Shown one piece after another: positions 1-64,000 of a DNA stretch of 64,000 bases. Origin of the DNA: Prorocentrum cordatum (lineage: Eukaryota; Sar; Dinophyceae; Prorocentrales; Prorocentraceae); contig CAUYUJ010000869.1 in the NCBI GenBank assembly GCA_963575745.1, forward strand, positions 137,501 to 201,500, written 5' to 3'. Within the stretch, counting starts at the first letter, position 1. The number at the start of each line of letters is the position of its first letter. The notes below the pieces were generated by a model. That model was not told the DNA's origin. It saw only the letters and a list, made by a program, of their open reading frames with translations, and made no database searches. The translations under genes and the position numbers were made by a program.

Positions 1-976
1 TACTGAGTTGCGAAGGCGAGAAACCCTCAGCCAGCTTGAGAACACGCCCCCACCACTTGGTCGCTGGAGCCCTCCATTGATCCTGCAGCGATGCTCCAGG
101 TCCCACCTGAAAGCCGAGGTACTTGGCAGAAGAGGCGATAGTGAAGTTCCTCCACGGGGTGTGGATGCTTTCGAGGATGTTCTGAATGCCTACGATCAGG
201 CTGGGCGTCGGCAGAGACCAGGTGGGAACGATGACGCACTTCTTTGGTTGGAGCTGTAATCCAGGGAGATTTTCTGCAGCGAGTAGATGAGGTAGAAGAC
301 GTTGAAGATCACGAAGACGGCGTAGTATGATACCAAGATCATCAGCACATGCACTGATAAGTCCACGACGAAGTTGGTGGAGTTCTACCGAGATGCCACG
401 GATGAACGGGTCGAAGACCAGCGCCCATGTGGTTCCACCGAGTGGGCATCATTGAGCCACTCCAGACTCGGCAATGAGAAGGGGGCGCCGAACACCACCA
501 ATAGTGAGGAAGCACAGCGGGCTCGTGTAGCAGCACATCAAGATCTTGGCGAAGTTTCCCTGGGTGCCCCACCGCGCCAGTACTGCCCATAGCCATTGTC
601 GGATCAGCGAGGGGAAGGCGGCCGCGATGTCCATGGACGCGAAGATGGGCATCAGAGCGCCCGCATTGGGGTCCGTGCTGGAGCGCCTCGCTTGCATGTC
701 AACCTGCGCGACATTGTGCAGGAATTGGCGGCCTCGAACAAATCCCTTCTGCTCCTCTGACGTGTCCTTCGCGAGGTGCGGGAGAGTGATGTTGGCTGCT
801 GAAGCGATGAGTTTCACGTCCGTGTTTTTCATGCTGAGGGGCCGTAACGTGCTCGGCGTTCGCGTGCACTCGCAGTTCCCCAGCGGCTCGTCTCCCTTGG
901 GCAGCATGGCCGTCAGCGCGTGGTTCAGGTCGTGCGGTGCCCCGTAGTCTGTCATGTGGGAGACGAGGCTGGCCAA
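1..976 (-). pseudogene. LINE reverse transcriptase, broken
   Basis: The translation shows the fingers/palm order of LINE reverse transcriptases: NTDVKLIA, then QKGFVRGR, the first catalytic aspartate in ASMDIAAAFPS, the GVAQ-CPLGG turn motif, and the second catalytic site as CADD at 338-349, a variant of the usual YADD or FADD. In the turn motif the expected glycine codon is a TGA stop (449-451), a single nonsense change that splits the domain. After CADD the frame runs on to the window edge and includes a KYLGFQVG-like segment typical of the RT connection. Identification as LINE RT is strong; activity is excluded by the breaks. Confidence 0.82.
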
Positions 977-1066
977 GATGGGAAGAGCTCCAGGCGATCG
1001 AAGCCAAGCACGGTAGGGTAGCCCGTCTGGTCCAGGCGCGGAATCGCCAGCTTGTTTAGCAACTTG

Positions 1067-1813
1067 TCACAGCTCTTCTTCACCTGGTACAGCATATTCT
1101 AGTGCGGGACGCTGAGGAAAGACACGGTCGAGGCACTCTTGAACGTCTTGGTCTGAGGTCGTGCGGGCGGCAAAGATCGGGCTCCAATGGCTCGTGATGG
1201 CCGTGTGCATCTGGCTCGGCTCGTAAACCGTGCCCCCCGTCGTGATTTTGATGCCAGCTAGGAGGAGGCGTCTCGAGAAGGGCCGCCATAGTTCACCTTT
1301 ACCAGCATGCAGACGGGCACGATGTCGCCATTGGTCTCCAAGCTGTACATTCTGTTTCGCGTAGTCATCTTGGGCTTTGGCAGCAGCGCGGACACGCCGT
1401 TCTTCAGCAAGTGAGGAATGTGTGTCGAGGGTCTCGTTGGTGTAGTCGATCGGTTGGTTGAGCTTGACGCTGCCACCGTCAATCTGGAGGTACTTGCGGC
1501 CGATCTCGGTGTTATCGATGGGCGTGGAGGCAAGGTCTTTGCTCTGGTTCCAGACAGCGCGGGCGATGCTCCTCAGGGTCATGCCGCGGATCTCCTTGCT
1601 GACGTCCGAGTTCTGCGAGTCGAGTTCGGCCGTGGGAATCTTCGTGAGCGTGTTCCTGGTCAGGCGGGCGGCCTCGTGCATCAACGATTTCTGGTGTCGC
1701 CATTGATGAACTGGATCATAATGAGATATATCATGTCGAGCGGATAGTTTCGCATAGTGATGAGCGTAATGTGGAGAATCAAACAGAAAAACCAGAACAG
1801 GTTGATCTTGCAC
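1067..1813 (-). pseudogene. LINE linker between endonuclease and reverse transcriptase
   Basis: A 248-codon open frame lies between the endonuclease and RT pieces of the same broken LINE. It contains HQWRHQKSLMHEAARLTRN and a later stretch WSPIFAARTTSDQDVQECLD. The second is the usual position of the short helical region that precedes the RT fingers in AP-endonuclease LINEs (the residues around W-x-P-I-F are commonly followed by the RT). No catalytic function is expected. A frame break separates it from the RT around 976-1067 and from the endonuclease around 1800. Confidence 0.55.
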
Positions 1814-2634
1814 GGGTTTGCTGTGAGCAGGGCGAACGGAGTTTCATAATCTTGTGGTCGCTAATCATGCCAGTTGGGTTTTCGAGCGGAGAATCAATCA
1901 CCAGCCTTGAGTTCAATGTCCATGAAGGGGATGTCGTGCGAGGCCAGGGAGACGAAGCAGCGGTCGATGGTGCTCTCCGTGTGGTTGGCAACCGCGCGGT
2001 GCGTGGTGGCCATCGCGGTTATCTCGAGCATGCCCTTGAAGAGGTTATTCCAGAAGAGCGGCTGGCACTGGTACCTGTTCGCCTCGACCGCGGTGGAGTC
2101 GATCGGAGACGATAAACTCCTCGGTGGATGCGCCGAGATATTGAAGTCGCCGAGCATGATGAATGTCCTCCTGTGTGGATCAGCTGCCGCGCGATCACGT
2201 TGTAGCTGCCAGTGTTCACGAATAGCAGCTCGATCACTCGGCGACAGGTCGTAGTTGTGAATGTTGAAGATCACAGTCTCATATTGACGCGACGAATCCC
2301 GTATGCTGAGCGAAGCAGCTCTTCCAGGAACGACTTCAGCAAAAATATGCCGAGGGCATTCGTCGGGTGGGCGGCTCTGCTCGACCTGGTCGCACGGCAC
2401 GAGAAAGCCAATGCCGCCCGCCGTCGTGTAGTTCGGGATGCTGGAGCGATAGGCTCGATATCGATGAAGAGTCGAGCGCGCCAGCATGTCCATGTCGAAG
2501 CTCGAGCCGCGTGTCTCTTGCAGCGCAATCAGAGCTCGCTGTCGCATGAGAGGTAGCAGAAGAGATCGTTTAGCAGCACGCCGTTGGTCAGAGGATCCAT
2601 GAAGAGCCTGAGTATTCCAGTAGGCGATCTGCAT
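1779..2634 (-). pseudogene. LINE AP-endonuclease (EEP) domain, frameshifted at its end
   Basis: The domain starts at a methionine codon at 2632-2634 (MQIAYWNTQAL). It shows the expected metal-binding and catalytic signature residues of the endonuclease/exonuclease/phosphatase fold: Asn in YWNTQ (residue 7), Glu in ALQETRG (residue 40), GDFN in MLGDFNISAHP, and the terminal SDH motif. The main frame ends at 1894; SDH is found only in the next frame (1779-1991), so one frameshift lies just before the last catalytic motif. In LINEs this enzyme nicks the target DNA to prime reverse transcription. Confidence 0.82.
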
Positions 2635-2677
2635 GCCGTGGTCCGTCTGCTTGCGTAACCACGGCGCCCAGCGTGGG

Positions 2678-3668
2678 CTAAAGCCACTGCGCCGCCGAGA
2701 GTGCATCAGAGAAGCTGTTCTCGAAGGCCGTGCGGATGTTCTTCTGGTGGTCGTCATCAATGCCGGCGCGGACCGCGGCAGTCGTCCATCTGATTGTGGT
2801 GGGCTCCTCTGGGGCACTGCCGACGTGGGTCTGTACCAAGACCTCGCTGTTGCTGGTGACGCAGCCCTGTCCGCGGCGAAGCCGAAGAGGAAGTTGCGCG
2901 AAGCGCTCCGTGATGAGGGCGCCGAGGCGCTTGAGGTGCACTTCGCGTCGAACCGCCCGAGGGCTCTTATCAGCGGAGACGTAGAGTTGTACCGCAGGGC
3001 CTCCATCTCTGGCGAGCTCGAAGGCGCGCCAATCCCGCCCTTGTCGGGGCGCTTCGCGAAGACGGCGTGCTCCGGGTTCTGCCGCCACCGTGCCGCCCGC
3101 GACGGTGAAGCTGCGCTTCTTGTCCAGCCCCGCGCTGTTGAAGGAGATCTGCTCGAGCGCGACGCTGGCGTCGCGGAGCCAGGCGGCGAGTGCAGTTTTG
3201 AGCTCCTCCGTGCTGAAAGCGGTGGCGGCCCCACACCAGAATGCACATGGATCTGCTTGCCTGTCGAAGGCCGCGTTCGTGATGTCCAGGCATGGATTGC
3301 GAGCCTCTGCCTCGCCAACGATCCGCTGAAGTTTTGCCACGTATTCACGAAACTCTCGGGCAGCGGTCTCTGTCATCTCAACGCGACACTTTGTACTCTG
3401 TAGTTCTCTCTCGGTCCGCTCGTTCTTGGCATGGAGGTCGGCCGTGATGGATGCGGCGGTGGCCATGAATTGCGTTGGCTGTCTCCTCGAACTCAGCAGC
3501 AGCAACCTTGACCTGAGCGGGCAGCGTCTCCTCCAATTGGTGTCGAAGGTGAGCAGGAAGTTCCTGCAACTGGGTCTTCTGGGCGGAGTGGAACCATGGA
3601 TCCTGAGGCTGCGCAGCGACTCCTTCCGCTCGTTTTCCACTGGTTGGCTGAGACTCGCTCGGTGGCAT
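2678..3668 (-). pseudogene. LINE N-terminal region (coiled coil and unassigned domain)
   Basis: This part precedes the endonuclease. It begins in one frame (3378-3668) and continues in another (2678 to about 3470). It contains a Glu/Lys/Arg-rich heptad-like stretch (NERTERELQSTKCRVEMTET) that should form a coiled coil. A globular segment follows, with FSTEELKTALAAWL and ADKSPRAVRREVHLKRLG. The latter resembles the nucleic-acid-binding N-terminal region of dinoflagellate LINEs, but I cannot assign a named domain. A further frameshift near 2690 separates it from the endonuclease. The true start codon is not determined. Confidence 0.5.
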
Positions 3669-3670
3669 GG

Positions 3671-4379
3671 CACTCGCTCTTCGGCAAGAGGCACGTCACT
3701 CAAGAATATGAAGGCCGCTGCCACGAGAGCAACCGCAAAGAAATATGGATATGTGAGCGGCCTGCACGCTCGCGATTGGATCAGGCGAAATCTCTTGGAA
3801 GCTGGCCGCGAACAAGCGGCGTCCATTTTTTGGCGTGGCCAACTGAAGATCTTGAGCCAAAATTGCAACGGGGGAGGCGAAGGAGGAGGAGGGGGGGGAG
3901 GAGGAGGACGACGACAGTTGGGGAGGAGGAAACATGGATCCAGGGATAGAAACTGGATCCCGGCAGGGGGTTTGGAATTCTCGGGCCACGCGCAACAACA
4001 ACACGCAATCATCGTCGGATGTCTGGGCAGCTCGCCCACGCCAGAAAATTCGCCTCCGGTGCTCTCGAGGAAAGCAGACAAGGAAGAGATGGGGGAGGGT
4101 GCTAGAGAGCCAAAATGCAAGGCAGTGCTGTCATCCCTGCAACCGTCACGACCTCGCCCGGCCTTCTGAACATGATCCCTGCGCAACTACTTCACCGAAT
4201 TTGGAGGGTGAGGACAGGAGACTGCAACAGGGGGTCTTCAATGTGGGCTGAAATGCCCATGTATGCTCAATGTATTGCTCATGTATGCGATCGGGAATGA
4301 CTGGCATCCAATAACCCCATGCCCCCGATAATAAACCCTAAGGGGTAACAAAGTTCGGGGTTATCGGGGCATAACAAAA
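3671..4379. other. No gene recognised; purine tract
   Basis: No conserved coding sequence was recognised here. A G/A-rich run (GGAGGAGG-type) occupies about 3870-3925. Frames that look open are overlapping low-complexity translations of it. Confidence 0.5.
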
Positions 4380-4672
4380 GTTGCCCGCCAGAGCCAGCAT
4401 AAAGAGATATCAAGCTGCCAGAGAGAGAAGGAAATCCAAAGAACATGCATATATATAAGGAAAAGAAGAAGAGCAGGGGGAGCAGGAGGAGGAGAGAGGA
4501 GCGGAGAAGGAAGAAGCGAAAATCCAAAGTTCAAAACTTATTAGATTTAACTTGTAAGCGCTTAATGGAAATTAAGGATTCCACCTTCTCGCTCTGCCTA
4601 GTTCCCCCAGGGTAATCAACCACAGCGATAAACAAGTTCAGGGGGCAGGGAGACAAGAATAAAAAGAAGTAA

Positions 4673-4707
<35 letters not shown>

Positions 4708-5085
4708 CGTATAAAGACAGACGAAAAGAAAGAGCAGAAGGATGAGAAGGAGGGAGAGCAGGGGAAGCGGAGGAAGAGGAAGAAGCAAAAATCCAAAGTT
4801 CCAAACTTATTATATTTATTTTGTAAACGCTTAATGAACATTAAAATTTGCATGTGCTTAGTTTTCCAAAGATAAGCAACCCCAGCGATAAACGAGTTCA
4901 GGGGGGCAGGGGGACAAGAAGAAAAAGAAATAGAAAGAGAGAGATAAAGAAATAAGAAAAGAAAGATGATAATGATGAGAAGGAGGAAGAGCACGAGAAG
5001 CATGAGAAGGAAGTAACCTCGATGGCGAACTTTCCCAGTGATAATGAAGTTCGGCCTCCGCGCCCCCGCGCCCCCGACCAAACTC
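4380..5085. repeat. About 2.5 tandem units of ~270 bp, purine-rich, with (GA)n
   Basis: The segment at about 4517-4700 recurs at about 4788-4945. Both begin AAAATCCAAAGTTC, contain CTTATTA then CGCTTAATG, and run through CAGCGATAAAC and AGTTCAGGGGG-CAGGG into an AGAGAG tract. A partial earlier unit (GA-rich end only) lies at 4440-4516. The offset is about 270 bp. A pure (GA)n run is at 4680-4706. No coding capacity is inferred. Confidence 0.75.
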
Positions 5086-5154
5086 TTATTGGTCGACGAT
5101 AAAAAACTCTAACGACTTGAGGGGGGGGCATTATTATCGTGGGCATGGGGTTAG

Positions 5155-5466
5155 TCTTTTCTCTTGGAATCGGGGTAGGATGCCAAAGGAATTAAGGTCT
5201 CGTGAACAATGCGCTCAGTGGTGGAGGGTCTGGGACGAGGCATCGATGAAACAATATATCATCAGCATGGCAAATGCTACCAAGTATGGGAAGGGAGGAG
5301 GCCGGCCAGAGACGGGCGACGACACGAGCCGCCCGCCCGCCCCCGGCGCGCTCCTCTTCGCACTTGATAAGCGAACAGCTTCAGCGCGCAAGTAATGTCG
5401 ACGATGTACAAGGCAGGCGGCAGCAGAGGCACATAATGATGAGGCGGAGAGCAGCATATTTACTCC
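5155..5466 (-). repeat. Element 1 3' LTR
   Basis: This 312-bp sequence is repeated in direct orientation at 29237-29548, and a diverged relative lies at 49659-50000. Similarity stops abruptly on both sides. The terminal bases are not the canonical TG...CA, so the exact ends may be off by a few bases. Confidence 0.85.
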
Positions 5467-5478
5467 CCCCGCGGCGGG
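5463..5478 (-). promoter_or_regulatory. Element 1 polypurine tract
   Basis: On the minus strand a G-rich run CCCGCCGCGGGGGGAG sits immediately upstream of the 3' LTR, the place where plus-strand DNA synthesis is primed in LTR retroelements. The same 22-base stretch (TATTTACTCC followed by CCCCGCGGCGGG on the plus strand) is present at element 2 (49991-50012). Position and conservation support the call; the primer itself is inferred. Confidence 0.6.
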
Positions 5479-5525
5479 TTACGTAAAGCAACTCCAGCCG
5501 CAGCCCGCCCGGCCTGTATATATTT

Positions 5526-5590
5526 ACAACCACTGGAGCGAACCCCACGAGCATTTTACCGCTCAACGGTGGTTGCCAGGGGGCTAAAGG
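5526..5590 (-). other. Conserved noncoding block upstream of the purine tract
   Basis: About 62 bases including ACAACCACTGGAGC and CTCAACGGTGGTTGCCAGGG are nearly the same as 50060-50121 of element 2, although the flanking sequence between the block and the LTR is diverged. It lies between the last coding block and the purine tract, so it is probably part of the 3' untranslated region. Its role is unknown. Confidence 0.6.
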
Positions 5591-5702
5591 CAGAAGAAAC
5601 CCGACGTGTCCCACCAATGATAAAATTGGGCCTCTCTCGTCGAAACGACTGGGTCGTTCGACTCGCGCCGAATCGACTGGGTCGTTCGACTTCCCTCCTC
5701 AC

Positions 5703-6524
5703 TCACTTCTTGCGCCAGGGGGACTGCGAGCGCGATGATCGAGCCGGAGGCCTCGAAGTTGAAGATGAAGAGCCTCCCCTCTGCCAGGCTGGCAGATGAG
5801 GCACAAAAGACTTGCCTCCTTTTCCAGGGCCAGCATATGGAGCAGGCCGAATGTGCTTGGACTTGTCCTTGTTCTTGTTGCATCCCTTGCCCTGGTCTCT
5901 CTGAAACCAGTGGTTGTACTCATTCTGGGACGCAAAGTGCCATGCACGACTTGCGGATTCCCTGCGCGCCTGCCAATGCACTTGGCCACGGTGCACCCAG
6001 AGGCCCACCACCTCACCGTACTCGGAGTTCTGCGGGTAGTGGCGCATGGGGCCCCAGGCGCCATCGCCACGGCCAGCAGCCATGGCTCCGCCGCGCCCGT
6101 GCGCCGTCATTGGCTGATCCCGCGCGCCCCCGTCTGGGGAACGCCTCGAAAGTTCATCGCCCGCCGATGCGGTTTGACCGCTGGCGGAGTGTGGAGACTC
6201 TATGGCATCATCACTGGCCCGAACGTCTTGGGCGCTGGGCGGTCTAGGCGGGACAGGTGGAGCCGGGCGGCCAGCAGGGCTTGGTCCTGCTGGCGCTGTA
6301 GAAGCCACCCCCGGAACGGCTGGGCCGTCGGAGGGGTCGTCTGCGGCTCTCTCCTCACGAAGACGTGTCTCGTGCTGTAACTTTGCATCCCTCGCAATAC
6401 CCGTCGCGGCAGTCGTCACGTAGGGACCGTAGCGTCCATTGGCAGTGCGAAGGGGGCCTATGTCACAGTCCTGTTCTGGGTTAGACTCCAAGAACGGGCA
6501 CAGGAAAACGACGGCGTCTTGCAT
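5703..6524 (-). CDS. Element 1 block H: terminal post-pol segment (273 codons)
   Basis: This is the last coding block before the 3' LTR. Upstream, homology to element 2 continues in another frame through 6458-6739 (DNRIRSAVHADDLVEEWSRD versus the element 2 DCRIRAAVETDDIIETWARK), so it is a continuation of block G across a frameshift near 6530. The shared part includes GPLRTANGRYGPYVTTAA (element 2: GPFRTAGGLYGVAAATAA). A Pro/Ala-rich linker follows, then a Trp-rich segment (GLWVHRGQVHWQARRE; element 2 GYHLHRDRITWLNDDD) and a Ser/Arg-rich basic tail. No known domain is recognised; the basic tail suggests nucleic-acid binding. Confidence 0.6.
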   Translation of the reverse strand: MQDAVVFLCPFLESNPEQDCDIGPLRTANGRYGPYVTTAATGIARDAKLQHETRLREERAADDPSDGPAVPGVASTAPAGPSPAGRPAPPVPPRPPSAQDVRASDDAIESPHSASGQTASAGDELSRRSPDGGARDQPMTAHGRGGAMAAGRGDGAWGPMRHYPQNSEYGEVVGLWVHRGQVHWQARRESASRAWHFASQNEYNHWFQRDQGKGCNKNKDKSKHIRPAPYAGPGKGGKSFVPHLPAWQRGGSSSSTSRPPARSSRSQSPWRKK

Positions 6525-7419
6525 GCTCCGCCGTGGCGACGGAGCTCGGCACGACGCTCAGTGCAAAGGTCGCGAGACCACTCTTCAACGAGGTCATCTG
6601 CGTGGACAGCCGAACGAATACGGTTGTCCAGCGCATATGCGTCGGTGCGGCGCTGTTCAACGTCGACTCCGTCGCATCGCTCTCGGCAGTAGATGTCAGG
6701 CGTGGGATAGGCGATGCAATATCCTTCGGCGAGAAACAATTGATAATCTTGCGGACAATCACAAATACACGCATGACTCGAAGGTCCAGGTTGAGCTCTT
6801 CAACGGGAGTCCTCCAACTCTGCTTAAGGGCCTCTCTCGCCGCTGTAGGAACCACATGTTCCAGCTCTCCCGTCAGGCACGACAAGCGCTGCCTGTCGGC
6901 CGCACCCTTTCCCGGGTGATGGCACATGTGCCCCATAACATACTGCGCCGCGACGCCGATGGAGTCCTGCGTCGTCGTTGCGACGCGCAGTGTGCCATCC
7001 TCACGTCGAGTGGTCACCTGTCCGTCGGGCGGATCTAAGGTGATCCCCCCTTTCAGCCACCGCTGGGTCTGGGGCCCGCAGACAGCATTAAAATCAAGGG
7101 GAATTGGAGCAGGCCTCTCGTCTCCTGTCGTCTCGGCTTGGCCGGCGACAAGTGTCACAGCACTGAGAGGATGCTTGGCGCAAATCTTGTTGCGCCTGGA
7201 TACTGACTTGGATGAGCGAGCAGAGCGAGCAGTGAGCTGCTGCGCCCAAGCAACAGGCGGACGTCCACGAGGGCTGGACCCTGCGGCGTCCGCGCCAGCA
7301 TCCTGCGCATCGGGCATCCAGGCCGCTACTCCAGAAAGTGCATTGTACACCGTCTGGAGAGTCGGCACAAAAAGTTCCTGTCCTTTCCTGGGCGCTTTCC
7401 CATTCTGCCCAGCCTCCAC
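6481..7419 (-). CDS. Element 1 block G: unassigned conserved post-pol segment (312 codons)
   Basis: The frame is continuous with block F by homology: ELFVPTLQTV here matches NLCVPTLATV in element 2, where the protein is unbroken, so a frameshift near 7385 separates F and G in this copy. Conserved features are RSSKSVSRR, DLRVMRVFVIVRKIINCF (element 2: GLRPVRIFEIIREIICYF) and a Gly-rich turn before it. No catalytic motif or known fold is recognised. The reading frame overlaps block H near 6481-6524 only because of another frame break. Confidence 0.6.
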   Translation of the reverse strand: MEAGQNGKAPRKGQELFVPTLQTVYNALSGVAAWMPDAQDAGADAAGSSPRGRPPVAWAQQLTARSARSSKSVSRRNKICAKHPLSAVTLVAGQAETTGDERPAPIPLDFNAVCGPQTQRWLKGGITLDPPDGQVTTRREDGTLRVATTTQDSIGVAAQYVMGHMCHHPGKGAADRQRLSCLTGELEHVVPTAAREALKQSWRTPVEELNLDLRVMRVFVIVRKIINCFSPKDIASPIPRLTSTAESDATESTLNSAAPTHMRWTTVFVRLSTQMTSLKSGLATFALSVVPSSVATAEHARRRRFPVPVLGV

Positions 7420-8341
7420 GAGGGCATGTGCTCATTTCGTCTTCGTCTGGCCAGTCAAAAGCAGCCAGAGGAGGGCATGAAAATGGGCGCGCGTACTGAT
7501 CGATGTCTGTGGCCCAAATCAGGGGCCACCACTCTGCGATCGTTGGCTCGTTGGCCTGTGCTCTCTGTACCAGAAACTCCAGCCACTTTACGAACCTCCT
7601 CTTGAGAGGTTCAAGGTACTGGAAGAAAGGTCCGCGGCGCGCCGGCGGCTGGGCCGCGGCGCTGTCAGGGGCCCAGGCAGGAACACTACCAGGGCGGCTG
7701 TTGCCAAAGGTTTGACCTGCAGCAGCCATCACGGCGCATGAACCGTTCGCCCACTCACGCTCCATCTTCAAGCTGGCATTGATGTTCGCCATGACATCCG
7801 CCGACGCTTTTCCCTGCCGCTGTCGTCTCGCAGAAATGTACTGATCTTGGCGGTAGGGCAAAGTGTCAGAATCATTAACGGTCAGCTCGAAGCCATTATA
7901 CCACTGCGTGTTTTCAATGGCTTGCGACTTATATGACTGGGGCCAATAATTGTGCGCAACCATGTGTTTGTACTTCACTGCGTGTGTGCAAAAGGGACAA
8001 CGGCCGAAGCCAGCACGGACCCAATGCAGTTGAGGGCACAGGAACCGACCGTCATCCGTCCAGGGGACGGACCCGAGGAACTCAGCTGCCCTTTCAGGCC
8101 AGTCCTTGAATTCTGGTCGCAGCGTCACCATCTCGTCGGTACGAATGCAAGCTAGCATGGGATTGATGTCGAAAACACCTCGTATGAGATCCACTCTTGA
8201 CTCAAGACAAGGACCCAAGAGGTCAATGGTTCGTTCGACCCTAACCAATATATTACCGTTGCAAGCTGGACAACTTTGTCGATGTCGGTGAATCTTGGCA
8301 CCTGACGGGACGCCAGGGTCCCGTCGCGGCAATCCCGGCAC
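7094..8341 (-). CDS. Element 1 block F: Cys/His cluster protein segment (415 codons)
   Basis: The frame contains GRFLCPQLHWVRAGFGRCPF, then C, and YKHMVAHNYW, giving a C-x14-C-x2-C-x10-H spacing that could bind zinc. Element 2 preserves it as GRFLCCRYHWARTVCANCPV followed by C and YRVSHDY. Next comes an Arg/Ala-rich helix and a conserved stretch FFQYLEPLKRRFVKWLEF (element 2 FFEYLRPLVKRFISWLEY). The start of this frame overlaps the end of block E (8152-8341) because of a frameshift; in element 2 the two are in one frame. Function is unknown; zinc binding is inference. Confidence 0.6.
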   Translation of the reverse strand: MPGLPRRDPGVPSGAKIHRHRQSCPACNGNILVRVERTIDLLGPCLESRVDLIRGVFDINPMLACIRTDEMVTLRPEFKDWPERAAEFLGSVPWTDDGRFLCPQLHWVRAGFGRCPFCTHAVKYKHMVAHNYWPQSYKSQAIENTQWYNGFELTVNDSDTLPYRQDQYISARRQRQGKASADVMANINASLKMEREWANGSCAVMAAAGQTFGNSRPGSVPAWAPDSAAAQPPARRGPFFQYLEPLKRRFVKWLEFLVQRAQANEPTIAEWWPLIWATDIDQYARPFSCPPLAAFDWPDEDEMSTCPRGGWAEWESAQERTGTFCADSPDGVQCTFWSSGLDARCAGCWRGRRRVQPSWTSACCLGAAAHCSLCSLIQVSIQAQQDLRQASSQCCDTCRRPSRDDRRREACSNSP

Positions 8342-10911
8342 GAGAAACGGGTAAGAACACGGCCATTAAAGACTAGAACGAGCGGCCAGGAATCTCTGTG
8401 CGTTGGGAGCTGGTCCCACAGACGGACTGTGTCCGCTGTGGGCCGCGACCCAATCGCAGAAGGTTGGCCCGCCTCGGGGGCTTGGCCCATTTGGCGAAAC
8501 TCCTTCGGGGGAGCGCACTCACCATCCGTGCGCTGGCTTAGCCAGGAGGGACATTGTTCTTGAAGTCGCATGGCCGGATTCCGCTTGGTCGGGAGAAGTC
8601 GCAACAAGCCATAATCCGACTCGAAACAAAATCCCGACTTGCTCTTGGGGTATTGGATGTCCCCGAGCATGGATGCCTTTAATGCGTCCATGTCCGTAAT
8701 GTGGAGAAGGGGGCCATGGCACCTGGCTAGGCCAGGGTCATAAGGCGCATACATTCTCTCAGTGGAAGCAACGAGCGTGGAAAGGCCCTGACACGCTCTA
8801 TAGAATATGGAAATGGGGCAATGGTGCCGACCGCCCGTATTATGGGGCCAGCTCCTAAAGTCCCTCCAGTGTTGGTAGAGCGTTGTGTCGCTAAGGCAAG
8901 CAATGGCGTCGGGATGGATGCCCGAGACTTCCACGGTCCCTGGCTGCAACGCGGCTAGGCCGTGTGCAGCAAGGGCCATTGTTTGGAATTTGTTTCCATC
9001 TTCTTGCATGTTATCGATTAGGTCTCCGAAATAGACCCAACCTCCCGAGGACCTTGCGTAATCGGGACAATGTCTCGCGAGGTACGCAGCAAGCTTTCCG
9101 ATGCGCCTCGAAAACCCATCCGTCCGATAGCTGTGGCGCTGCCAAAACCCCGTACAGCCAAGGGCTGTCGGGTTGTCGGCATCAGAGACGCCCACGGCCA
9201 GCGCAGTCATGGCCTTGTAGGCCCGAGAATCAAATCCTTCGGGGGCATCGCCAGAGTGAAATGCTGCACGAAGGTATCTTCTCGTCTGCTCAAAATTCAT
9301 TGGCTCGAGGGTAAACTCTCCTAGCAATGCGAATATGGGATCCTCGACGAGCTCTGCTATGTATTTGAGCGCGTCAAAAGCACGCTCACGAAGGGCCTCA
9401 ATCTTAGGAGGTACAGGACCAGTGGTGTGAGCCTCTCGATTTCGCCGCTTCAGCTGAGCAGGCGTGTTCTGTATAATTTGAGCCCGCTCATTCTCTGGAA
9501 GATAGCGGCCCCTACCCTTGAATGTGTCGGCGTGGCCGACGACGACCTCGTCTCCGCGCTGGCGGGGCGGATCATCCGTCGGGAGAGGCTGCCGCACATC
9601 AGGAGAGGGCGGCAGGGTCTCTCGGCAAAAGAAGTTTGTCGCCGTTGGGCCGAGCCGACAGTCATCATCATCGGGGTAAACTGTTGCAGGGTCGCCCTGG
9701 TATGGAAAAACAGCGAGGTCAGTGATGGGCGGGCTGGTCTCAATAGACTCCGGCATGTCTGGGGCACCCGGAGCTCCTACTGCAGAAGAGGGCTCCGCAA
9801 CGTCTTGGCCGCTCGGAGCGGCGACTGGTGGGGCCTCCTTCTCAGCGGGCTCAGCCTCAGCATCAGGGGAACTGCAGGGCTCCTTGGTGGTGGACGCATC
9901 CGCATACCTCGCCTCGAGCTCAGTCTGTCCTGTGGGAACAGCTTCCATATCAACCTCCATTGGTTCACTTTTTATTGCTGTATCGCCCGAGCTGGCTGGG
10001 CCAGCCGGGCCAACAGGCTGCGCAGGATCATGCATTGCCCCCTCCGCTTTGGCTGGGCCAGGCGGAGCAATGGCAGCAGGCTGTGCGTCAGATACCGCAT
10101 TATCCACCATTGCTGGATCCTGTGGGCCAGCTAATGGGGGAGCGGGAGCTGCAATCACGGAAGCTGCCTGTGCGGCCTGAGCCGCTTCTTGAGCTTCGGT
10201 GTCTTCATCCTTCTTAAAGTCAGGAAGTTCCTCTGCCGCGGCTGGGCCGGGCAGGGGCGCTGACACTTCCTCCGTCGCGGCTGGGCCGGGTGGAGTTGGA
10301 AACACTTCCACTGCCGAGGCCGCGCTGGGCGGAGATGGAAGCACTTCCTCTGCCACAGCTGGGCCGGGCAGAGGCGCTGGAGGAGTAGGTGCCGTAGACC
10401 CACCAGTGTGCGCACCGCTCTCTCTACGAGTCTGTGAGCTCTCGCTCTGGGCGGCAACTTCAGGAGTGGGACTGAAACCAGGTACCTTACCGCGGATAGT
10501 GTCCGCAATGGCGGTTGCGTATTTCTCCCACGGAATAGAGTAACCGCCTGGTTCATGCCGGCCCCTTTTCATGGCAAGCATGTATTTATACTGTGCGGAG
10601 ACGATGTCAACCTCCATCTCTTCCAAACCATCTGGGTCAACCATGGTCGGTTGTCCCTTGAATGTGGCGCTCCTCCACTCATTAAACCAGTCACGTTCTC
10701 GCTCGAGGGCCTTGCGGGCACGATTATCCTCAAAATGAGTATGCGAGATCTCGCGAATGGACTGGACCATGCGGGCTGCAGCGTCGCCCCCCCCCCGGTG
10801 CCTGAGACTCCTCTGAAGAGGGATCCGCAGCCGACTGAGGCGGGGGAGGGGCCACAAGAGTGGACAAACCCTCAGAGCCGCCGGGGCGGTTAGAGCCCCC
10901 ATCCTCGGCAA
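8152..10911 (-). CDS. Element 1 block E: Tpt1/KptA (RNA 2'-phosphotransferase)-like domain with a long acidic/Pro-rich N-terminal half
   Basis: This is a 919-codon frame. Residues 1-140 hold a charged helical part, 140-400 a Pro/Ala/Glu low-complexity linker, and 440-590 a conserved helical part (VVVGHADTFKGRGRYLPENE, then GPVPPKIEALRERAF). Residues 600-785 carry the features of tRNA 2'-phosphotransferases: an Arg-His pair at 613-614 (YLARHCPDYA), a GW-V-x-F-x-DL turn (624-631), the RACQG motif at 705-709 and an HG dipeptide at 732-733. Tpt1 enzymes use R-H, R of RAxQGHS and HGT to bind NAD+ and the 2'-phosphate. Here the His of QGHS is Leu (QGLS); element 2 retains QGHS. The fold assignment is an inference from motifs and order. 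Confidence 0.6.
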   Translation of the reverse strand: MPRMGALTAPAALRVCPLLWPLPRLSRLRIPLQRSLRHRGGGDAAARMVQSIREISHTHFEDNRARKALERERDWFNEWRSATFKGQPTMVDPDGLEEMEVDIVSAQYKYMLAMKRGRHEPGGYSIPWEKYATAIADTIRGKVPGFSPTPEVAAQSESSQTRRESGAHTGGSTAPTPPAPLPGPAVAEEVLPSPPSAASAVEVFPTPPGPAATEEVSAPLPGPAAAEELPDFKKDEDTEAQEAAQAAQAASVIAAPAPPLAGPQDPAMVDNAVSDAQPAAIAPPGPAKAEGAMHDPAQPVGPAGPASSGDTAIKSEPMEVDMEAVPTGQTELEARYADASTTKEPCSSPDAEAEPAEKEAPPVAAPSGQDVAEPSSAVGAPGAPDMPESIETSPPITDLAVFPYQGDPATVYPDDDDCRLGPTATNFFCRETLPPSPDVRQPLPTDDPPRQRGDEVVVGHADTFKGRGRYLPENERAQIIQNTPAQLKRRNREAHTTGPVPPKIEALRERAFDALKYIAELVEDPIFALLGEFTLEPMNFEQTRRYLRAAFHSGDAPEGFDSRAYKAMTALAVGVSDADNPTALGCTGFWQRHSYRTDGFSRRIGKLAAYLARHCPDYARSSGGWVYFGDLIDNMQEDGNKFQTMALAAHGLAALQPGTVEVSGIHPDAIACLSDTTLYQHWRDFRSWPHNTGGRHHCPISIFYRACQGLSTLVASTERMYAPYDPGLARCHGPLLHITDMDALKASMLGDIQYPKSKSGFCFESDYGLLRLLPTKRNPAMRLQEQCPSWLSQRTDGECAPPKEFRQMGQAPEAGQPSAIGSRPTADTVRLWDQLPTHRDSWPLVLVFNGRVLTRFSCRDCRDGTLASRQVPRFTDIDKVVQLATVIYWLGSNEPLTSWVLVLSQEWISYEVFSTSIPC

Positions 10912-10938
10912 CCTCAGCCTTCGCGTTGGCGACCTCAG

Positions 10939-13292
10939 TCATCGCCGCAGCGACCTCGGCCTTCGCCGGCGGACTTGCCCCAACACCGCCTTGGACGGGC
11001 GGGGGAGTCCGAGGAAAAGGCTTAAGCGGTAGCTGCGGAGGCGCTGGATTGGGCGCAACGTTGACTTGCTGAAGCCGAATATCGGTGCACGCTGGGGGCC
11101 GAGCGGAATATCTCGGAGGCGCGGGCGGAGGCGGGGGACGAGCTGCGGCCTGCGCACTCTGGGGTGTTGGCCAAGCCTTTGGCTGTTCCTCCGTCGTCGC
11201 GGCGCCTGCCGGCTTGGCCGGTGGCTGCGCCGCTGTCGGCGCGGCGCTAGCCGGCTGGGCCGGTGGCCGCTCCGCTCCTGGCGCGGCGCTAGCCGGCTTG
11301 GCCGGTAACTGCTCCGCCTTTGGCATAATGCTCGCCGGCTTGGCCGGTGGCGGCTCCGCCTTTGGCGCGACGCTCGCCGGCCTAAACGGTGGCGGCTCTT
11401 TCTTCGGCACGACGCCCGCCGGCTTGGCCGGCGGCGGCTCTGCCTTATAGTCGCGACGCTCGCCGGCTGGACCGGTGACGGCTCCTTCTTTGGCGCGACG
11501 TTCTTCGGCTCGTCCGGTGGCGGCGCCTCCCTCGGCGGAGGTGGAGGCGCTTCCACTGTCGCGGCTGGGCCGGGCGGAGGAGGAGGCACTCCCTCTGCCA
11601 CGGCTAGGGCCGGGCGGAGGAGGAGCACTCCCTCTGCCGGCGGCCTCGGCCGCGCCAAAGGGGGAAAATCTTCAGGCGTAAAGGAGGGAGAGGCGCCGGA
11701 CGGCTTGGCCGCCTGCGCCTGGGCGTCAACATCGGCTGAGGCGGCCGATGTCTTCTCTTTGGCCTTTGCTTTATTAGCCTGAATGAGCGCGGTGGACACT
11801 TCCGAGGCTTCAGCTTTGTGCAATGGGTTGATTCTATTCATGATTACTCCCTTGCTGTGAAGCCACGGCCAAATGTCATCAAACTCTGGGCGATATGCCC
11901 TATATGGGCTACGATCCTGTTGCCACTGAATGGGCCCCAGGTCTGGCACCCATTTTCTCTGCGCCTCGCAGACTTGGTCCGTGGCGGCTATCCCTGCAGC
12001 GTCGCGACAACGTTCAACCCCGAAGTCTTGCTCCAGGGCGTAGTTTTCTTTCCTGGCGACATGCTGCAGGAGAGAATAGCCCTCAATGACATGAAGAGCC
12101 GAGGGCGTCCAATGGTACAAGCGAGGTTCGCTTAACACGATCTGGGACGCGTCAAGCGTGCAGTACAGCACAGGCTTGCCCTGGATCGGCATGGGCTTCG
12201 CATAGAAAATGATCTCCGCTGTTGCCCTGATGCCGTCTCCAAATGTCTCCTCGGCGACGGCATAAGTGGCGTGAGTTGCGGGGTCGCCGTCAACGGAAGG
12301 GAATGAATACACGCCCACCTTTCCACCTTTAACGCTACCGCCGTAGCGGGGATCTGATGGAAGCAGCTGGTGGCCCTCCAATACCGAGTGGAGGGCATTC
12401 ACGGACGTACCGTGGAACTGCTTACTCCACCCTGAGTCCTCATCTTTGAGCTCATGTAGCTTTTCCGTCGTGACGAAGAAAGGCAAAGTGAGCTGCGTAC
12501 AGCGTGCGTTCCCTGCCTTGTGGGTCTTGGTTGACAGCTTCGCCCAGTTCAGGCGATCGGCAACTGCGGCCTCAAGGCCCTCACGAGTGCGATCAGCCTT
12601 GTTGACGAAGAACCGTGCCCAATTAGTAACCATATATGAAGGCTCGAGAAGAGGGGTCTTAGTGGGCGTCTGCCGCATCTGGTGGCCCAACCAAGCATCA
12701 CCCTTGGCGTGCAATTGGAGGGTCTTGAATGCTTTACCACGGTCCGGATATTTCCCGGCCATCAAAGATGCGACTCGGTCTTCGTACTTTTCCCCTGGCC
12801 AGCAGTTCGCTGTGCTCATCGGCCAATTAAGGTTGCCGCTGCGCACAGTGAACGGTTTGAGAAAATCGAGCTGCTGTGTCTCTTTAGTCGAGGGATTAAG
12901 ATAGGGCAAACTCACAGTGGTCTGATACAACTGGTGCACAGGCCAATCGCACTCCCAATCATATCCTTGGCAGGGTTGCCGCCGGCTTTGAGACGTATGG
13001 GGAAGCGTTTTCCGCCGAGCCTTCCTGACCCGTAGGCAGAGCATTTTCGGCGGATGGCCTGCTCCGCCTCTTCGCCGGGCGTCTTGGCATCCTCAACGCA
13101 AGTCACGGGAGCAAGTGCAGGTGCGCGGAGCGGCTGGGCCGCCCGCTCTGCAGTGACTTCACCCGAAGCGGCTTGGCCGCTGGGTTTGGCAATAGGCACT
13201 ATTTTCGCCTGCTCATTTTTCACGGCACGCATATGTTGATCATTCACAACTCCCTCCGGAGGCGATCGGAGGCGCTCCCCTTTCGGGGGCAT
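10939..13292 (-). CDS. Element 1 block D: ADP-ribosyltransferase-like (HGT) domain, one frameshift
   Basis: The block begins in one frame (12912-13292, with GVVNDQHMRAVKNEQ, matched by GVQNDEPMRAVRKEL in element 2) and continues after a frameshift near 12960 as a 701-codon frame (10939-13044). Residues 205-285 of the latter read WSKQFHGTSVNALHSVLEG, then GGKVGVYSFP, ATYAVAEETFGDG and TAEIIFYAKP. The HGT, the G-V-Y about 33 residues later and a second Tyr near 261 are arranged as in ADP-ribosyltransferase/PARP-type folds, where His and Tyr hold NAD+. Element 2 conserves all of these. A third catalytic residue was not identified. The C-terminal part is a Pro/Ala/Lys repeat region. Confidence 0.55.
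11166..11510 (-). repeat. 42-bp in-frame minisatellite (about 7 copies) in the block D tail
   Basis: GCCGGC-TTGGCCGG-type sequence starts at 11208, 11250, 11292, 11334, 11376 and 11418, then 11462, i.e. every 42 bp. On the minus strand each unit encodes a 14-residue Pro/Ala/Lys/Glu repeat (PAKPAS...PKAE type), so copy number changes keep the frame. Element 2 has a Pro-rich tail in the same place but without this regular array. Confidence 0.8.
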
Positions 13293-13384
13293 GCCTGGAC
13301 AAAAGGGGAGACATCATGGCAGGAAATATCGCAGTTCCCGCCACACAGAAAGCCCCTCGTGGTCATTTCCTCGTCTGAGAAAAA

Positions 13385-14460
13385 TTAACGAAATTGTCCG
13401 AAAGCTTGGAATGAATGGCCCCTTTCCCCTGATCCGTCTTGGACGGCAGGGAGCCTCGAGGGGTCCAAAGGTGTCCGAAAAGGACGAGTGTTGAACACGG
13501 ACTGAGGCACGTTAGTATCAGTGGGGCTCCACTCGTGCCAGTACTTGACTAGCTCTCCGAAGGTAGCCTCCGCTGCTGTGTGCCCGTCATCTCGCCTGTT
13601 CGACGAGGGCCGACCCCCCGCTACGGCTGGGCCGCCGGAGGGTTGGCAAAAGAACAAAGCTGCAAGCCTCGCGGCCTTCAACATATGTTCAGTGAACATC
13701 TCGGCCGCCACGCAACTCTCCATTTGTCCGTCTCTGTCTATCTTGTAGTCATTGTGAGCTGACAGAAAATGGTACGAGTCGCCATTAGGGTGGTGCGTCT
13801 GGCGGCAAAGGCACGCACCATCAAGAATCATGATGCGTGGATGTATCCCCGCGGCCTTGTAGTCCTCAATCCGACGGTTCATCTGAGCTCGGACAAGGGT
13901 GGCCACGTCATCCCATAATGGGTCGACTTTGGAGCCGCCGTCTGGGGACTGCCAACACCTGTGGTCTCCGCCAATGTACAAAATCTCGATCGCACCATCA
14001 GGCGAGCGCTTAACCGCTTCGTCTATGATGCGATCAGAAGTCTCGAGCATTAGTCGGAGGGCTCCAGCAAGAATCGTCGGGTTCTCGGGCCGAGAAGGCA
14101 TCCCCAGCTTTCCCTCCACACGAATGCCAAGCAAATCGTGTGTTGCCGGGTCAGCAACGTCATTGAAGGACCAAAAGACAAATCGCACTGGTGTATGAAC
14201 TCCCTTCTTGTAATGCTCATGCCCGTAGTCCGACCAGCCATTCCCGGAGGTCTGGGCCTCGGCAGCCCCCCATAACATTGGCGGACATGCCATAAATATG
14301 GTCGGTCAAGAAATGTTTGACATGAAACCCTGGCGCGACGCTCTTACCGGCCGCCGTTTTGAACGAGACCGTAGAATCGGAGACAAGATGAGCAGTGCAG
14401 GACCAGAACTTGCATGTCTTCGTGGCTTGCATCTTGCACAAAGGGTGGAAAAAGTTCGTG
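13385..14460 (-). CDS. Element 1 block C: possible SGNH-hydrolase-like domain, one frameshift
   Basis: The block starts in the frame 14217-14570 and, after a frameshift in a C-run near 14268, continues as 13385-14293. Conserved with element 2 are a strand-like segment ending in a Ser (WSCTAHLVSDST; element 2 WSCSVHIVTDST) and VRFVFWSFNDVAD. Further on come ILYIGGDHRCW (element 2 IMYVGGDSTCW), RIMILDGACLCRQ and a D-x-x-H (NGDSYHF; element 2 NDDAFHF). An early (S/T)DS, a central GG-D after a hydrophobic strand and a late DxxH is the order of SGNH hydrolase blocks I, III and V. The block III Asn is not present, so this is a tentative fold guess. Confidence 0.45.
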
Positions 14461-14770
14461 GGAGCCTGTCCAGTCTTCATCATAGCCGCAATGTCCTCGC
14501 CAACAAATGGCACCCAGGAGTGCCCATTCTGGCGGGCAATCTGAGCATGGCCCGGCACTTCTCCTGACATGACAAATTGTTCGTCCAGGCCTTCAACCGA
14601 GGATCAGTCACGTCAACGTAAAGTTGAAGAAACTCGGTCACGCGTACGTCCCACTCGTATGTAGGCGAGTTGACATTTTCGGCGCAATTACTCTTGTTCC
14701 TATGGTAGTCGAGAACATTCCAGGCACCGCGCCCAAAGGTAGGGCGGGTCCTGGCCATCGCCATTGACTT
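14461..14770 (-). CDS. Element 1 block B': short conserved helical domain before block C
   Basis: Read in 14480-14950 and then 14217-14570, it shows GAWNVLDYHR, EFLQLYVDVTDPRLKAW and QNGHSWVPFVGEDIAAMM. Element 2 has EILDLYIEVTDPKLRFW and VHGHSWIPFAGEDLATML in one unbroken frame (58460-58747). The GHSW-x-PF-x-GED motif is strongly conserved but I do not recognise the family. A frameshift near 14560 interrupts it here. Confidence 0.6.
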
Positions 14771-14805
14771 CCATTGGCACTGGGTCAGGGGGCCCACCTC
14801 CGCCG

Positions 14806-16486
14806 TCACCCCCAGGAGGGCCGCCAGAGGGCGGAGGGTTCCCTGAGGGAGGGCCACCTGCGCCTGGCGGGGTTCCTCCACCATTGGCTGGGCCGGGGGA
14901 GGGTCAACCGCCGGCCCCGCCGTCGGCTTGGCCGGGCGGGGCAGCTGCATCTGAGGACGACCCTGCGGGTTGCCCGCCGGCCGACTGACGCAATTCGTTG
15001 AGCATCAGGAGGCTTAGGTGGCAGCGGGTGAAGCGGTGGCGGCGCCGTCGCGGTGTTTGCTCGCTTGCTGGCCGGACCGACTGGGTCGGCCGGCAGCTGC
15101 TCGCGCAACCTCCGCCCCTGCGGCGCCTTGCTGCAATGCGGCAGGTGCTTCTGTAAGAACGGGATCTCCCCCATGAGGCCACATCCATTTGGGCAGGATG
15201 CAATGAGGGGTAAGTCAATGACTGGGTCATCGCTTTTCTCCTCACGAGGCTCCTCAGGAGGGACCTCTGGATCGGGCTCAAGGGGGGCCTCAGGCAGCGG
15301 CGGCTTCTCGCTCGCAACGACTGGGTCGCGCGGGCGAGCCGTCTCGGCTGCAGCGTCTCCTGCGACGCGTTGTTCTCCGCCCCCACCTGCACTCAATCCG
15401 AGCCCAAAGCTTTCAAGCCATGCTTGAAAATAAAGAGGACGCGTGGACCTGGTGAGAGCCGAGCGCCAGGCCCTGGCCTGGTCGGGGAAGGACTGAAAGT
15501 ACTTGGCTCTGGCTGACTCCGTGAGGGCCTCCTCGACCACACGCGCTGGCTTGTGGAATTTGTCCTTGACAACAAGCAAGGCAAACATTGCACCCCACCC
15601 GTCCCCTACGGCTTGGCCGCGGGGTGGCAAGCGCATTGATGGCCCCCAAATGTTCATCCAAACGACAGGGGAGCCATCAGTCACACGGTCAGCCACTGGA
15701 ACGCAGACAAAGTCTCCGCATCTCGTGGTGCACCGCTTGGCTGGGCCAACGGTGGGGCCGATAACTTCGCCTCTCCTGAGCTCACGGACAAAACGGCCTC
15801 TCTGCCCCGGCTCTGCGGTGCACAGCTTGCAAACCATTTTTGTGGCTTCGTCGGGGCCCGACTGAAAGTGAGAACCCTCAGGAATCTGGGAAACCTTAGG
15901 AGGGGCGCAGTCGAAACGACACGAGGCCATTCGATCGAACATCGCTGTGCACAGCCCATGGGTCCCACGAGACACTGGAGAACAAACGGTCGTAGATTGT
16001 CTGCGAGTTGGCGGACAGGTCAGACTTCAACGCGGTAACGACTTGGTCGTCCCGCGAATGTCTGACCCCGCAATCGTGCCGCTGCAATGTGATGCGCCAG
16101 CTCCATCCTTTGGGCGGTCTTCGCAGAGCGCCAAAGCCATCTGCAGGCTTGGTACTCCAACATCGAAAGATGGTCGGTTCATCATGGAAAAAGCACTTCC
16201 CTTTCGAACGGCGAATGGATTCTTCATCACGCCTTTCTTTTACCTGCCAGGTCAGCGTATTGGCTCGCTTCTCCTCTCCCGGATGGGCGGGTGAGGACGC
16301 GGCTGCCTTTTTGACAGGCTTATTGAAAGCGCTATGCGGGGCAAGTGTGTGGGCACAGCTGAGATCATGGCCGCAGACGTCCTGGCCGGACGAACTGCAC
16401 CAGCACTTCTGGCAGCAGTACCCAACCCACTTGGGGTCGTGCGGCGACGGGGCCCGATCAAGGTTCGCCCACCATGGGCCCTCCAT
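14806..16486 (-). CDS. Element 1 block B: unassigned conserved domain
   Basis: It is read in two overlapping frames (15896-16486, then 14806-15975). Conserved with element 2 are a basic stretch ending GWSWRITLQR, DDQVVTALKSDL, TIYDRLFSSVSWDPWAVH, CRFDCAPP, GEVIGPTVGPA, VWMNIWGP and GDGWGAMFA (element 2: GWGWRYTMWK, NDAVVTALRADL, DPWTAHW, CRFDCAPP, GEVFGPTVGPA, VWIDIWTP and GERWGAMFA). The C-terminal third is a Pro/Glu/Ala linker. The identical motifs CRFDCAPP and GPTVGPA in otherwise diverged copies point to a real folded domain. No known family is recognised. Confidence 0.6.
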
Positions 16487-18110
16487 CTAACGGCAACCGG
16501 GAGACTGACACAACCGTGCGTCGACCCATGCGTCCTTGTCAGACCTGGGATCCCCGGGTCTAAGCCGGGCACGACCTGCTACGTCTCGCGCTTGGCGCTT
16601 GACGGAGAGGGGGTCGTCTATCCTGCCCTGAACTGTCAGTCTAACAGGGTCTCTGTCAGCGGACGCAGCTTTCTTTTGGGCTGCAACTTCCGCCGGGTTA
16701 AACTCGACGCCCCCCTCCATTTCGGCGTCTTCCTCCATCGCGACATCGCCGGGGCTGAAAGGATCAGGTATCCTCCCGACCGGCTGGGCCGACGGGGCAG
16801 CATCCCCAATCGGCTGGGCCGACGGGGTTGCCTTTCGGTCCGCGTTGAGATGGGCCTGTCCTTCCTGTCCAGCAGGGGGCCCCCCGCCATCGGACAGGTC
16901 CGCGGCGGGTTCACACATGAGGTCATCCGAGCGTACCGAGGTCATGACGTCCCCTGGCGGCTGGGCCGCTGGGATATCCAGCGGTTGGCGCGCGGGGTCA
17001 GCCAATGACCAATCGGTCGCGGGAAGGCCGCGGCAGGCAAGGCCCGCGCAGCCGCAGCGAGGCGGCGGCGCGATCCGGGGGGAGGCCCGCCGGCGGGTGG
17101 CCCGCGCAAGCTCTGGAGACAAAACGGCAGCGGCACAAATAGATATGGAAGAGGAGGCAGGATGATGTCGGGATGATAACGAGCGTTCGGCAGCACGTGC
17201 TATGGCAACATGTACTTGCTGGGCAAACGCATCGGTATAATCTTCTGCTGGCTTGCAGTCCTTACCGCGTGCCTCAACATGATCATGCGTACCATCGCAT
17301 CTACGCTCGAGTCCCTCACCTACGTCGTGCGACGTGGATGCGATCGTCCAAGGCTTTTTCATGAAGTTGCCCTTTCTGTCCTTCAAACCGTACGCACACC
17401 CATGCAAAAAAGCCGTTTTGATAAAACCTAGCTCTTTCATAGAATATTTCACCTGGGGCCCCCTCCAATAATTACACTGGGTAGGCCACTCAAGACAAAC
17501 CGCGCCCCCCCGCTTTGTGTACAGCGTGGGCAATCTCACGGAAATTCCAAAACAAATATCTAAAGTCGGTCCTAATCCCTCGAAGCCCGCGCGAAGCTCC
17601 GTGGTTTCCAATGCGGAAATAACGGGCTTCATTCACATATTGCCAGGGGGAACCACCCGTACAGGGCATTGAGCCCCATGGAGCTATGTGTTTTCCTTTG
17701 AACTTATTGACATCATCCAGAGCCAGTCTTCTCCCTTTGTCGGTTCTCATATCCTCCTTCTCGGTGCATCGCATCACCTTGCAAGAATTATCAATGAAAT
17801 TCCTAGGATTACCAATCCTGCTCTCAGGGCCACAACAATATTCGAATAAGAGTCGATCCCCGTTCCACTGGGTGGCCGGGGCGCAGTCGTCCCGGATCCA
17901 GAATTCGGCCCAGCCCGTCCATCTACTGGGATGATAATCGCCATCGCTGGAATCGCCATTCGAATGCTGCTCGAAGGGGTGATGATACTTTACGTCTTCA
18001 TCACGCCAGTTATCCGCACGGTCAATGGTCAAACCACGGCGGATGTTGATCGCATAGGTACGACGCTGATCGGCTAATCTGTCTGGGTCAACTGGACTAT
18101 CTGTATTCAC
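16487..18110 (-). CDS. Element 1 block A: methyltransferase-like domain directly after RNase H, one frameshift
   Basis: The block is read in 17490-18110 and then, after a frameshift in a C-run near 17505, in 16487-17632. Motifs in order: LLFEYCCGPESRIG (residues 88-101 of the first frame, in the position of an S-adenosylmethionine-binding first loop), GSMPCTGGSPWQ (Pro-Cys at 149-150), and in the second frame AVCLEWPTQC followed by GCAYGLKDRKGNF. A glycine-rich first loop, a Pro-Cys and a Glu-x-Pro are the order of motifs I, IV and VI of C5-cytosine methyltransferases, but the spacing and size (about 200 residues) differ. A long Pro/Ala-rich linker follows. The methyltransferase assignment is inference. 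Confidence 0.5.
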
Positions 18111-18254
18111 GGGCGCAAGCGTGGCAAGTCTGGGAACGAAGTGCCAACGTCTTAGACTCTTTCCGTGCTGAGTCCAGTGGTCCTTCTTGTTTGGAAAGTT
18201 AGCGGCAGCAGCAGGGGGAAGGTGAGGAAGAAGAAGGTTGTAACCAAGCGTGTA

Positions 18255-18660
18255 TTATTCTTGCTCGGTTCTAGCTGGCTCGGGTTGCGATTGCACATCA
18301 CATTCCATTCGTGACAGATCCGATGCATCAGATTCATGTTCACTCTCGGTTAGGTCAAACATCGCTCTCATTTCGATTTCCTCCTTTGACTTAGTTTTGT
18401 CGGAGCTTCTCCTGGAACTTTCTCTATTCGTCATGGGAGGAGTTGTGCCCGCTACCACGGCTTGGCCGGGCGCGTTTGCCACCGCGGCTTGGCCGGGGGC
18501 AGCGTCTGTGGCAGCCGGGCGCTTGGCGCCACTTGGCGCCGCTGGGGGCATTGATTGGTTTGAGGGAACGCACAGCGGGCTTGCCCCTATTGAGGCGCTT
18601 CTTCTTCTTATTCATGTTTTTACTGGGTGCAACAGCTCCTCTTCGCAAGGCCGAGCTAGG
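18255..18660 (-). other. Element 1 basic/charged linker between RNase H and block A
   Basis: After the RNase H the frame runs on without a conserved stop into a Lys/Arg-rich segment (KNMNKKKKRLNRGKPAVR; element 2 KKSNKKKQRPNKGKPVV) and an acidic Ser-rich segment. In element 1 the frame then crosses a single TAA (near 18255) and continues directly into block A (HFVPRLATLAPVN). This argues that block A was once fused to Pol. Confidence 0.55.
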
Positions 18661-19422
18661 ACCTAAGCGGGGCTTGAGAATCCCCCCAGGTCCCAGGGGG
18701 GGGCCGTCAGAAAACGTCGAATATAAATAATCCTGGCACCGCTGGGCGGCCCAGAACTTGGGGGCCACCACGTTGACAAGATATAGAACTTTGACCCAGG
18801 CCAATGGGTCAGTGAATCGCTTCGTTCCAATATCGGCAGCCTCGTTCAGTGTCCGTTCATACTGGAGTTCCACTATACCTCGGGAAAACTGTTCAGAAAC
18901 TGCGGCAGCGTCAATACGATGAGTTCGAGCAAGGTGCATTAGCTTCATGGGCCCTCCCGCTTTAATGACTTTGCACACTGCCTGGTTATCTTCTAAGAAA
19001 AGACAGTGCATCTGTCGTCCAAGCAGTATCTCCCAGAGCGGAAGAGCCGCAAGCAGCTCTTTTCGCAGGGCAAGGTCGGCAGCAACAATCTCAGCTTCAA
19101 GGGTGCCATGGGAAACACACGTCTGTCGCTGAGACCCCATAATTTGACCGGCTCTAGTGCAAGGGCCCCGAACCGCTTGATAACTGGCACTTGTGCTCCT
19201 GTGCGTTCGGATGTCACTTGCCAGATCCGCATCGGAGTATTGCTTCAACAAGACATCCTCCATACGATCCCCTACCCACGAGGACATACGATAATGGGAA
19301 GTTGCCTTGATATAGCAAACGAGGCGAAAAAAGATCCACGTCTTGTTGTTTTGTCCATTTGGTAATGCAACTCGCTGTATGGGACAAGGCGCGGAGAAGG
19401 TCGCATCGTGCCATTCTCGCAC
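18661..19422 (-). CDS. Element 1 RNase H
   Basis: Copia-type RNase H follows the RT. Visible motifs are YSDADLASD with the first acidic residue, RTHRSTSASYQAV, CVSHGTLEAEIVAAD with the catalytic Glu, LFLEDNQAVCKVI with the catalytic Asp, and ARTHRIDAAAVSEQ plus NEAADIGTKRF near the end. It degrades the RNA strand of the RNA-DNA hybrid. A frameshift in a T-run near 19335 separates it from the RT frame. The open frame runs on to 18424 as the linker. Confidence 0.85.
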
Positions 19423-20861
19423 CGTGTAGGATCTTCATCAAGACTTTAGCCGCAATGGGCTGGAGCACGCCCGACTTGGTCGGCGGCTCTGGATCGTCGG
19501 GGCTGGCCGCTGCGGCGGCGAGGCCGTGCACCACTACCTCTTGGTCACAGGGTCCAACGTCAACGTTAATGCTCAAAGCTGACGCAAGGGCCTCTTCTGC
19601 AGGAGGGCTAACTTCGCCTCAGGGCCCGCCTTGGCCGCCCTCGAGGTCGGCAAGTTCGGGGCCGAACAAGGTGCCTGCAGCGGGATGCGTAGATGGGTCG
19701 GTATCTGTGAGCTGGGCATACAATGTGACGCAAGAATCGAAGAATTCGGTCATATCATACTCGATGACCCTGGCCTGTTTGGGTTCTCTTGGCTGGTATG
19801 GCTCAGGCGGCTCGGCCGCTGAGTCACCCCCCGTTTCCTCCTCGGCACTCTCGTCTGGGACGGGTGCGTTCTTCTTAACTTTGGGAGGCGGTGGGTCAAG
19901 TATCGTGGGCAACTCGCCTTGCCATTCGACAGGCTGCGTTGAAAGCCGGTGTTCACGTCCCAAGTAGCGTCCGACCGCGGTCGGAGGGTCGATCTCTATG
20001 CCCTTGGGGCAATTGGGGGATGGGGATTGTAACAACTTCCATCCTTGGGCCAGCTTGTCAGCAGGACCAGCCAACTTGAAATCATCAACGTAGATAATCA
20101 AGAAGAGTTTCAACTCAGTGTGAAAATAGCAGCTCCGCCACGGGCTACATTTGATAAAGCCGTTGGCCGTGACATGCCCTTCGCAATGCTGCTCCCAGTA
20201 CCCCCCTGGATCAGGGTGTCCGTGCAAAGATGAAATCAATGGGCATACGGGATTGCGCATGTGCGACCAGGACTCAGGCCACTCTTCACGGGGCAGGAAC
20301 ACCCATGTCGGGGTGCCGCCCAGCTTGGATTGAGTGTAGGCCTGACGGGCGTCGGCTTGTTCAATGCTATTACCGTCAAAGAGCCCGTAAGTGTCGGCTG
20401 TTTTGCTAGCCTGCGTAGTAGCAGGGCTGCTGGAAAGTTCCTGAAACAAGGCCACATCTTCATTCTGATCTCTCACGCTGGAGCCGTCGAAGACGACCCG
20501 ACCCTTATTTACGATCTTTATGTCCTAGCGGCAACTCGGAATTCTTTTCTACGAGGACTGCGAACAGGCGACCAACATGCGCAGTCTTCCCTTTGAGTTC
20601 TGCAACAACATCGGCGTACTCTTGGACGCCTTTCTCATTCCATGTGCCTATCTCTCGCAATCGGTCCCATTATTTCCTCAAAGCGGCCTTGGCATCTTGA
20701 TTAGCCTGGGCTCCGACTTTGGAAACAGATCGCGCAACTGCGGCATCAATCCGAGTCTGTCGCCATTCATTAGGGAGTTGTCGGGGCTCTCCTACAACTG
20801 GGATGAGATCAGTGAAAGGGTTGCACAGGTAATCCATGTCAAATCTTTCCTTTTCACGCAA
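19214..20861 (-). CDS. Element 1 reverse transcriptase (copia type), frame-broken
   Basis: The RT is distributed over three frames (20670-20861, 19619-20476, 19214-19576). It contains GRLFAVLVEKN, VVFDGSS, DARQAYTQSKLGGTPTWVFL and the catalytic LIIYVDDFKLAG with YVDD at 20081-20092. PTAVGRYLGREHRLS and the connection segment ending in ARMARCDLLRALSHTASCI follow. An acidic Pro-rich insertion (about 70 residues from DPPPPKVKKNAPVPDE) interrupts the thumb region and is conserved in element 2. The order and YVDD are typical of Ty1/copia. Breaks near 20500 and 19600 inactivate this copy. Confidence 0.88.
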
Positions 20862-21062
20862 TTCTGCAACGGCGTCCGAGGCGCGCTGCGCCGCGATGCG
20901 GCGGCCGCCGGGCTCGAGGTCAAGCTTGCCTCCCCTGTCACCACAGATTCCGCGTCAGATAATGGATCCCTACCGACTGGGCCGGAGGGGTCACCATCAC
21001 GCGCGATGGCACCGCCGTGCCAAATTTGTCTCCACCCGACGTCTTCGTCATCCGAAAAAACA

Positions 21063-21956
21063 TTAATCTTCTCCCGGGTCCTCCTCCGCGGAGGAGTCGG
21101 TGGCCCCAGCTGCGGCTCGGCCGCCCTGGGCAGCTTGCCTTCGACATCGCTCAACCACCCATGGAGCGGCCCCCCTCGCCTTGCGACGCGCTGCAAGGTA
21201 AGCGGCACCCCCCTCAGAAAGTGGAGGCGCCGCAGCTGGCTTGGCCACCGCGGGCTCGGACGGAGGTCTTGAAACTTCCACGTTTAAGCCTATATCGCGC
21301 AAGAGGGCAAGACAAGGGCCAGGATCCTCAACGCCAAAGAAACCTCTCTCTTCGGCTTTGTATTGTTCAAAAGCCGCTCGACGTTGGGACTGATTCATAT
21401 TAAACCAACGACCAGGATGAATGCCAGGATTGGTGGATTCAGGCAACTTTTTGAGCCATTGGGCACCGTGCTTTGGATCAGGGTCTGTAACCCACGCTCG
21501 AGTCACGGGAACGAAGTCGGGGCCGCAATAAAGTACAACTCGAATGCTGCATGTTTTTCAACGACCTGTCAATGGGAGTTGCTTGGTCAGTTCATCGTTC
21601 GTTAGGCCAACAACCACGCGGCGATCTTCATAGTATTCCATCGTATCAAGGTTGTGGGTCGTGCGAGCAAGGAGCCGCCCTTTCCCAGGAATCCTTTCGC
21701 GCGGCTTGGCCGCTGAAAAGTTAGACTGTCGATCCAAACGGTGCTCAATATGAGCGAGACCTAACTTCTGATCTTGACCTTCATCTGGGCGAGAGTCTCG
21801 CTGTGGGCCCCGACCGTCAACAGCCACAGGCTCGTCGTCCACGCACAAACCCCCAGGACCGTCGTCATCATCGGAATCGGCCTCGGAGCCCTGCGGCGGT
21901 GCGCCCTCGCCTCCTCGGGGGGGGCGGCGGCGTAACCGCGGCGGGGTCATCTGCAT
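21063..21956 (-). CDS. Element 1 spacer between integrase and reverse transcriptase
   Basis: This low-conservation coding region is read in two frames (21558-21956 and 21063-21506). It contains an acidic/Gly-rich part (DSDDDDGPGGLCVDDEPVA), a basic helical part and TNPGIHPGRWFNMNQSQRRA. It corresponds to the variable region that separates integrase from RT in copia polyproteins. No domain is recognised. Confidence 0.5.
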
Positions 21957-23222
21957 AAAACGGATGGACCGATTGCGCTCCTGTTCCCTGCCCCGGACCG
22001 TCCGGGACGGCCGCGGCTTCGCCAGCGGGGGGGATTGTAACGGAGCGCACTTCAGTCATCGCCTCCTCATACGCTTTCCTCATGGGAAATTGTGGCATTT
22101 GGTCATCAGCAGTGCCATCTAAGATGTTGCTGTACACTTGGTCGGAGTTCTCACTGGTGGGTCGCTTGCCTTCGAGCGCGCGCCCGGATTCCATGTTAAG
22201 TCCGTCGAGCTGTCGAAGCGGCACTGCATAACTCTCTGGCCCAACCATGCCCCCCGCTTTATAGACATACCCTAGGTGCAACCCAGGGATGATCGCACTA
22301 TTCGAAACCTTGACTCCGGCGGGGGCACATGGCGCACAAGGGGCCCAAAGTGAAGCAGCGGTGCCTCGAACTGGCATCCATAGCGACGCTCCCAAATAGA
22401 CTTCCCCTCTTCAAGGGCCCCGGCAATGTAGCAGAGACAAACATATCTAACCGCATATGTCCAATATGGCGGTGGGGGGCCGGCCTGCATCATAAGGGCC
22501 CGGGTCCCCATCTGCACCGCGCCCTTCGCACGTTCAGCAACAGCGTTTTGCATTTTGTTTCCTGGGATGGTAGGGTCGTGGGCAATCTTGAGCTCGTAAC
22601 ATGCCCTTGTGAGCTCTCGCGCACCATCTGTATAACAATATTATATATGCTCTCCCGGGGCTTTAAGGTTTACTTAAAACTTACAAATGTGAACCGCAGA
22701 CTTGTCGTGAACACCCTGAGCGGCGAGGAAATCAGTTGCTCGGTCGCGAAAAGTCACACGCGCGGTCTCATCGTGGAGCCCCCGCGAGAATTCACCCATC
22801 GCAAACCAATGATCCATCGTCGTCAGATGTCCAAACGAAGTGGGGTTAGCGCATGGGCGGGGAACCTTCAGCCCTTTGTCGCGCGCTTTGCGCTGCTGTC
22901 GTCTCAGAGCTTTGGCCCAATTGCATACAGAACAATATGGGTTCTTGAGAGTATGAGTTAGGAGATGCGCGAGGGAGGCTGCGACCTCCTTGAGTCGCTC
23001 GGCAAGGGAACCCGACACCTCAACCTCTGCATCGTCTGGGTCTAGTTCTGATGGCGCGCCGATGTCGACTAGGTCGACACCATCAGCGCCTCCAACATCG
23101 CCCTCCTCGGGCCCGGGGGCCGCGTCGCACGCATCGGAGTCCAACCCGTGATCCATGTCGTAAGGAAGGCATCCTGAGACCCCGTGCCAACAAGGGCTCT
23201 TATATGCGGCAGCGCAGGCCAC
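21868..23222 (-). pseudogene. Element 1 integrase with two in-frame stops and a frameshift
   Basis: The zinc-binding HHCC motif is HLLTHTLKNPYCSVC (His 86 and 90, Cys 97 and 100 of the frame starting at 23222). The first catalytic Asp is in TTMDHWFAMGE (Asp 137). Two TAA codons follow at 22674-22676 and 22641-22643. The same frame then gives CYTDGAREL with the second Asp, and GNKMQNAVAER with the catalytic Glu. After a frameshift near 22320 it continues as AIIPGLHLGYVYKAGG, the usual copia integrase C-terminal segment. The gene is recognisable but cannot be translated through. Confidence 0.85.
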
Positions 23223-23580
23223 GGCTTGGCAGGGCTGAGCGTCGGCGCCACCAACGGCTTAGCCGCGGCAGGGCAAAGTCAAGAGACAACTGGAGGCAGC
23301 GATGCCGGTAGGTGTCCGAGTCCAAACGCATTCGCTAGCCGTGCGAGGCGTATAGTAGAAATAAGTGATGGCATCCGCAGGGTCTAGCGAGGACGGGAAA
23401 AAGGGCGCGGGCTCAGCCGGCCGTCCGTCGACATAGTTGTGATTGCCAATCAACTCATGTGTATGCAAGTCTATGGTCAAGCGAGTCTGAACAGCATGGG
23501 GAGGAGGTCCTCCCGCCGATTCCACATTATCCAGAAATGCCTTGGCGCCTGGCGTCACGCAACACCACCGCTCGGGGGTT

Positions 23581-24168
23581 TCACCCTCCCCAGCGGCAAC
23601 CGCGCACATCCACCCTACCCAGCGCCTCTTTGCCTGAAAGGGTCAAGTACGGAATCTTGCCCTCGACGATCAGGCCCACTCTTTGACCGTTGGGCAACAG
23701 AAGGTAGGGCCTTCGGCCAGCTGGCCAGAAGAAGCTAAAGCCGTGATCCATGCACCGCTCACCTACCGAGATCACGCACGGAGTGTCCGGCATGACCAAT
23801 GCGTTGAAACCACCACCCTTAAATTTGGGACATGCGATGCGAACTGAACCGAGGGCTGTTGCTTCTCCCCTGGCAGTATTCAGAATGATCGATTGCGGAA
23901 GCTTTCGGATCAATATCATTGCACCTGCACTCTTAATATATCTTTCAGCTATGAGGTTATACCCACACCCCGTATCAATGATAAAGCTCAGCGTTCCGAG
24001 ATATGCGACATCTTTGTCTGTACATCCCGCGGCGGCTGTGCCGTGTGGGCCCTCTTTCCCCTCCTCAGCCCTCAACCAGAGGTGCCAGACGTCATCTTGT
24101 AGGTCTGATGCCTTGATTAAGGCCTCCGCCGCAGATGCCCTCCACTGGGTGGACAATTGCCGGCGCAC
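23581..24168 (-). CDS. Element 1 retropepsin-type aspartic protease
   Basis: The frame of 195 codons contains SFIIDTGCGYNLI with the DTG active site at residues 65-67, and downstream VMPDTPCVISVGERC and LIVEGKIPYLTL, the pattern of copia-type proteases. One such subunit would dimerise to cleave the polyprotein. It lies between Gag and integrase as expected, with Gag ending about 100 bp upstream in another frame. Confidence 0.85.
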   Translation of the reverse strand: MRRQLSTQWRASAAEALIKASDLQDDVWHLWLRAEEGKEGPHGTAAAGCTDKDVAYLGTLSFIIDTGCGYNLIAERYIKSAGAMILIRKLPQSIILNTARGEATALGSVRIACPKFKGGGFNALVMPDTPCVISVGERCMDHGFSFFWPAGRRPYLLLPNGQRVGLIVEGKIPYLTLSGKEALGRVDVRGCRWGG

Positions 24169-24271
24169 TTCATCTGGGAACCTCCGCCTGTCTTCAGCAC
24201 TTGAGGGCGACTCTTTTAGGTCGTGGCGACGCGCCTTCCTACAAACGATGGCGGGTTCCGCAATCGCGGGG

Positions 24272-25651
24272 TCAAATCGGACGCGGAAATTGCGCCGACC
24301 CTTTTGTCTGAGATCGAGCGCAACCCTTGCTGGGGGGCTCGCTCCAATGCAGCTCGATAGCGCCCCGAGAAAGAGGATGCAGGAAATTGGTAATAATAAC
24401 TACGATACTCTCAACTTGCTCCGTGCGGTCGTGAAGAGACTCTCCACTGGAGGAGTTGTTATCAACTCCCCTGCTTGTATTTGTAGAGGCCTCTGGAAAA
24501 TGAGGGCCAGCCTGCTTCTGCCCTGGGAGGCCCCGAACTAACGGGGCTGGGCACGCGAACGCGCCCAGGCTGACTGGGTCAGCGGACGCACTCTTGCCTT
24601 CCCGCAATCGGTTTGACCGACGCGGGCACCGCCGCATCCGTCTCGCGAGGAAGGCAAGAAATAACAATATTATATTTGTTCTTGCCTTTGCCTTTGCCTT
24701 TGTCTCCATCGCTCCGGCGTCGCTCTGAGCTCGCGCTGGCGGCCCTCGAGCCGCCGCCTCCTGAGGATGAAGAGACATTGGCAGCGGCGGCATTGGCTTG
24801 CTTGACTCTGCGCTCGTATCCCAGAGGCTTTCCCGCTTTGACAAGGCCTCTTCATATTTGTCACGCTTGAGCTTTTCTTCTGCGGTCAGGGCTCTGCGTT
24901 GCTTATAGCAACCGCCCTGGGGTCCACGGCAGTTCTTGGGGTCGCGTGAGAAAGGGTTGCGCGGCAACTTGCTCTGTTTCTCGCGCGAACGTTCAGATTG
25001 GCTCCTAGTCCGCTGCCGCGCGCCCTTTCCACGGCCACCTGCCGGGGTCTGAGATCGGCCCCGTGCCTTCCGACCGCCGCCATTAGGTTTCTCAGACCTC
25101 CCTCGAGAACGTGCGTTCTGGGCTGGGGCAGCGTTCGGGTTAGCCCACGCAGCCGGCTGGGCCGGAGCGGCAGCTTTGGGCTTCTTGTGAGTAAACGGGC
25201 AACCCTGACCCGCGTGCGGGCAGGTCTCTCCTTTACGGACGAATTTGCACGTTGTCTCGCCCTTTGTCGCTCCACTCTTCATAACATTAATGGATTTCCC
25301 GAGACGCGCTGCTACCTCTGCCGCAGCGGCTTTGCCGTTGAGGCCTCGGCGGTTCTCGTTGCCGTTGCCTCCACCGCCGCCCAGGCGCATCTGACGAGCA
25401 CGTTGATTCAAAGTACCCTCATGCAGATCGATGTTCCATTCTTCTTTCTCGCGCAGCATCATCATCTCAACCTGAGCTCTGAGCCATTCGTAAGTGCGCA
25501 TGCCCTTCCCTGGCTTGTTTGAAGACAGATCATAAAACTGACAAATCATGCTTAACTTCTTGGGCTTCCTGCATTGCTCAAGGAAGTGGGCATGGATCGA
25601 AGCTCGCATTTCATCGGACGGAGGTCGTACGCCGTAGAGCTGCTGATACAC
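24272..25651 (-). CDS. Element 1 Gag C-terminal part with a CCCH zinc finger
   Basis: The frame of 459 codons is separated from the preceding Gag part by one stop. It contains helical capsid-like sequence (IHAHFLEQCRKPKKLSMICQ, then YEWLRAQVEMMMLREKEEWN), a Gly/Asn hinge, and CKFVRKGETCPHAGQGCPFTH. The last is a C-x8-C-x6-C-x3-H zinc finger of the CCCH RNA-binding class, in place of the CCHC knuckle usual in Gag. Long Arg/Ser/Lys-rich tracts follow. RNA packaging is the likely role. The last third (after KAKAKART) looks frame-shifted relative to the protease. Confidence 0.75.
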   Translation of the reverse strand: MYQQLYGVRPPSDEMRASIHAHFLEQCRKPKKLSMICQFYDLSSNKPGKGMRTYEWLRAQVEMMMLREKEEWNIDLHEGTLNQRARQMRLGGGGGNGNENRRGLNGKAAAAEVAARLGKSINVMKSGATKGETTCKFVRKGETCPHAGQGCPFTHKKPKAAAPAQPAAWANPNAAPAQNARSRGRSEKPNGGGRKARGRSQTPAGGRGKGARQRTRSQSERSREKQSKLPRNPFSRDPKNCRGPQGGCYKQRRALTAEEKLKRDKYEEALSKRESLWDTSAESSKPMPPLPMSLHPQEAAARGPPARAQSDAGAMETKAKAKARTNIILLFLAFLARRMRRCPRRSNRLREGKSASADPVSLGAFACPAPLVRGLPGQKQAGPHFPEASTNTSRGVDNNSSSGESLHDRTEQVESIVVIITNFLHPLSRGAIELHWSEPPSKGCARSQTKGSAQFPRPI

Positions 25652-25675
25652 ATCTGTCCATTCATTGTAGAAATG

Positions 25676-27340
25676 CTACAAATCAGCGTCTGGGCGATTG
25701 GGATCAATGACGACCTTGAACATATCACGTGAAATACGATGCTGACCCAGCTCCGATGTAACTGAGCACCAGTAGCATATGGCCCGTATCATTTCGCGAC
25801 CTGTCAAGAGTCTCTTTTCATTCTGGGAAGCGAACTCCACACGCTGGATCTGGTGAAGGAAATGAATGTGATGAACAGAATGATTGCGATTCCTACACAT
25901 CTTCGAAAATTTCTCAATCAAGTTAGCGGCGATCACGACGTCGAGGCGTCGGAAGCGACCCGGGTTTCTAAGTTGTTCTTTAGGCGCGGCGGGGCCCATG
26001 GCTTCCATGATCCGAAGCTGCGCCCCTTGAATCTCAGGGGGCGATCCAGCCGCAGCACGAGCGGTATGCATCTGCCACTCCCGTAGGTTTGTAACATCGG
26101 GAATGTCCATCATATCAACTTTTTGATTGTTGCCAACCTGTCTCCATTGGCTCCCTGGAGGCGGCTTCCCTGACTGGTGTTGAGCGGCATCGTCGATTGC
26201 GCACAAGAAGTCGGTACTTGGCGCGGTACTTTGATCATCCCCATCATTGCTCTGCCCTGCCCCGCCAGACGGCGCGGCCGCTGGCGCGCTACCCTTGCCT
26301 CCACCCGGCGGCTGGGCCGCCGGTGGCCTCGCTGGCCCCGCCTGGGTGAAAGGATGATATTTAATAAGGGTCATATCGTCTACAGCGCCTTGCATCTCGG
26401 CATTGAAGGGTGCACTATTCCCGGAGATGCCTGGCTTGGCCGGCCCTTCGGCGGCAGGGCCAGGGACGGCGAAATGGGTCTGCAAAGCTGGCCTGGCGGG
26501 CGTCTCCTGCGAAAGCTGGGGCGCGTCGAACCGATGAAATTCGGGCATGTTGCCCAGCGCTTCCTCGATAAATTGGAAGTATTCCATGCCCATGGTCTTT
26601 GTCATCTCTTTTGCCCTTTCTTCCAGCGCCGCCTCTCGGTCAGCTGCTTGCGATCGAGGCCGCATGTGTTGGTCTTTCTCTTTCAAGGACTCAGCGGTTG
26701 CAGCCTTGAGCTCCATCGCCTCTTTCTCTGATGCAGCTGCGCGGGCCAGCGCTTCTTCTTTATCGCGAATGTTGGCGGCTGACTTTTCCGAGCTCAATCG
26801 AAGCTGTTCCTCGGCTTGCTCCTTCATCCTCTGCATGTTACACTTGTCAGCGTAAATATCATCAAGGAGCTTCTGCTGTTGGGCCAAAAGGTTGGGGTTA
26901 GCGCTATCTCGCTTCCATTGCTCATCCCACTCCGCCTGTTCCACAGGCAAACTCTTTCGTTGGGCGCACGCGACGCAACGCTTCGTGTTCATATCAAGGT
27001 GGCCCTTGCAACTGGGTGACCCGCAAGTGGCGCATAAACCGACCTTTGGGTTTGAACATACTGAACAACTTTCGGCAGGGCCCCCTCTCGCGGACTGAGG
27101 CTGCTGGGCAGCCCTCACCCGCAGCAATGGCGGCATCCCGCCGTCTGGAGGCGCCGACCTAGGCCGGGCCTGCGACGACGTGGCACCAAACGGCTGGGCC
27201 GCCGGTGATGGTCGTCTGCTCGCCCCTGCTGGCTTGGCTGGCGGGCGCGCTCCGTCGCCTGATTGCACTTGGCGACGCGATGCCCTAGCGTGTCCATGCT
27301 TCTTGAGCTCATCTCGATATTGCTTATTATGGTCAACCAT
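25676..27340 (-). CDS. Element 1 Gag middle part: second Cys/His cluster, coiled coil, capsid-like helices
   Basis: The frame of 554 codons includes CSVCSNPKVGLCATCGSPSC and then H and CVACAQRK, a zinc-ribbon-like Cys/His cluster. A long coiled coil follows (ADKCNMQRMKEQAEEQLRLS through KEKDQH, about 100 residues), then a Pro/Ala linker and a conserved-looking helical domain (DVTNLREWQMHTARA, NLIEKFSKMCRNRNHSVHHI, REMIRAICYWCSVTSELGQH). The last is in the right place for a capsid domain. Upstream the frame is open to about 27450, where homologous heptad sequence continues from the first Gag part across a frameshift. Confidence 0.65.
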   Translation of the reverse strand: MVDHNKQYRDELKKHGHARASRRQVQSGDGARPPAKPAGASRRPSPAAQPFGATSSQARPRSAPPDGGMPPLLRVRAAQQPQSARGGPAESCSVCSNPKVGLCATCGSPSCKGHLDMNTKRCVACAQRKSLPVEQAEWDEQWKRDSANPNLLAQQQKLLDDIYADKCNMQRMKEQAEEQLRLSSEKSAANIRDKEEALARAAASEKEAMELKAATAESLKEKDQHMRPRSQAADREAALEERAKEMTKTMGMEYFQFIEEALGNMPEFHRFDAPQLSQETPARPALQTHFAVPGPAAEGPAKPGISGNSAPFNAEMQGAVDDMTLIKYHPFTQAGPARPPAAQPPGGGKGSAPAAAPSGGAGQSNDGDDQSTAPSTDFLCAIDDAAQHQSGKPPPGSQWRQVGNNQKVDMMDIPDVTNLREWQMHTARAAAGSPPEIQGAQLRIMEAMGPAAPKEQLRNPGRFRRLDVVIAANLIEKFSKMCRNRNHSVHHIHFLHQIQRVEFASQNEKRLLTGREMIRAICYWCSVTSELGQHRISRDMFKVVIDPNRPDADL

Positions 27341-27408
27341 CTTCGCAGCAATGATCCGCGCGTTGGCCGCTTCCAGCCTAGCAGCGCAAAGTTGATATTG
27401 GAGCTCCT

Positions 27409-29325
27409 TTATTTCATGCTCTGCCTTGGCTTTCGCGGCCCTCTCCCCTCTTCTAGCCTCGCCGCCGCGACAGCGGCGCAGGCGGACTTGGCGACTGCAG
27501 CTTGACTGCGCACCGCCAGGGCAGCCCGTTGCTCAGAAAATAATGCCTCAACAATATTGTTCTCGGCTTCTTCCGCGCGCTGCTGGGCAACCACGGTCTG
27601 AGAAGACATTTGTGCTGTGAGCTCTCGTTCTCGCCGACTGGCAGCTTGGGACATGGCAAGCCTGTCATCCTCGAACTTCTTATGAATGTTGGCAATAGCT
27701 GCATTCATCTTTTCTCGATCCAGCCGGGCCTGTTCGGCCCTCTGGGCTTCTAAGGCCATGGTCTCTTGCTGTCCCTGGGCCTCTAGGGCCCGGGCTTGTT
27801 CCTGCGTGGCTTGGATCAAAAGGCATTGGCAGTTATGTTCTTCCATCTGGACGCGGCCCCCGCACAACCATTGATTTCCGCACTTGGGGCACGCGCTGGA
27901 ACAACGCCCACGCACTGAGCGCCTACAAGGCCCCCCCGTTTTGCGGGCTTTCCCCGGGCACCTGTTCTCCGCATGGGGCGGGCAACCAGCGCCTTGGTTC
28001 CAGCACGCCTCGCGCATGGAAATGGCACCGTTGCTCCTCGAAGTCGACCGGGCACCAGATCGTGGGATCTTGGGCCGCCCCCTGCTCGAAGCAGACGATC
28101 GAGGGCGAGCGCGCGTGCTCCCTGGTGGCTCGGCCACCTCGCGGAGCGCCTCATCCCGTTCATCCTGCGCAATCAATTCCGGGATTGCGACTGGAGAGTC
28201 AAACGGGTCGTCATCCCCAGCTACCGCGGGGACCGACGGCTGCGAATCGCAGGGGGCGACGGCAGACCGATGGAACCCCTCCTGAAGCGGGGAATCATTC
28301 AAATCGTAATCTTCATTCCTGTGCTTCTTTTGCTGCGGAGCTGGCGTTCGGCCCGTGGACCCCCGGCCACGCCCGGCATGAAGTTGGGAATTCGATGCAA
28401 CCTCTGCCGCCTGGGGCGGGGCCTCAGCGATCGGGAGAGCGGGGGGCGGCATCGGTGTTCCCCATGGCTCGTGTACCGCTGGGACCTCGCGGACTAGGTT
28501 GCTGGTCATGGCGTCTAAATCTGGTTCCGCAAATGCCTCCCCAAGAGCTTCCAAATGATCGTAGTCAACGGTCTCCTGTTCTGGTGATGACCTTCCGTCT
28601 GGGACGGGGCAGTCGGCAGCGTTCAACAGCGGCAAAACTCGGCTTGGGGACATTTCGCACGCGGCATACTCCATGTTAACTTCCATAGAATTGACATCGT
28701 CTTCGTCATCGAGCTGTTCGTCGCTGTCTTGACCGGAGTGCCCATTCAAGGCGATCGGGGCGGGGCGAGCCCCGGGCGGTCGGTCCCAACCGTCCGGGGC
28801 GGCGGGGAGAATGCCGCTCGACTCGCCCACGACTCGCGGCCGACTGGCTGGGCCAGCGGCCGGCTCGATAGAATGTACTGCAATCGGGCTGGAATATACT
28901 GTTTCTGGGGACTCAGCAATCCAAAATGAAAAGGCTCCTCGCCTGGCGTTCACGTCTGGGCCGTTCCGACTCATCGGGCCCGGGGTCTGATCACATTCTT
29001 TGATCGGAGCGCGCACGGGAGAATCGTCGGCTGATAAATCAATGACTCCTTCGACAATTCCTCCCCGAGGAACCCGAGTGACGTTAGAAGAAGGAAGAGA
29101 GCGGCCCCCCCTTGGGCAGCCGTCCTGGTGGTCTTGCCCGTCTCGATGCACATCGTGTAATCTCGCGGGCAATTCGGCTGTCTCATCATAGCTCAATCCC
29201 CTAGCGACTGGGTCGCGGGTTTCGGCTGATAACCAATCTTTCCTCTGAGAATCGGGGTAAGATGCCAAAGGAATTAAGGTCTCGTGAACAGCGCGCTCAG
29301 TGGTAGAGGGTCTGGGACGAGGCAT
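27409..29325 (-). CDS. Element 1 Gag N-terminal part: acidic linker, Cys-rich cluster and coiled coil
   Basis: The frame of 638 codons opens inside the LTR at 29325; a more plausible initiator is the methionine of MSRNGPDVNARRG near 28975. An acidic, Pro-rich region comes first. A Cys-rich cluster follows (CWNQGAGCPPHAENRCPG, then CSSACPKCGNQWLCGG and HNCQC), and then a long Gln/Glu/Ala coiled coil (QATQEQARALEAQGQQETMA onwards). A frameshift near 27450 links it to the next Gag part. Such an extended Gag with two Cys clusters and coiled coils is unusual for copia elements. Confidence 0.6.
   Translation of the reverse strand: MPRPRPSTTERAVHETLIPLASYPDSQRKDWLSAETRDPVARGLSYDETAELPARLHDVHRDGQDHQDGCPRGGRSLPSSNVTRVPRGGIVEGVIDLSADDSPVRAPIKECDQTPGPMSRNGPDVNARRGAFSFWIAESPETVYSSPIAVHSIEPAAGPASRPRVVGESSGILPAAPDGWDRPPGARPAPIALNGHSGQDSDEQLDDEDDVNSMEVNMEYAACEMSPSRVLPLLNAADCPVPDGRSSPEQETVDYDHLEALGEAFAEPDLDAMTSNLVREVPAVHEPWGTPMPPPALPIAEAPPQAAEVASNSQLHAGRGRGSTGRTPAPQQKKHRNEDYDLNDSPLQEGFHRSAVAPCDSQPSVPAVAGDDDPFDSPVAIPELIAQDERDEALREVAEPPGSTRARPRSSASSRGRPKIPRSGARSTSRSNGAISMREACWNQGAGCPPHAENRCPGKARKTGGPCRRSVRGRCSSACPKCGNQWLCGGRVQMEEHNCQCLLIQATQEQARALEAQGQQETMALEAQRAEQARLDREKMNAAIANIHKKFEDDRLAMSQAASRRERELTAQMSSQTVVAQQRAEEAENNIVEALFSEQRAALAVRSQAAVAKSACAAVAAARLEEGRGPRKPRQSMK
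29222..29235 (-). promoter_or_regulatory. Element 1 primer-binding site
   Basis: Immediately inside the 5' LTR, one base away from its end, the minus strand reads TGGTTATCAGCC. TGG pairs with the CCA end of a tRNA. The rest resembles the initiator-methionine site TGGTATCAGAGC common in copia elements, with one inserted T. The tRNA identity is inference. Confidence 0.55.
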
Positions 29326-29548
29326 CGATGAAACAATATATTATCCGCATAGCAAATGCTACCAAGCATGGGAAGGGAGGAGGCCGGCCAGAGACGGACG
29401 ACGACACGAGCCGCCCGCGCGCCCCCGGCGCGCCCCTTTTCGCACTTGATAAGCAAACAGCTGCAGTACGCAAGTAATGTCAATGATGCACGAGGCAGGC
29501 GGCAGCAGAGGCACAGAATGATGAGGCGGAGAGGAGCAGATTTACTCC
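29237..29548 (-). repeat. Element 1 5' LTR
   Basis: Direct repeat partner of 5155-5466, same length (312 bp), about 26 differences, most of them transitions. It should contain the element promoter on the minus strand; no TATA-like motif was convincingly identified. Confidence 0.85.
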
Positions 29549-29760
29549 AATCGTTCGTGCCCGCGCGTTGCCCGCGCGGGCAAACGCGCCGTCCATCCAT
29601 TATCGTTCATGCGCGCGGGCGCTCTTGCCTATCGCGCGCGGGGCGGCGAAGTGGAGTGCAAGTGCGTCTTGATTGTGCGATTGACGATCACGTACGTTCC
29701 CAAACGATGACTTGTCGACCGCCAAGACAGATTTGGAATGGGTCCCGCGATTCTGCCAAA

Positions 29761-29980
29761 ATGTGGATCCACATCTTCCATTTATCCCAATTGTGAGTTC
29801 ACATCTTCGTTTCTCCATCAATGCGAACTCACATTGCGGCCCCTTACGTATAGATTCCGATGCAAAAAACCAAAATGTGAATTCGCACTTTCTTTTTTTC
29901 CCGAAATGTGAATTCACATTTTCCTCTTCCCAGAATGTGAATTCACACTTCGCTTTTCCCCAGAATGTGAATTCACATTT
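29761..29980. repeat. 30-bp array of ATGTGAATTCACAT-type palindromes
   Basis: Near-perfect 14-bp palindromes begin at 29761 (centre GGATCC), 29791, 29821, 29875, 29906, 29935 and 29965 (most with centre GAATTC). The spacing is close to 30 bp, with one degenerate position near 29851. The spacer between the last copies is pyrimidine-rich on the plus strand (TTTTCC type). No coding function is inferred. Confidence 0.8.
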
Positions 29981-30429
29981 TGCCCTTGCCCTCGAGATCC
30001 CCAAAACTGCAGCGCGGCGTTCCGCATGTCAGAATGGCTGGGCAGATTTCGACACTCACCTCACCGCTTTCGTTTATTCCAACCTTTTCTTCTTGCGCCC
30101 TCAGCGCGCGTTGCCTTCGTCGCCTTTCCCCAGCCCCCCGCGTCCTTGCTTCGTTTACCCTCAAGTTTCGCGCGCGGGTGCAGGCGGGGAGTTTCAATCG
30201 GTTCCCCCGCCGAACACGGCAATCGAGGATGCATCGCCCGCGCATGGCCCATAGAGACACCATTGCCAGGGCCCTGCGCCCGACCCCCACGTTCACCCTC
30301 CAACGAATGACCTGCGAAAGGCCGCAACCTCCCGGTCGCTGCTGGCTTCGAGGCAACGGCGCGGCAGCGGTTGAGGCTCCAGGCGCGAAGCATGCGTGCC
30401 AGGACTGCGAAAACAGCGCCCTATCCATA

Positions 30430-30560
30430 CACATATAAATATATATAACAAATATAGATATACAAACAAACAAACAAACAAACAAACAAACAAACATACG
30501 TACATACATACATACACACATACATACATACATATATACATACATACATTCATGCATACA
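30430..30560. repeat. (CAAA)n and (CATA)n microsatellites
   Basis: An (ACAA)n run at about 30460-30494 is followed by (CATA)n/(CATATA) sequence to about 30560. Simple repeat only. Confidence 0.9.
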
Positions 30561-30574
30561 TATAACAAGTCTAG

Positions 30575-30965
30575 ACGCCCCCACGGCGGCCATACAGCGA
30601 AAGCTGATATATCAATTTTCCTACTGCGCACGCTCAAGAAGCACAGATATCTGAGACCGGGGTCGCTCAACATAGAGATCGAGCGGGCCAAATACCCACA
30701 GTAGACTGTGCAGAATGAGAGAGGAGACGGGGTGGGTGGGTGGGTCGAAGCTTGAGCAAGTCGGCCGCGGTTGCGCAACCCACGGCGCGGCCGCCTGCCC
30801 GCTCCATCCTCGCTTCGCGATGCTAGATCCCCCAGCAATTACAGGTGCCCCCATGGCGGCCACGCAGCGAAAGCTGACATATCAGTTTTCCAAGCGCGCG
30901 CGCTTAAAAGGCAGAGATAACTGAGACCAGGGTCGCTCAACATAGATCGAGCGGGCCAAAGACGA
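30575..30965. repeat. Direct duplication of ~115 bp, 270 bp apart
   Basis: Sequence at about 30577-30690 (GGCGGCCATACAGCGAAAGC ... GGTCGCTCAACATAGAGATC) recurs at about 30847-30962 with scattered differences (GGCGGCCACGCAGCGAAAGC ... GGTCGCTCAACATAGATCGA). The sequence between them shows no gene. Confidence 0.8.
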
Positions 30966-30999
30966 TAGCACATTGCCCATGTCACGAACGGGTCGCCTG

Positions 31000-31800
31000 G
31001 CCGCGGAGGCCAGGGCCCCACAGGGCTTCCAAGAAAACAAATAACAACGAACCACGCATCACATCGTCTAACCTTAGCCCGCGCATCTGCTCAGACGAGC
31101 GAGTGAGGACACAGGCGGCGGCGGCAGCAAAGCGAGTGGGGCACTCGGCCGCAAGGCTCGTCCACTTGTGGCCTCCAGGAGCGGTGCCAGACAATTCTAC
31201 GCGTGGCAGCTCAGCACGCGAACAGATTCCCATCTTACCAGAGCGCTTGCAACTGAGGGGGGCCAGACTTGACGCAGTCCATCCCTGGAGGCGCGTGGCC
31301 TTTCGCCACCGGGCCCCGCACTGACAGAGGTGGCATGCAGTAGCCCGAACCGGCACCCGAGGCGAGTTTCACAAGCCTTGGGGCCGACCGCAAGATCGAG
31401 GTCTGGGGGTTCTCCGCGAGGACGGGGACCCCGAGGGTACGGCACAGGGAAACCACTCTGCAGGTGCAATAAAACGTCGCGTTTCCGATCTTGAGACGCG
31501 CACGCTCGGACTCATTCAAATTGGGCTTTCCCGTGGGCCAAGGCAAATCTCGGAGCGGTTTCCTGAGGGCCCGGGTCCAGGTGGTACACGGGGCCCCATA
31601 GGAAAATACCCAGGATGATGCCAGCTTTGAGCCATCCCAGGATGAGCTTCTCCAGCGCGCGATCCAGATGGTCCTTCCAGAGGCCCATTCAGCACGTCCA
31701 GGGAGAGGGCAGCGAACCCACAGGCCCTCAGGGCCTTGGCCACCTTTCCCGACCCTGCAACAAGTTCTATAAACGCGCCGAACCTCCGATTCCGTGCAGC
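31000..31800 (-). pseudogene. Relic of a DNA-methyltransferase-like domain of another retroelement
   Basis: On the minus strand the pieces read AFIELVAGSGKVAKALRACG (a glycine-rich first motif after a hydrophobic strand), then after one frameshift EKLILGWLKAGIILGIF, and after another APCTTWTRAL with a Pro-Cys. LAENPQTSILRSAP (Glu-Asn-Pro) follows, and finally CQCGARWRKATRLQGW. This motif I - PC - ENP order is that of C5-cytosine methyltransferases and is typical of a domain carried by dinoflagellate retroelements. At least two frameshifts show it is dead. No RT partner was recognised next to it. Confidence 0.6.
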
Positions 31801-32389
31801 CTTCAGCTGCTGTGCGAACAAGGCTCGGAAATGGCGCTGGACATGGGCGGGCGAGGCTACGGCAGACTGGCTGCGATCAGCGCCTGCAGGGGCGCGGGCA
31901 GCAGCTGCCGCAGGCGCGGGCACCGCACAACGTTGGGCCCCAGCTCGACAATCTCGCGCAGGTGGGCGTGCACGATCCTGCCGAAGACGAAAACCCAGTC
32001 TGGCAAACTCGTCATGCAGGTAGGTCTCCTTCGCGCACCGCTTCATGCTGCCCGGCGACGCCACGCCGCCGTGCCACTGCGTCAGCTGCAGCGTCCTGCG
32101 ACCTTCGAAGAAGTCCCAGCTCGCTCTCCCGTGCCTCAGCGCGTAGAGCGTCGGGTTCAGGGCCTGGGGCTGAAGCAGCCTGCCGGGGCCACCCTTGAGG
32201 GGTGGGAGGGGGAAAGCAACTTGTGAAATGATATGGTATAGCGATGCCCCGCTCGCTGTGGCGGGGCCTGTCTGGCGCTTTGGCGGGCCCGTCCCAGGAG
32301 AGGAGGGAGGAGCACGAAAGCTGAGGGGTGAGGGGAGGACGAGGGGAGAGGAGGGAATGGAGGCAAGGGGAGGGGGCGGGAGGGAAATA

Positions 32390-33560
32390 AGGACGGAGGG
32401 GGTAGGCCCGGGCCATCTGGGCCGTCTTGGAGAGCCTTGGGGTCTACCGCTCCCGCTCTGTGGCCCAGCTTGGGCCTGCCCTGGGGCTCTCTTGGGCCGT
32501 CTGGGGGTCCTCCTGGGTAATCTTGGGGCTCCCTGGGGCCGTCTTGGGGGTCTTTTGTGTGCTGGGGGCGTCTTCTGCCGTCTTCGAGCATTGGAAGCTC
32601 GAGAACGCGAGAAAGCGAAAATCATCGAACAAACCAGTGCATACCAATGATGTGGGCCTCTCTGGGCTTTCTCAGGACGTCTCTCGGAGCTCTCTTGAGC
32701 CCTCTTGGAGGGCTCTTGGGCTGTGTTTGCCGTCTTGAGCTCCTCTTGGGCCACGGCGGATCATCTGGGCCGTCCTGGCTCTTAGGCAGTCTTCAAGCTC
32801 CTGGGCCGTCTTGCGGCTCTTCTCGGGGCCTCTTCGGCGCTCTTGGGGCATTCTTCGGGGTGTATTCGGCTGTCTTCGAGCGTTGGAAGCTCGAGAACGC
32901 GAGAAAGCGAAACACATGGAAGAAAACAACCGGAATTCAAAGATATGGGCCTCTTCGGGCTCTCTCGGGACGCCTCTCGGAGCTCTCGTGGGGCCTCTTG
33001 CAGGGCTCTTGGGCTGTGTATTGGCCGTGTTGGACCCATCTGGGGCCACGTTGGGGCCATCAGGGCCGTCTTGGAGCGCCTTGGGGCCTCCCGCTCCCGC
33101 TCTGGGGCCCAGCTTGGGCCTGGCTTGCCCAGGGGCCGTCTTGGGGCTTTGTTGGGGGCCTCTTCGACGGTCTTGGGGCGGTCTTGGGGGCGTCGTCGAC
33201 TGTCGTGGGGCGTCGGAAGGTCGAACACGTGAGACACCGAAAAACATAAAAACACAATGAAAATCAATGATTTGAGCCTCTTCGGGCTCTCTCGGGACGC
33301 CTCTCGGAGGTCCCTTGAGGCCTCTCGGGCTGTGCATTTGCGGTCTGGAGCCCATCTTGGGCCACGCTTGGGGCTACCTGGGCTGTCTTGGAGGGGCTTG
33401 TCGAAGTCCCCCAGTGGCTTCTGGGAGCGTCTTGGGGCTTTGTTGGGCAGTCTGGGGCTCCACGGCCCCTCCGGGGTGCTCTGGGAGCGGTCTCGGAGGC
33501 CCCGGTCCCCCCCTTGCACGCTCCAAGTCCCGGTCCCGGGCGCCCGGGCCTCTTGTGCGG
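32390..33560. repeat. GC-rich tandem array, units about 290-330 bp
   Basis: Units begin around GAACGCGAGAAAGCGAAA at 32603 and 32893 and a diverged copy near 33223. Each is followed by GGGCCTCT(T/C)-GGGCTCTCTC-GGGACG and long TCTTGGGGC / GGGCCGTCTTGG runs. The plus strand is rich in TTGGGG and the minus strand in CCCCAA. Long apparent open frames here are low-complexity translations (Gly/Leu/Trp/Ser or Pro/Arg/Ala). Confidence 0.8.
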
Positions 33561-34189
33561 GTGTGTGTATATGTATTTGTAAATATTGATGAGCTGCTGA
33601 CAGCAGCACGCCGCTTGCCAAGGTAGAGCCCACACCGCAACGACTACTGTCAAGATGAAAACCAGGAATGACCAGCCTTCAAGATTTGCAGAGCCTGTCG
33701 CTAGGTGGTGGTCTGAGGTTGCCACTCTCGCGTCGGCGGGGATGACTTCAGCCAGCTTGGTCGATTTGGGGGTGCAGGCCACCCCACAAGGCTTTGAAGC
33801 CAAGGAAGAGCTCAGGTCCAGGGCGTGTTCCATTCCCACGTGCCCGCCATTGGCCCTGGCCCCCGGGGCTTCATTTCCTGGGAGCCCCAGCTTCGGAACC
33901 CAGACTGGCTCAAGCCCATCGAACGGAAGACCCTCTCTGCGACCACCCAAATTGAGGGCCGCGCGTGCCAAGCAAGTGGTAGCTAGAGCCTCGCATGCCA
34001 GTCAAAAAAACTGGGGTAGCGAAGCCATTCACCAACAAGCCTGGTAATTTGCATCGAAGTTTTTACTTGATGGTGACATTTCGGGCACGCCTAAGGAAAT
34101 CATGGACCATCGAAGATCGCATTAGCTCACCCCTTGGTCTGCCCCAGACAAGGACCTCGCTTGGGCGAGGGTCAGCTACGCTTTTGAAA

Positions 34190-35650
34190 GGAGCCGCCGT
34201 CTAGCCAACGAAGAATCTCTGCCTGCACTCACCCTGGAAAATCTCCAGGCGGGGCTCAGGCAAACCCAAGTCCAGACTGGACGAGGGATCGAGAACCTGG
34301 GGCCGAAGGACATCCAGAACCTTGGAGCCCAAGTGCAGGCCGCGCTGCTGGATCTGTTTAAGGAGGTAGAGAGCGAGCTCGCGCGGCCATGGCAGCCTCT
34401 GCCTGCTATAACTAGGACCCCCCCCAAAAAAAATGCAGGTGGCTGGCGGGCCATCGCCCTGCTTTGCTGGCTGAGCAGGCTTTGGAGCCTCCTAAGAAAT
34501 GAGGTGTCGAGGGAGTGGTGAAAAAGAAGGCGGTGTTGTGGGACGAGGCTGTTCGAGGAAGCCATGCGCTTAGGGCCGCAGCGGCGAGACCTTTGTGAAT
34601 GAGGCCGCAGGTGCCCTCAATATGTCCCATGGCAGTGCTCTTGCTGAAGTCAAAGAATTCGACGATGCCCGATGCATAGGTCTCCTCATTGATCGGTGCC
34701 TCTACCTTACTCCTCTACTGCCATCCTCTTCTATACATTGGGACCAAGATTCTGCGCGGCAAATCTTGGTTCCAGTGACCCCATCCTGTCATCGTCGGGG
34801 GTCCCGACATGCGAACAACGGAACCGCCGCTTTTCCTCTACCCCATTCTCAACGCTGTCCACAGTTCCTGGCTCCCCGAGGGCGCGTGGTCACGTCATGG
34901 GTGAACAATGCCTATCTCCGCGTCGATGGTCCAGGGAAAGTGGCTATCGACTGCGTAGCTGCACCCGCTCAGGAGTCTGCTCGTTCGAGTCGTAGAGACA
35001 GCCTTGCTCTGACAGAAACGTGGGTGGCCATGCAGGCCTCGGAACAAATAGCGAACACTCATGCCACATTCATCTGTCAACGCCTCCCCCTCCCCCCAAT
35101 GTTCAGAGTTGGCGGTGGGTCAGATGTGTTGCACCTCGACCGCAGTCTCCCCCCCCCGCGCGTGCCAACTTCGAGCTTGGGGGGAAGGGGAGTGTTCAGT
35201 CATTGGTTCCCTCTACCGTAGCCTGCAACAAACTCGCATCAGCTGAGCTTACGGCCTCCCTCCACGCTGTCGGCCTCCAGGCCAACCACCGGGAGGCCGC
35301 GGCGGACCTGGGTATGGAAGGAGGCCCAGAACGCTTGCAGCGGCCATCGAGACACGGGGCCCGCGAGAGGCCTGCAGGGTGGCAGGCCGGCAAGCTCTCC
35401 AGGTTCGCCGGAAAGGTACCCCAAGAGCCAAGGCTGCGAGAAGAGTTACCAAGACTGGCACCTGGCCGCGGAGCACGTGTAGGTCTAACATGTTTCCTCA
35501 CGCCCCCGCCCCCCGCCCCCGCAGCCCATGCACAACTTCAGGCGTAACCTGGGTAAGTTTACCGCCTCCAGTGCCAAGGGACGTTGCCCTACTAGCCCGT
35601 TGCACCTGGACTATGGCAGCCGACAGCAACCATCAGCCTCTGGCTTGACC
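34190..35650 (+). pseudogene. LINE reverse transcriptase relic
   Basis: The plus strand reads LENLQAGLRQTQVQTGRG, DLFKEVESELARPWQPLPA and GGWRAIALLCWLSRLWSLLR, then a stop. In the next frames come VLWDEAVRGSHALRAAAA and a degenerate palm region. TWVAMQAS, RFAGKVP and RVTKTGTWP in the connection part (35380-35480) follow. The G-G-W-R-A-I-A-L then W-x-x-W pattern is characteristic of dinoflagellate LINE RTs. The catalytic YxDD is not intact; the best candidate is near 34900-34930. Multiple frameshifts are present. Confidence 0.6.
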
Positions 35651-36099
35651 GTATGATCTCTTCGAGTATGTGGTGCCGTAGGGCTAACGTGACCCATGGT
35701 TGTCAAGTCGCTCTGAGGGGCTAAGCCCAACCACCATTGAACAATGTTAAACGGCGTGATGGCGGTTCGTGCTTCAACCCGCGGGGTGGAGGCCTGCGGG
35801 GCCTTGGAACTGGATCCCTCCCTGTTAAGGTAGGTACACTGTTCCAGGAGACACTGTTGAAGACGGCCTTGGCTGGGAGCCGCCTCTTGTAGGTGTTCGG
35901 ATGGCCATGGGACCGTATGTCTGGGAGTCTGCTGCCAAGCAGTTTCACGGCATGGAGCGTGGGGCGGAGACCTCGGACATGTTCAAGTCTACCCGTGCCA
36001 TGGCAAAGAAAGGGTCTAACAAGTGTCGTGTTGTCCAGTGTACGGTCATGACAACAAGCTTCTGGCCACGAGACCGCTTGTTCCAAGCGGAATGAACAA

Positions 36100-36550
36100 T
36101 CGAAGGTCACGTGTGTCCTGGGTGTGGCCGTGGGCCTGAGACGGACCTTCGCCGCTTCTGGGCATTCTCAGTGGACGAGAAGATCCCGGACTGCCAGTCT
36201 ACTCAGCACTTGAAGGACCAAGCGGTGGCAGAGGCCGCAACTCTCCATTGCTACTTGCTTGGAGGTCTTACATATTCCCCAGAAGTGTATTCCCATCCCA
36301 ACACCGCCAGATGATTTAGTCACCCAGGTTGGCCCGATCCTTGACATCCCCACGCCTTCTTCCCCTGGAATGCCTGCTCACCATTTCCTTCGGCGTCGGG
36401 AGGAGGGTCGGATGTGGCTCGCTGGCGACGCATCTGGAGGCCTATTTTTCTCCTGGGCATCCTAGTTTTGAGGAGGCCCACTTGGGCCGTGATACCTGGC
36501 CCTGCACAGAAACGGAAAGAGCGCTGCAGCAACAGATACCGAAATGACTC
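36100..36550 (+). pseudogene. LINE C-terminal Cys motif and first half of RNase H (relic)
   Basis: MCPGCGRGPETDLRRFWAFS at 36111 onward matches the C-x2-C...E-T-x2-H-R-x-W type segment found between RT and RNase H in many such LINEs (the His is replaced by Arg here). After a frame change, WLAGDASGGLFF fits the start of an RNase H (D-x-S-G-G). The domain then stops where the tandem repeats begin, and the expected second half is found about 1.4 kb downstream. Confidence 0.5.
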
Positions 36551-36559
36551 ACACCACCG

Positions 36560-36800
36560 TTCGTACCGGGAGCCTTGGCGTTGAGAGCTTGTTACGTCAA
36601 CCCTCGCTTTGGGGAGCCTTGGTGTTCAGAGATGGTTGCGTTGCCGCCCGTTCCTGAGCCTTGGCTGGGCCTTGGTGTCAGGAACTTGTTACGTCACCGC
36701 TCTCTGCTGGGAGCCTTGGTCTTATCATCTTGTCTACGTCACCGTTAGCTCCTGGGAGCCTTGGTGTGAAGAGCTTTTTGCGTTACCGATCGCTCTTGGC
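36560..36800. repeat. Tandem ~45-bp repeat, about five units
   Basis: GGGAGCCTTGGTGT-type starts occur near 36569, 36612, 36657, 36709 and 36754. Each is followed by a GAGCTTGTTACGTCACCG-like segment. Confidence 0.75.
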
Positions 36801-36829
36801 GTCTCTGGGCCTTCGTGGGAGTTCTATTG

Positions 36830-37677
36830 GGGCCCTTGTCGGGCCCTCCTGGGGGCCTCTTGGGGGCCTCTTGGGGGCCTTTTGGGGCTTCTTGGGAGTC
36901 TGTGGGAACCTCCTGGGAGCGTCTTGGGGCGAGAGGCTAGACTTTCGGGTTCGTGGTCCCCCTCTTGGGGCCGTCTTGGGGCCCTCTTGGGCCGTCTTGG
37001 GCGCCTCTTGGGCCGTCTTGGCGCCCTCTTGGGCCGTTCTGGGGGCCTCTTGGGAGCCTCTTGGGCCGTCTTGGGGCGGGCTTGGGGGCCTCTTGGACTG
37101 TCTTCAACGCCGTGAAAACCGAAAAGCCGTGTATGCTAAAAATGTCCATTTGTCCATAGAAAATCGATGAGCTTGGCCTCCTGATGGCCTCGTGGGACGC
37201 CTCTTGGGGCTTCTTGGGGGGCTTTGGGGGCCTCCCAGGAGCGTCTTGGGGCGATAAACTAGACTTGTCGGTTCGTGGTCCCCCTCTTGGGGCCGTCTTG
37301 GGGCCATCTTGGGCCGTCTTGGGCGCCTCTTGGGCCGTCTGGGGGCCCTCTTGGGCCATTTGGGGAGCCTCTTGGGAGCCTCTCGGGCCGCCTTGGGGCG
37401 GTCTCTTGGGGCCCTCTTGGGACGCCCCTTGGGCGTCTCTTGGGGGCCTCTTGGGGGCCTCTTGGGGCGTTTTGGGGTTGTCTTGGGCTCTTCTGGGACG
37501 GCAGAGAAGTGACATCCGAACAACATGCAAAAAACCCTAGGGATAACCCCCAAAACGGGAGCCTCTTGGGAGCCTCTTGGGCCGTCTTGGGGCGGTCTTG
37601 GGGGCCTCTTGGAGCGTCGTCAACGCCGTGAAAGGCGAAACGCCGTATATGCTAAAAATGTACGCTTCCCTCTTGGA

Positions 37678-37713
<36 letters not shown>

Positions 37714-37850
37714 CATATGATTTTGGCCTCTTGGGGCTCTCTTGGGACGCCCCTTGGGCGCCTCTTGGGGGCCTCGTGGGGGCCTCTTGGGCCGTCCCGA
37801 GGGAGAATCCCCCAAACATGCAAAAACCAAAGGGAAAACCCGAAAACGGC
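36830..37850. repeat. GC-rich tandem array, units about 320 bp, with (AT)n
   Basis: TCGTGGTCCCCCTCTTGGGG occurs at 36951 and 37273 (322 bp apart). The segment ACGCCGTGAAA...TATGCTAAAAATGT occurs near 37107 and 37622. The rest is TTGGG-rich runs like those of 32390-33560, so the two arrays share a family. An (AT)n run is at 37678-37712. Confidence 0.8.
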
Positions 37851-37929
37851 CATTAGAGTCCAAACGGCCGGGCGACCCCCCCCCCCTGGAACCCCCCTTA
37901 AGGGGCTTCGTCTCACACCAGAACGTCAT

Positions 37930-38440
37930 CACTCGTACCTCGCTCTTTCCGTTACCTGTGGACTGGGGAGGTGGCCCGCGGAACCCTGGTGCTCCTGTCT
38001 CAAAGTCTGGGGGGGTCGGGGGAGCCCTCCTGTGGTCCAGACAGGGTACACATCGTGCTGGACTGCTTACGCTCAAGGAGGCCAGCTTGGCCACTGACGG
38101 TAGGAGTTTGCCTTATGTGACTGATAGTGCGTACCTCCAGCGAGGTCTATTTAGGTTGCGCGCCAAGGCCAGATGGCGCTTGAGAACCAATAGAGACCTT
38201 TTGGAACATTGCTCGGTAGCTCTCCGCGGGGAAAAACGTAGACTTGATCAAAGTCGAGAGCCATATTTCGGAAAGAGATTCTGCCCGTGCGTCACCCGAG
38301 TTGCAGGCTCTTTTCAAGTGCAACATGTTTGCGGACAAACTTGCGGAAAGGTTTCACCAGGAGGTAGAAACCCTTCGAGTTTCGCAGAGACGCTGCGTGA
38401 GCTTGAAACGGAGTCTAAGAACATCCGCTTGAGACTGGTC
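37930..38440 (+). pseudogene. Second half of LINE RNase H (relic)
   Basis: The plus strand reads GTHRAGLLTLKEASLA (helix with the catalytic-Glu position, here changed to Gly), LPYVTDSAYLQRGLFRLR with the catalytic Asp, then RTNRDLLEHCSVALRG. In the next frame come IKVESHISERD and CNMFADKLAERF. The V-K-x-S-H then N-x-x-A-D-x-L-A order is the normal end of a LINE RNase H. It lacks its first half, which lies upstream of the tandem repeats at 36380-36550. Confidence 0.65.
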
Positions 38441-38989
38441 GCCATTTTGGCCGCAAGGCCAACGAGCCGTCCAGATAGGGAAGCGCAGGCTGCTCTGGGC
38501 ATGGCTTAGCCGAAGCTGGACTTGCCGTGTGCCCTGTCGGAATCCCTAAACCTGCGTGGTTCGGACCTCGGATCCAATCGTCACCGTCGTTGGCATTGTA
38601 GCTCTTGAGGCACGGAACAGGCCAGGCAAGGTAAAGATGCTCTGATGAGTGGGTGAGAAAACCTTGCGCCCCGCCGTCTCTCCATGACGCTGGCAGTAGG
38701 GCCCCGCGTGTTGACGGGCCAGTGCGAGGGACCTTCTCGGCGCACCCGTCGCCATTAGAAGGTGGTGGCAGGCGGGGGCGGGGTCTCGCACGCAGCTTGT
38801 CCTAGCCTGCTCTATATGTGTGGTCTCGGCACGGACCACTACAGAAAGAGCGGAAGGCTTACTCATGAATGCCAGCCCCCCACCAGGAAAGGGCTGGAGT
38901 GCTTGCGAGCGCTTGCGGAAGATCGAGCGCCTGACAACACGAAGTCGACCAGGGAGATCTATCATCCCAAGTTACTGTGAGGAGCCGCG

Positions 38990-39740
38990 AGGTGCGCATC
39001 GTGCAATCGAATACAAAATCCTCCTGCTCATCATTCGGCCTGCACGAATCCGCAGAAGAGGCGTATGAAGAAAAAAGCGTCGTGCGAACGTTATTGGGTT
39101 GTTGTTGGCTGGCTGGAAAGCCACGACGAACAGAAACACTTCGCGCTTACGCGCTCATCATCCTGGCACCTCCTCCCATGCGGCTCCGACCGAACTGTTC
39201 GTCCTCATCCACCTCCACATCTTCCCCCCAGAGCGAACAACCCAGACGTTCCGGCAAATCTTTCTCCGACTGTCTCGCCCGCCGCGTGCCCCGTATGCCC
39301 TCCCGGTGTGCGCAGCCGCCGGGGTCGCCGGCATACCTTTGCAGCTCCAGGCGGGGGGCTGGCGACGGCGAGGATCCGCACAAGAGGACGTGAGCAGACG
39401 TCATGCACTAGCGAGGGCGTGCCTACTGCATGCCACACGCGGGCGCTCGGACCCTCGAACGGTCGGCTCGACCGAGGGCTCGGCCTCGATTCCTCCCTCT
39501 GCCTGGGCCCCCCAGCAAGTCGCTCGTCATCTCAGGGCCTGCGCAACCGAGGGAAGCCGCTTTCGGGCGCTCGCTGCGTTATGATATTGGGCGCAGGGGG
39601 GGAGGAGAGGGATCTGGCTCCCGACCTCTGCTTAGTGCGACTGTTTGAAGCAGCGCCAAAGAGAAGGGGAGCCCATGTGGCAATCCTGCCGAGAAATCTG
39701 ATGTGAGAGTCCTCCGGACCCCTGCTTAGTTTGACTGTTT
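38990..39740. other. No gene recognised
   Basis: Open frames in several directions overlap here, but none shows a recognisable motif or conserved partner elsewhere in the window. Confidence 0.5.
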
Positions 39741-39779
39741 GAAACAGAGGGGGAAGGACCCGATGTGGCAATTCGTTGG

Positions 39780-40012
39780 AGAAATATGATGCGGGAGTCC
39801 TACGTGGGATTCCCATGGGGAATCTTCTGGGGGAATCCCATGAGGGAGCTTTATTGGGGGAACCGTAATGGGGGAAACGCATCGGGGAGTCCAATGAAGG
39901 GAACCCTCACGGGGAATCCTATGGGGAATCACTTGGGGGAATCCTGTGGGGGAATCTCATGGGGGAATCCCCTTGCGAATCCCATGGGGAAATCCTATGG
40001 GGGATCCTATAC
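39780..40012. repeat. Irregular GGGGGAATCCCATG-type tandem repeat
   Basis: About fifteen units of roughly 14-17 bp, such as GGGGGAATCCCATGAGGGAG and GGGGAATCCTATGGGG, are arranged head to tail. Many units are palindromic around CCATGG or CATGGG. Confidence 0.8.
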
Positions 40013-40029
40013 ATTCGAATCCATGTTGA

Positions 40030-40560
40030 ATCCGATTGGAATCTTCAGGATCTGCACTTCCATACAATCCCACAACAACTGGCTACCCCCGGTGGTATAT
40101 TTTTGTACCAACGCATCCGGCGCCTGAGAACCCACTTCTTATTTACACGAGGGCCGCCCCGAAAACACTATGCACAGTTGCGCCAACAAAAACGATTCGA
40201 GTGTCCACCAGGGGGGGCGGGGCTCCCATGCTTCCTCCGCCTGCTTGCCGATAACAGCCAATAACCACTATATGGGGAGGGGAGAGGGTGCGAGGGCCCG
40301 CGCCGATTGGCAAAACAATGAATAAGAAAACGGCACGGATCTGGCGCGTGGGCGCTAGATCCACGGATGGGGGAAGGTGGCCCCCGAAGCATGAGGCCAA
40401 TGCCGCCTGAATTGGCAACGGAACGCACGGATTACGTACGGAAACAGGGCCCGTTGCTAACCCTCGCGCCGTATTCCATGTTTGCGCGTCCGTAACGCTT
40501 CGAAGCAACATGCAGAAGCGGTAAATCCTACTTGTCACACGTGTTCACAGCCTACACACC
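40030..40560. other. No gene recognised
   Basis: I see no repeat structure or coding motif in this stretch. Confidence 0.5.
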
Positions 40561-40679
40561 CCGATGCAAGCTCGCAGAGCGCCACCAAGGAGCGCAATCG
40601 CAAATCATTTTGTCGAGCGTCCCCGCGTGAACATCCAATATTGGAAGTCGAATAAGGAGAAGTATGAAGGAGCCCTCAA

Positions 40680-41065
40680 AAGGGGGAGAAAGAGAGAGAG
40701 AGAGACAGGAAGAAAGAGAGAAAGAGCGAGAGAGATATTCGTACACGAGTCTCACCTCTTCAAATCCACCAAGCTTCCCTTGCGCCTGGAGCAGAGACGA
40801 CTGGCGGCGAAAACTGCACCTAGAGAATCAACCAGCGAAAGAAGCATGAATGTCACGAGGTAAGCGCGAATCTCTTGGATCGGCGCTGGCGCCGCCCCTG
40901 GAGCATTCCGCGCGCCACAGAGGGGAATCCATCCAGAGAGAGAGAGAGACACAATGCTGCATGAGCACAAAGTCTCGGAAGCAAGCGCTGATCTCCTGGA
41001 TCGGAGCCAGCACCTGCCTGGCGGCACCTCCAGGACCGCCCCTGGAGCGCTCCGCGCGCCAGTGA
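40680..41065. repeat. (GA)n tracts and a short direct duplication
   Basis: AGAGAG runs lie at 40690-40735 and 40934-40952. GATCGGCGCTGGCGCCGCCC...CCCTGGAGCATTCCGCGCGC (about 40877-40915) is partly repeated as GATCGGAGCCAGCACCTG...CCCTGGAGCGCTCCGCGCGC (about 40998-41060). Confidence 0.7.
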
Positions 41066-41214
41066 CATGGGTCCAGCGCAGATCAAAAAGGCCGCGCGGA
41101 CCTCCGAAAGCTTCTATGTATGAAGCTGCTTCTTCTCCTTCGGACATCGCTTCTGCACACAACCTCTACGAACGAGCGCGATACAGCCTTGTAAAAACCC
41201 TGCTCGTCCCTCTC

Positions 41215-41330
41215 GTCCTTCCCTTTCCTCTATTTACCCTCCCCCTCCTCTTCCTCCTCCTCCTCCTCCTGATCCTCCTCCTCCTTTTCCTCCTCCTCCT
41301 CGTCGTCCTCCTCCTCTTCCCCTCCACTTA
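41215..41330. repeat. CTC/CCT-rich tract (module start)
   Basis: A pyrimidine-rich run of CTC triplets precedes the conserved block at 41350-41420. The same arrangement recurs three more times in the window. Confidence 0.85.
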
Positions 41331-41344
41331 TTACCCTTATGAAC

Positions 41345-43095
41345 AATTCCTCCCTTCGCACCCCCCCACGTGTCGGTAGGGCGGGCAAGGCGTTTCGCCT
41401 GAAACATTCTGACAAGTTCTGATCCTGAAGCTTGACAACCGCCAACAACTACGCGGACTGAGGGCGGGTCGTTTTCAAAGTGCCGCTCTCGCTTTAGCGC
41501 CGCATGTGGACGGCGGGCCGTTTTCAGAATGTGGTTCGCGCCTTCGCGCCGCGCACATTCGTCCCAAAACTCTGCAATCGCTTCAAGAATGGAGTGCGGG
41601 CCGTTTTCAACATGTGGCTCTCGCCCTAGCGACGCGCAAATTCGTCATAAAAGTGCGACGCTGTCTCACGGATGTAAAGCGGGCAGTTTTCAACATGTGG
41701 TTATCGATTTTAACGCCGCGCGCATTCGCCTTAAATGTTGGCGTCAGTTTCAAAGATGGAAGGCGGGTTTCGATATGTGGCTCTCGCCTTCGCGCCGCGC
41801 ACATTCGTCTCAAAACTTTACAAGCGTTTCAAGAATTGAGTGCGGGCCGTTTTCAAAATGTGGATCTCGCGTGGGCGTCGCGCAAATTCGTCTTACAATG
41901 TTGCAACACCTTCATGGATGGATGGCGGTTGCTGCTCGACTTCCTCTTCCTCCTCCTCCTCTTCTTCATCATCCTCATCATCATTATCCTCTTCATCCGT
42001 TTCCATCCTTTTTTCCCAAAAAAAATCCTGCCTGTCGCGCCCCCAGACGTGTCGATAGGGCGGGACGGGCGTTTCGTCTGGGACTCCCCACCACTGATGG
42101 TCCTGAGGTTTGAACTTTGCAACAGTTTCAAAGATGGACAGAAAGCCGTTTTCAAAATATAGCTCCCGCCCCAGCGCCGCGCACATCCGTCATAGAAATG
42201 CCCCGCAGTTTCACGGATGGAAAGAGAGCAGTTTTCAAAACGTGGATATCGATTTTAGCGCCCCGCTCATTCGTCTTAAATGTTGGGCGTCAGTTTCAAG
42301 GACGACGGCGGACCGGTTTCAATATGTGGCTCTCGCCTTCGCGCCGCGCACATTCGTCCCAAAACTGTGCAACCGCTTCAAGAATTGAGTGCGGGCCGTT
42401 TTCAAAATGTGGCTCTCGCTTGGGCGCCGCACGAACTCGCCTTACAATGTTGCAACAGCTTCACGGAGAGAGGGTGGTTGCTTTTCAAATTCCTCCTCAT
42501 CCTCCTTCACCTCCTCCTCCTCTTCATCCTTCTCTTCTGAATCATCATCCCCATCATCCCCATCATCCTCTTCATCCGTTGCCATCCCTTTTCCTTTAAA
42601 AATAGCTCCTCCCTGTCGCGCCCCCAGACGTGTCGATAGAGCGGGACGGACGTTGAGGTTTGAACCTTACAACAGTTTCAAAGACGGACGGAGGGCCATC
42701 TTCAACACATAGCTCTCGCCCTAGCGACGCGCACATTCGTCATAAAAGTGCGCCGCAGTCTCACGGATGTAAAGCGGGCAGTTTTCAACATGTGGTTATC
42801 GATTTTAACGCCGCGCGCATTCGCCTTAAATGTTGGCGCCCGTTTCAAAGATGGAAGGCGGGCCGTTTTCAATATGTGGCTCTCGCCTTCGCGCCGCTTA
42901 CACTCGTCTTCAACAGTTCGCATCTGGAGGGCGGGCAGATTTCAAAATGTGGCTCCCGCCTGGGCGCCGCGCACATTCGTCTTGAAGGGTTGCAACAGTG
43001 TCACGGATTGAAGGGAGGGTCCTTGTCAAACTGTGGTTCTCGCCACAGCGCCGCGCACACTCGTCTTGAATGTTTGAAGCAATTCTACGGGTTCT
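41345..43095. repeat. 82-83 bp satellite array with interspersed conserved block
   Basis: GCGGGCCGTTTTCAAAATGT-like starts at 41513, 41596, 41679 and 41762 are 83 bp apart, and the units (each with TGGCTCTCGCC-TTCGCGCCGCGC-ACATTCGT) continue to about 43090. Inside the array at about 42030-42110 and 42605-42660 a second conserved block recurs: CGCACCCCC-ACGTGTCG-TAGGGCGGG, then GGCGTTTCGCCTGA in the best copies. Both inner blocks are preceded by CTC-rich tracts at 41940-41985 and 42490-42590. The same satellite is at 48880-49390. Confidence 0.85.
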
Positions 43096-43099
43096 TACG

Positions 43100-43490
43100 A
43101 TTGAAGTCTCAGCAAAACTGTTCTGGCACGAATGAGGATTGTCCGGGCGCAACAGTTCGCGGTGAAATTGTCATGTGACAAGGCTTAGGTTCTCCAACCG
43201 TTGTCCTCCAATGGCGCACTTCCTGCAATGAACTAAATGTTGAAATTGGCCTGAGGAGACGGAATTTCGAGGGAAGGTTGATTGCAACATCCTTGATGCG
43301 TCTTGTGTCTACGCTAGTCTTCATATTCCTCATCCTCTTCGTCCTCCTCTTCCTCCTCCGCCTCCTTCAACCCCCTCGGGTCCCAACCAAAACCAGTGCC
43401 CTTCCGATGTACTCTTGCTGGGATGAACTTTGGTAGCCCCAGGGCCCACAACCAAATCCCGAGGGCTGGCATTGTGTACAGAACGGCAGG
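43100..43490. other. No gene recognised
   Basis: A short CTC-rich stretch lies at 43325-43370. Nothing else is supported. Confidence 0.5.
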
Positions 43491-43499
43491 CTCTAAACT

Positions 43500-43730
43500 T
43501 TCCCTGGTTCCTTGGGAAATCCATGGGATCCCTTTGGAAATCCATCGTTTTTTTTTGGGGGAAATCCACAGGATCCCGTAGGAAATCAATAAAATCCCTT
43601 CGGAGATCTACAGGAATCCGTGGGATATCCATCGGATGTCTTGAAAAATGCATGGGGTTCCTTAAGACATCCCAGCGATGCCTCAGGAAATCTATCGGAT
43701 TCCTGATGGAATCCCTCCTCGATTGATCAC
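43500..43730. repeat. Irregular tandem repeat of GGAAATCCATNGGATCCC type
   Basis: About eleven units of around 20 bp (for example GGAAATCCATGGGATCCCTT, GGAAATCTATCGGATTCC) lie head to tail. The composition is similar to, but the unit longer than, the array at 39780-40012. Confidence 0.75.
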
Positions 43731-43909
43731 GATGACCCGGGTGCCCGGGGCGCAGCCCGGAGCTCTCTGGAGGTCCCTGGCAGCCTCGAGAACCCCAAAA
43801 TATTCCAAGCACGCCCAAAACAGCTCTGTCCTTTTCTTCGTGCGTGGCCGCCTGGTCGGCTGGGCGGGCACTGGCTGGCGGCGAGCTAGTGCTGGTAAAA
43901 GATGGTTTC

Positions 43910-44400
43910 CCTCCTCCTCCTCCTCCTCCTCCTCCTCCTCCTCCTCCTCATGCTCGTCCTCGATGAGGCAGCTCCACCCGTGTCCTCACCCGCGGACACG
44001 CAAAAATCAAGCGCGCGAAACAAAGTCGAGACTCGATCCGCGGAAGACCTGTTCCCTCCTCCTCACCCTTCGATTTGTCTCACGATGGCCAAGTACGCAC
44101 GGCGGCGAGGGCGTAGCCGAGGTCTGAAGAGGCCTCCGATGCCCTGGTCGGAAGACCCTACTTGCCCCAACAAAGCACCCGAACGAAACAACATCCAGAA
44201 AATGTATTCTCCTTCTCCAGGTCGAATCTGCGTCTAACCAGGGAATCATGGGGGGCTTGTCTTCAACCGCCACCAACATAAGTAGGAGCGGCAGGGGGTC
44301 CCCCCCCTCCTCTTACTCCTCCTCCTCCTCCTCCTCCTCCTCCTCCTCCTCCTCCTCCTCCTCCTCCTCCTCCTCCTTTTCCTCCACCTCCTTCCCCCCT
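43910..44400. repeat. Two (CTC)n microsatellites
   Basis: CTC runs at 43913-43950 and 44312-44385. The sequence between them shows no supported gene. Confidence 0.9.
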
Positions 44401-44429
44401 CCCCAACTTGTGGTGGTGGTGGAAAACAG

Positions 44430-45600
44430 GAATCAAATCGAAACGGAATGTGCGTCGGATCGGGCTGCATCGGCACAGGTGCCGAGAGCGAACCAGATCG
44501 GCCGCGTCAGAAGGCACAACAGCGCCGTGCAGGCACCAGGCCACGCAGGATCGTCGAAATGTCGGAGTCGAGTCGGACCAAGCCAACCAGAAACAATACG
44601 ACAAGTTCGCGTCGTTTCGACCCTGGCGTTGGTTCCTGACACCGCGGGGATCGTTCAAACTCGATCGATCGGCCGTTATGCGAACTACGGATCGTTCAAC
44701 GACGGGCCGATTCTGGGTCACGGGCGGCGTTCAACCTTCAACGCACGCGGTGGGGTCGCCGCCGGTCGGTACGACGCGAACCTGCCGTATCGGATGGATC
44801 GGTCAGGCCCCCTCGCACAATCAATGCCAAACGGGGTCATCTCTAGAGGGGTCGCCACTTCCTGGAGGGAGCGCTATTTCCGCAGGGATAGCCTGCCCCT
44901 GACCAATCCAAGGCCTCCCGAAAACGACCCCAACGTCGAGCGGCGATCCCGGAACCTCGACCTTCAGGAGCACCTGGTGACCACCCCAATAATGACCCCC
45001 GTTGGCACTGCCCGATCCGCCTCCTCCGCCGCCCTCTCGACCACGGGAGTGCGCAGGCCCCTCCGACGGCGAAGGGGCCCCGCGACCGGGGGGCCCGCGT
45101 CTGGGGCGCGCGGGGCGCGCCCTGGGCTGCAGCAAGAGGTCCGACGGTTCGGAAGCGTGGCAACATCGCGAAAAAAACTACCGGAGCCCTAGACCACATC
45201 TTCCTGCGGCGTTTTTCTTGAGCGGGATCGGTCGGCGACGGCCCATGGGGCCCGAAGACCGGGAGAAGACACTGGGTGAGAAATGCCCTGCAGCGCCTAG
45301 ATCGCAAGGAAGGCCGAGTGCCATCGGCGGACCTTCACGACGTCTTGCTTCTCGACGGCCCAGGGCAGGATCGTTAAGCGTCGAATCGGCGCATCAGCTC
45401 GAATCGGAACGTGCGTCGGATCGGGCCGCGTCAGCACGGAGTCTGAATCAGATCGGATCGGCTGCGCCAGGATGCACGACAGCGTCGCACGAGCATCGGG
45501 CCGAATCGGATCGAACAAAAAAACGGAGCCGAATCGGATCGGGCCGCCCGAAATCAACATCGAATCGGATCGATCGGATCGAAGCGAGCCCTGCCAGAGC
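44430..45600. repeat. Two copies of a GATCGG-rich segment about 960 bp apart
   Basis: AATCGAAACGGAATGTGCGT-CGGATCGGGC at about 44432 recurs as AATCGGAACGTGCGTCGGAT-CGGGC at about 45402. Related sequence follows for roughly 100 bp (CAGATCGG...CAGCG(T/C)CG...). GATCGGATCG-type short repeats continue to about 45590. The intervening 800 bp holds no recognised gene. Confidence 0.65.
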
Positions 45601-47130
45601 GAGCCCCACAACGGCGCCAAAAGCGTCCCAGAGACGCTGATCCTCATCGACCCTCGCCCTCGATCCCGACCTTCCCCAATCCTCCTCGATCTTGGTCCTT
45701 TCTCGGCCCTCGATCCAGGATCGAGGCCGACTAGAACACGGTGCATTGCGCCTCCTTCATGCGCCGAGCCCGAGCAGGAGGTCCGATTCGAAAAGGCTGG
45801 GGTCCACCTCCAGGAAGGAGGAGCACCAGCTGCAAGGAGGCCCCAACCCCCGCCTCCCCCACCGCGCCCGCCGCCCGCGGGCGACGGAGCCTGGCCGCCC
45901 TGCGGCGCCACCACCGCCAGGCCGAAGATGAAGAATGCGGCGGTGAGTGGAGGGGGGGGGGGGGCGACGACGGGCGACGTGGGGAAGGGGGGGGGAGAGA
46001 GGAGGGGCGATCGAGAGGCCGAGGAGGATCGAGGGAGGAGGCGACGGGTGATCCTCGAGCCTCCGCGGCGGGGCGGCGGCGGGGCGGCGCACCGCGCCCG
46101 CGCGCCGCCTTCGCTGGGGGCGCCACGGCCTCGAGGCCGTCGGGGAGCTCGCGCTTCTCTGCGCCACGGCCGCGGCCCCGGCCACGCCCCCTGCAGAACG
46201 CGGGAGGAGGAGGGGGGGCTTCCCAGACCTCCTCTCGGCGGCGCGCGAGGGGGAGAAATGAAGAGGTCACTGCACCGACCTCGCACACGTGCTGCATCGG
46301 ATTTTCGCGTGGATTCTGTCAATGCAAAACCCTGCTACGGCGAGTGAAAAACGAAGTGAAGTTCGCGTGGATGTTTTTAAGTCTTCATTCTCCTGGCCCC
46401 AAAAAATCCGCTCGACATTCACCTCGAAATCCGGAACAAAATTCTCCAGGACACTCTGGGCCCATCCCATCGTTTTCCGAACGAAATCCGCTCTGCGATG
46501 TTGGCGACATGAAGAAGGAAAAGGCCCTCTCGAAAGGCGGCGGGGCTTCTCAGAAGATCTCCGGCCTTTTGGCATGTCTTGTACGTCTTCGGGGAGGGCT
46601 CGAAGAACTCTCAGAGGGCCCGAGGCCTTCCGCGAGGAGGCCCGCCCCTGATCACTTTCCCCCAGGGCTCGCCGCCGACTCGTCGCGTCGTGGAAGAAAT
46701 CACGAAGGAGTGCGTTCTGTGCGCCACGTTCGGCATTTCGGGGTGCCCTTTCCTGGGCCGCCGGGCCAGGAAAGAGGGGCCCGGCAGAGCGGAGATGGGG
46801 CCCGGCGGGGGGGGTCGAGCCTTCCAGGGCTCCACGCTGCGAAACAGACAAACCAAAAGCGGCATCGGAAGTTTGAGTGCGGGGGGCAGGAAGCAGGAGG
46901 GGCGGGACGGGACGGGACGGGACGGGCAGCTCACGAGAGCTCGTCAGCGAGAGGAGACTGCGGGGAGATTGAAGCGGTGCAAAGCCCAAGCCTAGAGAGG
47001 CGGGGGGAGGCGGAGCAGGAAATACACAGTGCGCCTGACTGCTTCCCTATACTCACCTCGTTATCTCGTTCCTACCCCCGCACTCCTGACAAAAATACGA
47101 TGACTGGTGGCCATCCACCAAGGAACCGAA
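45600..47130. other. No gene recognised (GC-rich)
   Basis: This stretch is very GC-rich with homopolymer runs (G-run at 45948-45961). Long open frames exist on both strands at once (for example plus 45741-47459), which is expected at this composition. No domain motif is visible in any of them. Confidence 0.5.
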
Positions 47131-47203
47131 GAGCGGGCCTACAGCTGGCTGAAAGAGCGGGCCTACAGCTGGCTGAAAGAGCGGGCCTACAGCTGGCAAA
47201 AAG
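47131..47203. repeat. 24-bp repeat, three copies
   Basis: GAGCGGGCCTACAGCTGGCT followed by GAAA is repeated three times in tandem, the last copy changed at its end. Confidence 0.9.
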
Positions 47204-47920
47204 GGAGCACTGTGAGCACTGTACAGTACAATACTACATTGACGCATCAAGTAAGCATTGCTCTATGAATTTGCAGCAGGGGCAGCATCCCAAGAACTGT
47301 CATTTCTCTTACAAGCCTGTATCCGCAGGCTACTCTGCGCAGCCGCCCTCACTCGATTACAGGCAAGCCTTACAGGCCAGCCTTGAAGAAGGAAGTGCGG
47401 ACGCTGACGGGGTTCATGAGGGGGGTGGAGGAGCACACTCATACACGGTTTGGGCTTAACCAAAACCCTGGGCAGCAACCCTAGAACTGCACAGACACGG
47501 CGTCGCACTCTGCATGTGTTCTTTCACTTGCCTGTCTTGTCCAACAATATGTACCTCAACATTGTGACTCGTACTTATGCGTTATGTGCCTCATACGGTT
47601 GTTTATCACTCCAAGGTACATGTTGGGACTTTGCTCGCCGATATGCGCACCACTCCGTGCATGCCAGCCACTGCTTTACCTACCGAGGCGGCACCACCAA
47701 CTGATCTTAAGGGCCTATACCTATCTCAGATCCTGATTACTGGCGGTCTACTAGCTAAGGTGTCTGCCGACCTCGAGAACCTAGCGGGCGCCTACTCTCT
47801 TTTTCCCCCATTCCTTTCTTAGCTCAATTTCAGCGGCGCCCGCCAGGGTTTTTTTGCGCCGAGTCGTTTCCCTACAGTCGCAAGAGCGCCACATGTGCAT
47901 ACATAAGGTCTGACCAACGC
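47204..47920. other. No gene recognised
   Basis: Lower GC than the flanks; no motif or repeat was recognised. Confidence 0.45.
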
Positions 47921-47934
47921 AAAAAATGAGGACG

Positions 47935-48175
47935 AGGAGGAGCAGCAGCAGGATGAAGGAGAAGGAGGAGGAGGAGGAGGAGAAGCAGCAGGACGAGCAG
48001 GGGGAGCGAGGAGAAAGAAGAGAAGGATCGAGAATCGAGGATTGAGGCATATTGAGGCTGACTGGGGATGGGAAGGAGGCTGGAGGAGGGGAAATGGATG
48101 CATGGATGGACGGATGAGGATGCATGGAGGAGGATGTAATGGATGGATGGATGAATGGATGGATGGTGTCCCCCC
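47935..48175. repeat. (GGA)n and (GGAT)n microsatellites
   Basis: GGAGGAGGAGG-type sequence lies at 47938-47990 and ATGGATGGATGG-type sequence at 48088-48170. Confidence 0.9.
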
Positions 48176-48675
48176 GCAGGGGCGGCATGCGGAGACCCTG
48201 GGCAGGGCCCCCTTTTAGCAGGGGGGGTGAGGGCGCAGGAGGGTGACGTCGGCGACCCTACAGCGGCCAGGCAAGGGGCCTCTGCTGCAAATCTGCCCAC
48301 CCCAGCCGGTCCCAGCCCATGCACGTCCAGGCCCAGCACAACTCAGACCGAGCCGGGGGCAGGGAGGGAGAGACGGAGGGACGAGGGACGGAAGGAGAGA
48401 GGGGGAGACGGAGGCAGGCTCAAACGGTCTCGCGAGCCTCGCAGGCGACCATGCGGGCCTACCAGGTCGGCGAGGACCGCGACTCGGCAGGGAGAGCCGC
48501 TCACCGGATGGGCTGGCGCCGCGCTGGAACCTCGGCGGCGGCGCGCGCCGGGCAGGAAGGGGCTGGCGGCTGGCGTTGCGCGCGGCGCTGGGTGCGTGGC
48601 TGGGCGTGCCGCCAAGGCCGCCGAGCGCCGCTGGCGGGCCGAAGACGCCCCCCCGAGGAATCCAATCTCTGGATC
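48176..48675. other. No gene recognised
   Basis: GC-rich sequence with overlapping open frames on both strands and a G/A-rich run at 48358-48410. No conserved motif is seen. Confidence 0.45.
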
Positions 48676-49390
48676 CTCGATCCTCCTCCTCCTCCTCCTC
48701 CTCCTCCTCCTCCTCCTCCTCCTCCTCCTCCTCCTCCTCCTCTTCCTCCACTCTTTCTCCTCATAAATAACTCCTCCCTTTCGCACCCCGAGGCCAGTTT
48801 TTAGGGCGGGCCGGCTGGGCGTTTCGCCTGAGACTTCCGCACCACTTATGACCCTGAAGCTGAAAAAGGTGACAACAGTTTCGCAGATGGAGAGCGGGCG
48901 GTTTTCAAAATGTGGCTCTCGCCTTAGCGCCGCGCCAATTCGTTTTTTAACAATTGCCAGAGCTTCACGGATTGAGGGCGGGTGGTTTTCAAAATGTGGT
49001 TCTCGCCTTAGCGCCGCGCGAATTCGTTTTCAAAATTGTAAGAACTTCACGGATTGAGGGCGGGTGGTTTTCAACATGTAGCGTTCGCCTTAGCGCCGCG
49101 CGCACTCGTTTGAACATTTGTACGAGCCTCACGGATTGAGGGCGGGTGGTTTTCAAAATGTGGCTCTCGCCTTAGCGCCGCGCACATTCGTTTCAAAGAT
49201 TTGCAGGAGATTCACGAATTGAGGGCGGGTGGTCTTCAAAATGTGGCTCTCGCCTTAGCGCCGCGCACAATTCGTGTCAAACATGTGCAGGAATTTCAGG
49301 GATTGAATGCTGGTGTTTCCAAAACGTGGCTCTCGTTTAGCGCCGCGCACAGTCTTTGTGAACGAATGCAAGAATTTCACATATTCCCAT
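48676..49390. repeat. Second module: CTC tract, conserved block and 82-bp satellite
   Basis: (CTC)n at 48680-48742 is followed by a block containing CTCCTCCCTTTCGCACCC, GGCGTTTCGCCTGAGAC and ACCCTGAAGCTGAA (48770-48870). 82-bp satellite units follow, with GGGCGGGTGG at 48976, 49058, 49140 and 49223. The order tract - block - satellite repeats that of 41215-41500. Confidence 0.85.
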
Positions 49391-49658
49391 GATCAGCGTA
49401 CCAAGATGGTGTATTGGAAAGATTCAGGATTATGCGGGTGCAACAATTATGTTGGATCGCGGTGTTGATATCAAAAAACGGTGTTATGGCACGATTCCGA
49501 ATCGCTAAAACGCAGCAGTCAGTTTGATACGTGGCGTTGAAATCCCGAGAACAATGTTTCGGCATGCTTCAGGATCTTCAAACGGTTGTCTTCGAACGAG
49601 GCAGTCCCTCAATGGAAATGAACCGTTGTAGGGGCCTATGAAGAGGGAGATTGGAGAG
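49391..49658. other. No gene recognised
   Basis: Lower-GC sequence between the satellite and the LTR of element 2; no feature is seen. Confidence 0.5.
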
Positions 49659-50000
49659 TCTTCCCTCTGAGAATCGGGGTTAGATGACAAAGGAAGTAAG
49701 ATCTCATGTTCACTCTGCTCAGGGAGAGCGGAGGCGGGATGAGACATTGATAAGACAGATATCCGCCAAGCTAAACCACTCGATCAGGAATAGGAAGGGA
49801 GGAGGAAGGCCGAGGACGGACGACGACGGATCGCCCGCGCGCCCCAGCGCGCTCCTTTCTCTCCTGCCAGCCGAGTTCGGCTGGTTTGAGCAGTAACACA
49901 GCTGCAGAAACGCAGCGTCAGTACACGCGGACAGTTCGTTGCACGCAATCTAAGTTATCTTCTAATTGAGTATCAGGCGGAGAGGAGCATATTTACTCCC
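49659..50000 (-). repeat. Element 2 3' LTR
   Basis: The 342-bp sequence is clearly related to the element 1 LTRs at both ends (TCTTCCCTCTGAGAATCGGG start and GGCGGAGAGGAGCATATTTA near the end) but diverged and longer in the middle, where a GCCAGCCGAGTTCGGCTGG inverted repeat (49867-49885) is present. The partner LTR is outside the window. Confidence 0.75.
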
Positions 50001-50125
50001 CCCGCGGCGGGCCGCGCAGAGCCCATCCAGCCACAGCACCCACAGCCTGTGCATACGCACAACCACCGGAGCCAACCCCGAAAAGCTTTTACGGCTCAAC
50101 GGTGGCTGCCAGGGGGCCAAGGGCC
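49997..50125 (-). promoter_or_regulatory. Element 2 purine tract and conserved 3' noncoding block
   Basis: The minus strand reads CCCGCCGCGGGGGGAG next to the LTR, identical to element 1. The 50060-50121 segment (ACAACCACCGGAGC ... CTCAACGGTGGCTGCCAGGG) matches element 1 5526-5587. Confidence 0.6.
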
Positions 50126-51231
50126 GAAGAGGCTCGACGTTTTAGAATATATAAATAGTTTCTCCCCGCTGGTCCGGCGCAGCCGACCAGTAGAAATGTC
50201 CGCGCCCATCACGCTTAGCGCGCGGGTAAAGTATTTGGCGCGCGCATGCCGCGGACGGAGTCGCGCGGGCCGCACTCGGTCGAGGCCCCCCCGCGGATTC
50301 GACGAACTCTCTCGCCTTGGCGGCGCCGGAGGCGGCGGGTTTGAAGTCGCCGATCCTCCCGTCTGTCCGTCCGCGCCACGTGGCGTGCGAGAACGCCCTC
50401 TCTCTCTGTCGTTATTTCCAACCTGTGCCGCCTCTCTCGGCGGAAAATGATGATTATGCTCCCACTTCGACAACCAGGTCCAGTAAGGCAAATTGTACCA
50501 ATCGTCGTCATTGAGCCACGTGATCCTGTCCCGGTGGAGGTGGTATCCGACGAAGATTCCATTCGCGTAGGTCGGGTAGGACTGGTTGGGGTCGTGTGCG
50601 GGGCGGTATCCTGCGGCGCTGCTGGCAGCATCTGAGGCAGCGCCTGCGGCAGCGTCCGCCGCCGCGGGCAGCGCAAGGCTAGCGGCATCATCGGCGGCCG
50701 CGGCAGAGGCATCATCCATGGCTGCATCGTGCGCGCGTTGGAAATCCGACCGATCCCTCGGGTCGGGATCTTGTAGGTCAGCGTCTCTGGTCGGCACGGC
50801 TGGGCCGGCGACAGAACGTGGGAAACCGATTGCCTCCTCAGACGCCTGGGCATCTGAGATGCCAGGTCGAAGAGATGGCGTGCGAGACAAAGGTCTTGCC
50901 TTTGGTCCGGCAGGCGCACGTGGCCCCACGATCTCGGCTTCGCCGTCGTGTTCAGGGTCATTGTCCCTACTGTTCATAAATTGCAATATATACTTCTGGC
51001 AGCAGTTGCTGCGGCGACACCATATAGACCGCCAGCAGTGCGGAAAGGGCCATCTTCCTTGTCCTGAAGATCGGCACCGGGGTCAGGATACTTTTCCTGC
51101 AGCCAAATTATGGCCTCGTGTATTACGGCACCGTGGCGACGGACGTCATTCTGTACTTTCCGGCCCATTTTGCGGGCCCATGTTTCTATAATGTCATCCG
51201 TCTCAACCGCCGCGCGAATACGGCAGTCCAA
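50096..51231 (-). CDS. Element 2 block H (two overlapping frames)
   Basis: The first part (50974-51231) has DCRIRAAVETDDIIETWARK and GPFRTAGGLYGVAAA. The second (50096-50986) has an Asp/Ala linker, YPTYANGIFVGYHLHRDRIT, WTWLSKWEHNHHF and a Ser/Arg/Gly-rich tail (RERGRSRTPRGADGQTGG). It corresponds to element 1 5703-6739. The shared features are the acidic-Trp segment and the basic tail. The frame break near 50980 is not at the same place as in element 1, so it is a private mutation. Function unknown. Confidence 0.6.
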
Positions 51232-51264
51232 GGCATATGCGTCGGTTCGTCTCTTTGACTCGAT

Positions 51265-52380
51265 CTAGTCGGTGCTCGCCATCTCGGGGCGAATGATTCG
51301 CCCCGGGTAACCAATAGAGTGGTTCTCTGATATAAAATAGCAAATTATCTCACGAATAATTTCGAAAATCCTTACGGGTCGAAGGCCCAGGTCCATGTTT
51401 TGTGTTGTTGCCAACCAATTGTCATCCACTATTTTCCTGATGATCGCCGGGATCACATAGTCCTCCGTTCCAGTCAGGGTGACCCTGCCGGGCGTAGTGG
51501 GGCTCGTTCCCGCGTGTTCAATTATGTAATGAGCGGCAACCTCACGAAGTTCGTTCCCGAACAATCTTATTTTCATCAGACGGTCCTCATGATGAGCGTA
51601 CACGTGTCCCTCGGGTCCTTCAAGTGTAAGGATTCCATCAATTATCGACGCGGCCTTAGGCCCGCTGATTACTTTGAGGTCCAGATCCATTTGTGTCTGT
51701 TCCCGTTTCCTCGCGGCTGAGCCAGAGGCATGTCGCAACGCTGGAACTATAAGACGATGGTCCCGAAACACGCCTACCCGTCTTGCAACGGAGTGTGAAC
51801 TGCGAGTCGGTCGCGCTCTAAAGTTGTTCTCCCAGGCGACCGGTAACCTCGCAGGAGGGTTGGTATTGTCGTCGTTGTTCCCAATCTCTTCAGGAGCAAC
51901 GCCAAACCATGACATGTCAAAATGTATGGCATCGTCGACTGTGGCAAGTGTAGGTACACAGAGGTTTCCTCTCCTCATGTTGTTGAACCATTGTGCCCAG
52001 CCAATCCTAAGTGTAATCAAGTCGTCAGGCTCATCAGACCAATGAAATGCTTGCAGTGCTGGGCAGGATCTGGCGCGAGCGTACTGATCAAAACCAGTCG
52101 CCCACAATTTTGGCCACCATTTGTTAATAGCCGGGGTTCGTCTGTGCACATTTGTGGCCGAATATTCTAGCCACGATATAAATCTCTTGACCAGAGGCCT
52201 TAAGTACTCAAAGAAAGGAGCATGTCGCGCCGGAGGCTGAGCCTCGGCGTTCGCTGGGATCCAAGCTGGAAGGTTTCCTTGCTGACCGTTGCCAAATATG
52301 GTGCCAGCAGCCGCCATTGTGGCAAAGTTGGTTTTCCATCTTCGCTCCTGCTGATTGTTGTTGGCGACGTTTTTTCGCAA
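51265..52380 (-). CDS. Element 2 blocks F (end) and G in one frame (371 codons)
   Basis: It contains FFEYLRPLVKRFISWLEY, WPKLWATGFDQYARARSC, NLCVPTLATVDDAIHFD, RLPVAWENNFRARPTRSSHS and GLRPVRIFEIIREIICYF. All are matched in element 1 but split there into two frames (7094-8341 and 6481-7419). This copy shows that F and G belong to one protein. No catalytic motif is recognised. Confidence 0.65.
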   Translation of the reverse strand: MRKNVANNNQQERRWKTNFATMAAAGTIFGNGQQGNLPAWIPANAEAQPPARHAPFFEYLRPLVKRFISWLEYSATNVHRRTPAINKWWPKLWATGFDQYARARSCPALQAFHWSDEPDDLITLRIGWAQWFNNMRRGNLCVPTLATVDDAIHFDMSWFGVAPEEIGNNDDNTNPPARLPVAWENNFRARPTRSSHSVARRVGVFRDHRLIVPALRHASGSAARKREQTQMDLDLKVISGPKAASIIDGILTLEGPEGHVYAHHEDRLMKIRLFGNELREVAAHYIIEHAGTSPTTPGRVTLTGTEDYVIPAIIRKIVDDNWLATTQNMDLGLRPVRIFEIIREIICYFISENHSIGYPGRIIRPEMASTD

Positions 52381-53614
52381 CGTTAGCAGAAACTCTCGCT
52401 TGTCTACTTATACGCGCCTCCATATATACACGACGATCCCATGGCAGAGATCCTTCGTCTTCCACAATTATCCAAATACCATGTGCCTCAAAGGATTGCG
52501 GGATAGTTTTGTATTTCCATGTCTGGGTCATGTAATCGTGTGATACCCTATATTTATATCGGCTTGGGCAATTACAGACGGGACAGTTGGCACAGACCGT
52601 CCTCGCCCAGTGGTAGCGGCAGCAAAGGAATCTCCCATCGTCATCCCATTGGGTAGATATGATTCGATCTTGAATTGGGGAATCCAATCTTCTTACTTCG
52701 TGGTCCCAATTAATAAGTAGTCTCTCGTCTGTGTTAACCCAGGCAATAATCGACGCGTTATCGAAGATGACCTCGTGCGATGATAATTCGCGGTCAAAGA
52801 GTACCGTCCAGCGCATCTGATTCCCTTGCCTTACAAATGAGACGGCTTTGTCGATGTCTGTAAATCTCGGTACCTCCCGGGATGCCAACGCCCCGTCTGG
52901 GCGCACTCTGCACGAGGAACGGGTGAGTACTCTGCCGGTGAAAACAAGGATAATATCCCATTGTTCGTGATTCTTGAGGTTGGGGAGACATGGCCAGAGG
53001 TGGCGTATGTCTTCCACGTTCAAGGTGCCCACCTTTGGGGGTTCCCCTTCCCGAGCCTGGTTGCCCATCGATACTGCGGTTCTTGCAATGGGCGCTTGTC
53101 CACATCTCCTTTGGCTTAGCCATGGAGGAAAATCCGAGGGGCCAGACAGAGTTGGGCAGTTATGCGCCGGAAGTAAACGCAATAAATCGTAATCTGCTGC
53201 ATGACACAGCCCGGAGTTGCCCTTTGGAAAGCAAACATTTCCACTCGTAGACTCCAAAAATGCCTGCCAACTCGCAATATGTAGAAGAGATCCGTGACTC
53301 CTGACTCGGCCAGGGTCGTATGGGACATACATTCTTTCAATCGAAGCGGTAAATGTAGAATGTCCCTGACATGCCCTATAGAATATTGGCATGGGCATTT
53401 CGCTTCCATTGATCTCTAGCAGAGATCTTTTATTGTGTTTGTCCCATAGGGCGTGAATCAGTGTTCCAGCAATCTCGGGGCTGTCTTTGTGGGAGATCCC
53501 CAGGACATCAATTGTCCCTGCCGGCAACGCAGCTAAGCTGTGCGCAGCCAAGGCGTACGATTGGAAAGTAAATCCATCATCATATAACTTCTGTACAAGG
53601 TCCCCAAAATAGAC
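52208..53614 (-). CDS. Element 2 block E second half (Tpt1/KptA-like) and block F start
   Basis: The frame after the TAG contains VYFGDLVQKLYDDGF, PIFYRACQGHSTFTASIERM and VRSHGSLLHIASWQAF. The RACQGHS heptapeptide is exactly the type of signature seen in tRNA 2'-phosphotransferases, and the HG-x-L-L-H about 25 residues later sits where those enzymes have HGT. It continues without break into block F, with GRFLCCRYHWARTVCANCPV then C and YKYRVSHDY, a candidate zinc site. Element 1 has the same order with QGLS in place of QGHS. Confidence 0.65.
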   Translation of the reverse strand, partial: VYFGDLVQKLYDDGFTFQSYALAAHSLAALPAGTIDVLGISHKDSPEIAGTLIHALWDKHNKRSLLEINGSEMPMPIFYRACQGHSTFTASIERMYVPYDPGRVRSHGSLLHIASWQAFLESTSGNVCFPKGNSGLCHAADYDLLRLLPAHNCPTLSGPSDFPPWLSQRRCGQAPIARTAVSMGNQAREGEPPKVGTLNVEDIRHLWPCLPNLKNHEQWDIILVFTGRVLTRSSCRVRPDGALASREVPRFTDIDKAVSFVRQGNQMRWTVLFDRELSSHEVIFDNASIIAWVNTDERLLINWDHEVRRLDSPIQDRIISTQWDDDGRFLCCRYHWARTVCANCPVCNCPSRYKYRVSHDYMTQTWKYKTIPQSFEAHGIWIIVEDEGSLPWDRRVYMEARISRQARVSANVAKKRRQQQSAGAKMENQLCHNGGCWHHIWQRSARKPSSLDPSERRGSASGATCSFL

Positions 53615-54852
53615 CTAGCCTCCTGACGATCTAGCATAGTCCGAACAGTGCCTCGCGATGTATACAGCACATTGGCCCATTATTCTGGCCGAATCATCCG
53701 CTCGGAAACTCATGCCACTCCAGGTGTCCGAACTGCCTAAGACAGCTGGGTTCTCATCGTCATCTTCTCCAATTATGAGTGGCCTCAAGCATGCAGAGGC
53801 GCCTGGAGAAAATCCATCAGGACAGTCATCGGAATAAAATTCGGCTCTCATATAATCCCTTGCGTACTCGAAAGATCCGTCATCTTGATTAAGACCGGCT
53901 AATATTGCAAAGATTGAATCTTCCACAAATTCTGCCATGCATCTAAGCGTAATTCCCGATCGTTTACGAATGGCTTCGACGTTAGGTGGTACAGGGCCAG
54001 TAATATGGGCGTCCTGGAGCATCTGCTTCAGAGGCGCAGGCGTAGCCTGAAGTATGCGATAGCGCTCATCTGTTGTCACATACAATCGTTTCTCTTTAAA
54101 TTCAGCAGCATGCCCTACCATTACATCTCGGCCCCCATCGTAAGGGTCCGTGTAGCGCGGTCGCCCCTGCCTTTTGTCTGGGGTAGGCGGAAGGCACAGC
54201 CTTCGGAACATATTCGTAGACGCCGGTCCATTTGGAAAAGTTTCATCATACATTGATTCCAGAAAATGAGGGTCTTTCTCGTATGGATACTCTGAACATG
54301 AGTCGTCCGATTCTACTTCCATATCTTGTGCTTCCGGGTGGCCTGAGGCCCCCGGCGGCGGTGGAGCTCTGTTTTTTGGAACATGTTTTGTCCCATCATC
54401 GTTAATATGTGATGCTCCCTCGTCCGACGGCACTCGTGTCGGACTCGATTGCTCACCTGGTGCATCACGACGGCTCTCTTGTTCCGCTCCAGCTGAGCCG
54501 GGCGGAGGTGCAGGAAGAGTAGGCACTCTGATCCCACTACCAGAGCCTTCTGCCCTTTTGCGTCGTGACCATCGAGGTCCGTCCGCTATCATCGGATTGC
54601 GGACAAAGTTTCTGTCCACTTCAAAAGTTGTTCTACAATAGCATTTGCAAAGTCATTCCACGCCGGGGAATGCGCGTTTAGCTGATCCAGCTCGTCTGGT
54701 ATACTTATTTCGTAAATGTCTTTTGCTGCCTTGATGTGCGATGCAGCAGCAACTCTGAACTTTTTCATCAGAGCAGTGTTGTCCTGAGCGTCATCTGCTC
54801 TCGATTGGAGCCCTCGCAAGTGATAAAAGAAGTCTTTTTCCTTTCTCAACAC
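53615..54852 (-). pseudogene. Element 2 block E first half, ended by a TAG in the Tpt1-like domain
   Basis: After a short helical start (54589-54852, frameshifted), the frame 53615-54619 has an acidic linker, VMVGHAAEFKEKRLYVTTDE, GPVPPNVEAIRKRSG and CAVYIARHCSDYARSSGG. The next codon is TAG (53615-53617), where element 1 has TGG for the Trp of GGWVYFGDL. Homology continues in the same frame after the stop, so a single TGG-to-TAG change cuts an otherwise open block E. The Arg-His pair of Tpt1-like enzymes is in YIARHC. Confidence 0.7.
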
Positions 54853-55643
54853 TGAACTGTCATTAAGATGGTAGTGAAGTCATCATCTCCTTCCAAGTCA
54901 GCAGGTGAACACAGAGATAAATGCCCCCCGTCCGACTGAGCCGTGGGGCTAACGTCGCGCATGTTCTGTGCATTGTCGTTTCCATCTCTTTCAGGAACAC
55001 CAGCGTCGTCAGAGGCCGCCTTCGCCTCTGTAGGTGTAGCATGCGCGGGCCGTGATCGTTCACCCACGGGACCGCCATCGCCGCAAGGCGGGTCGTCCCG
55101 GAGCCTGGTCCAACTGGGCGCCTGCTTGGGAGGTGCTTGCTCAGAGCGAAGCTCATCTGTCTGATGGCTCCGAGTAGCGGACGAGGAGCCAGGGATGTTG
55201 GCTCTGGCAAATATTTTCAATTCTGACGGAGGATCAGCAACGCTCGGCCTCCAAGGTCTACTACCAACTGCATCTGGGCCACTCGACTTAGCCGGTGACT
55301 GGGCAGTCACGGGCGTAGCCGGATCTCCATCATACCGTGGCATCTTCGCTGGCGGCCGACCAAAGTTCTCCGGCCTGGGGTCGGTCCTCGGGGGAGGAGC
55401 CTTCTTGGTAGAAACTTCCTTCGCGGGTGGAGCGTGCGTCTGCCTAGTAACATTCGGCCACTGTTCTGGAGGACTCGATGAAGTACGAGTCGCTGGCGGG
55501 GCCTTCTTGGCAGGAATCTCTTTCGGTCCACCAGGGCGAGGAGGAACAGGGGGCCGACTAGCCGCCCTCGGGGGCGGAGCCTTATAGGCCCTCTCGGGCT
55601 TCGCAGGCGCCCTTCCAAGATCAGGAAAGTCCTTACTGTCCAT
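54846..55643 (-). CDS. Element 2 Pro/Lys-rich tail of block D
   Basis: The 265-codon low-complexity frame begins DSKDFPDLGRAPAKPER. Element 1 has FTPEDFPPLARPRPPAE at the same place. It is rich in Pro, Ala, Lys and Ser, with PAKEVSTKKAPPPRT-like repeats but no exact array. It is a linker joining D to E. Confidence 0.55.
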   Translation of the reverse strand: MDSKDFPDLGRAPAKPERAYKAPPPRAASRPPVPPRPGGPKEIPAKKAPPATRTSSSPPEQWPNVTRQTHAPPAKEVSTKKAPPPRTDPRPENFGRPPAKMPRYDGDPATPVTAQSPAKSSGPDAVGSRPWRPSVADPPSELKIFARANIPGSSSATRSHQTDELRSEQAPPKQAPSWTRLRDDPPCGDGGPVGERSRPAHATPTEAKAASDDAGVPERDGNDNAQNMRDVSPTAQSDGGHLSLCSPADLEGDDDFTTILMTVQC

Positions 55644-55914
55644 TGAAAATTGAATGCCGGGCGGCTTAGCCGCTGGCTGCAGTTTCTCGCCCCCTTCAGC
55701 TGCCCTCTCTTTCTCCTTTGTATTTTGCTCGACCAGCTGAACTGATCTATTCGAGGCCTCGCCCCTATGTATGGGGTGAATCTTGGTCAGCCTGACTCCT
55801 TTGTCTTGGAGCCACGGCCAAATATCATCGTATTTTTCTTCGTCTGTTTCGCCTTCCCCCCTAGGGGGGCGCGCCCTTTTGCCAGTCGAATGAGGTCAAG
55901 CCAGGGACCCAAGC

Positions 55915-57448
55915 CTATTGAGCATCGCGGACTTTGTCCGTGTGCAGGGTCCGTTCTGGGGCTCGGTACCTCTCAAATTCAAAGTCCACCTCCAAATTCC
56001 ATCCTTTATCTCTGGCAATATGCAGCACATGCGTACATGCTTGGGTAACCCATATGGCAGCTGCAGTCCAATGATAAAGCCTCAAGTCGTATAAAACGTC
56101 AGTCTCTGGATTGCTCACGTATTGAGTCGGTGATCCTCTAATGGATTTGGTCGTCTTGGCATAGTAGACAATCTCGGCCGTAACCCAGATGCCGTCACCA
56201 AAGGTCTCCTCCGCGATGGAGTAGGTGGTGTGTGTGCTGAGGTTTTCAGTACATGGGAACGAATACACCCCAACTGCATTTGTCTTCACGCTTCCGCCGC
56301 ATTGAGGATTTGACGGAAGCAATTGATGCCCCTCCAAAATAGCATGAAGCGTCGACACTGACGTACCATGCGACTGCTTTGTCCAGCTGGTGGATGGGTC
56401 TGAGACCTCCGCACGCTTTTCTTTTGTCAGGAAGAAAGGCAACGCTAATTCAACGCAGTGGGCTTTACCCGCATTATGGGATGTCAACCTCAAATCTGCC
56501 CAATTCAAGCGATCGGCCACGGTGGCATTCAGCGTTCGTATCGACCTGTCTGCTTTGATCCTGAAGAAGCGAGCCCAATTTGGCACTAGATAGTTCGCGG
56601 TCATCGGTGGAACCCTCGTCGTTGGCTGAAGCATCTGGTGGGCAAGCCGCACTGGGCTACTCGCGTCTTTTAGGATCATTTTCCGTTCTAAGCTGCAAGG
56701 TGGATCTCTTCCCTCGGCGACCTCAGCAGCTCGCCCCTCTTCGCCTGGGCATGCGTTTAACGGCATCATGTCCCGGCGAAGTTTGCTGCTGGCGACCGGC
56801 GACCGTGAATGGGCAGAGGACGTCACGACGAGCAACCTCACCCGTCTTTGCGTCTTTCATCGGCAGGTTCTGTATGTGCTGATATTCCTTATGGATCGGC
56901 CACAAATATTCTTCCTCTCCAGGATATCCTTCTTTCGGCCTCTTTGGAAACTTGCTCTTTTGCCGTTTACTAATCAAAGTCAGCCTACCCTCGGGACAGC
57001 TTTCACGAATGCTCCTTTCAGCTGTTTCCCCGGGGGCTTCGATATCCTTAACATCGGTCGCAGGAGCCAACATGGGAGCGCGCGGCGACTGGGCCGTCAT
57101 TGCGCTAGAACCAGAGCCCGTTCTGGCTGAGCCGACGGGTTTTGCCTTGTCAGTCGCGACACCAGTTCCGGGCTGGCCGGTCGTCAAAACTTTAATAGAT
57201 ACGGGGATCGCGATGCCCCCTGGTGTTGCACTGCTCGCCGCAACGGCTAAGCCGCTCGGCGCCGCCGTCGGTGCTGCTTCATTGAGTTCCTTGCGTACGG
57301 CACGCATTGGCTCATCATTCTGGACCCCCTCAGTCGCTGGTCTCTGCGTCTTCCCCCTCGGCGGCATTCCCGGACAGAATACTTTTCCTCGGGGCAAAAA
57401 ATAAGCATCATCTTCCCATGGGAAGAAGGCCTCATAGACACCTCCCAT
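55915..57448 (-). CDS. Element 2 block D: ADP-ribosyltransferase-like (HGT) domain, two frames
   Basis: The N-terminal frame (56723-57448) has GVQNDEPMRAVRKEL and YPGEEEYLWPIHKEYQHI. The second (55915-56841) has NWARFFRIKADRSI, LALPFFLTKEKRAEV, WTKQSHGTSVSTLHAILEGH, NAVGVYSFPC, TTYSIAEETFGDG and LRLYHWTAAAIW. His-Gly-Thr, the G-V-Y, the second Tyr and F-G-D-G are all shared with element 1, although the surrounding sequence has diverged, which suggests these residues are constrained. The ADP-ribosyltransferase fold is an inference. Confidence 0.55.
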
Positions 57449-58490
57449 TTTAAGGAAGTCTTTAAACTCATCTGAATAGAACGAATACCTGGCACTGCCT
57501 CCAGTTCCATTCGCAACGACAAGGAATTATTCGTCGTCCAGTTTTCTATACATGGGAGCGTTCCAAGTACTGACCTGGGGATGTTACCTTCTGTGGGGGA
57601 CCAGTCCTGCCAATGCATGATAAGATCTTGGACTTTCGCCTCCTGTTTGGCGTGCATACCCTCCCTCGCAGGACAGGTTACGCGACCTTCGCCGACGGCT
57701 GAGCCGCCGGCAGGTTGACAAAAAAATAGCACGGCCAGCTTGGCCGATATAACCATGTATTCGACACACAAATCCGCGGCAAGGTCATTTCGGGATTTTC
57801 CCCCGTCAAAAACTTGATAGTCATCATGTGAAGCACAGAAATGGAAAGCATCATCGTTGCGGTGCCTCAGCTGGCGATATAGGCTGACACCGTCGAGAAT
57901 CATTATTCAGGGGAACAACCCTATCGATTGAGAGTGTTCAATCCGACGGTTCATCCTGGCTCGGACCATGGTGGCAACATCATCCCACATTGGGCCGACG
58001 CCGTCATCACCTATTTGCCAACACGTCGAGTCCCCGCCGACATACATTATGTCGATAGTCCCCTGTTGGGACCGTTTCGTTATGTCGTCGATCAAATCCA
58101 CGGCATCCTTTATCATCTGCCTGAGACTCCCTGCGAAAGTAAAAGGGTTCTCAGTTCTTTTGACTCCACTGCCTACTCCGTTCAATTTGCCCGATTGGTC
58201 AACGATGTCGTTGAGATTCCAGAAAGTGAAACGAATTGGGGCGGTTGTCCCTTCATTATAATACCATTGTTCGCCCCATTGAAACTTCGCGGAGTCTGCG
58301 GCAATGCCGTTGAGTAGTGCTCCACTTTTAGCCGACTGTGCGCTTCCAAATACCAAATTTCGCATGTTAAATTCAGGCATGAGGCTCGGCTTAGGCGCCC
58401 CTGATGCGTCCTTGAACGTACTTGTGGAGTCAGTCACGATGTGTACGGAACATGACCAACTACGATAATGGCAGTTTTTTCATCTTGGTT
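57247..58490 (-). CDS. Element 2 block C: possible SGNH-hydrolase-like domain, two frames
   Basis: Frame 57907-58437 begins within VHIVTDSTSTF and continues with IRFTFWNLNDIVD and DIMYVGGDSTCW. Frame 57247-57903 has ILDGVSLYRQ, RNDDAFHFCASHDDY and LAVLFFCQPAGGS. The break is a single stop/frameshift near 57905 between PR and MILDG; element 1 reads straight through (HPRIMILDG). The conserved (T/S)DST, GGD and DxxH residues are discussed under element 1. Confidence 0.5.
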
Positions 58491-58747
58491 AGAGGCCGGA
58501 AGAAATCCGCCACGGGTTTCCCCGTGGCTAACATAGTGGCGAGGTCTTCTCCGGCGAATGGAATCCACGAGTGACCATGGACCTCGGCGATCTTTGTAAT
58601 CGCCTGGCATTTTTCGGCAAAATCCAGGTTAGCCGACCAGAATCTCAATTTGGGGTCCGTGACCTCGATATAAAGGTCCAGGATTTCATCTACTATTACT
58701 CGCCATTCATCCCAGGGAGGCGGAGCTCGCCCAAAGCTCCCTTTCAT
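58460..58747 (-). CDS. Element 2 block B'
   Basis: An unbroken 95-codon frame with EILDLYIEVTDPKLRFW, VHGHSWIPFAGEDLATML and FFRPLTKMK, matching the frameshifted copy of element 1. It joins B to C. Unassigned. Confidence 0.6.
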   Translation of the reverse strand: MKGSFGRAPPPWDEWRVIVDEILDLYIEVTDPKLRFWSANLDFAEKCQAITKIAEVHGHSWIPFAGEDLATMLATGKPVADFFRPLTKMKKLPLS

Positions 58748-60100
58748 GCGAAGATACTCGAGGACGTTCCACGGGCCACGACCGATGCACGGTTTGTCTT
58801 CTTGCTCGGGTTCAGGCGCTGCGGGCCCCGAGTCGGGCGGCCCACCTCCTCCTCCCCCCCCCCCGAGGGGGGGTCATCACGTGAGGGAAGTCCGCCAGAT
58901 GGTGGCTGACCCACTCCGTCGCCGGCTGAGCCGGGGGGGGGGGCGCCACCATTGCCTCCACTGGCTAAGCCAGGAGGATTCTCAGCGCAGGGAGGCTGGC
59001 CAGCTGGTGGCTCGCCAGCTGCCTGTTTCGCATTCCCACGATCATCCAATGATGGCTGATATTGGCCCACAACTGCTGGTTGGCAAGTCTTGGCGATCGG
59101 GTCGTCGGGCGTCTCCGTTGCATTATTTGGCTTCTTTTGTGGCGAGTCCTCATCCTCATCCGGGTTGAGTCCGTCTTCGGCAAGCCATTTCTCAAAGTTC
59201 CGTGGCCTCTTCCAAGGACGTTGTCTCTTCCTCCAGTGCACTGCCTGCTTAGGTGCGTCCCCGAAGTATGCTGCCTTAGCGGCGGCAGTAAGAGCTTCTT
59301 CGACCACGTGCACGGGCGCGCCGTATTTTCCGTTTACCACACTGGAAAAGCGAACATCGCCCCCCACCTTTCCCCAACAGCTGAGCCGTGGGGAGGCTTC
59401 CGAGAGGAAGGCGTCCAAATATCAATCCAGACGTTTTGAAAGCCTTTCTCCCTGTGTTCTGCCACTGGTACACTCACATAACTGCCCCAGTGGTTCTCGC
59501 AGTAAACTGCCGGGCCGACAGTGGGACCAAAAACTTCTCCCGGTTCGAGCGCTCTGATTATACCACGAAAGCTCTCGTCTGGGGGTTCTGCGTACACCCT
59601 ACTGATCAGCTTCGTCTTTTCGTCAAGATACGTTTGGAGGAACGTTCCCACGGGGATTTTGTCGACGTCAGGAGGGGCACAATCGAAACGGCAAGTCTCC
59701 TTCCGTTCAAACATAGTCCAATGTGCGGTCCACGGGTCCTGGGAGATCTGGGAGTATAAACGCTGGAATATCGTCTGAGACGTTGTTTCCAGGTCCGCCC
59801 TCAATGCAGTCACGACGGCGTCATTTCTCGTGTAAAGTATGTCGTTCTTCCACATTGTGTAGCGCCAACCCCAGCCCTTTGACGGCACAAACTTGATGGT
59901 TCCGTCTCTGGGTCCCGCACGGCACCACTCCATTAGTTTATCAGGGAGGCACTTGAAGACTTCTTTGTTCCTCCATGCCTCGACGTCTTCCACATCGGGG
60001 CCAGTCACTTTCTTTGAGCGAGAATTGTCCTGGGGGGCAGTTGTCATTTCAGCATCATGTTCTGATATAATGTCATTTGGACTGAACTGTTCATGTCCTG
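58744..60100 (-). CDS. Element 2 block B (two overlapping frames)
   Basis: Frame 59334-60587 carries the tail of the A-B linker and then FVPSKGWGWRYTMWKNDIL, NDAVVTALRADLETT, DPWTAHWTMFERKETCRFDC, GEVFGPTVGPAVYC and GERWGAMFAF. Frame 58744-59418 continues with VVEEALTAAAKAAYFGDA and an acidic/Gly-rich tail. It is less broken than in element 1 and is the better reference for this unassigned domain. Confidence 0.6.
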
Positions 60101-60402
60101 ACCCATCCGGCTGAGCCGGTGGGCAAGCCATCCCGCTCGGCTGAGCCGGCGTTGAGGCTTTTCGAATTGTGGCGAGGAGAGCATGATTATAATCCTCTCC
60201 CTCTCTGCCCTTGTCAACAACAACGTCGGAATCAATTTCATCCATGATGTCGTCAGAACAGATTGAGATCGCGTCATCACCCAGTGTTCCGTCCGCCTTC
60301 TTCGTCAGCGGACGACGCATGGGTTCAGTCGTCGGTGTCTCCAGCACGCGGGGACCGCGGCAAGCGAGATTCGAGCAGTCGCGGCAAGGCAACCGCTCGC
60401 CT

Positions 60403-61439
60403 CTACGGGGGGCCGGTCGCGGGGCAACCCGCGCAGGCTGTTGAGCCGAAACGGCAGCGGCGCAAATAGGATTGATAAAAGAGGTAGGATGGCGATGAGA
60501 CGACTTGCTTGGCGAAATCATCGGTGTAATCTTCAGCGCTCTTACACTCTCTTCTCCTAGCCTCAACATGCTCGCGTGCGCCATCACATCTGCGTTCTAA
60601 CCCCTCCGCAACAATGGGAGAAGTGGTGGCTATCGTCCAGGGCTTTTTCATGAAATTGCCCTTACTATCCTTCAATCCGCACGCGCGCCCGCGCAGCGCC
60701 GTCTTGGCAAATCCCAACTCTCGAGGGAAACTCTTTACCTGAGGGTCTCTCAAATTAGTACATTGGGTAGGCCATTCGATACATGCAATGCCTCCCGCTT
60801 TGTGCACGGCACGGGCAATCTCACGGAAATTCCAAAATAAATAACGGAAATCAGTTCTAATGCCCCGAAGTCTGCGCATGGCTCTGTGGTTTCCGGCGCG
60901 GAAGTAATGCGCCTCGTTCGCACGCTGCCAAGGGGGGCCTCCTGTGCACGGCATGGAGCCACACAGCGTAATATGTTTTCCCTCAAACGCAGCTATGTCG
61001 TGAAGCGCTATTTTGAGTCCCTCATCCCTCCTCATATCTTCTTCTTCAGTGTACCGAATCACTTTGCACGAGCTGTCAAAGAAATTCTTCGGGTTTCCTA
61101 TTCTACTTTGTGGGCCGCAACAGCACTCTAATAAAAGCCTTTCCCCGGTCCACTGAGTGGCCAGGGCGCAACCTTCTTGGATTTCAAATTCTGCGCATCC
61201 CGTCCATTTGCTAAACAATAATCACCGTCGCTAGAATCGCCATCTGAATCATATTCAACTGGGTGATGATATCTGCTTTCTTCGTCACGCCAATTATCGA
61301 TGCGATCTATCGTCAAACCTTGTTGAGAGTTGACGGCATATGTGCGACGTTTATCATCAAGCTTATCAATCTCGACGGGACAACCGCCCATTGTCGGCGT
61401 ACATGTGACAAGTCTTGGGACATAGCGATGTCGTATCAA
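60403..61439 (-). CDS. Element 2 block A: methyltransferase-like domain, core in one frame
   Basis: Frame 60403-61218 holds the whole core: ERLLLECCCGPQSRIGNPKN (glycine-containing first loop, residues 27-46), LCGSMPCTGGPPWQ (Pro-Cys at 90-91), TDFRYLFWNFREIARAVHKA, ACIEWPTQC (Glu-Trp-Pro at 148-150) and GLKDSKGNFMKKPWTI. An N-terminal extension lies in 61128-61439 (YVPRLVTC, RRTYAVNSQQGLTIDRIDNW). These residues are the ones shared with element 1. The domain is about 220 residues, shorter than a typical cytosine methyltransferase. Catalysis is not established. Confidence 0.5.
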
Positions 61440-61783
61440 AGTATTGCCTTGCCTCGTCCATTCATTCCTTTTGACAGAGAAGCATCCTCCCTGTTTTCAA
61501 GTCTCTTGGAAGGCTCTGATTCGCGTTCACTGTCCGATATTCCAAACGTGGTTTTCATCTCACGATCGGAGCTTCTTTTCGTTGCGTTTTCAATCGCTCT
61601 CGTTTTCTCGGAGCTTCTGCTGTAACACTCTTTGCCCATTCGAGGAGTGACATTACCTGCAACATCGGCTGAGCTGACTGCATTCTTCGTCCTTAATAAC
61701 CCCTCGGCTTGGCCGGGGGCAGCCACAACGGGTTTACCTTTGTTGGGGCGTTGTTTCTTTTTGTTTGACTTTTTGCTAGGCAT
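61436..61783 (-). other. Element 2 basic linker between RNase H and block A
   Basis: The sequence KKSNKKKQRPNKGKPVV and a Ser/Glu/Arg-rich part follow RNase H. They are connected to it across a frameshift in the run of C (plus strand) at 61830-61839, and to block A across another near 61440. Confidence 0.55.
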
Positions 61784-62489
61784 GGCAGCTCCTCTCCGCA
61801 GGGCCAGGCCCAGGCGGGGCTTCAGACCCCCCCCCCCCGGGTTTCAGGGGAAGTCCGTCAGACAACATCGAATCAAGATAATCAAGGTACCGCTTAGCGG
61901 CCCAGAGCCTAGGCGTCACTATGTTGACGAGGTATAAAACTTTGACCCATGCCATTGGGTCAACGACTCGTTTTGTTCCAATATCTGCAGCCTCGTTTTG
62001 TGTTCTTTCATATTGTAACTGAACAAGGCCACGAGAAAGTTGTTTGGACACAGCTGCTGCATCAATTCTATGCGTGCTTGGTAGGTGCATCAGCTTCATT
62101 GACCCGCCTGCTTTGATGACTTTGCAAACTGCTCGGTTATCTTCCAAGAACAAACATCGCGCAGGTCTATCCAGCAGGATCTCCCACAGCGGCAATGCCG
62201 CAAGCAGCCCCTTGCGTAACGCAAGGCCGGCCGCAACGATTTCGGCTTCAAGGGTGCTATGAGAGACGCATGTTTGTCTTTGCGAACTCATCGATTGTCC
62301 CGCCCGTGTATATGGGCCCCATATGGCTTGGTAACTCGCGCTCGTGCTCCTGTGTGTTCGGATATCACTCGCCAGATCTGCATCAGAGTACTGTTTTAAC
62401 AGAACATCCTCCTTCTTATCACCCACCCACGAGGTCATACGATAATGAGATGTACACTTTATATACCATATTAGGCGGAAGAGTTCCAT
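61776..62489 (-). CDS. Element 2 RNase H
   Basis: Motifs as in element 1: QYSDADLASDIRTHRS, CVSHSTLEAEIVAAG, CLFLEDNRAVCKVI, STHRIDAAAVSKQLSRG and NEAADIGTKRV. The Asp following IVAA in element 1 is Gly here; the catalytic Glu and Asp are kept. The frame starts after a shift near 62540 relative to the RT. Confidence 0.85.
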   Translation of the reverse strand: MELFRLIWYIKCTSHYRMTSWVGDKKEDVLLKQYSDADLASDIRTHRSTSASYQAIWGPYTRAGQSMSSQRQTCVSHSTLEAEIVAAGLALRKGLLAALPLWEILLDRPARCLFLEDNRAVCKVIKAGGSMKLMHLPSTHRIDAAAVSKQLSRGLVQLQYERTQNEAADIGTKRVVDPMAWVKVLYLVNIVTPRLWAAKRYLDYLDSMLSDGLPLKPGGGGSEAPPGPGPAERSCHA

Positions 62490-64000
62490 ATCTTGTTGTT
62501 CTGTCCATTTTGTGATGCAACTGGCAGTTTGAACACGGCACGGAGTAAGTCATATCTTGCCATTCTAGCCCCGTAATGTATTTTCATCAACACTTGTGCT
62601 GCAATTGGATGAAGCACTCCCGACTGAGTCGGTGGCTCAGGGCCATCAGGGCTAGCTGCTGCGGCATCGAGGCCAATCACCTCTATTTCTTGATCAGGAG
62701 GGCCGGTGTCAACGTTGATCTGTAACGCTGATGCTACAGCCTCCTCAGCTGGGGAGTAAATCTCTCCTCTGGGGCCGCCCTGTCCGTCTTCTAGGTCAGT
62801 AAGTTCTGGACCGAACGGGGTACCCGCGGCCAGATAAGTGGCCGGGTCTGTGTCCGTTAATTGAGCATATAAGGTAACACAGGAATCGAACAACTCAGTC
62901 ATATCGTATTCGATGACTTTTACTAATTTAGGGTCTCTCGGCTGGTATGGCTCGGTCATCTGAGATGCCGAGTCACCCCCCGTTTCCTCCTCGCTACTCT
63001 CGTCTGTGACGGAGGCGTTTTTCTTAACTTTTGGAGGAGGCGGGTCGAGTACAGCAGGTAACTCTCCGCGCCACTCAATTGTCTGAGTTGATAATCTATG
63101 CTCGCATCCGAAGTATCGTCCAACAGCTGTTGGAGGATCTATTTCTATGCCCTTAGGGCAATTTTCCGAAGGTTCTTGAAGCAACTTCCATCCCTGGGCA
63201 AGCTTGTCGGCAGGTCCCGACAATTTAAAATCATCGACATAGATGATCAAGAAAATTTGCAATTCTTTGTGGAAATAACAGCTGCGCCACGGACTACATT
63301 TCACAAAACCTTTCACCGTGACATGTCCCTCGCAATGCTGTTCCCAGTGCCCGCCCGAATCAGGGTGTCCGTGCAAAGATAAGTACAGTGGACACACAGG
63401 GTTCCTCATGTTGGACCATGCTTTGGGCCATTCATCACAAGGCAAGAAAACCCAAGTGGGAGTTCCTCCCAACTTTGATTGTGTGTAAGCTTGTCGTGCG
63501 TCAGCTTGTTCGATGCGATGGACTTCAAACAGCCCGTAAGTATCGGCTGCTTTGCTGGCCTGCATTGTCGCGGGACTGCTGGAAAGTTCCTGACATAGTG
63601 CCGCGTCTTTGTTTTGATCTCTAAAAACTTGAACCGTCAAAGACCACCCGACCTTTGTACTTGCGGCCATTGCGCCCCAGCGGTAACTCTGAGTTCGTTT
63701 CAACAAGGATCGCAAACAAGCGGCCAACATGGGCCGTTTTCCCTTTTAGTTCTGCAGCAACATCGGAATATTCCCTAACACCGTCTTCAATCCATGTGCC
63801 AATGTCTCGCAGTCTGTCCGACTCTTTTCTCAAGGCAGCTTGAGCGTCTTTGTTTGCCTTTGCCTCGTCTTTCGAGACAGATCTGGCTACAGCGGCATCT
63901 ATGCGGGCGCATTGCCAGTCATTGGGAAGTTGGAAAGGCTCACCAATGACATATATTATATATGTAAAAGGATTATAAAAGTATTGCAAGTCAAATCTTT
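62471..64000 (-). CDS. Element 2 reverse transcriptase (copia type), one frameshift
   Basis: Frame 63621-63989 has NPFTYIIYVIGEPFQLPNDW and GRVVFDGSS, and after a one-base shift near 63635 frame 62471-63730 continues with VQVFRDQNKDAAL, DARQAYTQSKLGGTPTWVFL, LIIYVDDFKLSG (YVDD at 63230-63241), GRYFGCEHRLS and the conserved acidic insertion. Protein similarity to the element 1 RT is high. The upstream part, with integrase, protease and Gag, lies outside the window. Confidence 0.88.

What the first reader, a model, noticed from the sequence alone, without database searches (positions are those of the whole stretch)
5155..64000. Giant copia-type retrotransposons with a conserved ~12 kb enzyme-like region after RNase H
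Two diverged elements in one window share the same extra blocks A-B-B'-C-D-E-F-G-H in the same order downstream of RNase H. The position after pol is where some retroelements carry env or other cargo, but these blocks look like soluble enzymes or binding domains. Conservation of short motifs (CRFDCAPP, GPTVGPA, RACQG, HGTS, GSMPCTGG, EWPTQC) amid diverged linkers suggests selection on function over the life of the family. I know of no described copia lineage with this set.
Basis: partly seen in the sequence, partly recalled or inferred. Interest (0 to 1): 0.9.

Follow-up and report, generated by a model that had tools for sequence, protein, structure and literature searches.

The report
Giant algal jumping genes carrying enzymes
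Two 23-24 kb copy-and-paste genetic elements in an algal (probably dinoflagellate) genome carry, behind their normal copying enzymes, about ten thousand bases of extra protein code that natural selection has preserved and that includes a likely relative of an RNA-repair enzyme.

Summary
E1 (5155-29548) and E2 (49657-72634, past the window end) are minus-strand LTR elements with a copia-type RT (hhalign E 1.2e-8 against RVT_2 hits of the same genome). Behind RNase H both carry the same colinear blocks. The RT query gave 4041 candidates in a 4.13 Gb genome, 137 scored. All 10 copies whose downstream DNA I fetched keep the order of the blocks found. 48 of 137 RT hits have a Tpt1-block hit about 9.3 kb downstream (0.05 expected). 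dN/dS is 0.18-0.38 in 36 cargo comparisons, 0.11-0.17 in RNase H. Overlapping open frames join RT to the Tpt1-like block: an enlarged polyprotein. Only one block gets a likely family: a diverged N-lobe and QGHS loop of RNA 2'-phosphotransferase Tpt1/KptA. Esterase-, ADP-ribosyltransferase- and methyltransferase-like readings rest on motifs. Unexpected: a canonical Tpt1 domain recurs in the genome (150 of 150 scored hits over Pfam's cut-off), many in giant open frames; the one I read looks like a second copia-like element.

The parts
5155..29548 (-). element E1, 24.4 kb, LTR to LTR
   Evidence: LTR pair 91.7% over 312 bp
29237..29548 (-). E1 5' LTR; primer-site-like stretch just inside, at 29205-29236 (by eye)
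5155..5466 (-). E1 3' LTR; purine-rich tract just inside (by eye)
24275..29340 (-). E1 gag region (pieces), with a CCCH zinc-finger-like motif read by eye
   Evidence: ORFs; matches E2
23584..24399 (-). E1 aspartic protease
   Evidence: Pfam Asp_protease_2 E 0.017, under cut-off
22275..23258 (-). E1 integrase-like (HHCC and D..E motifs read by eye)
   Evidence: no Pfam hit; 69-80% aa identity to E2 pieces in the coding frame
19622..20473 (-). E1 reverse transcriptase core
   Evidence: 82% aa identity to E2; RVT_2 relation of the family
18682..19389 (-). E1 RNase H region (AADIGTKRF-type end)
17129..18197 (-). E1 cargo block A (GSMPCTGG, EWPTQC)
   Evidence: C-terminal part of the block shared with the second family
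15316..16171 (-). E1 cargo block B (CRFDCAPP, GPTVGPA); no family found
13481..14420 (-). E1 cargo block with SGNH-hydrolase-like motifs (DST, ND, DSYH)
   Evidence: motif only
11959..12846 (-). E1 cargo block with HGTS motif, ADP-ribosyltransferase-like by motif only
8173..9792 (-). E1 Tpt1/KptA-like block (LARH, GGWVYFGDL, YRACQG)
6521..8176 (-). E1 last cargo block (H), unknown
49657..64000 (-). element E2, part inside the window (it continues to 72634)
49657..49997 (-). E2 3' LTR, TSD TGGAG at its left
62771..63622 (-). E2 RT core
61833..62543 (-). E2 RNase H region
60406..61481 (-). E2 cargo block A
59092..60017 (-). E2 cargo block B
57535..58479 (-). E2 SGNH-like block (one stop inside)
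55918..56796 (-). E2 HGTS (ADP-ribosyltransferase-like by motif) block
54852..55862 (-). E2 proline-rich linker
52766..54358 (-). E2 Tpt1/KptA-like block (one stop inside)
51121..52765 (-). E2 last cargo block (H), unknown

Best explanation
The Pol polyprotein does not end after RNase H: the reading frame runs on for about 3,000 further codons, to the Tpt1-like block, through blocks joined by Ala/Pro-rich linkers (shown by overlapping open frames of several copies). The cargo has been kept by purifying selection (shown for the copies tested) and was probably acquired once, before the sampled copies diverged (inferred from the shared order). One block is a diverged relative of Tpt1/KptA, the NAD-dependent RNA 2'-phosphotransferase (supported, not proven). 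Inferred mechanism: the element's protease releases the cargo as accessory proteins packed with the RNA, and the Tpt1-like block, perhaps with the HGTS block, handles phosphorylated ends or 2'-phosphates of the element's RNA, to repair or protect the very long genome before or during reverse transcription. A canonical Tpt1 domain in what looks like a second giant copia-like family of the same genome makes an RNA-end step the most likely theme. My trust is about 0.9 in the anatomy and selection and about 0.3 in the RNA-end mechanism.
For: RT relation to RVT_2: Prob 95.6, E 1.2e-8, score 61.5; 60 column shuffles reach at most 23.3. TSD and LTRs of E2. Cargo colinear in 10 of 10 fetched copies, with 7 to 11 of 11 blocks (RNase H counted as one) found within 10 kb; the Tpt1-like block is among them in 8 of 10. 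48 of 137 scored RT hits have a scored Tpt1-block hit 6.5-11.1 kb downstream on the same strand; none upstream, none on the other strand; 0.05 expected. Overlapping open frames chain RT to the Tpt1-like block across L042-L045. dN/dS 0.18-0.38 in 36 of 36 cargo rows with four close copies, all against E2 and so not independent; RNase H 0.11-0.17. Tpt1-like profile against KptA: hhalign P 0.004 and 4.9e-4 with the second family's domain included. 0 of 100 column shuffles reach its score against either target (29.9 against at most 25.5; 29.3 against 24.8); for the HGTS block 4 and 12 of 100, for the SGNH-like block 61 and 61, for block A 70 and 70. The aligned motifs are the Arg-His and the R-A-x-Q-G-H-S loop. 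PMC6582358 (passages) names Arg-His-Arg-Arg as essential. Canonical Tpt1: 150 of 150 scored hits over Pfam's cut-off; one was read, with Tpt1 E 6e-25 and RING E 1.1e-8 in one open frame.
Against: No row of the Tpt1-like block matches Pfam PF01885 (0 of 11), nor do the E2 piece or a 3-row profile match a PDB Tpt1. hhalign probability is 32% at best. An unrelated pair, the SGNH-like block against E. coli Dcm, scored 28.4 and beat all 60 shuffles, so a score near 30 alone does not prove homology. In 2 of 10 fetched copies the Tpt1-like block was not found within 10 kb: L046, where the later blocks lie some 3 kb further out, and L047, unexplained. No NAD-binding C-lobe (HGT and the fourth Arg) was recognised behind the QGHS loop, and E1 itself reads QGLS, so this block may bind RNA without catalysis. 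No protease cleavage, expression or activity was tested. The AlphaFold model of the HGTS block is useless (pLDDT 30).
Confidence: 0.6

Rival explanations
1. The cargo is a set of host-directed effectors, such as factors that block silencing or modify host chromatin or RNA, as was proposed for the apoptosis and ubiquitin domains of planarian Burro elements and considered for DNMTs in Symbiodinium retrotransposons.
For: The second family carries a RING domain. Block A has methyltransferase-like motifs by eye, and its C-terminal part matches the second family (P 9.6e-6; 0 of 60 shuffles). Precedents in PMC6431247 and PMC5890265 (passages).
Against: Block A shows no likeness to Dcm (50 of 60 shuffles score as high) and no meaningful Pfam or PDB match. 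No data on targets.
Confidence: 0.3
2. The cargo takes the place of env: an esterase-like and other blocks help a particle pass membranes, so the elements are or were virus-like.
For: Position behind pol; SGNH-type motifs, counted by eye: block I serine in 6 of 7 copies that cover it, ND in 7 of 8, DxxH in 8 of 11. GDSL ORF3 in bdelloid LTR elements is the precedent (PMC5408684, passages).
Against: The SGNH-like profile does not resemble TesA above shuffles (28 of 60 score as high) and matches no Pfam or PDB lipase. I ran no membrane-segment or glycoprotein prediction.
Confidence: 0.1
3. The blocks are captured host gene fragments without function, carried along passively.
For: E1 and E2 are both broken; no family for most blocks.
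Against: dN/dS well below 1 in all 36 cargo rows, conserved order in 10 of 10 copies.
Confidence: 0.04

Closest known systems
Burro giant Ty3/gypsy-like elements of planarians (PMC6431247, passages read)
   Same: over 20 kb inside the LTRs, thousands of copies, one enormous polyprotein with many extra domains
   Different: gypsy pol order (PR-RT-RH-IN), different domains (MATH/TRAF, BIR, BCL2-like, env-like); several of its extra domains lie before the protease, here the cargo lies behind RNase H
Bdelloid rotifer LTR elements with GDSL esterase or DEDDy exonuclease ORF3 (PMC5408684, outline and passages)
   Same: enzymatic ORF in the env position behind pol
   Different: one or two enzymes in a separate ORF3; here some eight blocks in the polyprotein frame, and esterase identity is not shown
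SymbioLINE-Dnmt and SymbioDIRS-Dnmt3 (PMC5890265, passages)
   Same: dinoflagellate retrotransposons with a captured modifying enzyme under purifying selection
   Different: LINE and DIRS, not copia; that paper says that the Copia superfamily there lacks any DNMT domain
Tpt1/KptA/TRPT1 RNA 2'-phosphotransferases (PF01885)
   Same: Arg-His, GW..DL and RAxQGHS stretches in order
   Different: no Pfam match, longer spacing, no recognised NAD lobe in the E1/E2 family; the second family's domain is canonical

Membership tests
Ty1/copia LTR retrotransposon | two LTRs and a short target-site duplication | tested here: met
   E2: LTRs 96.2%, TGGAG on both sides. E1: LTRs 91.7%, no duplication seen.
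Ty1/copia LTR retrotransposon | RT of the RVT_2 type | tested here: met
   hhalign E 1.2e-8 against six RVT_2 hits; but single sequences miss Pfam RVT_2, and by eye none of the best 150 RVT_2 hits lies at one of the 137 RT places (five contigs shared, other positions)
Ty1/copia LTR retrotransposon | integrase between protease and RT | tested here: inconclusive
   motifs read by eye, in the right place; no Pfam hit
Tpt1/KptA (E1/E2 block) | PF01885 over its cut-off | tested here: not met
   0 of 11 rows
Tpt1/KptA (E1/E2 block) | Arg-His ... Arg-x-x-Q-G-H-S in order | tested here: met
   read: Arg-His in 7 of 8 rows that cover it; the Arg in 5 of 5; exact QGHS in 3 of 5 (E1 has QGLS, L043 RGHS); L044 leaves the frame before the loop and is not counted there
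Tpt1/KptA (E1/E2 block) | NAD lobe (HGT, fourth catalytic Arg) | tested here: not met
   not seen behind the loop (by eye); an HGT stretch exists in the separate upstream block
Tpt1/KptA (second family, L052) | PF01885 over its cut-off and catalytic residues | tested here: met
   88.7 bits against 26; Arg-His and Arg aligned; the fourth Arg read by eye there (the aligner put it beside a gap)
SGNH hydrolase | profile similarity to the family | tested here: not met
   motifs only
ADP-ribosyltransferase / PARP | profile similarity to the family | tested here: inconclusive
   no such Pfam match, no PDB hit; KptA ranks first of 13 E. coli proteins at 19.1, but 4 and 12 of 100 shuffles reach the score against KptA profiles
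C5 cytosine methyltransferase (block A) | profile similarity to the family | tested here: not met
   against Dcm, one sequence, 50 of 60 shuffles score as high
Burro-type giant element | gypsy-type pol | tested here: not met
   copia-type RT

The most novel reading that the evidence does not exclude
Giant copia-like retrotransposons of one genome have, at least twice and in different parts of the polyprotein, taken up an RNA 2'-phosphotransferase (Tpt1) domain, which implies that their life cycle contains an RNA end-repair, ligation or NAD-dependent capping step not known for LTR elements.
Probability: 0.35. Interest if true: 0.87.

Novelty: new variant of a known kind. Interest (0 to 1): 0.72.

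Why it matters
Giant LTR elements with multi-domain polyproteins were known from planarians (gypsy type). A copia-type counterpart in an algal genome, with thousands of candidate copies and cargo kept by selection, would show that such growth arose in another superfamily. A retrotransposon-borne Tpt1 would tie LTR retrotransposition to RNA 2'-phosphate chemistry or NAD-dependent RNA-end modification, which can be tested directly, and would help to explain how genomes of this kind grew so large.

Tried and rejected
Pfam on single pieces of both elements: nothing over a cut-off (the one hit over its cut-off lies in the left flank). Protein database of 5.8 billion: no relative for the two cargo queries that I spent (8000 best candidates scored each); the third search went to E. 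coli KptA. IMG/VR: no relative of RT or Tpt1 block. PDB by sequence or profile: nothing meaningful for four cargo blocks. AlphaFold on the HGTS block: pLDDT 30, not used; the job on the Tpt1-like block was never accepted. SGNH against TesA and block A against Dcm: no better than shuffles; the SGNH-like block against Dcm scored 28.4 (0 of 60 shuffles), which I take for chance and as a warning against trusting such scores alone. Two- and three-row profiles against KptA gave P 0.0084 for the Tpt1-like and 0.11 for the HGTS block. Disfavoured: passive host fragments (dN/dS), independent capture by each element (order in 10 of 10), and the idea that 29549-49656 belongs to an element. Not reached: whole-genome searches for the HGTS and SGNH blocks (tool busy) and other dinoflagellate genomes ('no relatives here'). 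The 10 fetched copies were chosen by me from 137, first for long open frames, then for lower identity. In one search, 13 of 32 RT rows were kept (L012 repeats E2); rows with stops or short rows were dropped, and hhalign used 5 of the 13.


Full report
What is there. The window is part of a 4.13 Gb assembly of 21,875 contigs. That size fits Prorocentrum cordatum (about 4.15 Gb in the abstract of PMC10449503, seen in the listing); the organism is otherwise not named, so this is inference. E1 spans 5155-29548 and E2 spans 49657-72634; the last 8.6 kb of E2 lie outside the window and were fetched. Both are on the minus strand. E2 has LTRs of about 342 bp at 96.2% identity and TGGAG on both flanks; E1 has 312-bp repeats at 91.7% and no duplication that I could see. 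By LTR divergence E1 is the older insertion. Internal lengths are 23.8 kb (E1) and 22.3 kb (E2).

Is it copia? Single sequences do not reach Pfam's RVT_2. The best 150 RVT_2 hits of the genome (8854 candidates) share five contigs with the 137 RT places but, compared by eye, none coincides, so they are other families. A profile of 13 RT rows against six of those hits gives Prob 95.6, E 1.2e-8 and score 61.5, where 60 column shuffles reach at most 23.3. The order protease, integrase, RT, RNase H is read from motifs; the protease has a weak Pfam hit (E 0.017, under the cut-off), the integrase none.

The cargo. Stop-free pieces of E2 match E1 from RT to the 3' LTR in one colinear series. A genome search with the E2 RT core gave 4041 first-look candidates; 137 were scored, all at E 4.3e-155 or better and 79-100% identity. 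I fetched 10 kb behind RT for 10 of these 137. In all 10 the blocks found are colinear, 7 to 11 of 11 (RNase H counted as one) within that reach. The Tpt1-like block was found in 8 of 10: in L046 the blocks from SGNH on lie about 3 kb further out, and in L047 it was not found for no reason that I know. The Tpt1-like block of E2 gave 1820 candidates, 137 scored. 48 of 137 RT hits have such a hit 6.5-11.1 kb downstream on the same strand (median 9.3 kb), none upstream, none opposite; 0.05 are expected by chance. Both lists are truncated, so 48 is a lower bound, and the partners of the rest were not examined.

One polyprotein. In one search single stop-free frames bridge neighbouring blocks: L045 1-1725 (RT end to the start of A), L044 1110-2348, L042 1684-2874, L044 2560-3549, L042 2878-4152, L045 3288-5312, L042 4125-6542, L043 5502-7007, L045 6111-7325, L042 6886-8217, L044 8115-9866, L043 8855-10000 (sense coordinates of the loci). 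The last block (H) was not bridged. That the product is cleaved by the element's protease is inference.

Selection. Between E1 and E2 synonymous sites are mostly saturated; where computable, cargo rows give 0.13-0.52 (the highest in a linker), two rows in other frames 0.88 and 1.48, and the LTR/3'-UTR stretch 0.86. Against four closer copies dN/dS is 0.11-0.17 for RNase H and 0.18-0.38 for cargo in 36 of 36 block rows of 30 codons or more; the highest values are in one half of the Tpt1 region (0.38), block C (0.37) and the Pro-rich linker (0.36). All rows share E2, so they are not independent; three more distant comparisons (L047, L051, E1) are mostly saturated. Pairwise values include neutral decay after insertion, so they understate constraint.

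What the blocks are. Tpt1-like block: its profile aligns with the KptA family over the Arg-His helix, the GW..DL stretch and the RAxQGHS loop. 0 of 100 column shuffles reach the score; for the HGTS block 4 and 12 of 100 do, for the SGNH-like block 61 and 61, for block A 70 and 70. KptA ranks first of 13 E. coli proteins for this block, 23.2 against 20.2 for the next. Against this: no PF01885 match in 11 rows, probability 32% at best, and one unrelated pair (SGNH-like block against Dcm, 28.4) also beat its shuffles. I take homology as likely (about 0.8), enzymatic activity as open: the NAD lobe was not recognised. HGTS block: it looks like the HGT...VGVY core of ADP-ribosyltransferases (recalled family knowledge), but tests were weak or negative. 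SGNH-like block: DST, ND and DxxH are largely kept among copies, but no profile test supports it. Block A: 64 columns near its C-terminal end match a stretch of the second family (P 9.6e-6; 0 of 60 shuffles); a methyltransferase reading is by eye and the comparison with Dcm gave nothing. Blocks B, C, D and H: unknown.

A second family. The search with PF01885 gave 2877 candidates; 150 were scored, 150 over the cut-off. The top seven (95-186 bits) lie in frames of 231-439 aa and may be host genes; the rest score 71-92 bits, many in open frames of 1000 to 4482 aa. I read one of these (C16964). Its open frame of 2941 aa runs gag-like region, zinc-knuckle-like stretch, Tpt1 (88.7 bits), RING (E 1.1e-8), protease-like stretch. 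Behind one stop codon follows a frame of 1668 aa with the block-A-related and an integrase-like stretch, then a piece with an RT-like HVDD. Gag, knuckle, protease, integrase and RT are read by eye; Pfam matches none of them, so 'copia-like' rests on motifs and on the shared block-A stretch. Its Tpt1 keeps the residues corresponding to Arg-His-Arg-Arg, the last by eye; the four are named essential in PMC6582358 (passages). Whether the other 149 hits lie in the same kind of element was not checked.

Mechanism. Tpt1 enzymes remove an RNA 2'-phosphate with NAD+ (PMC6333775, start of the abstract in the listing) and can ADP-ribosylate 5'-phosphorylated RNA ends (PMC6582358, passages). A 23-kb element RNA is easily broken; a domain that repairs or caps ends would pay for itself. 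This is inference, at about 0.3. Host-directed effectors are the main rival.

Known or new. Giant LTR elements with crowded polyproteins exist (Burro, gypsy type; PMC6431247, passages), enzymatic ORFs behind pol exist (bdelloids; PMC5408684, outline and passages), and dinoflagellate retrotransposons with captured DNMTs exist (PMC5890265, passages). I saw no report of copia elements with this cargo or of a retroelement Tpt1 in the listings; the library is open-access only. Hence: new variant of a known kind.

Noticed in passing
L052-L054 (G000:C16964:191501-212500, minus strand): Second giant, apparently copia-like element with a canonical Tpt1 domain and a RING finger between its gag-like region and its protease-like stretch; PF01885 rings 150 of 150 scored times (2877 candidates) in the genome.
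   Followed up: partly
window 1897-3372, minus strand: Exo_endo_phos domain (E 2.6e-10), as in the endonuclease of LINE-type elements; perhaps a LINE fragment left of E1.
   Followed up: partly
window 41513-42463 and 48886-49348: Arrays of an 82-83 bp unit that recur about 7 kb apart between the two elements, beside CCT/TCC tracts.
   Followed up: no
window 32323-33372 and 36828-37806: Long arrays of 11/21/32 bp units of the GGGGCCTCTTG type.
   Followed up: no
window 40013-40332: A stretch of about 320 bp with many relatives across the genome, mostly 70-79% identical (2165 candidates, 40 scored); perhaps a short non-coding repeat family.
   Followed up: no
window 47129-47197: Perfect 24-bp tandem repeat (2.9 copies, 100% matches) inside a 574-aa plus-strand open frame 45735-47456 without Pfam match.
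   Followed up: no
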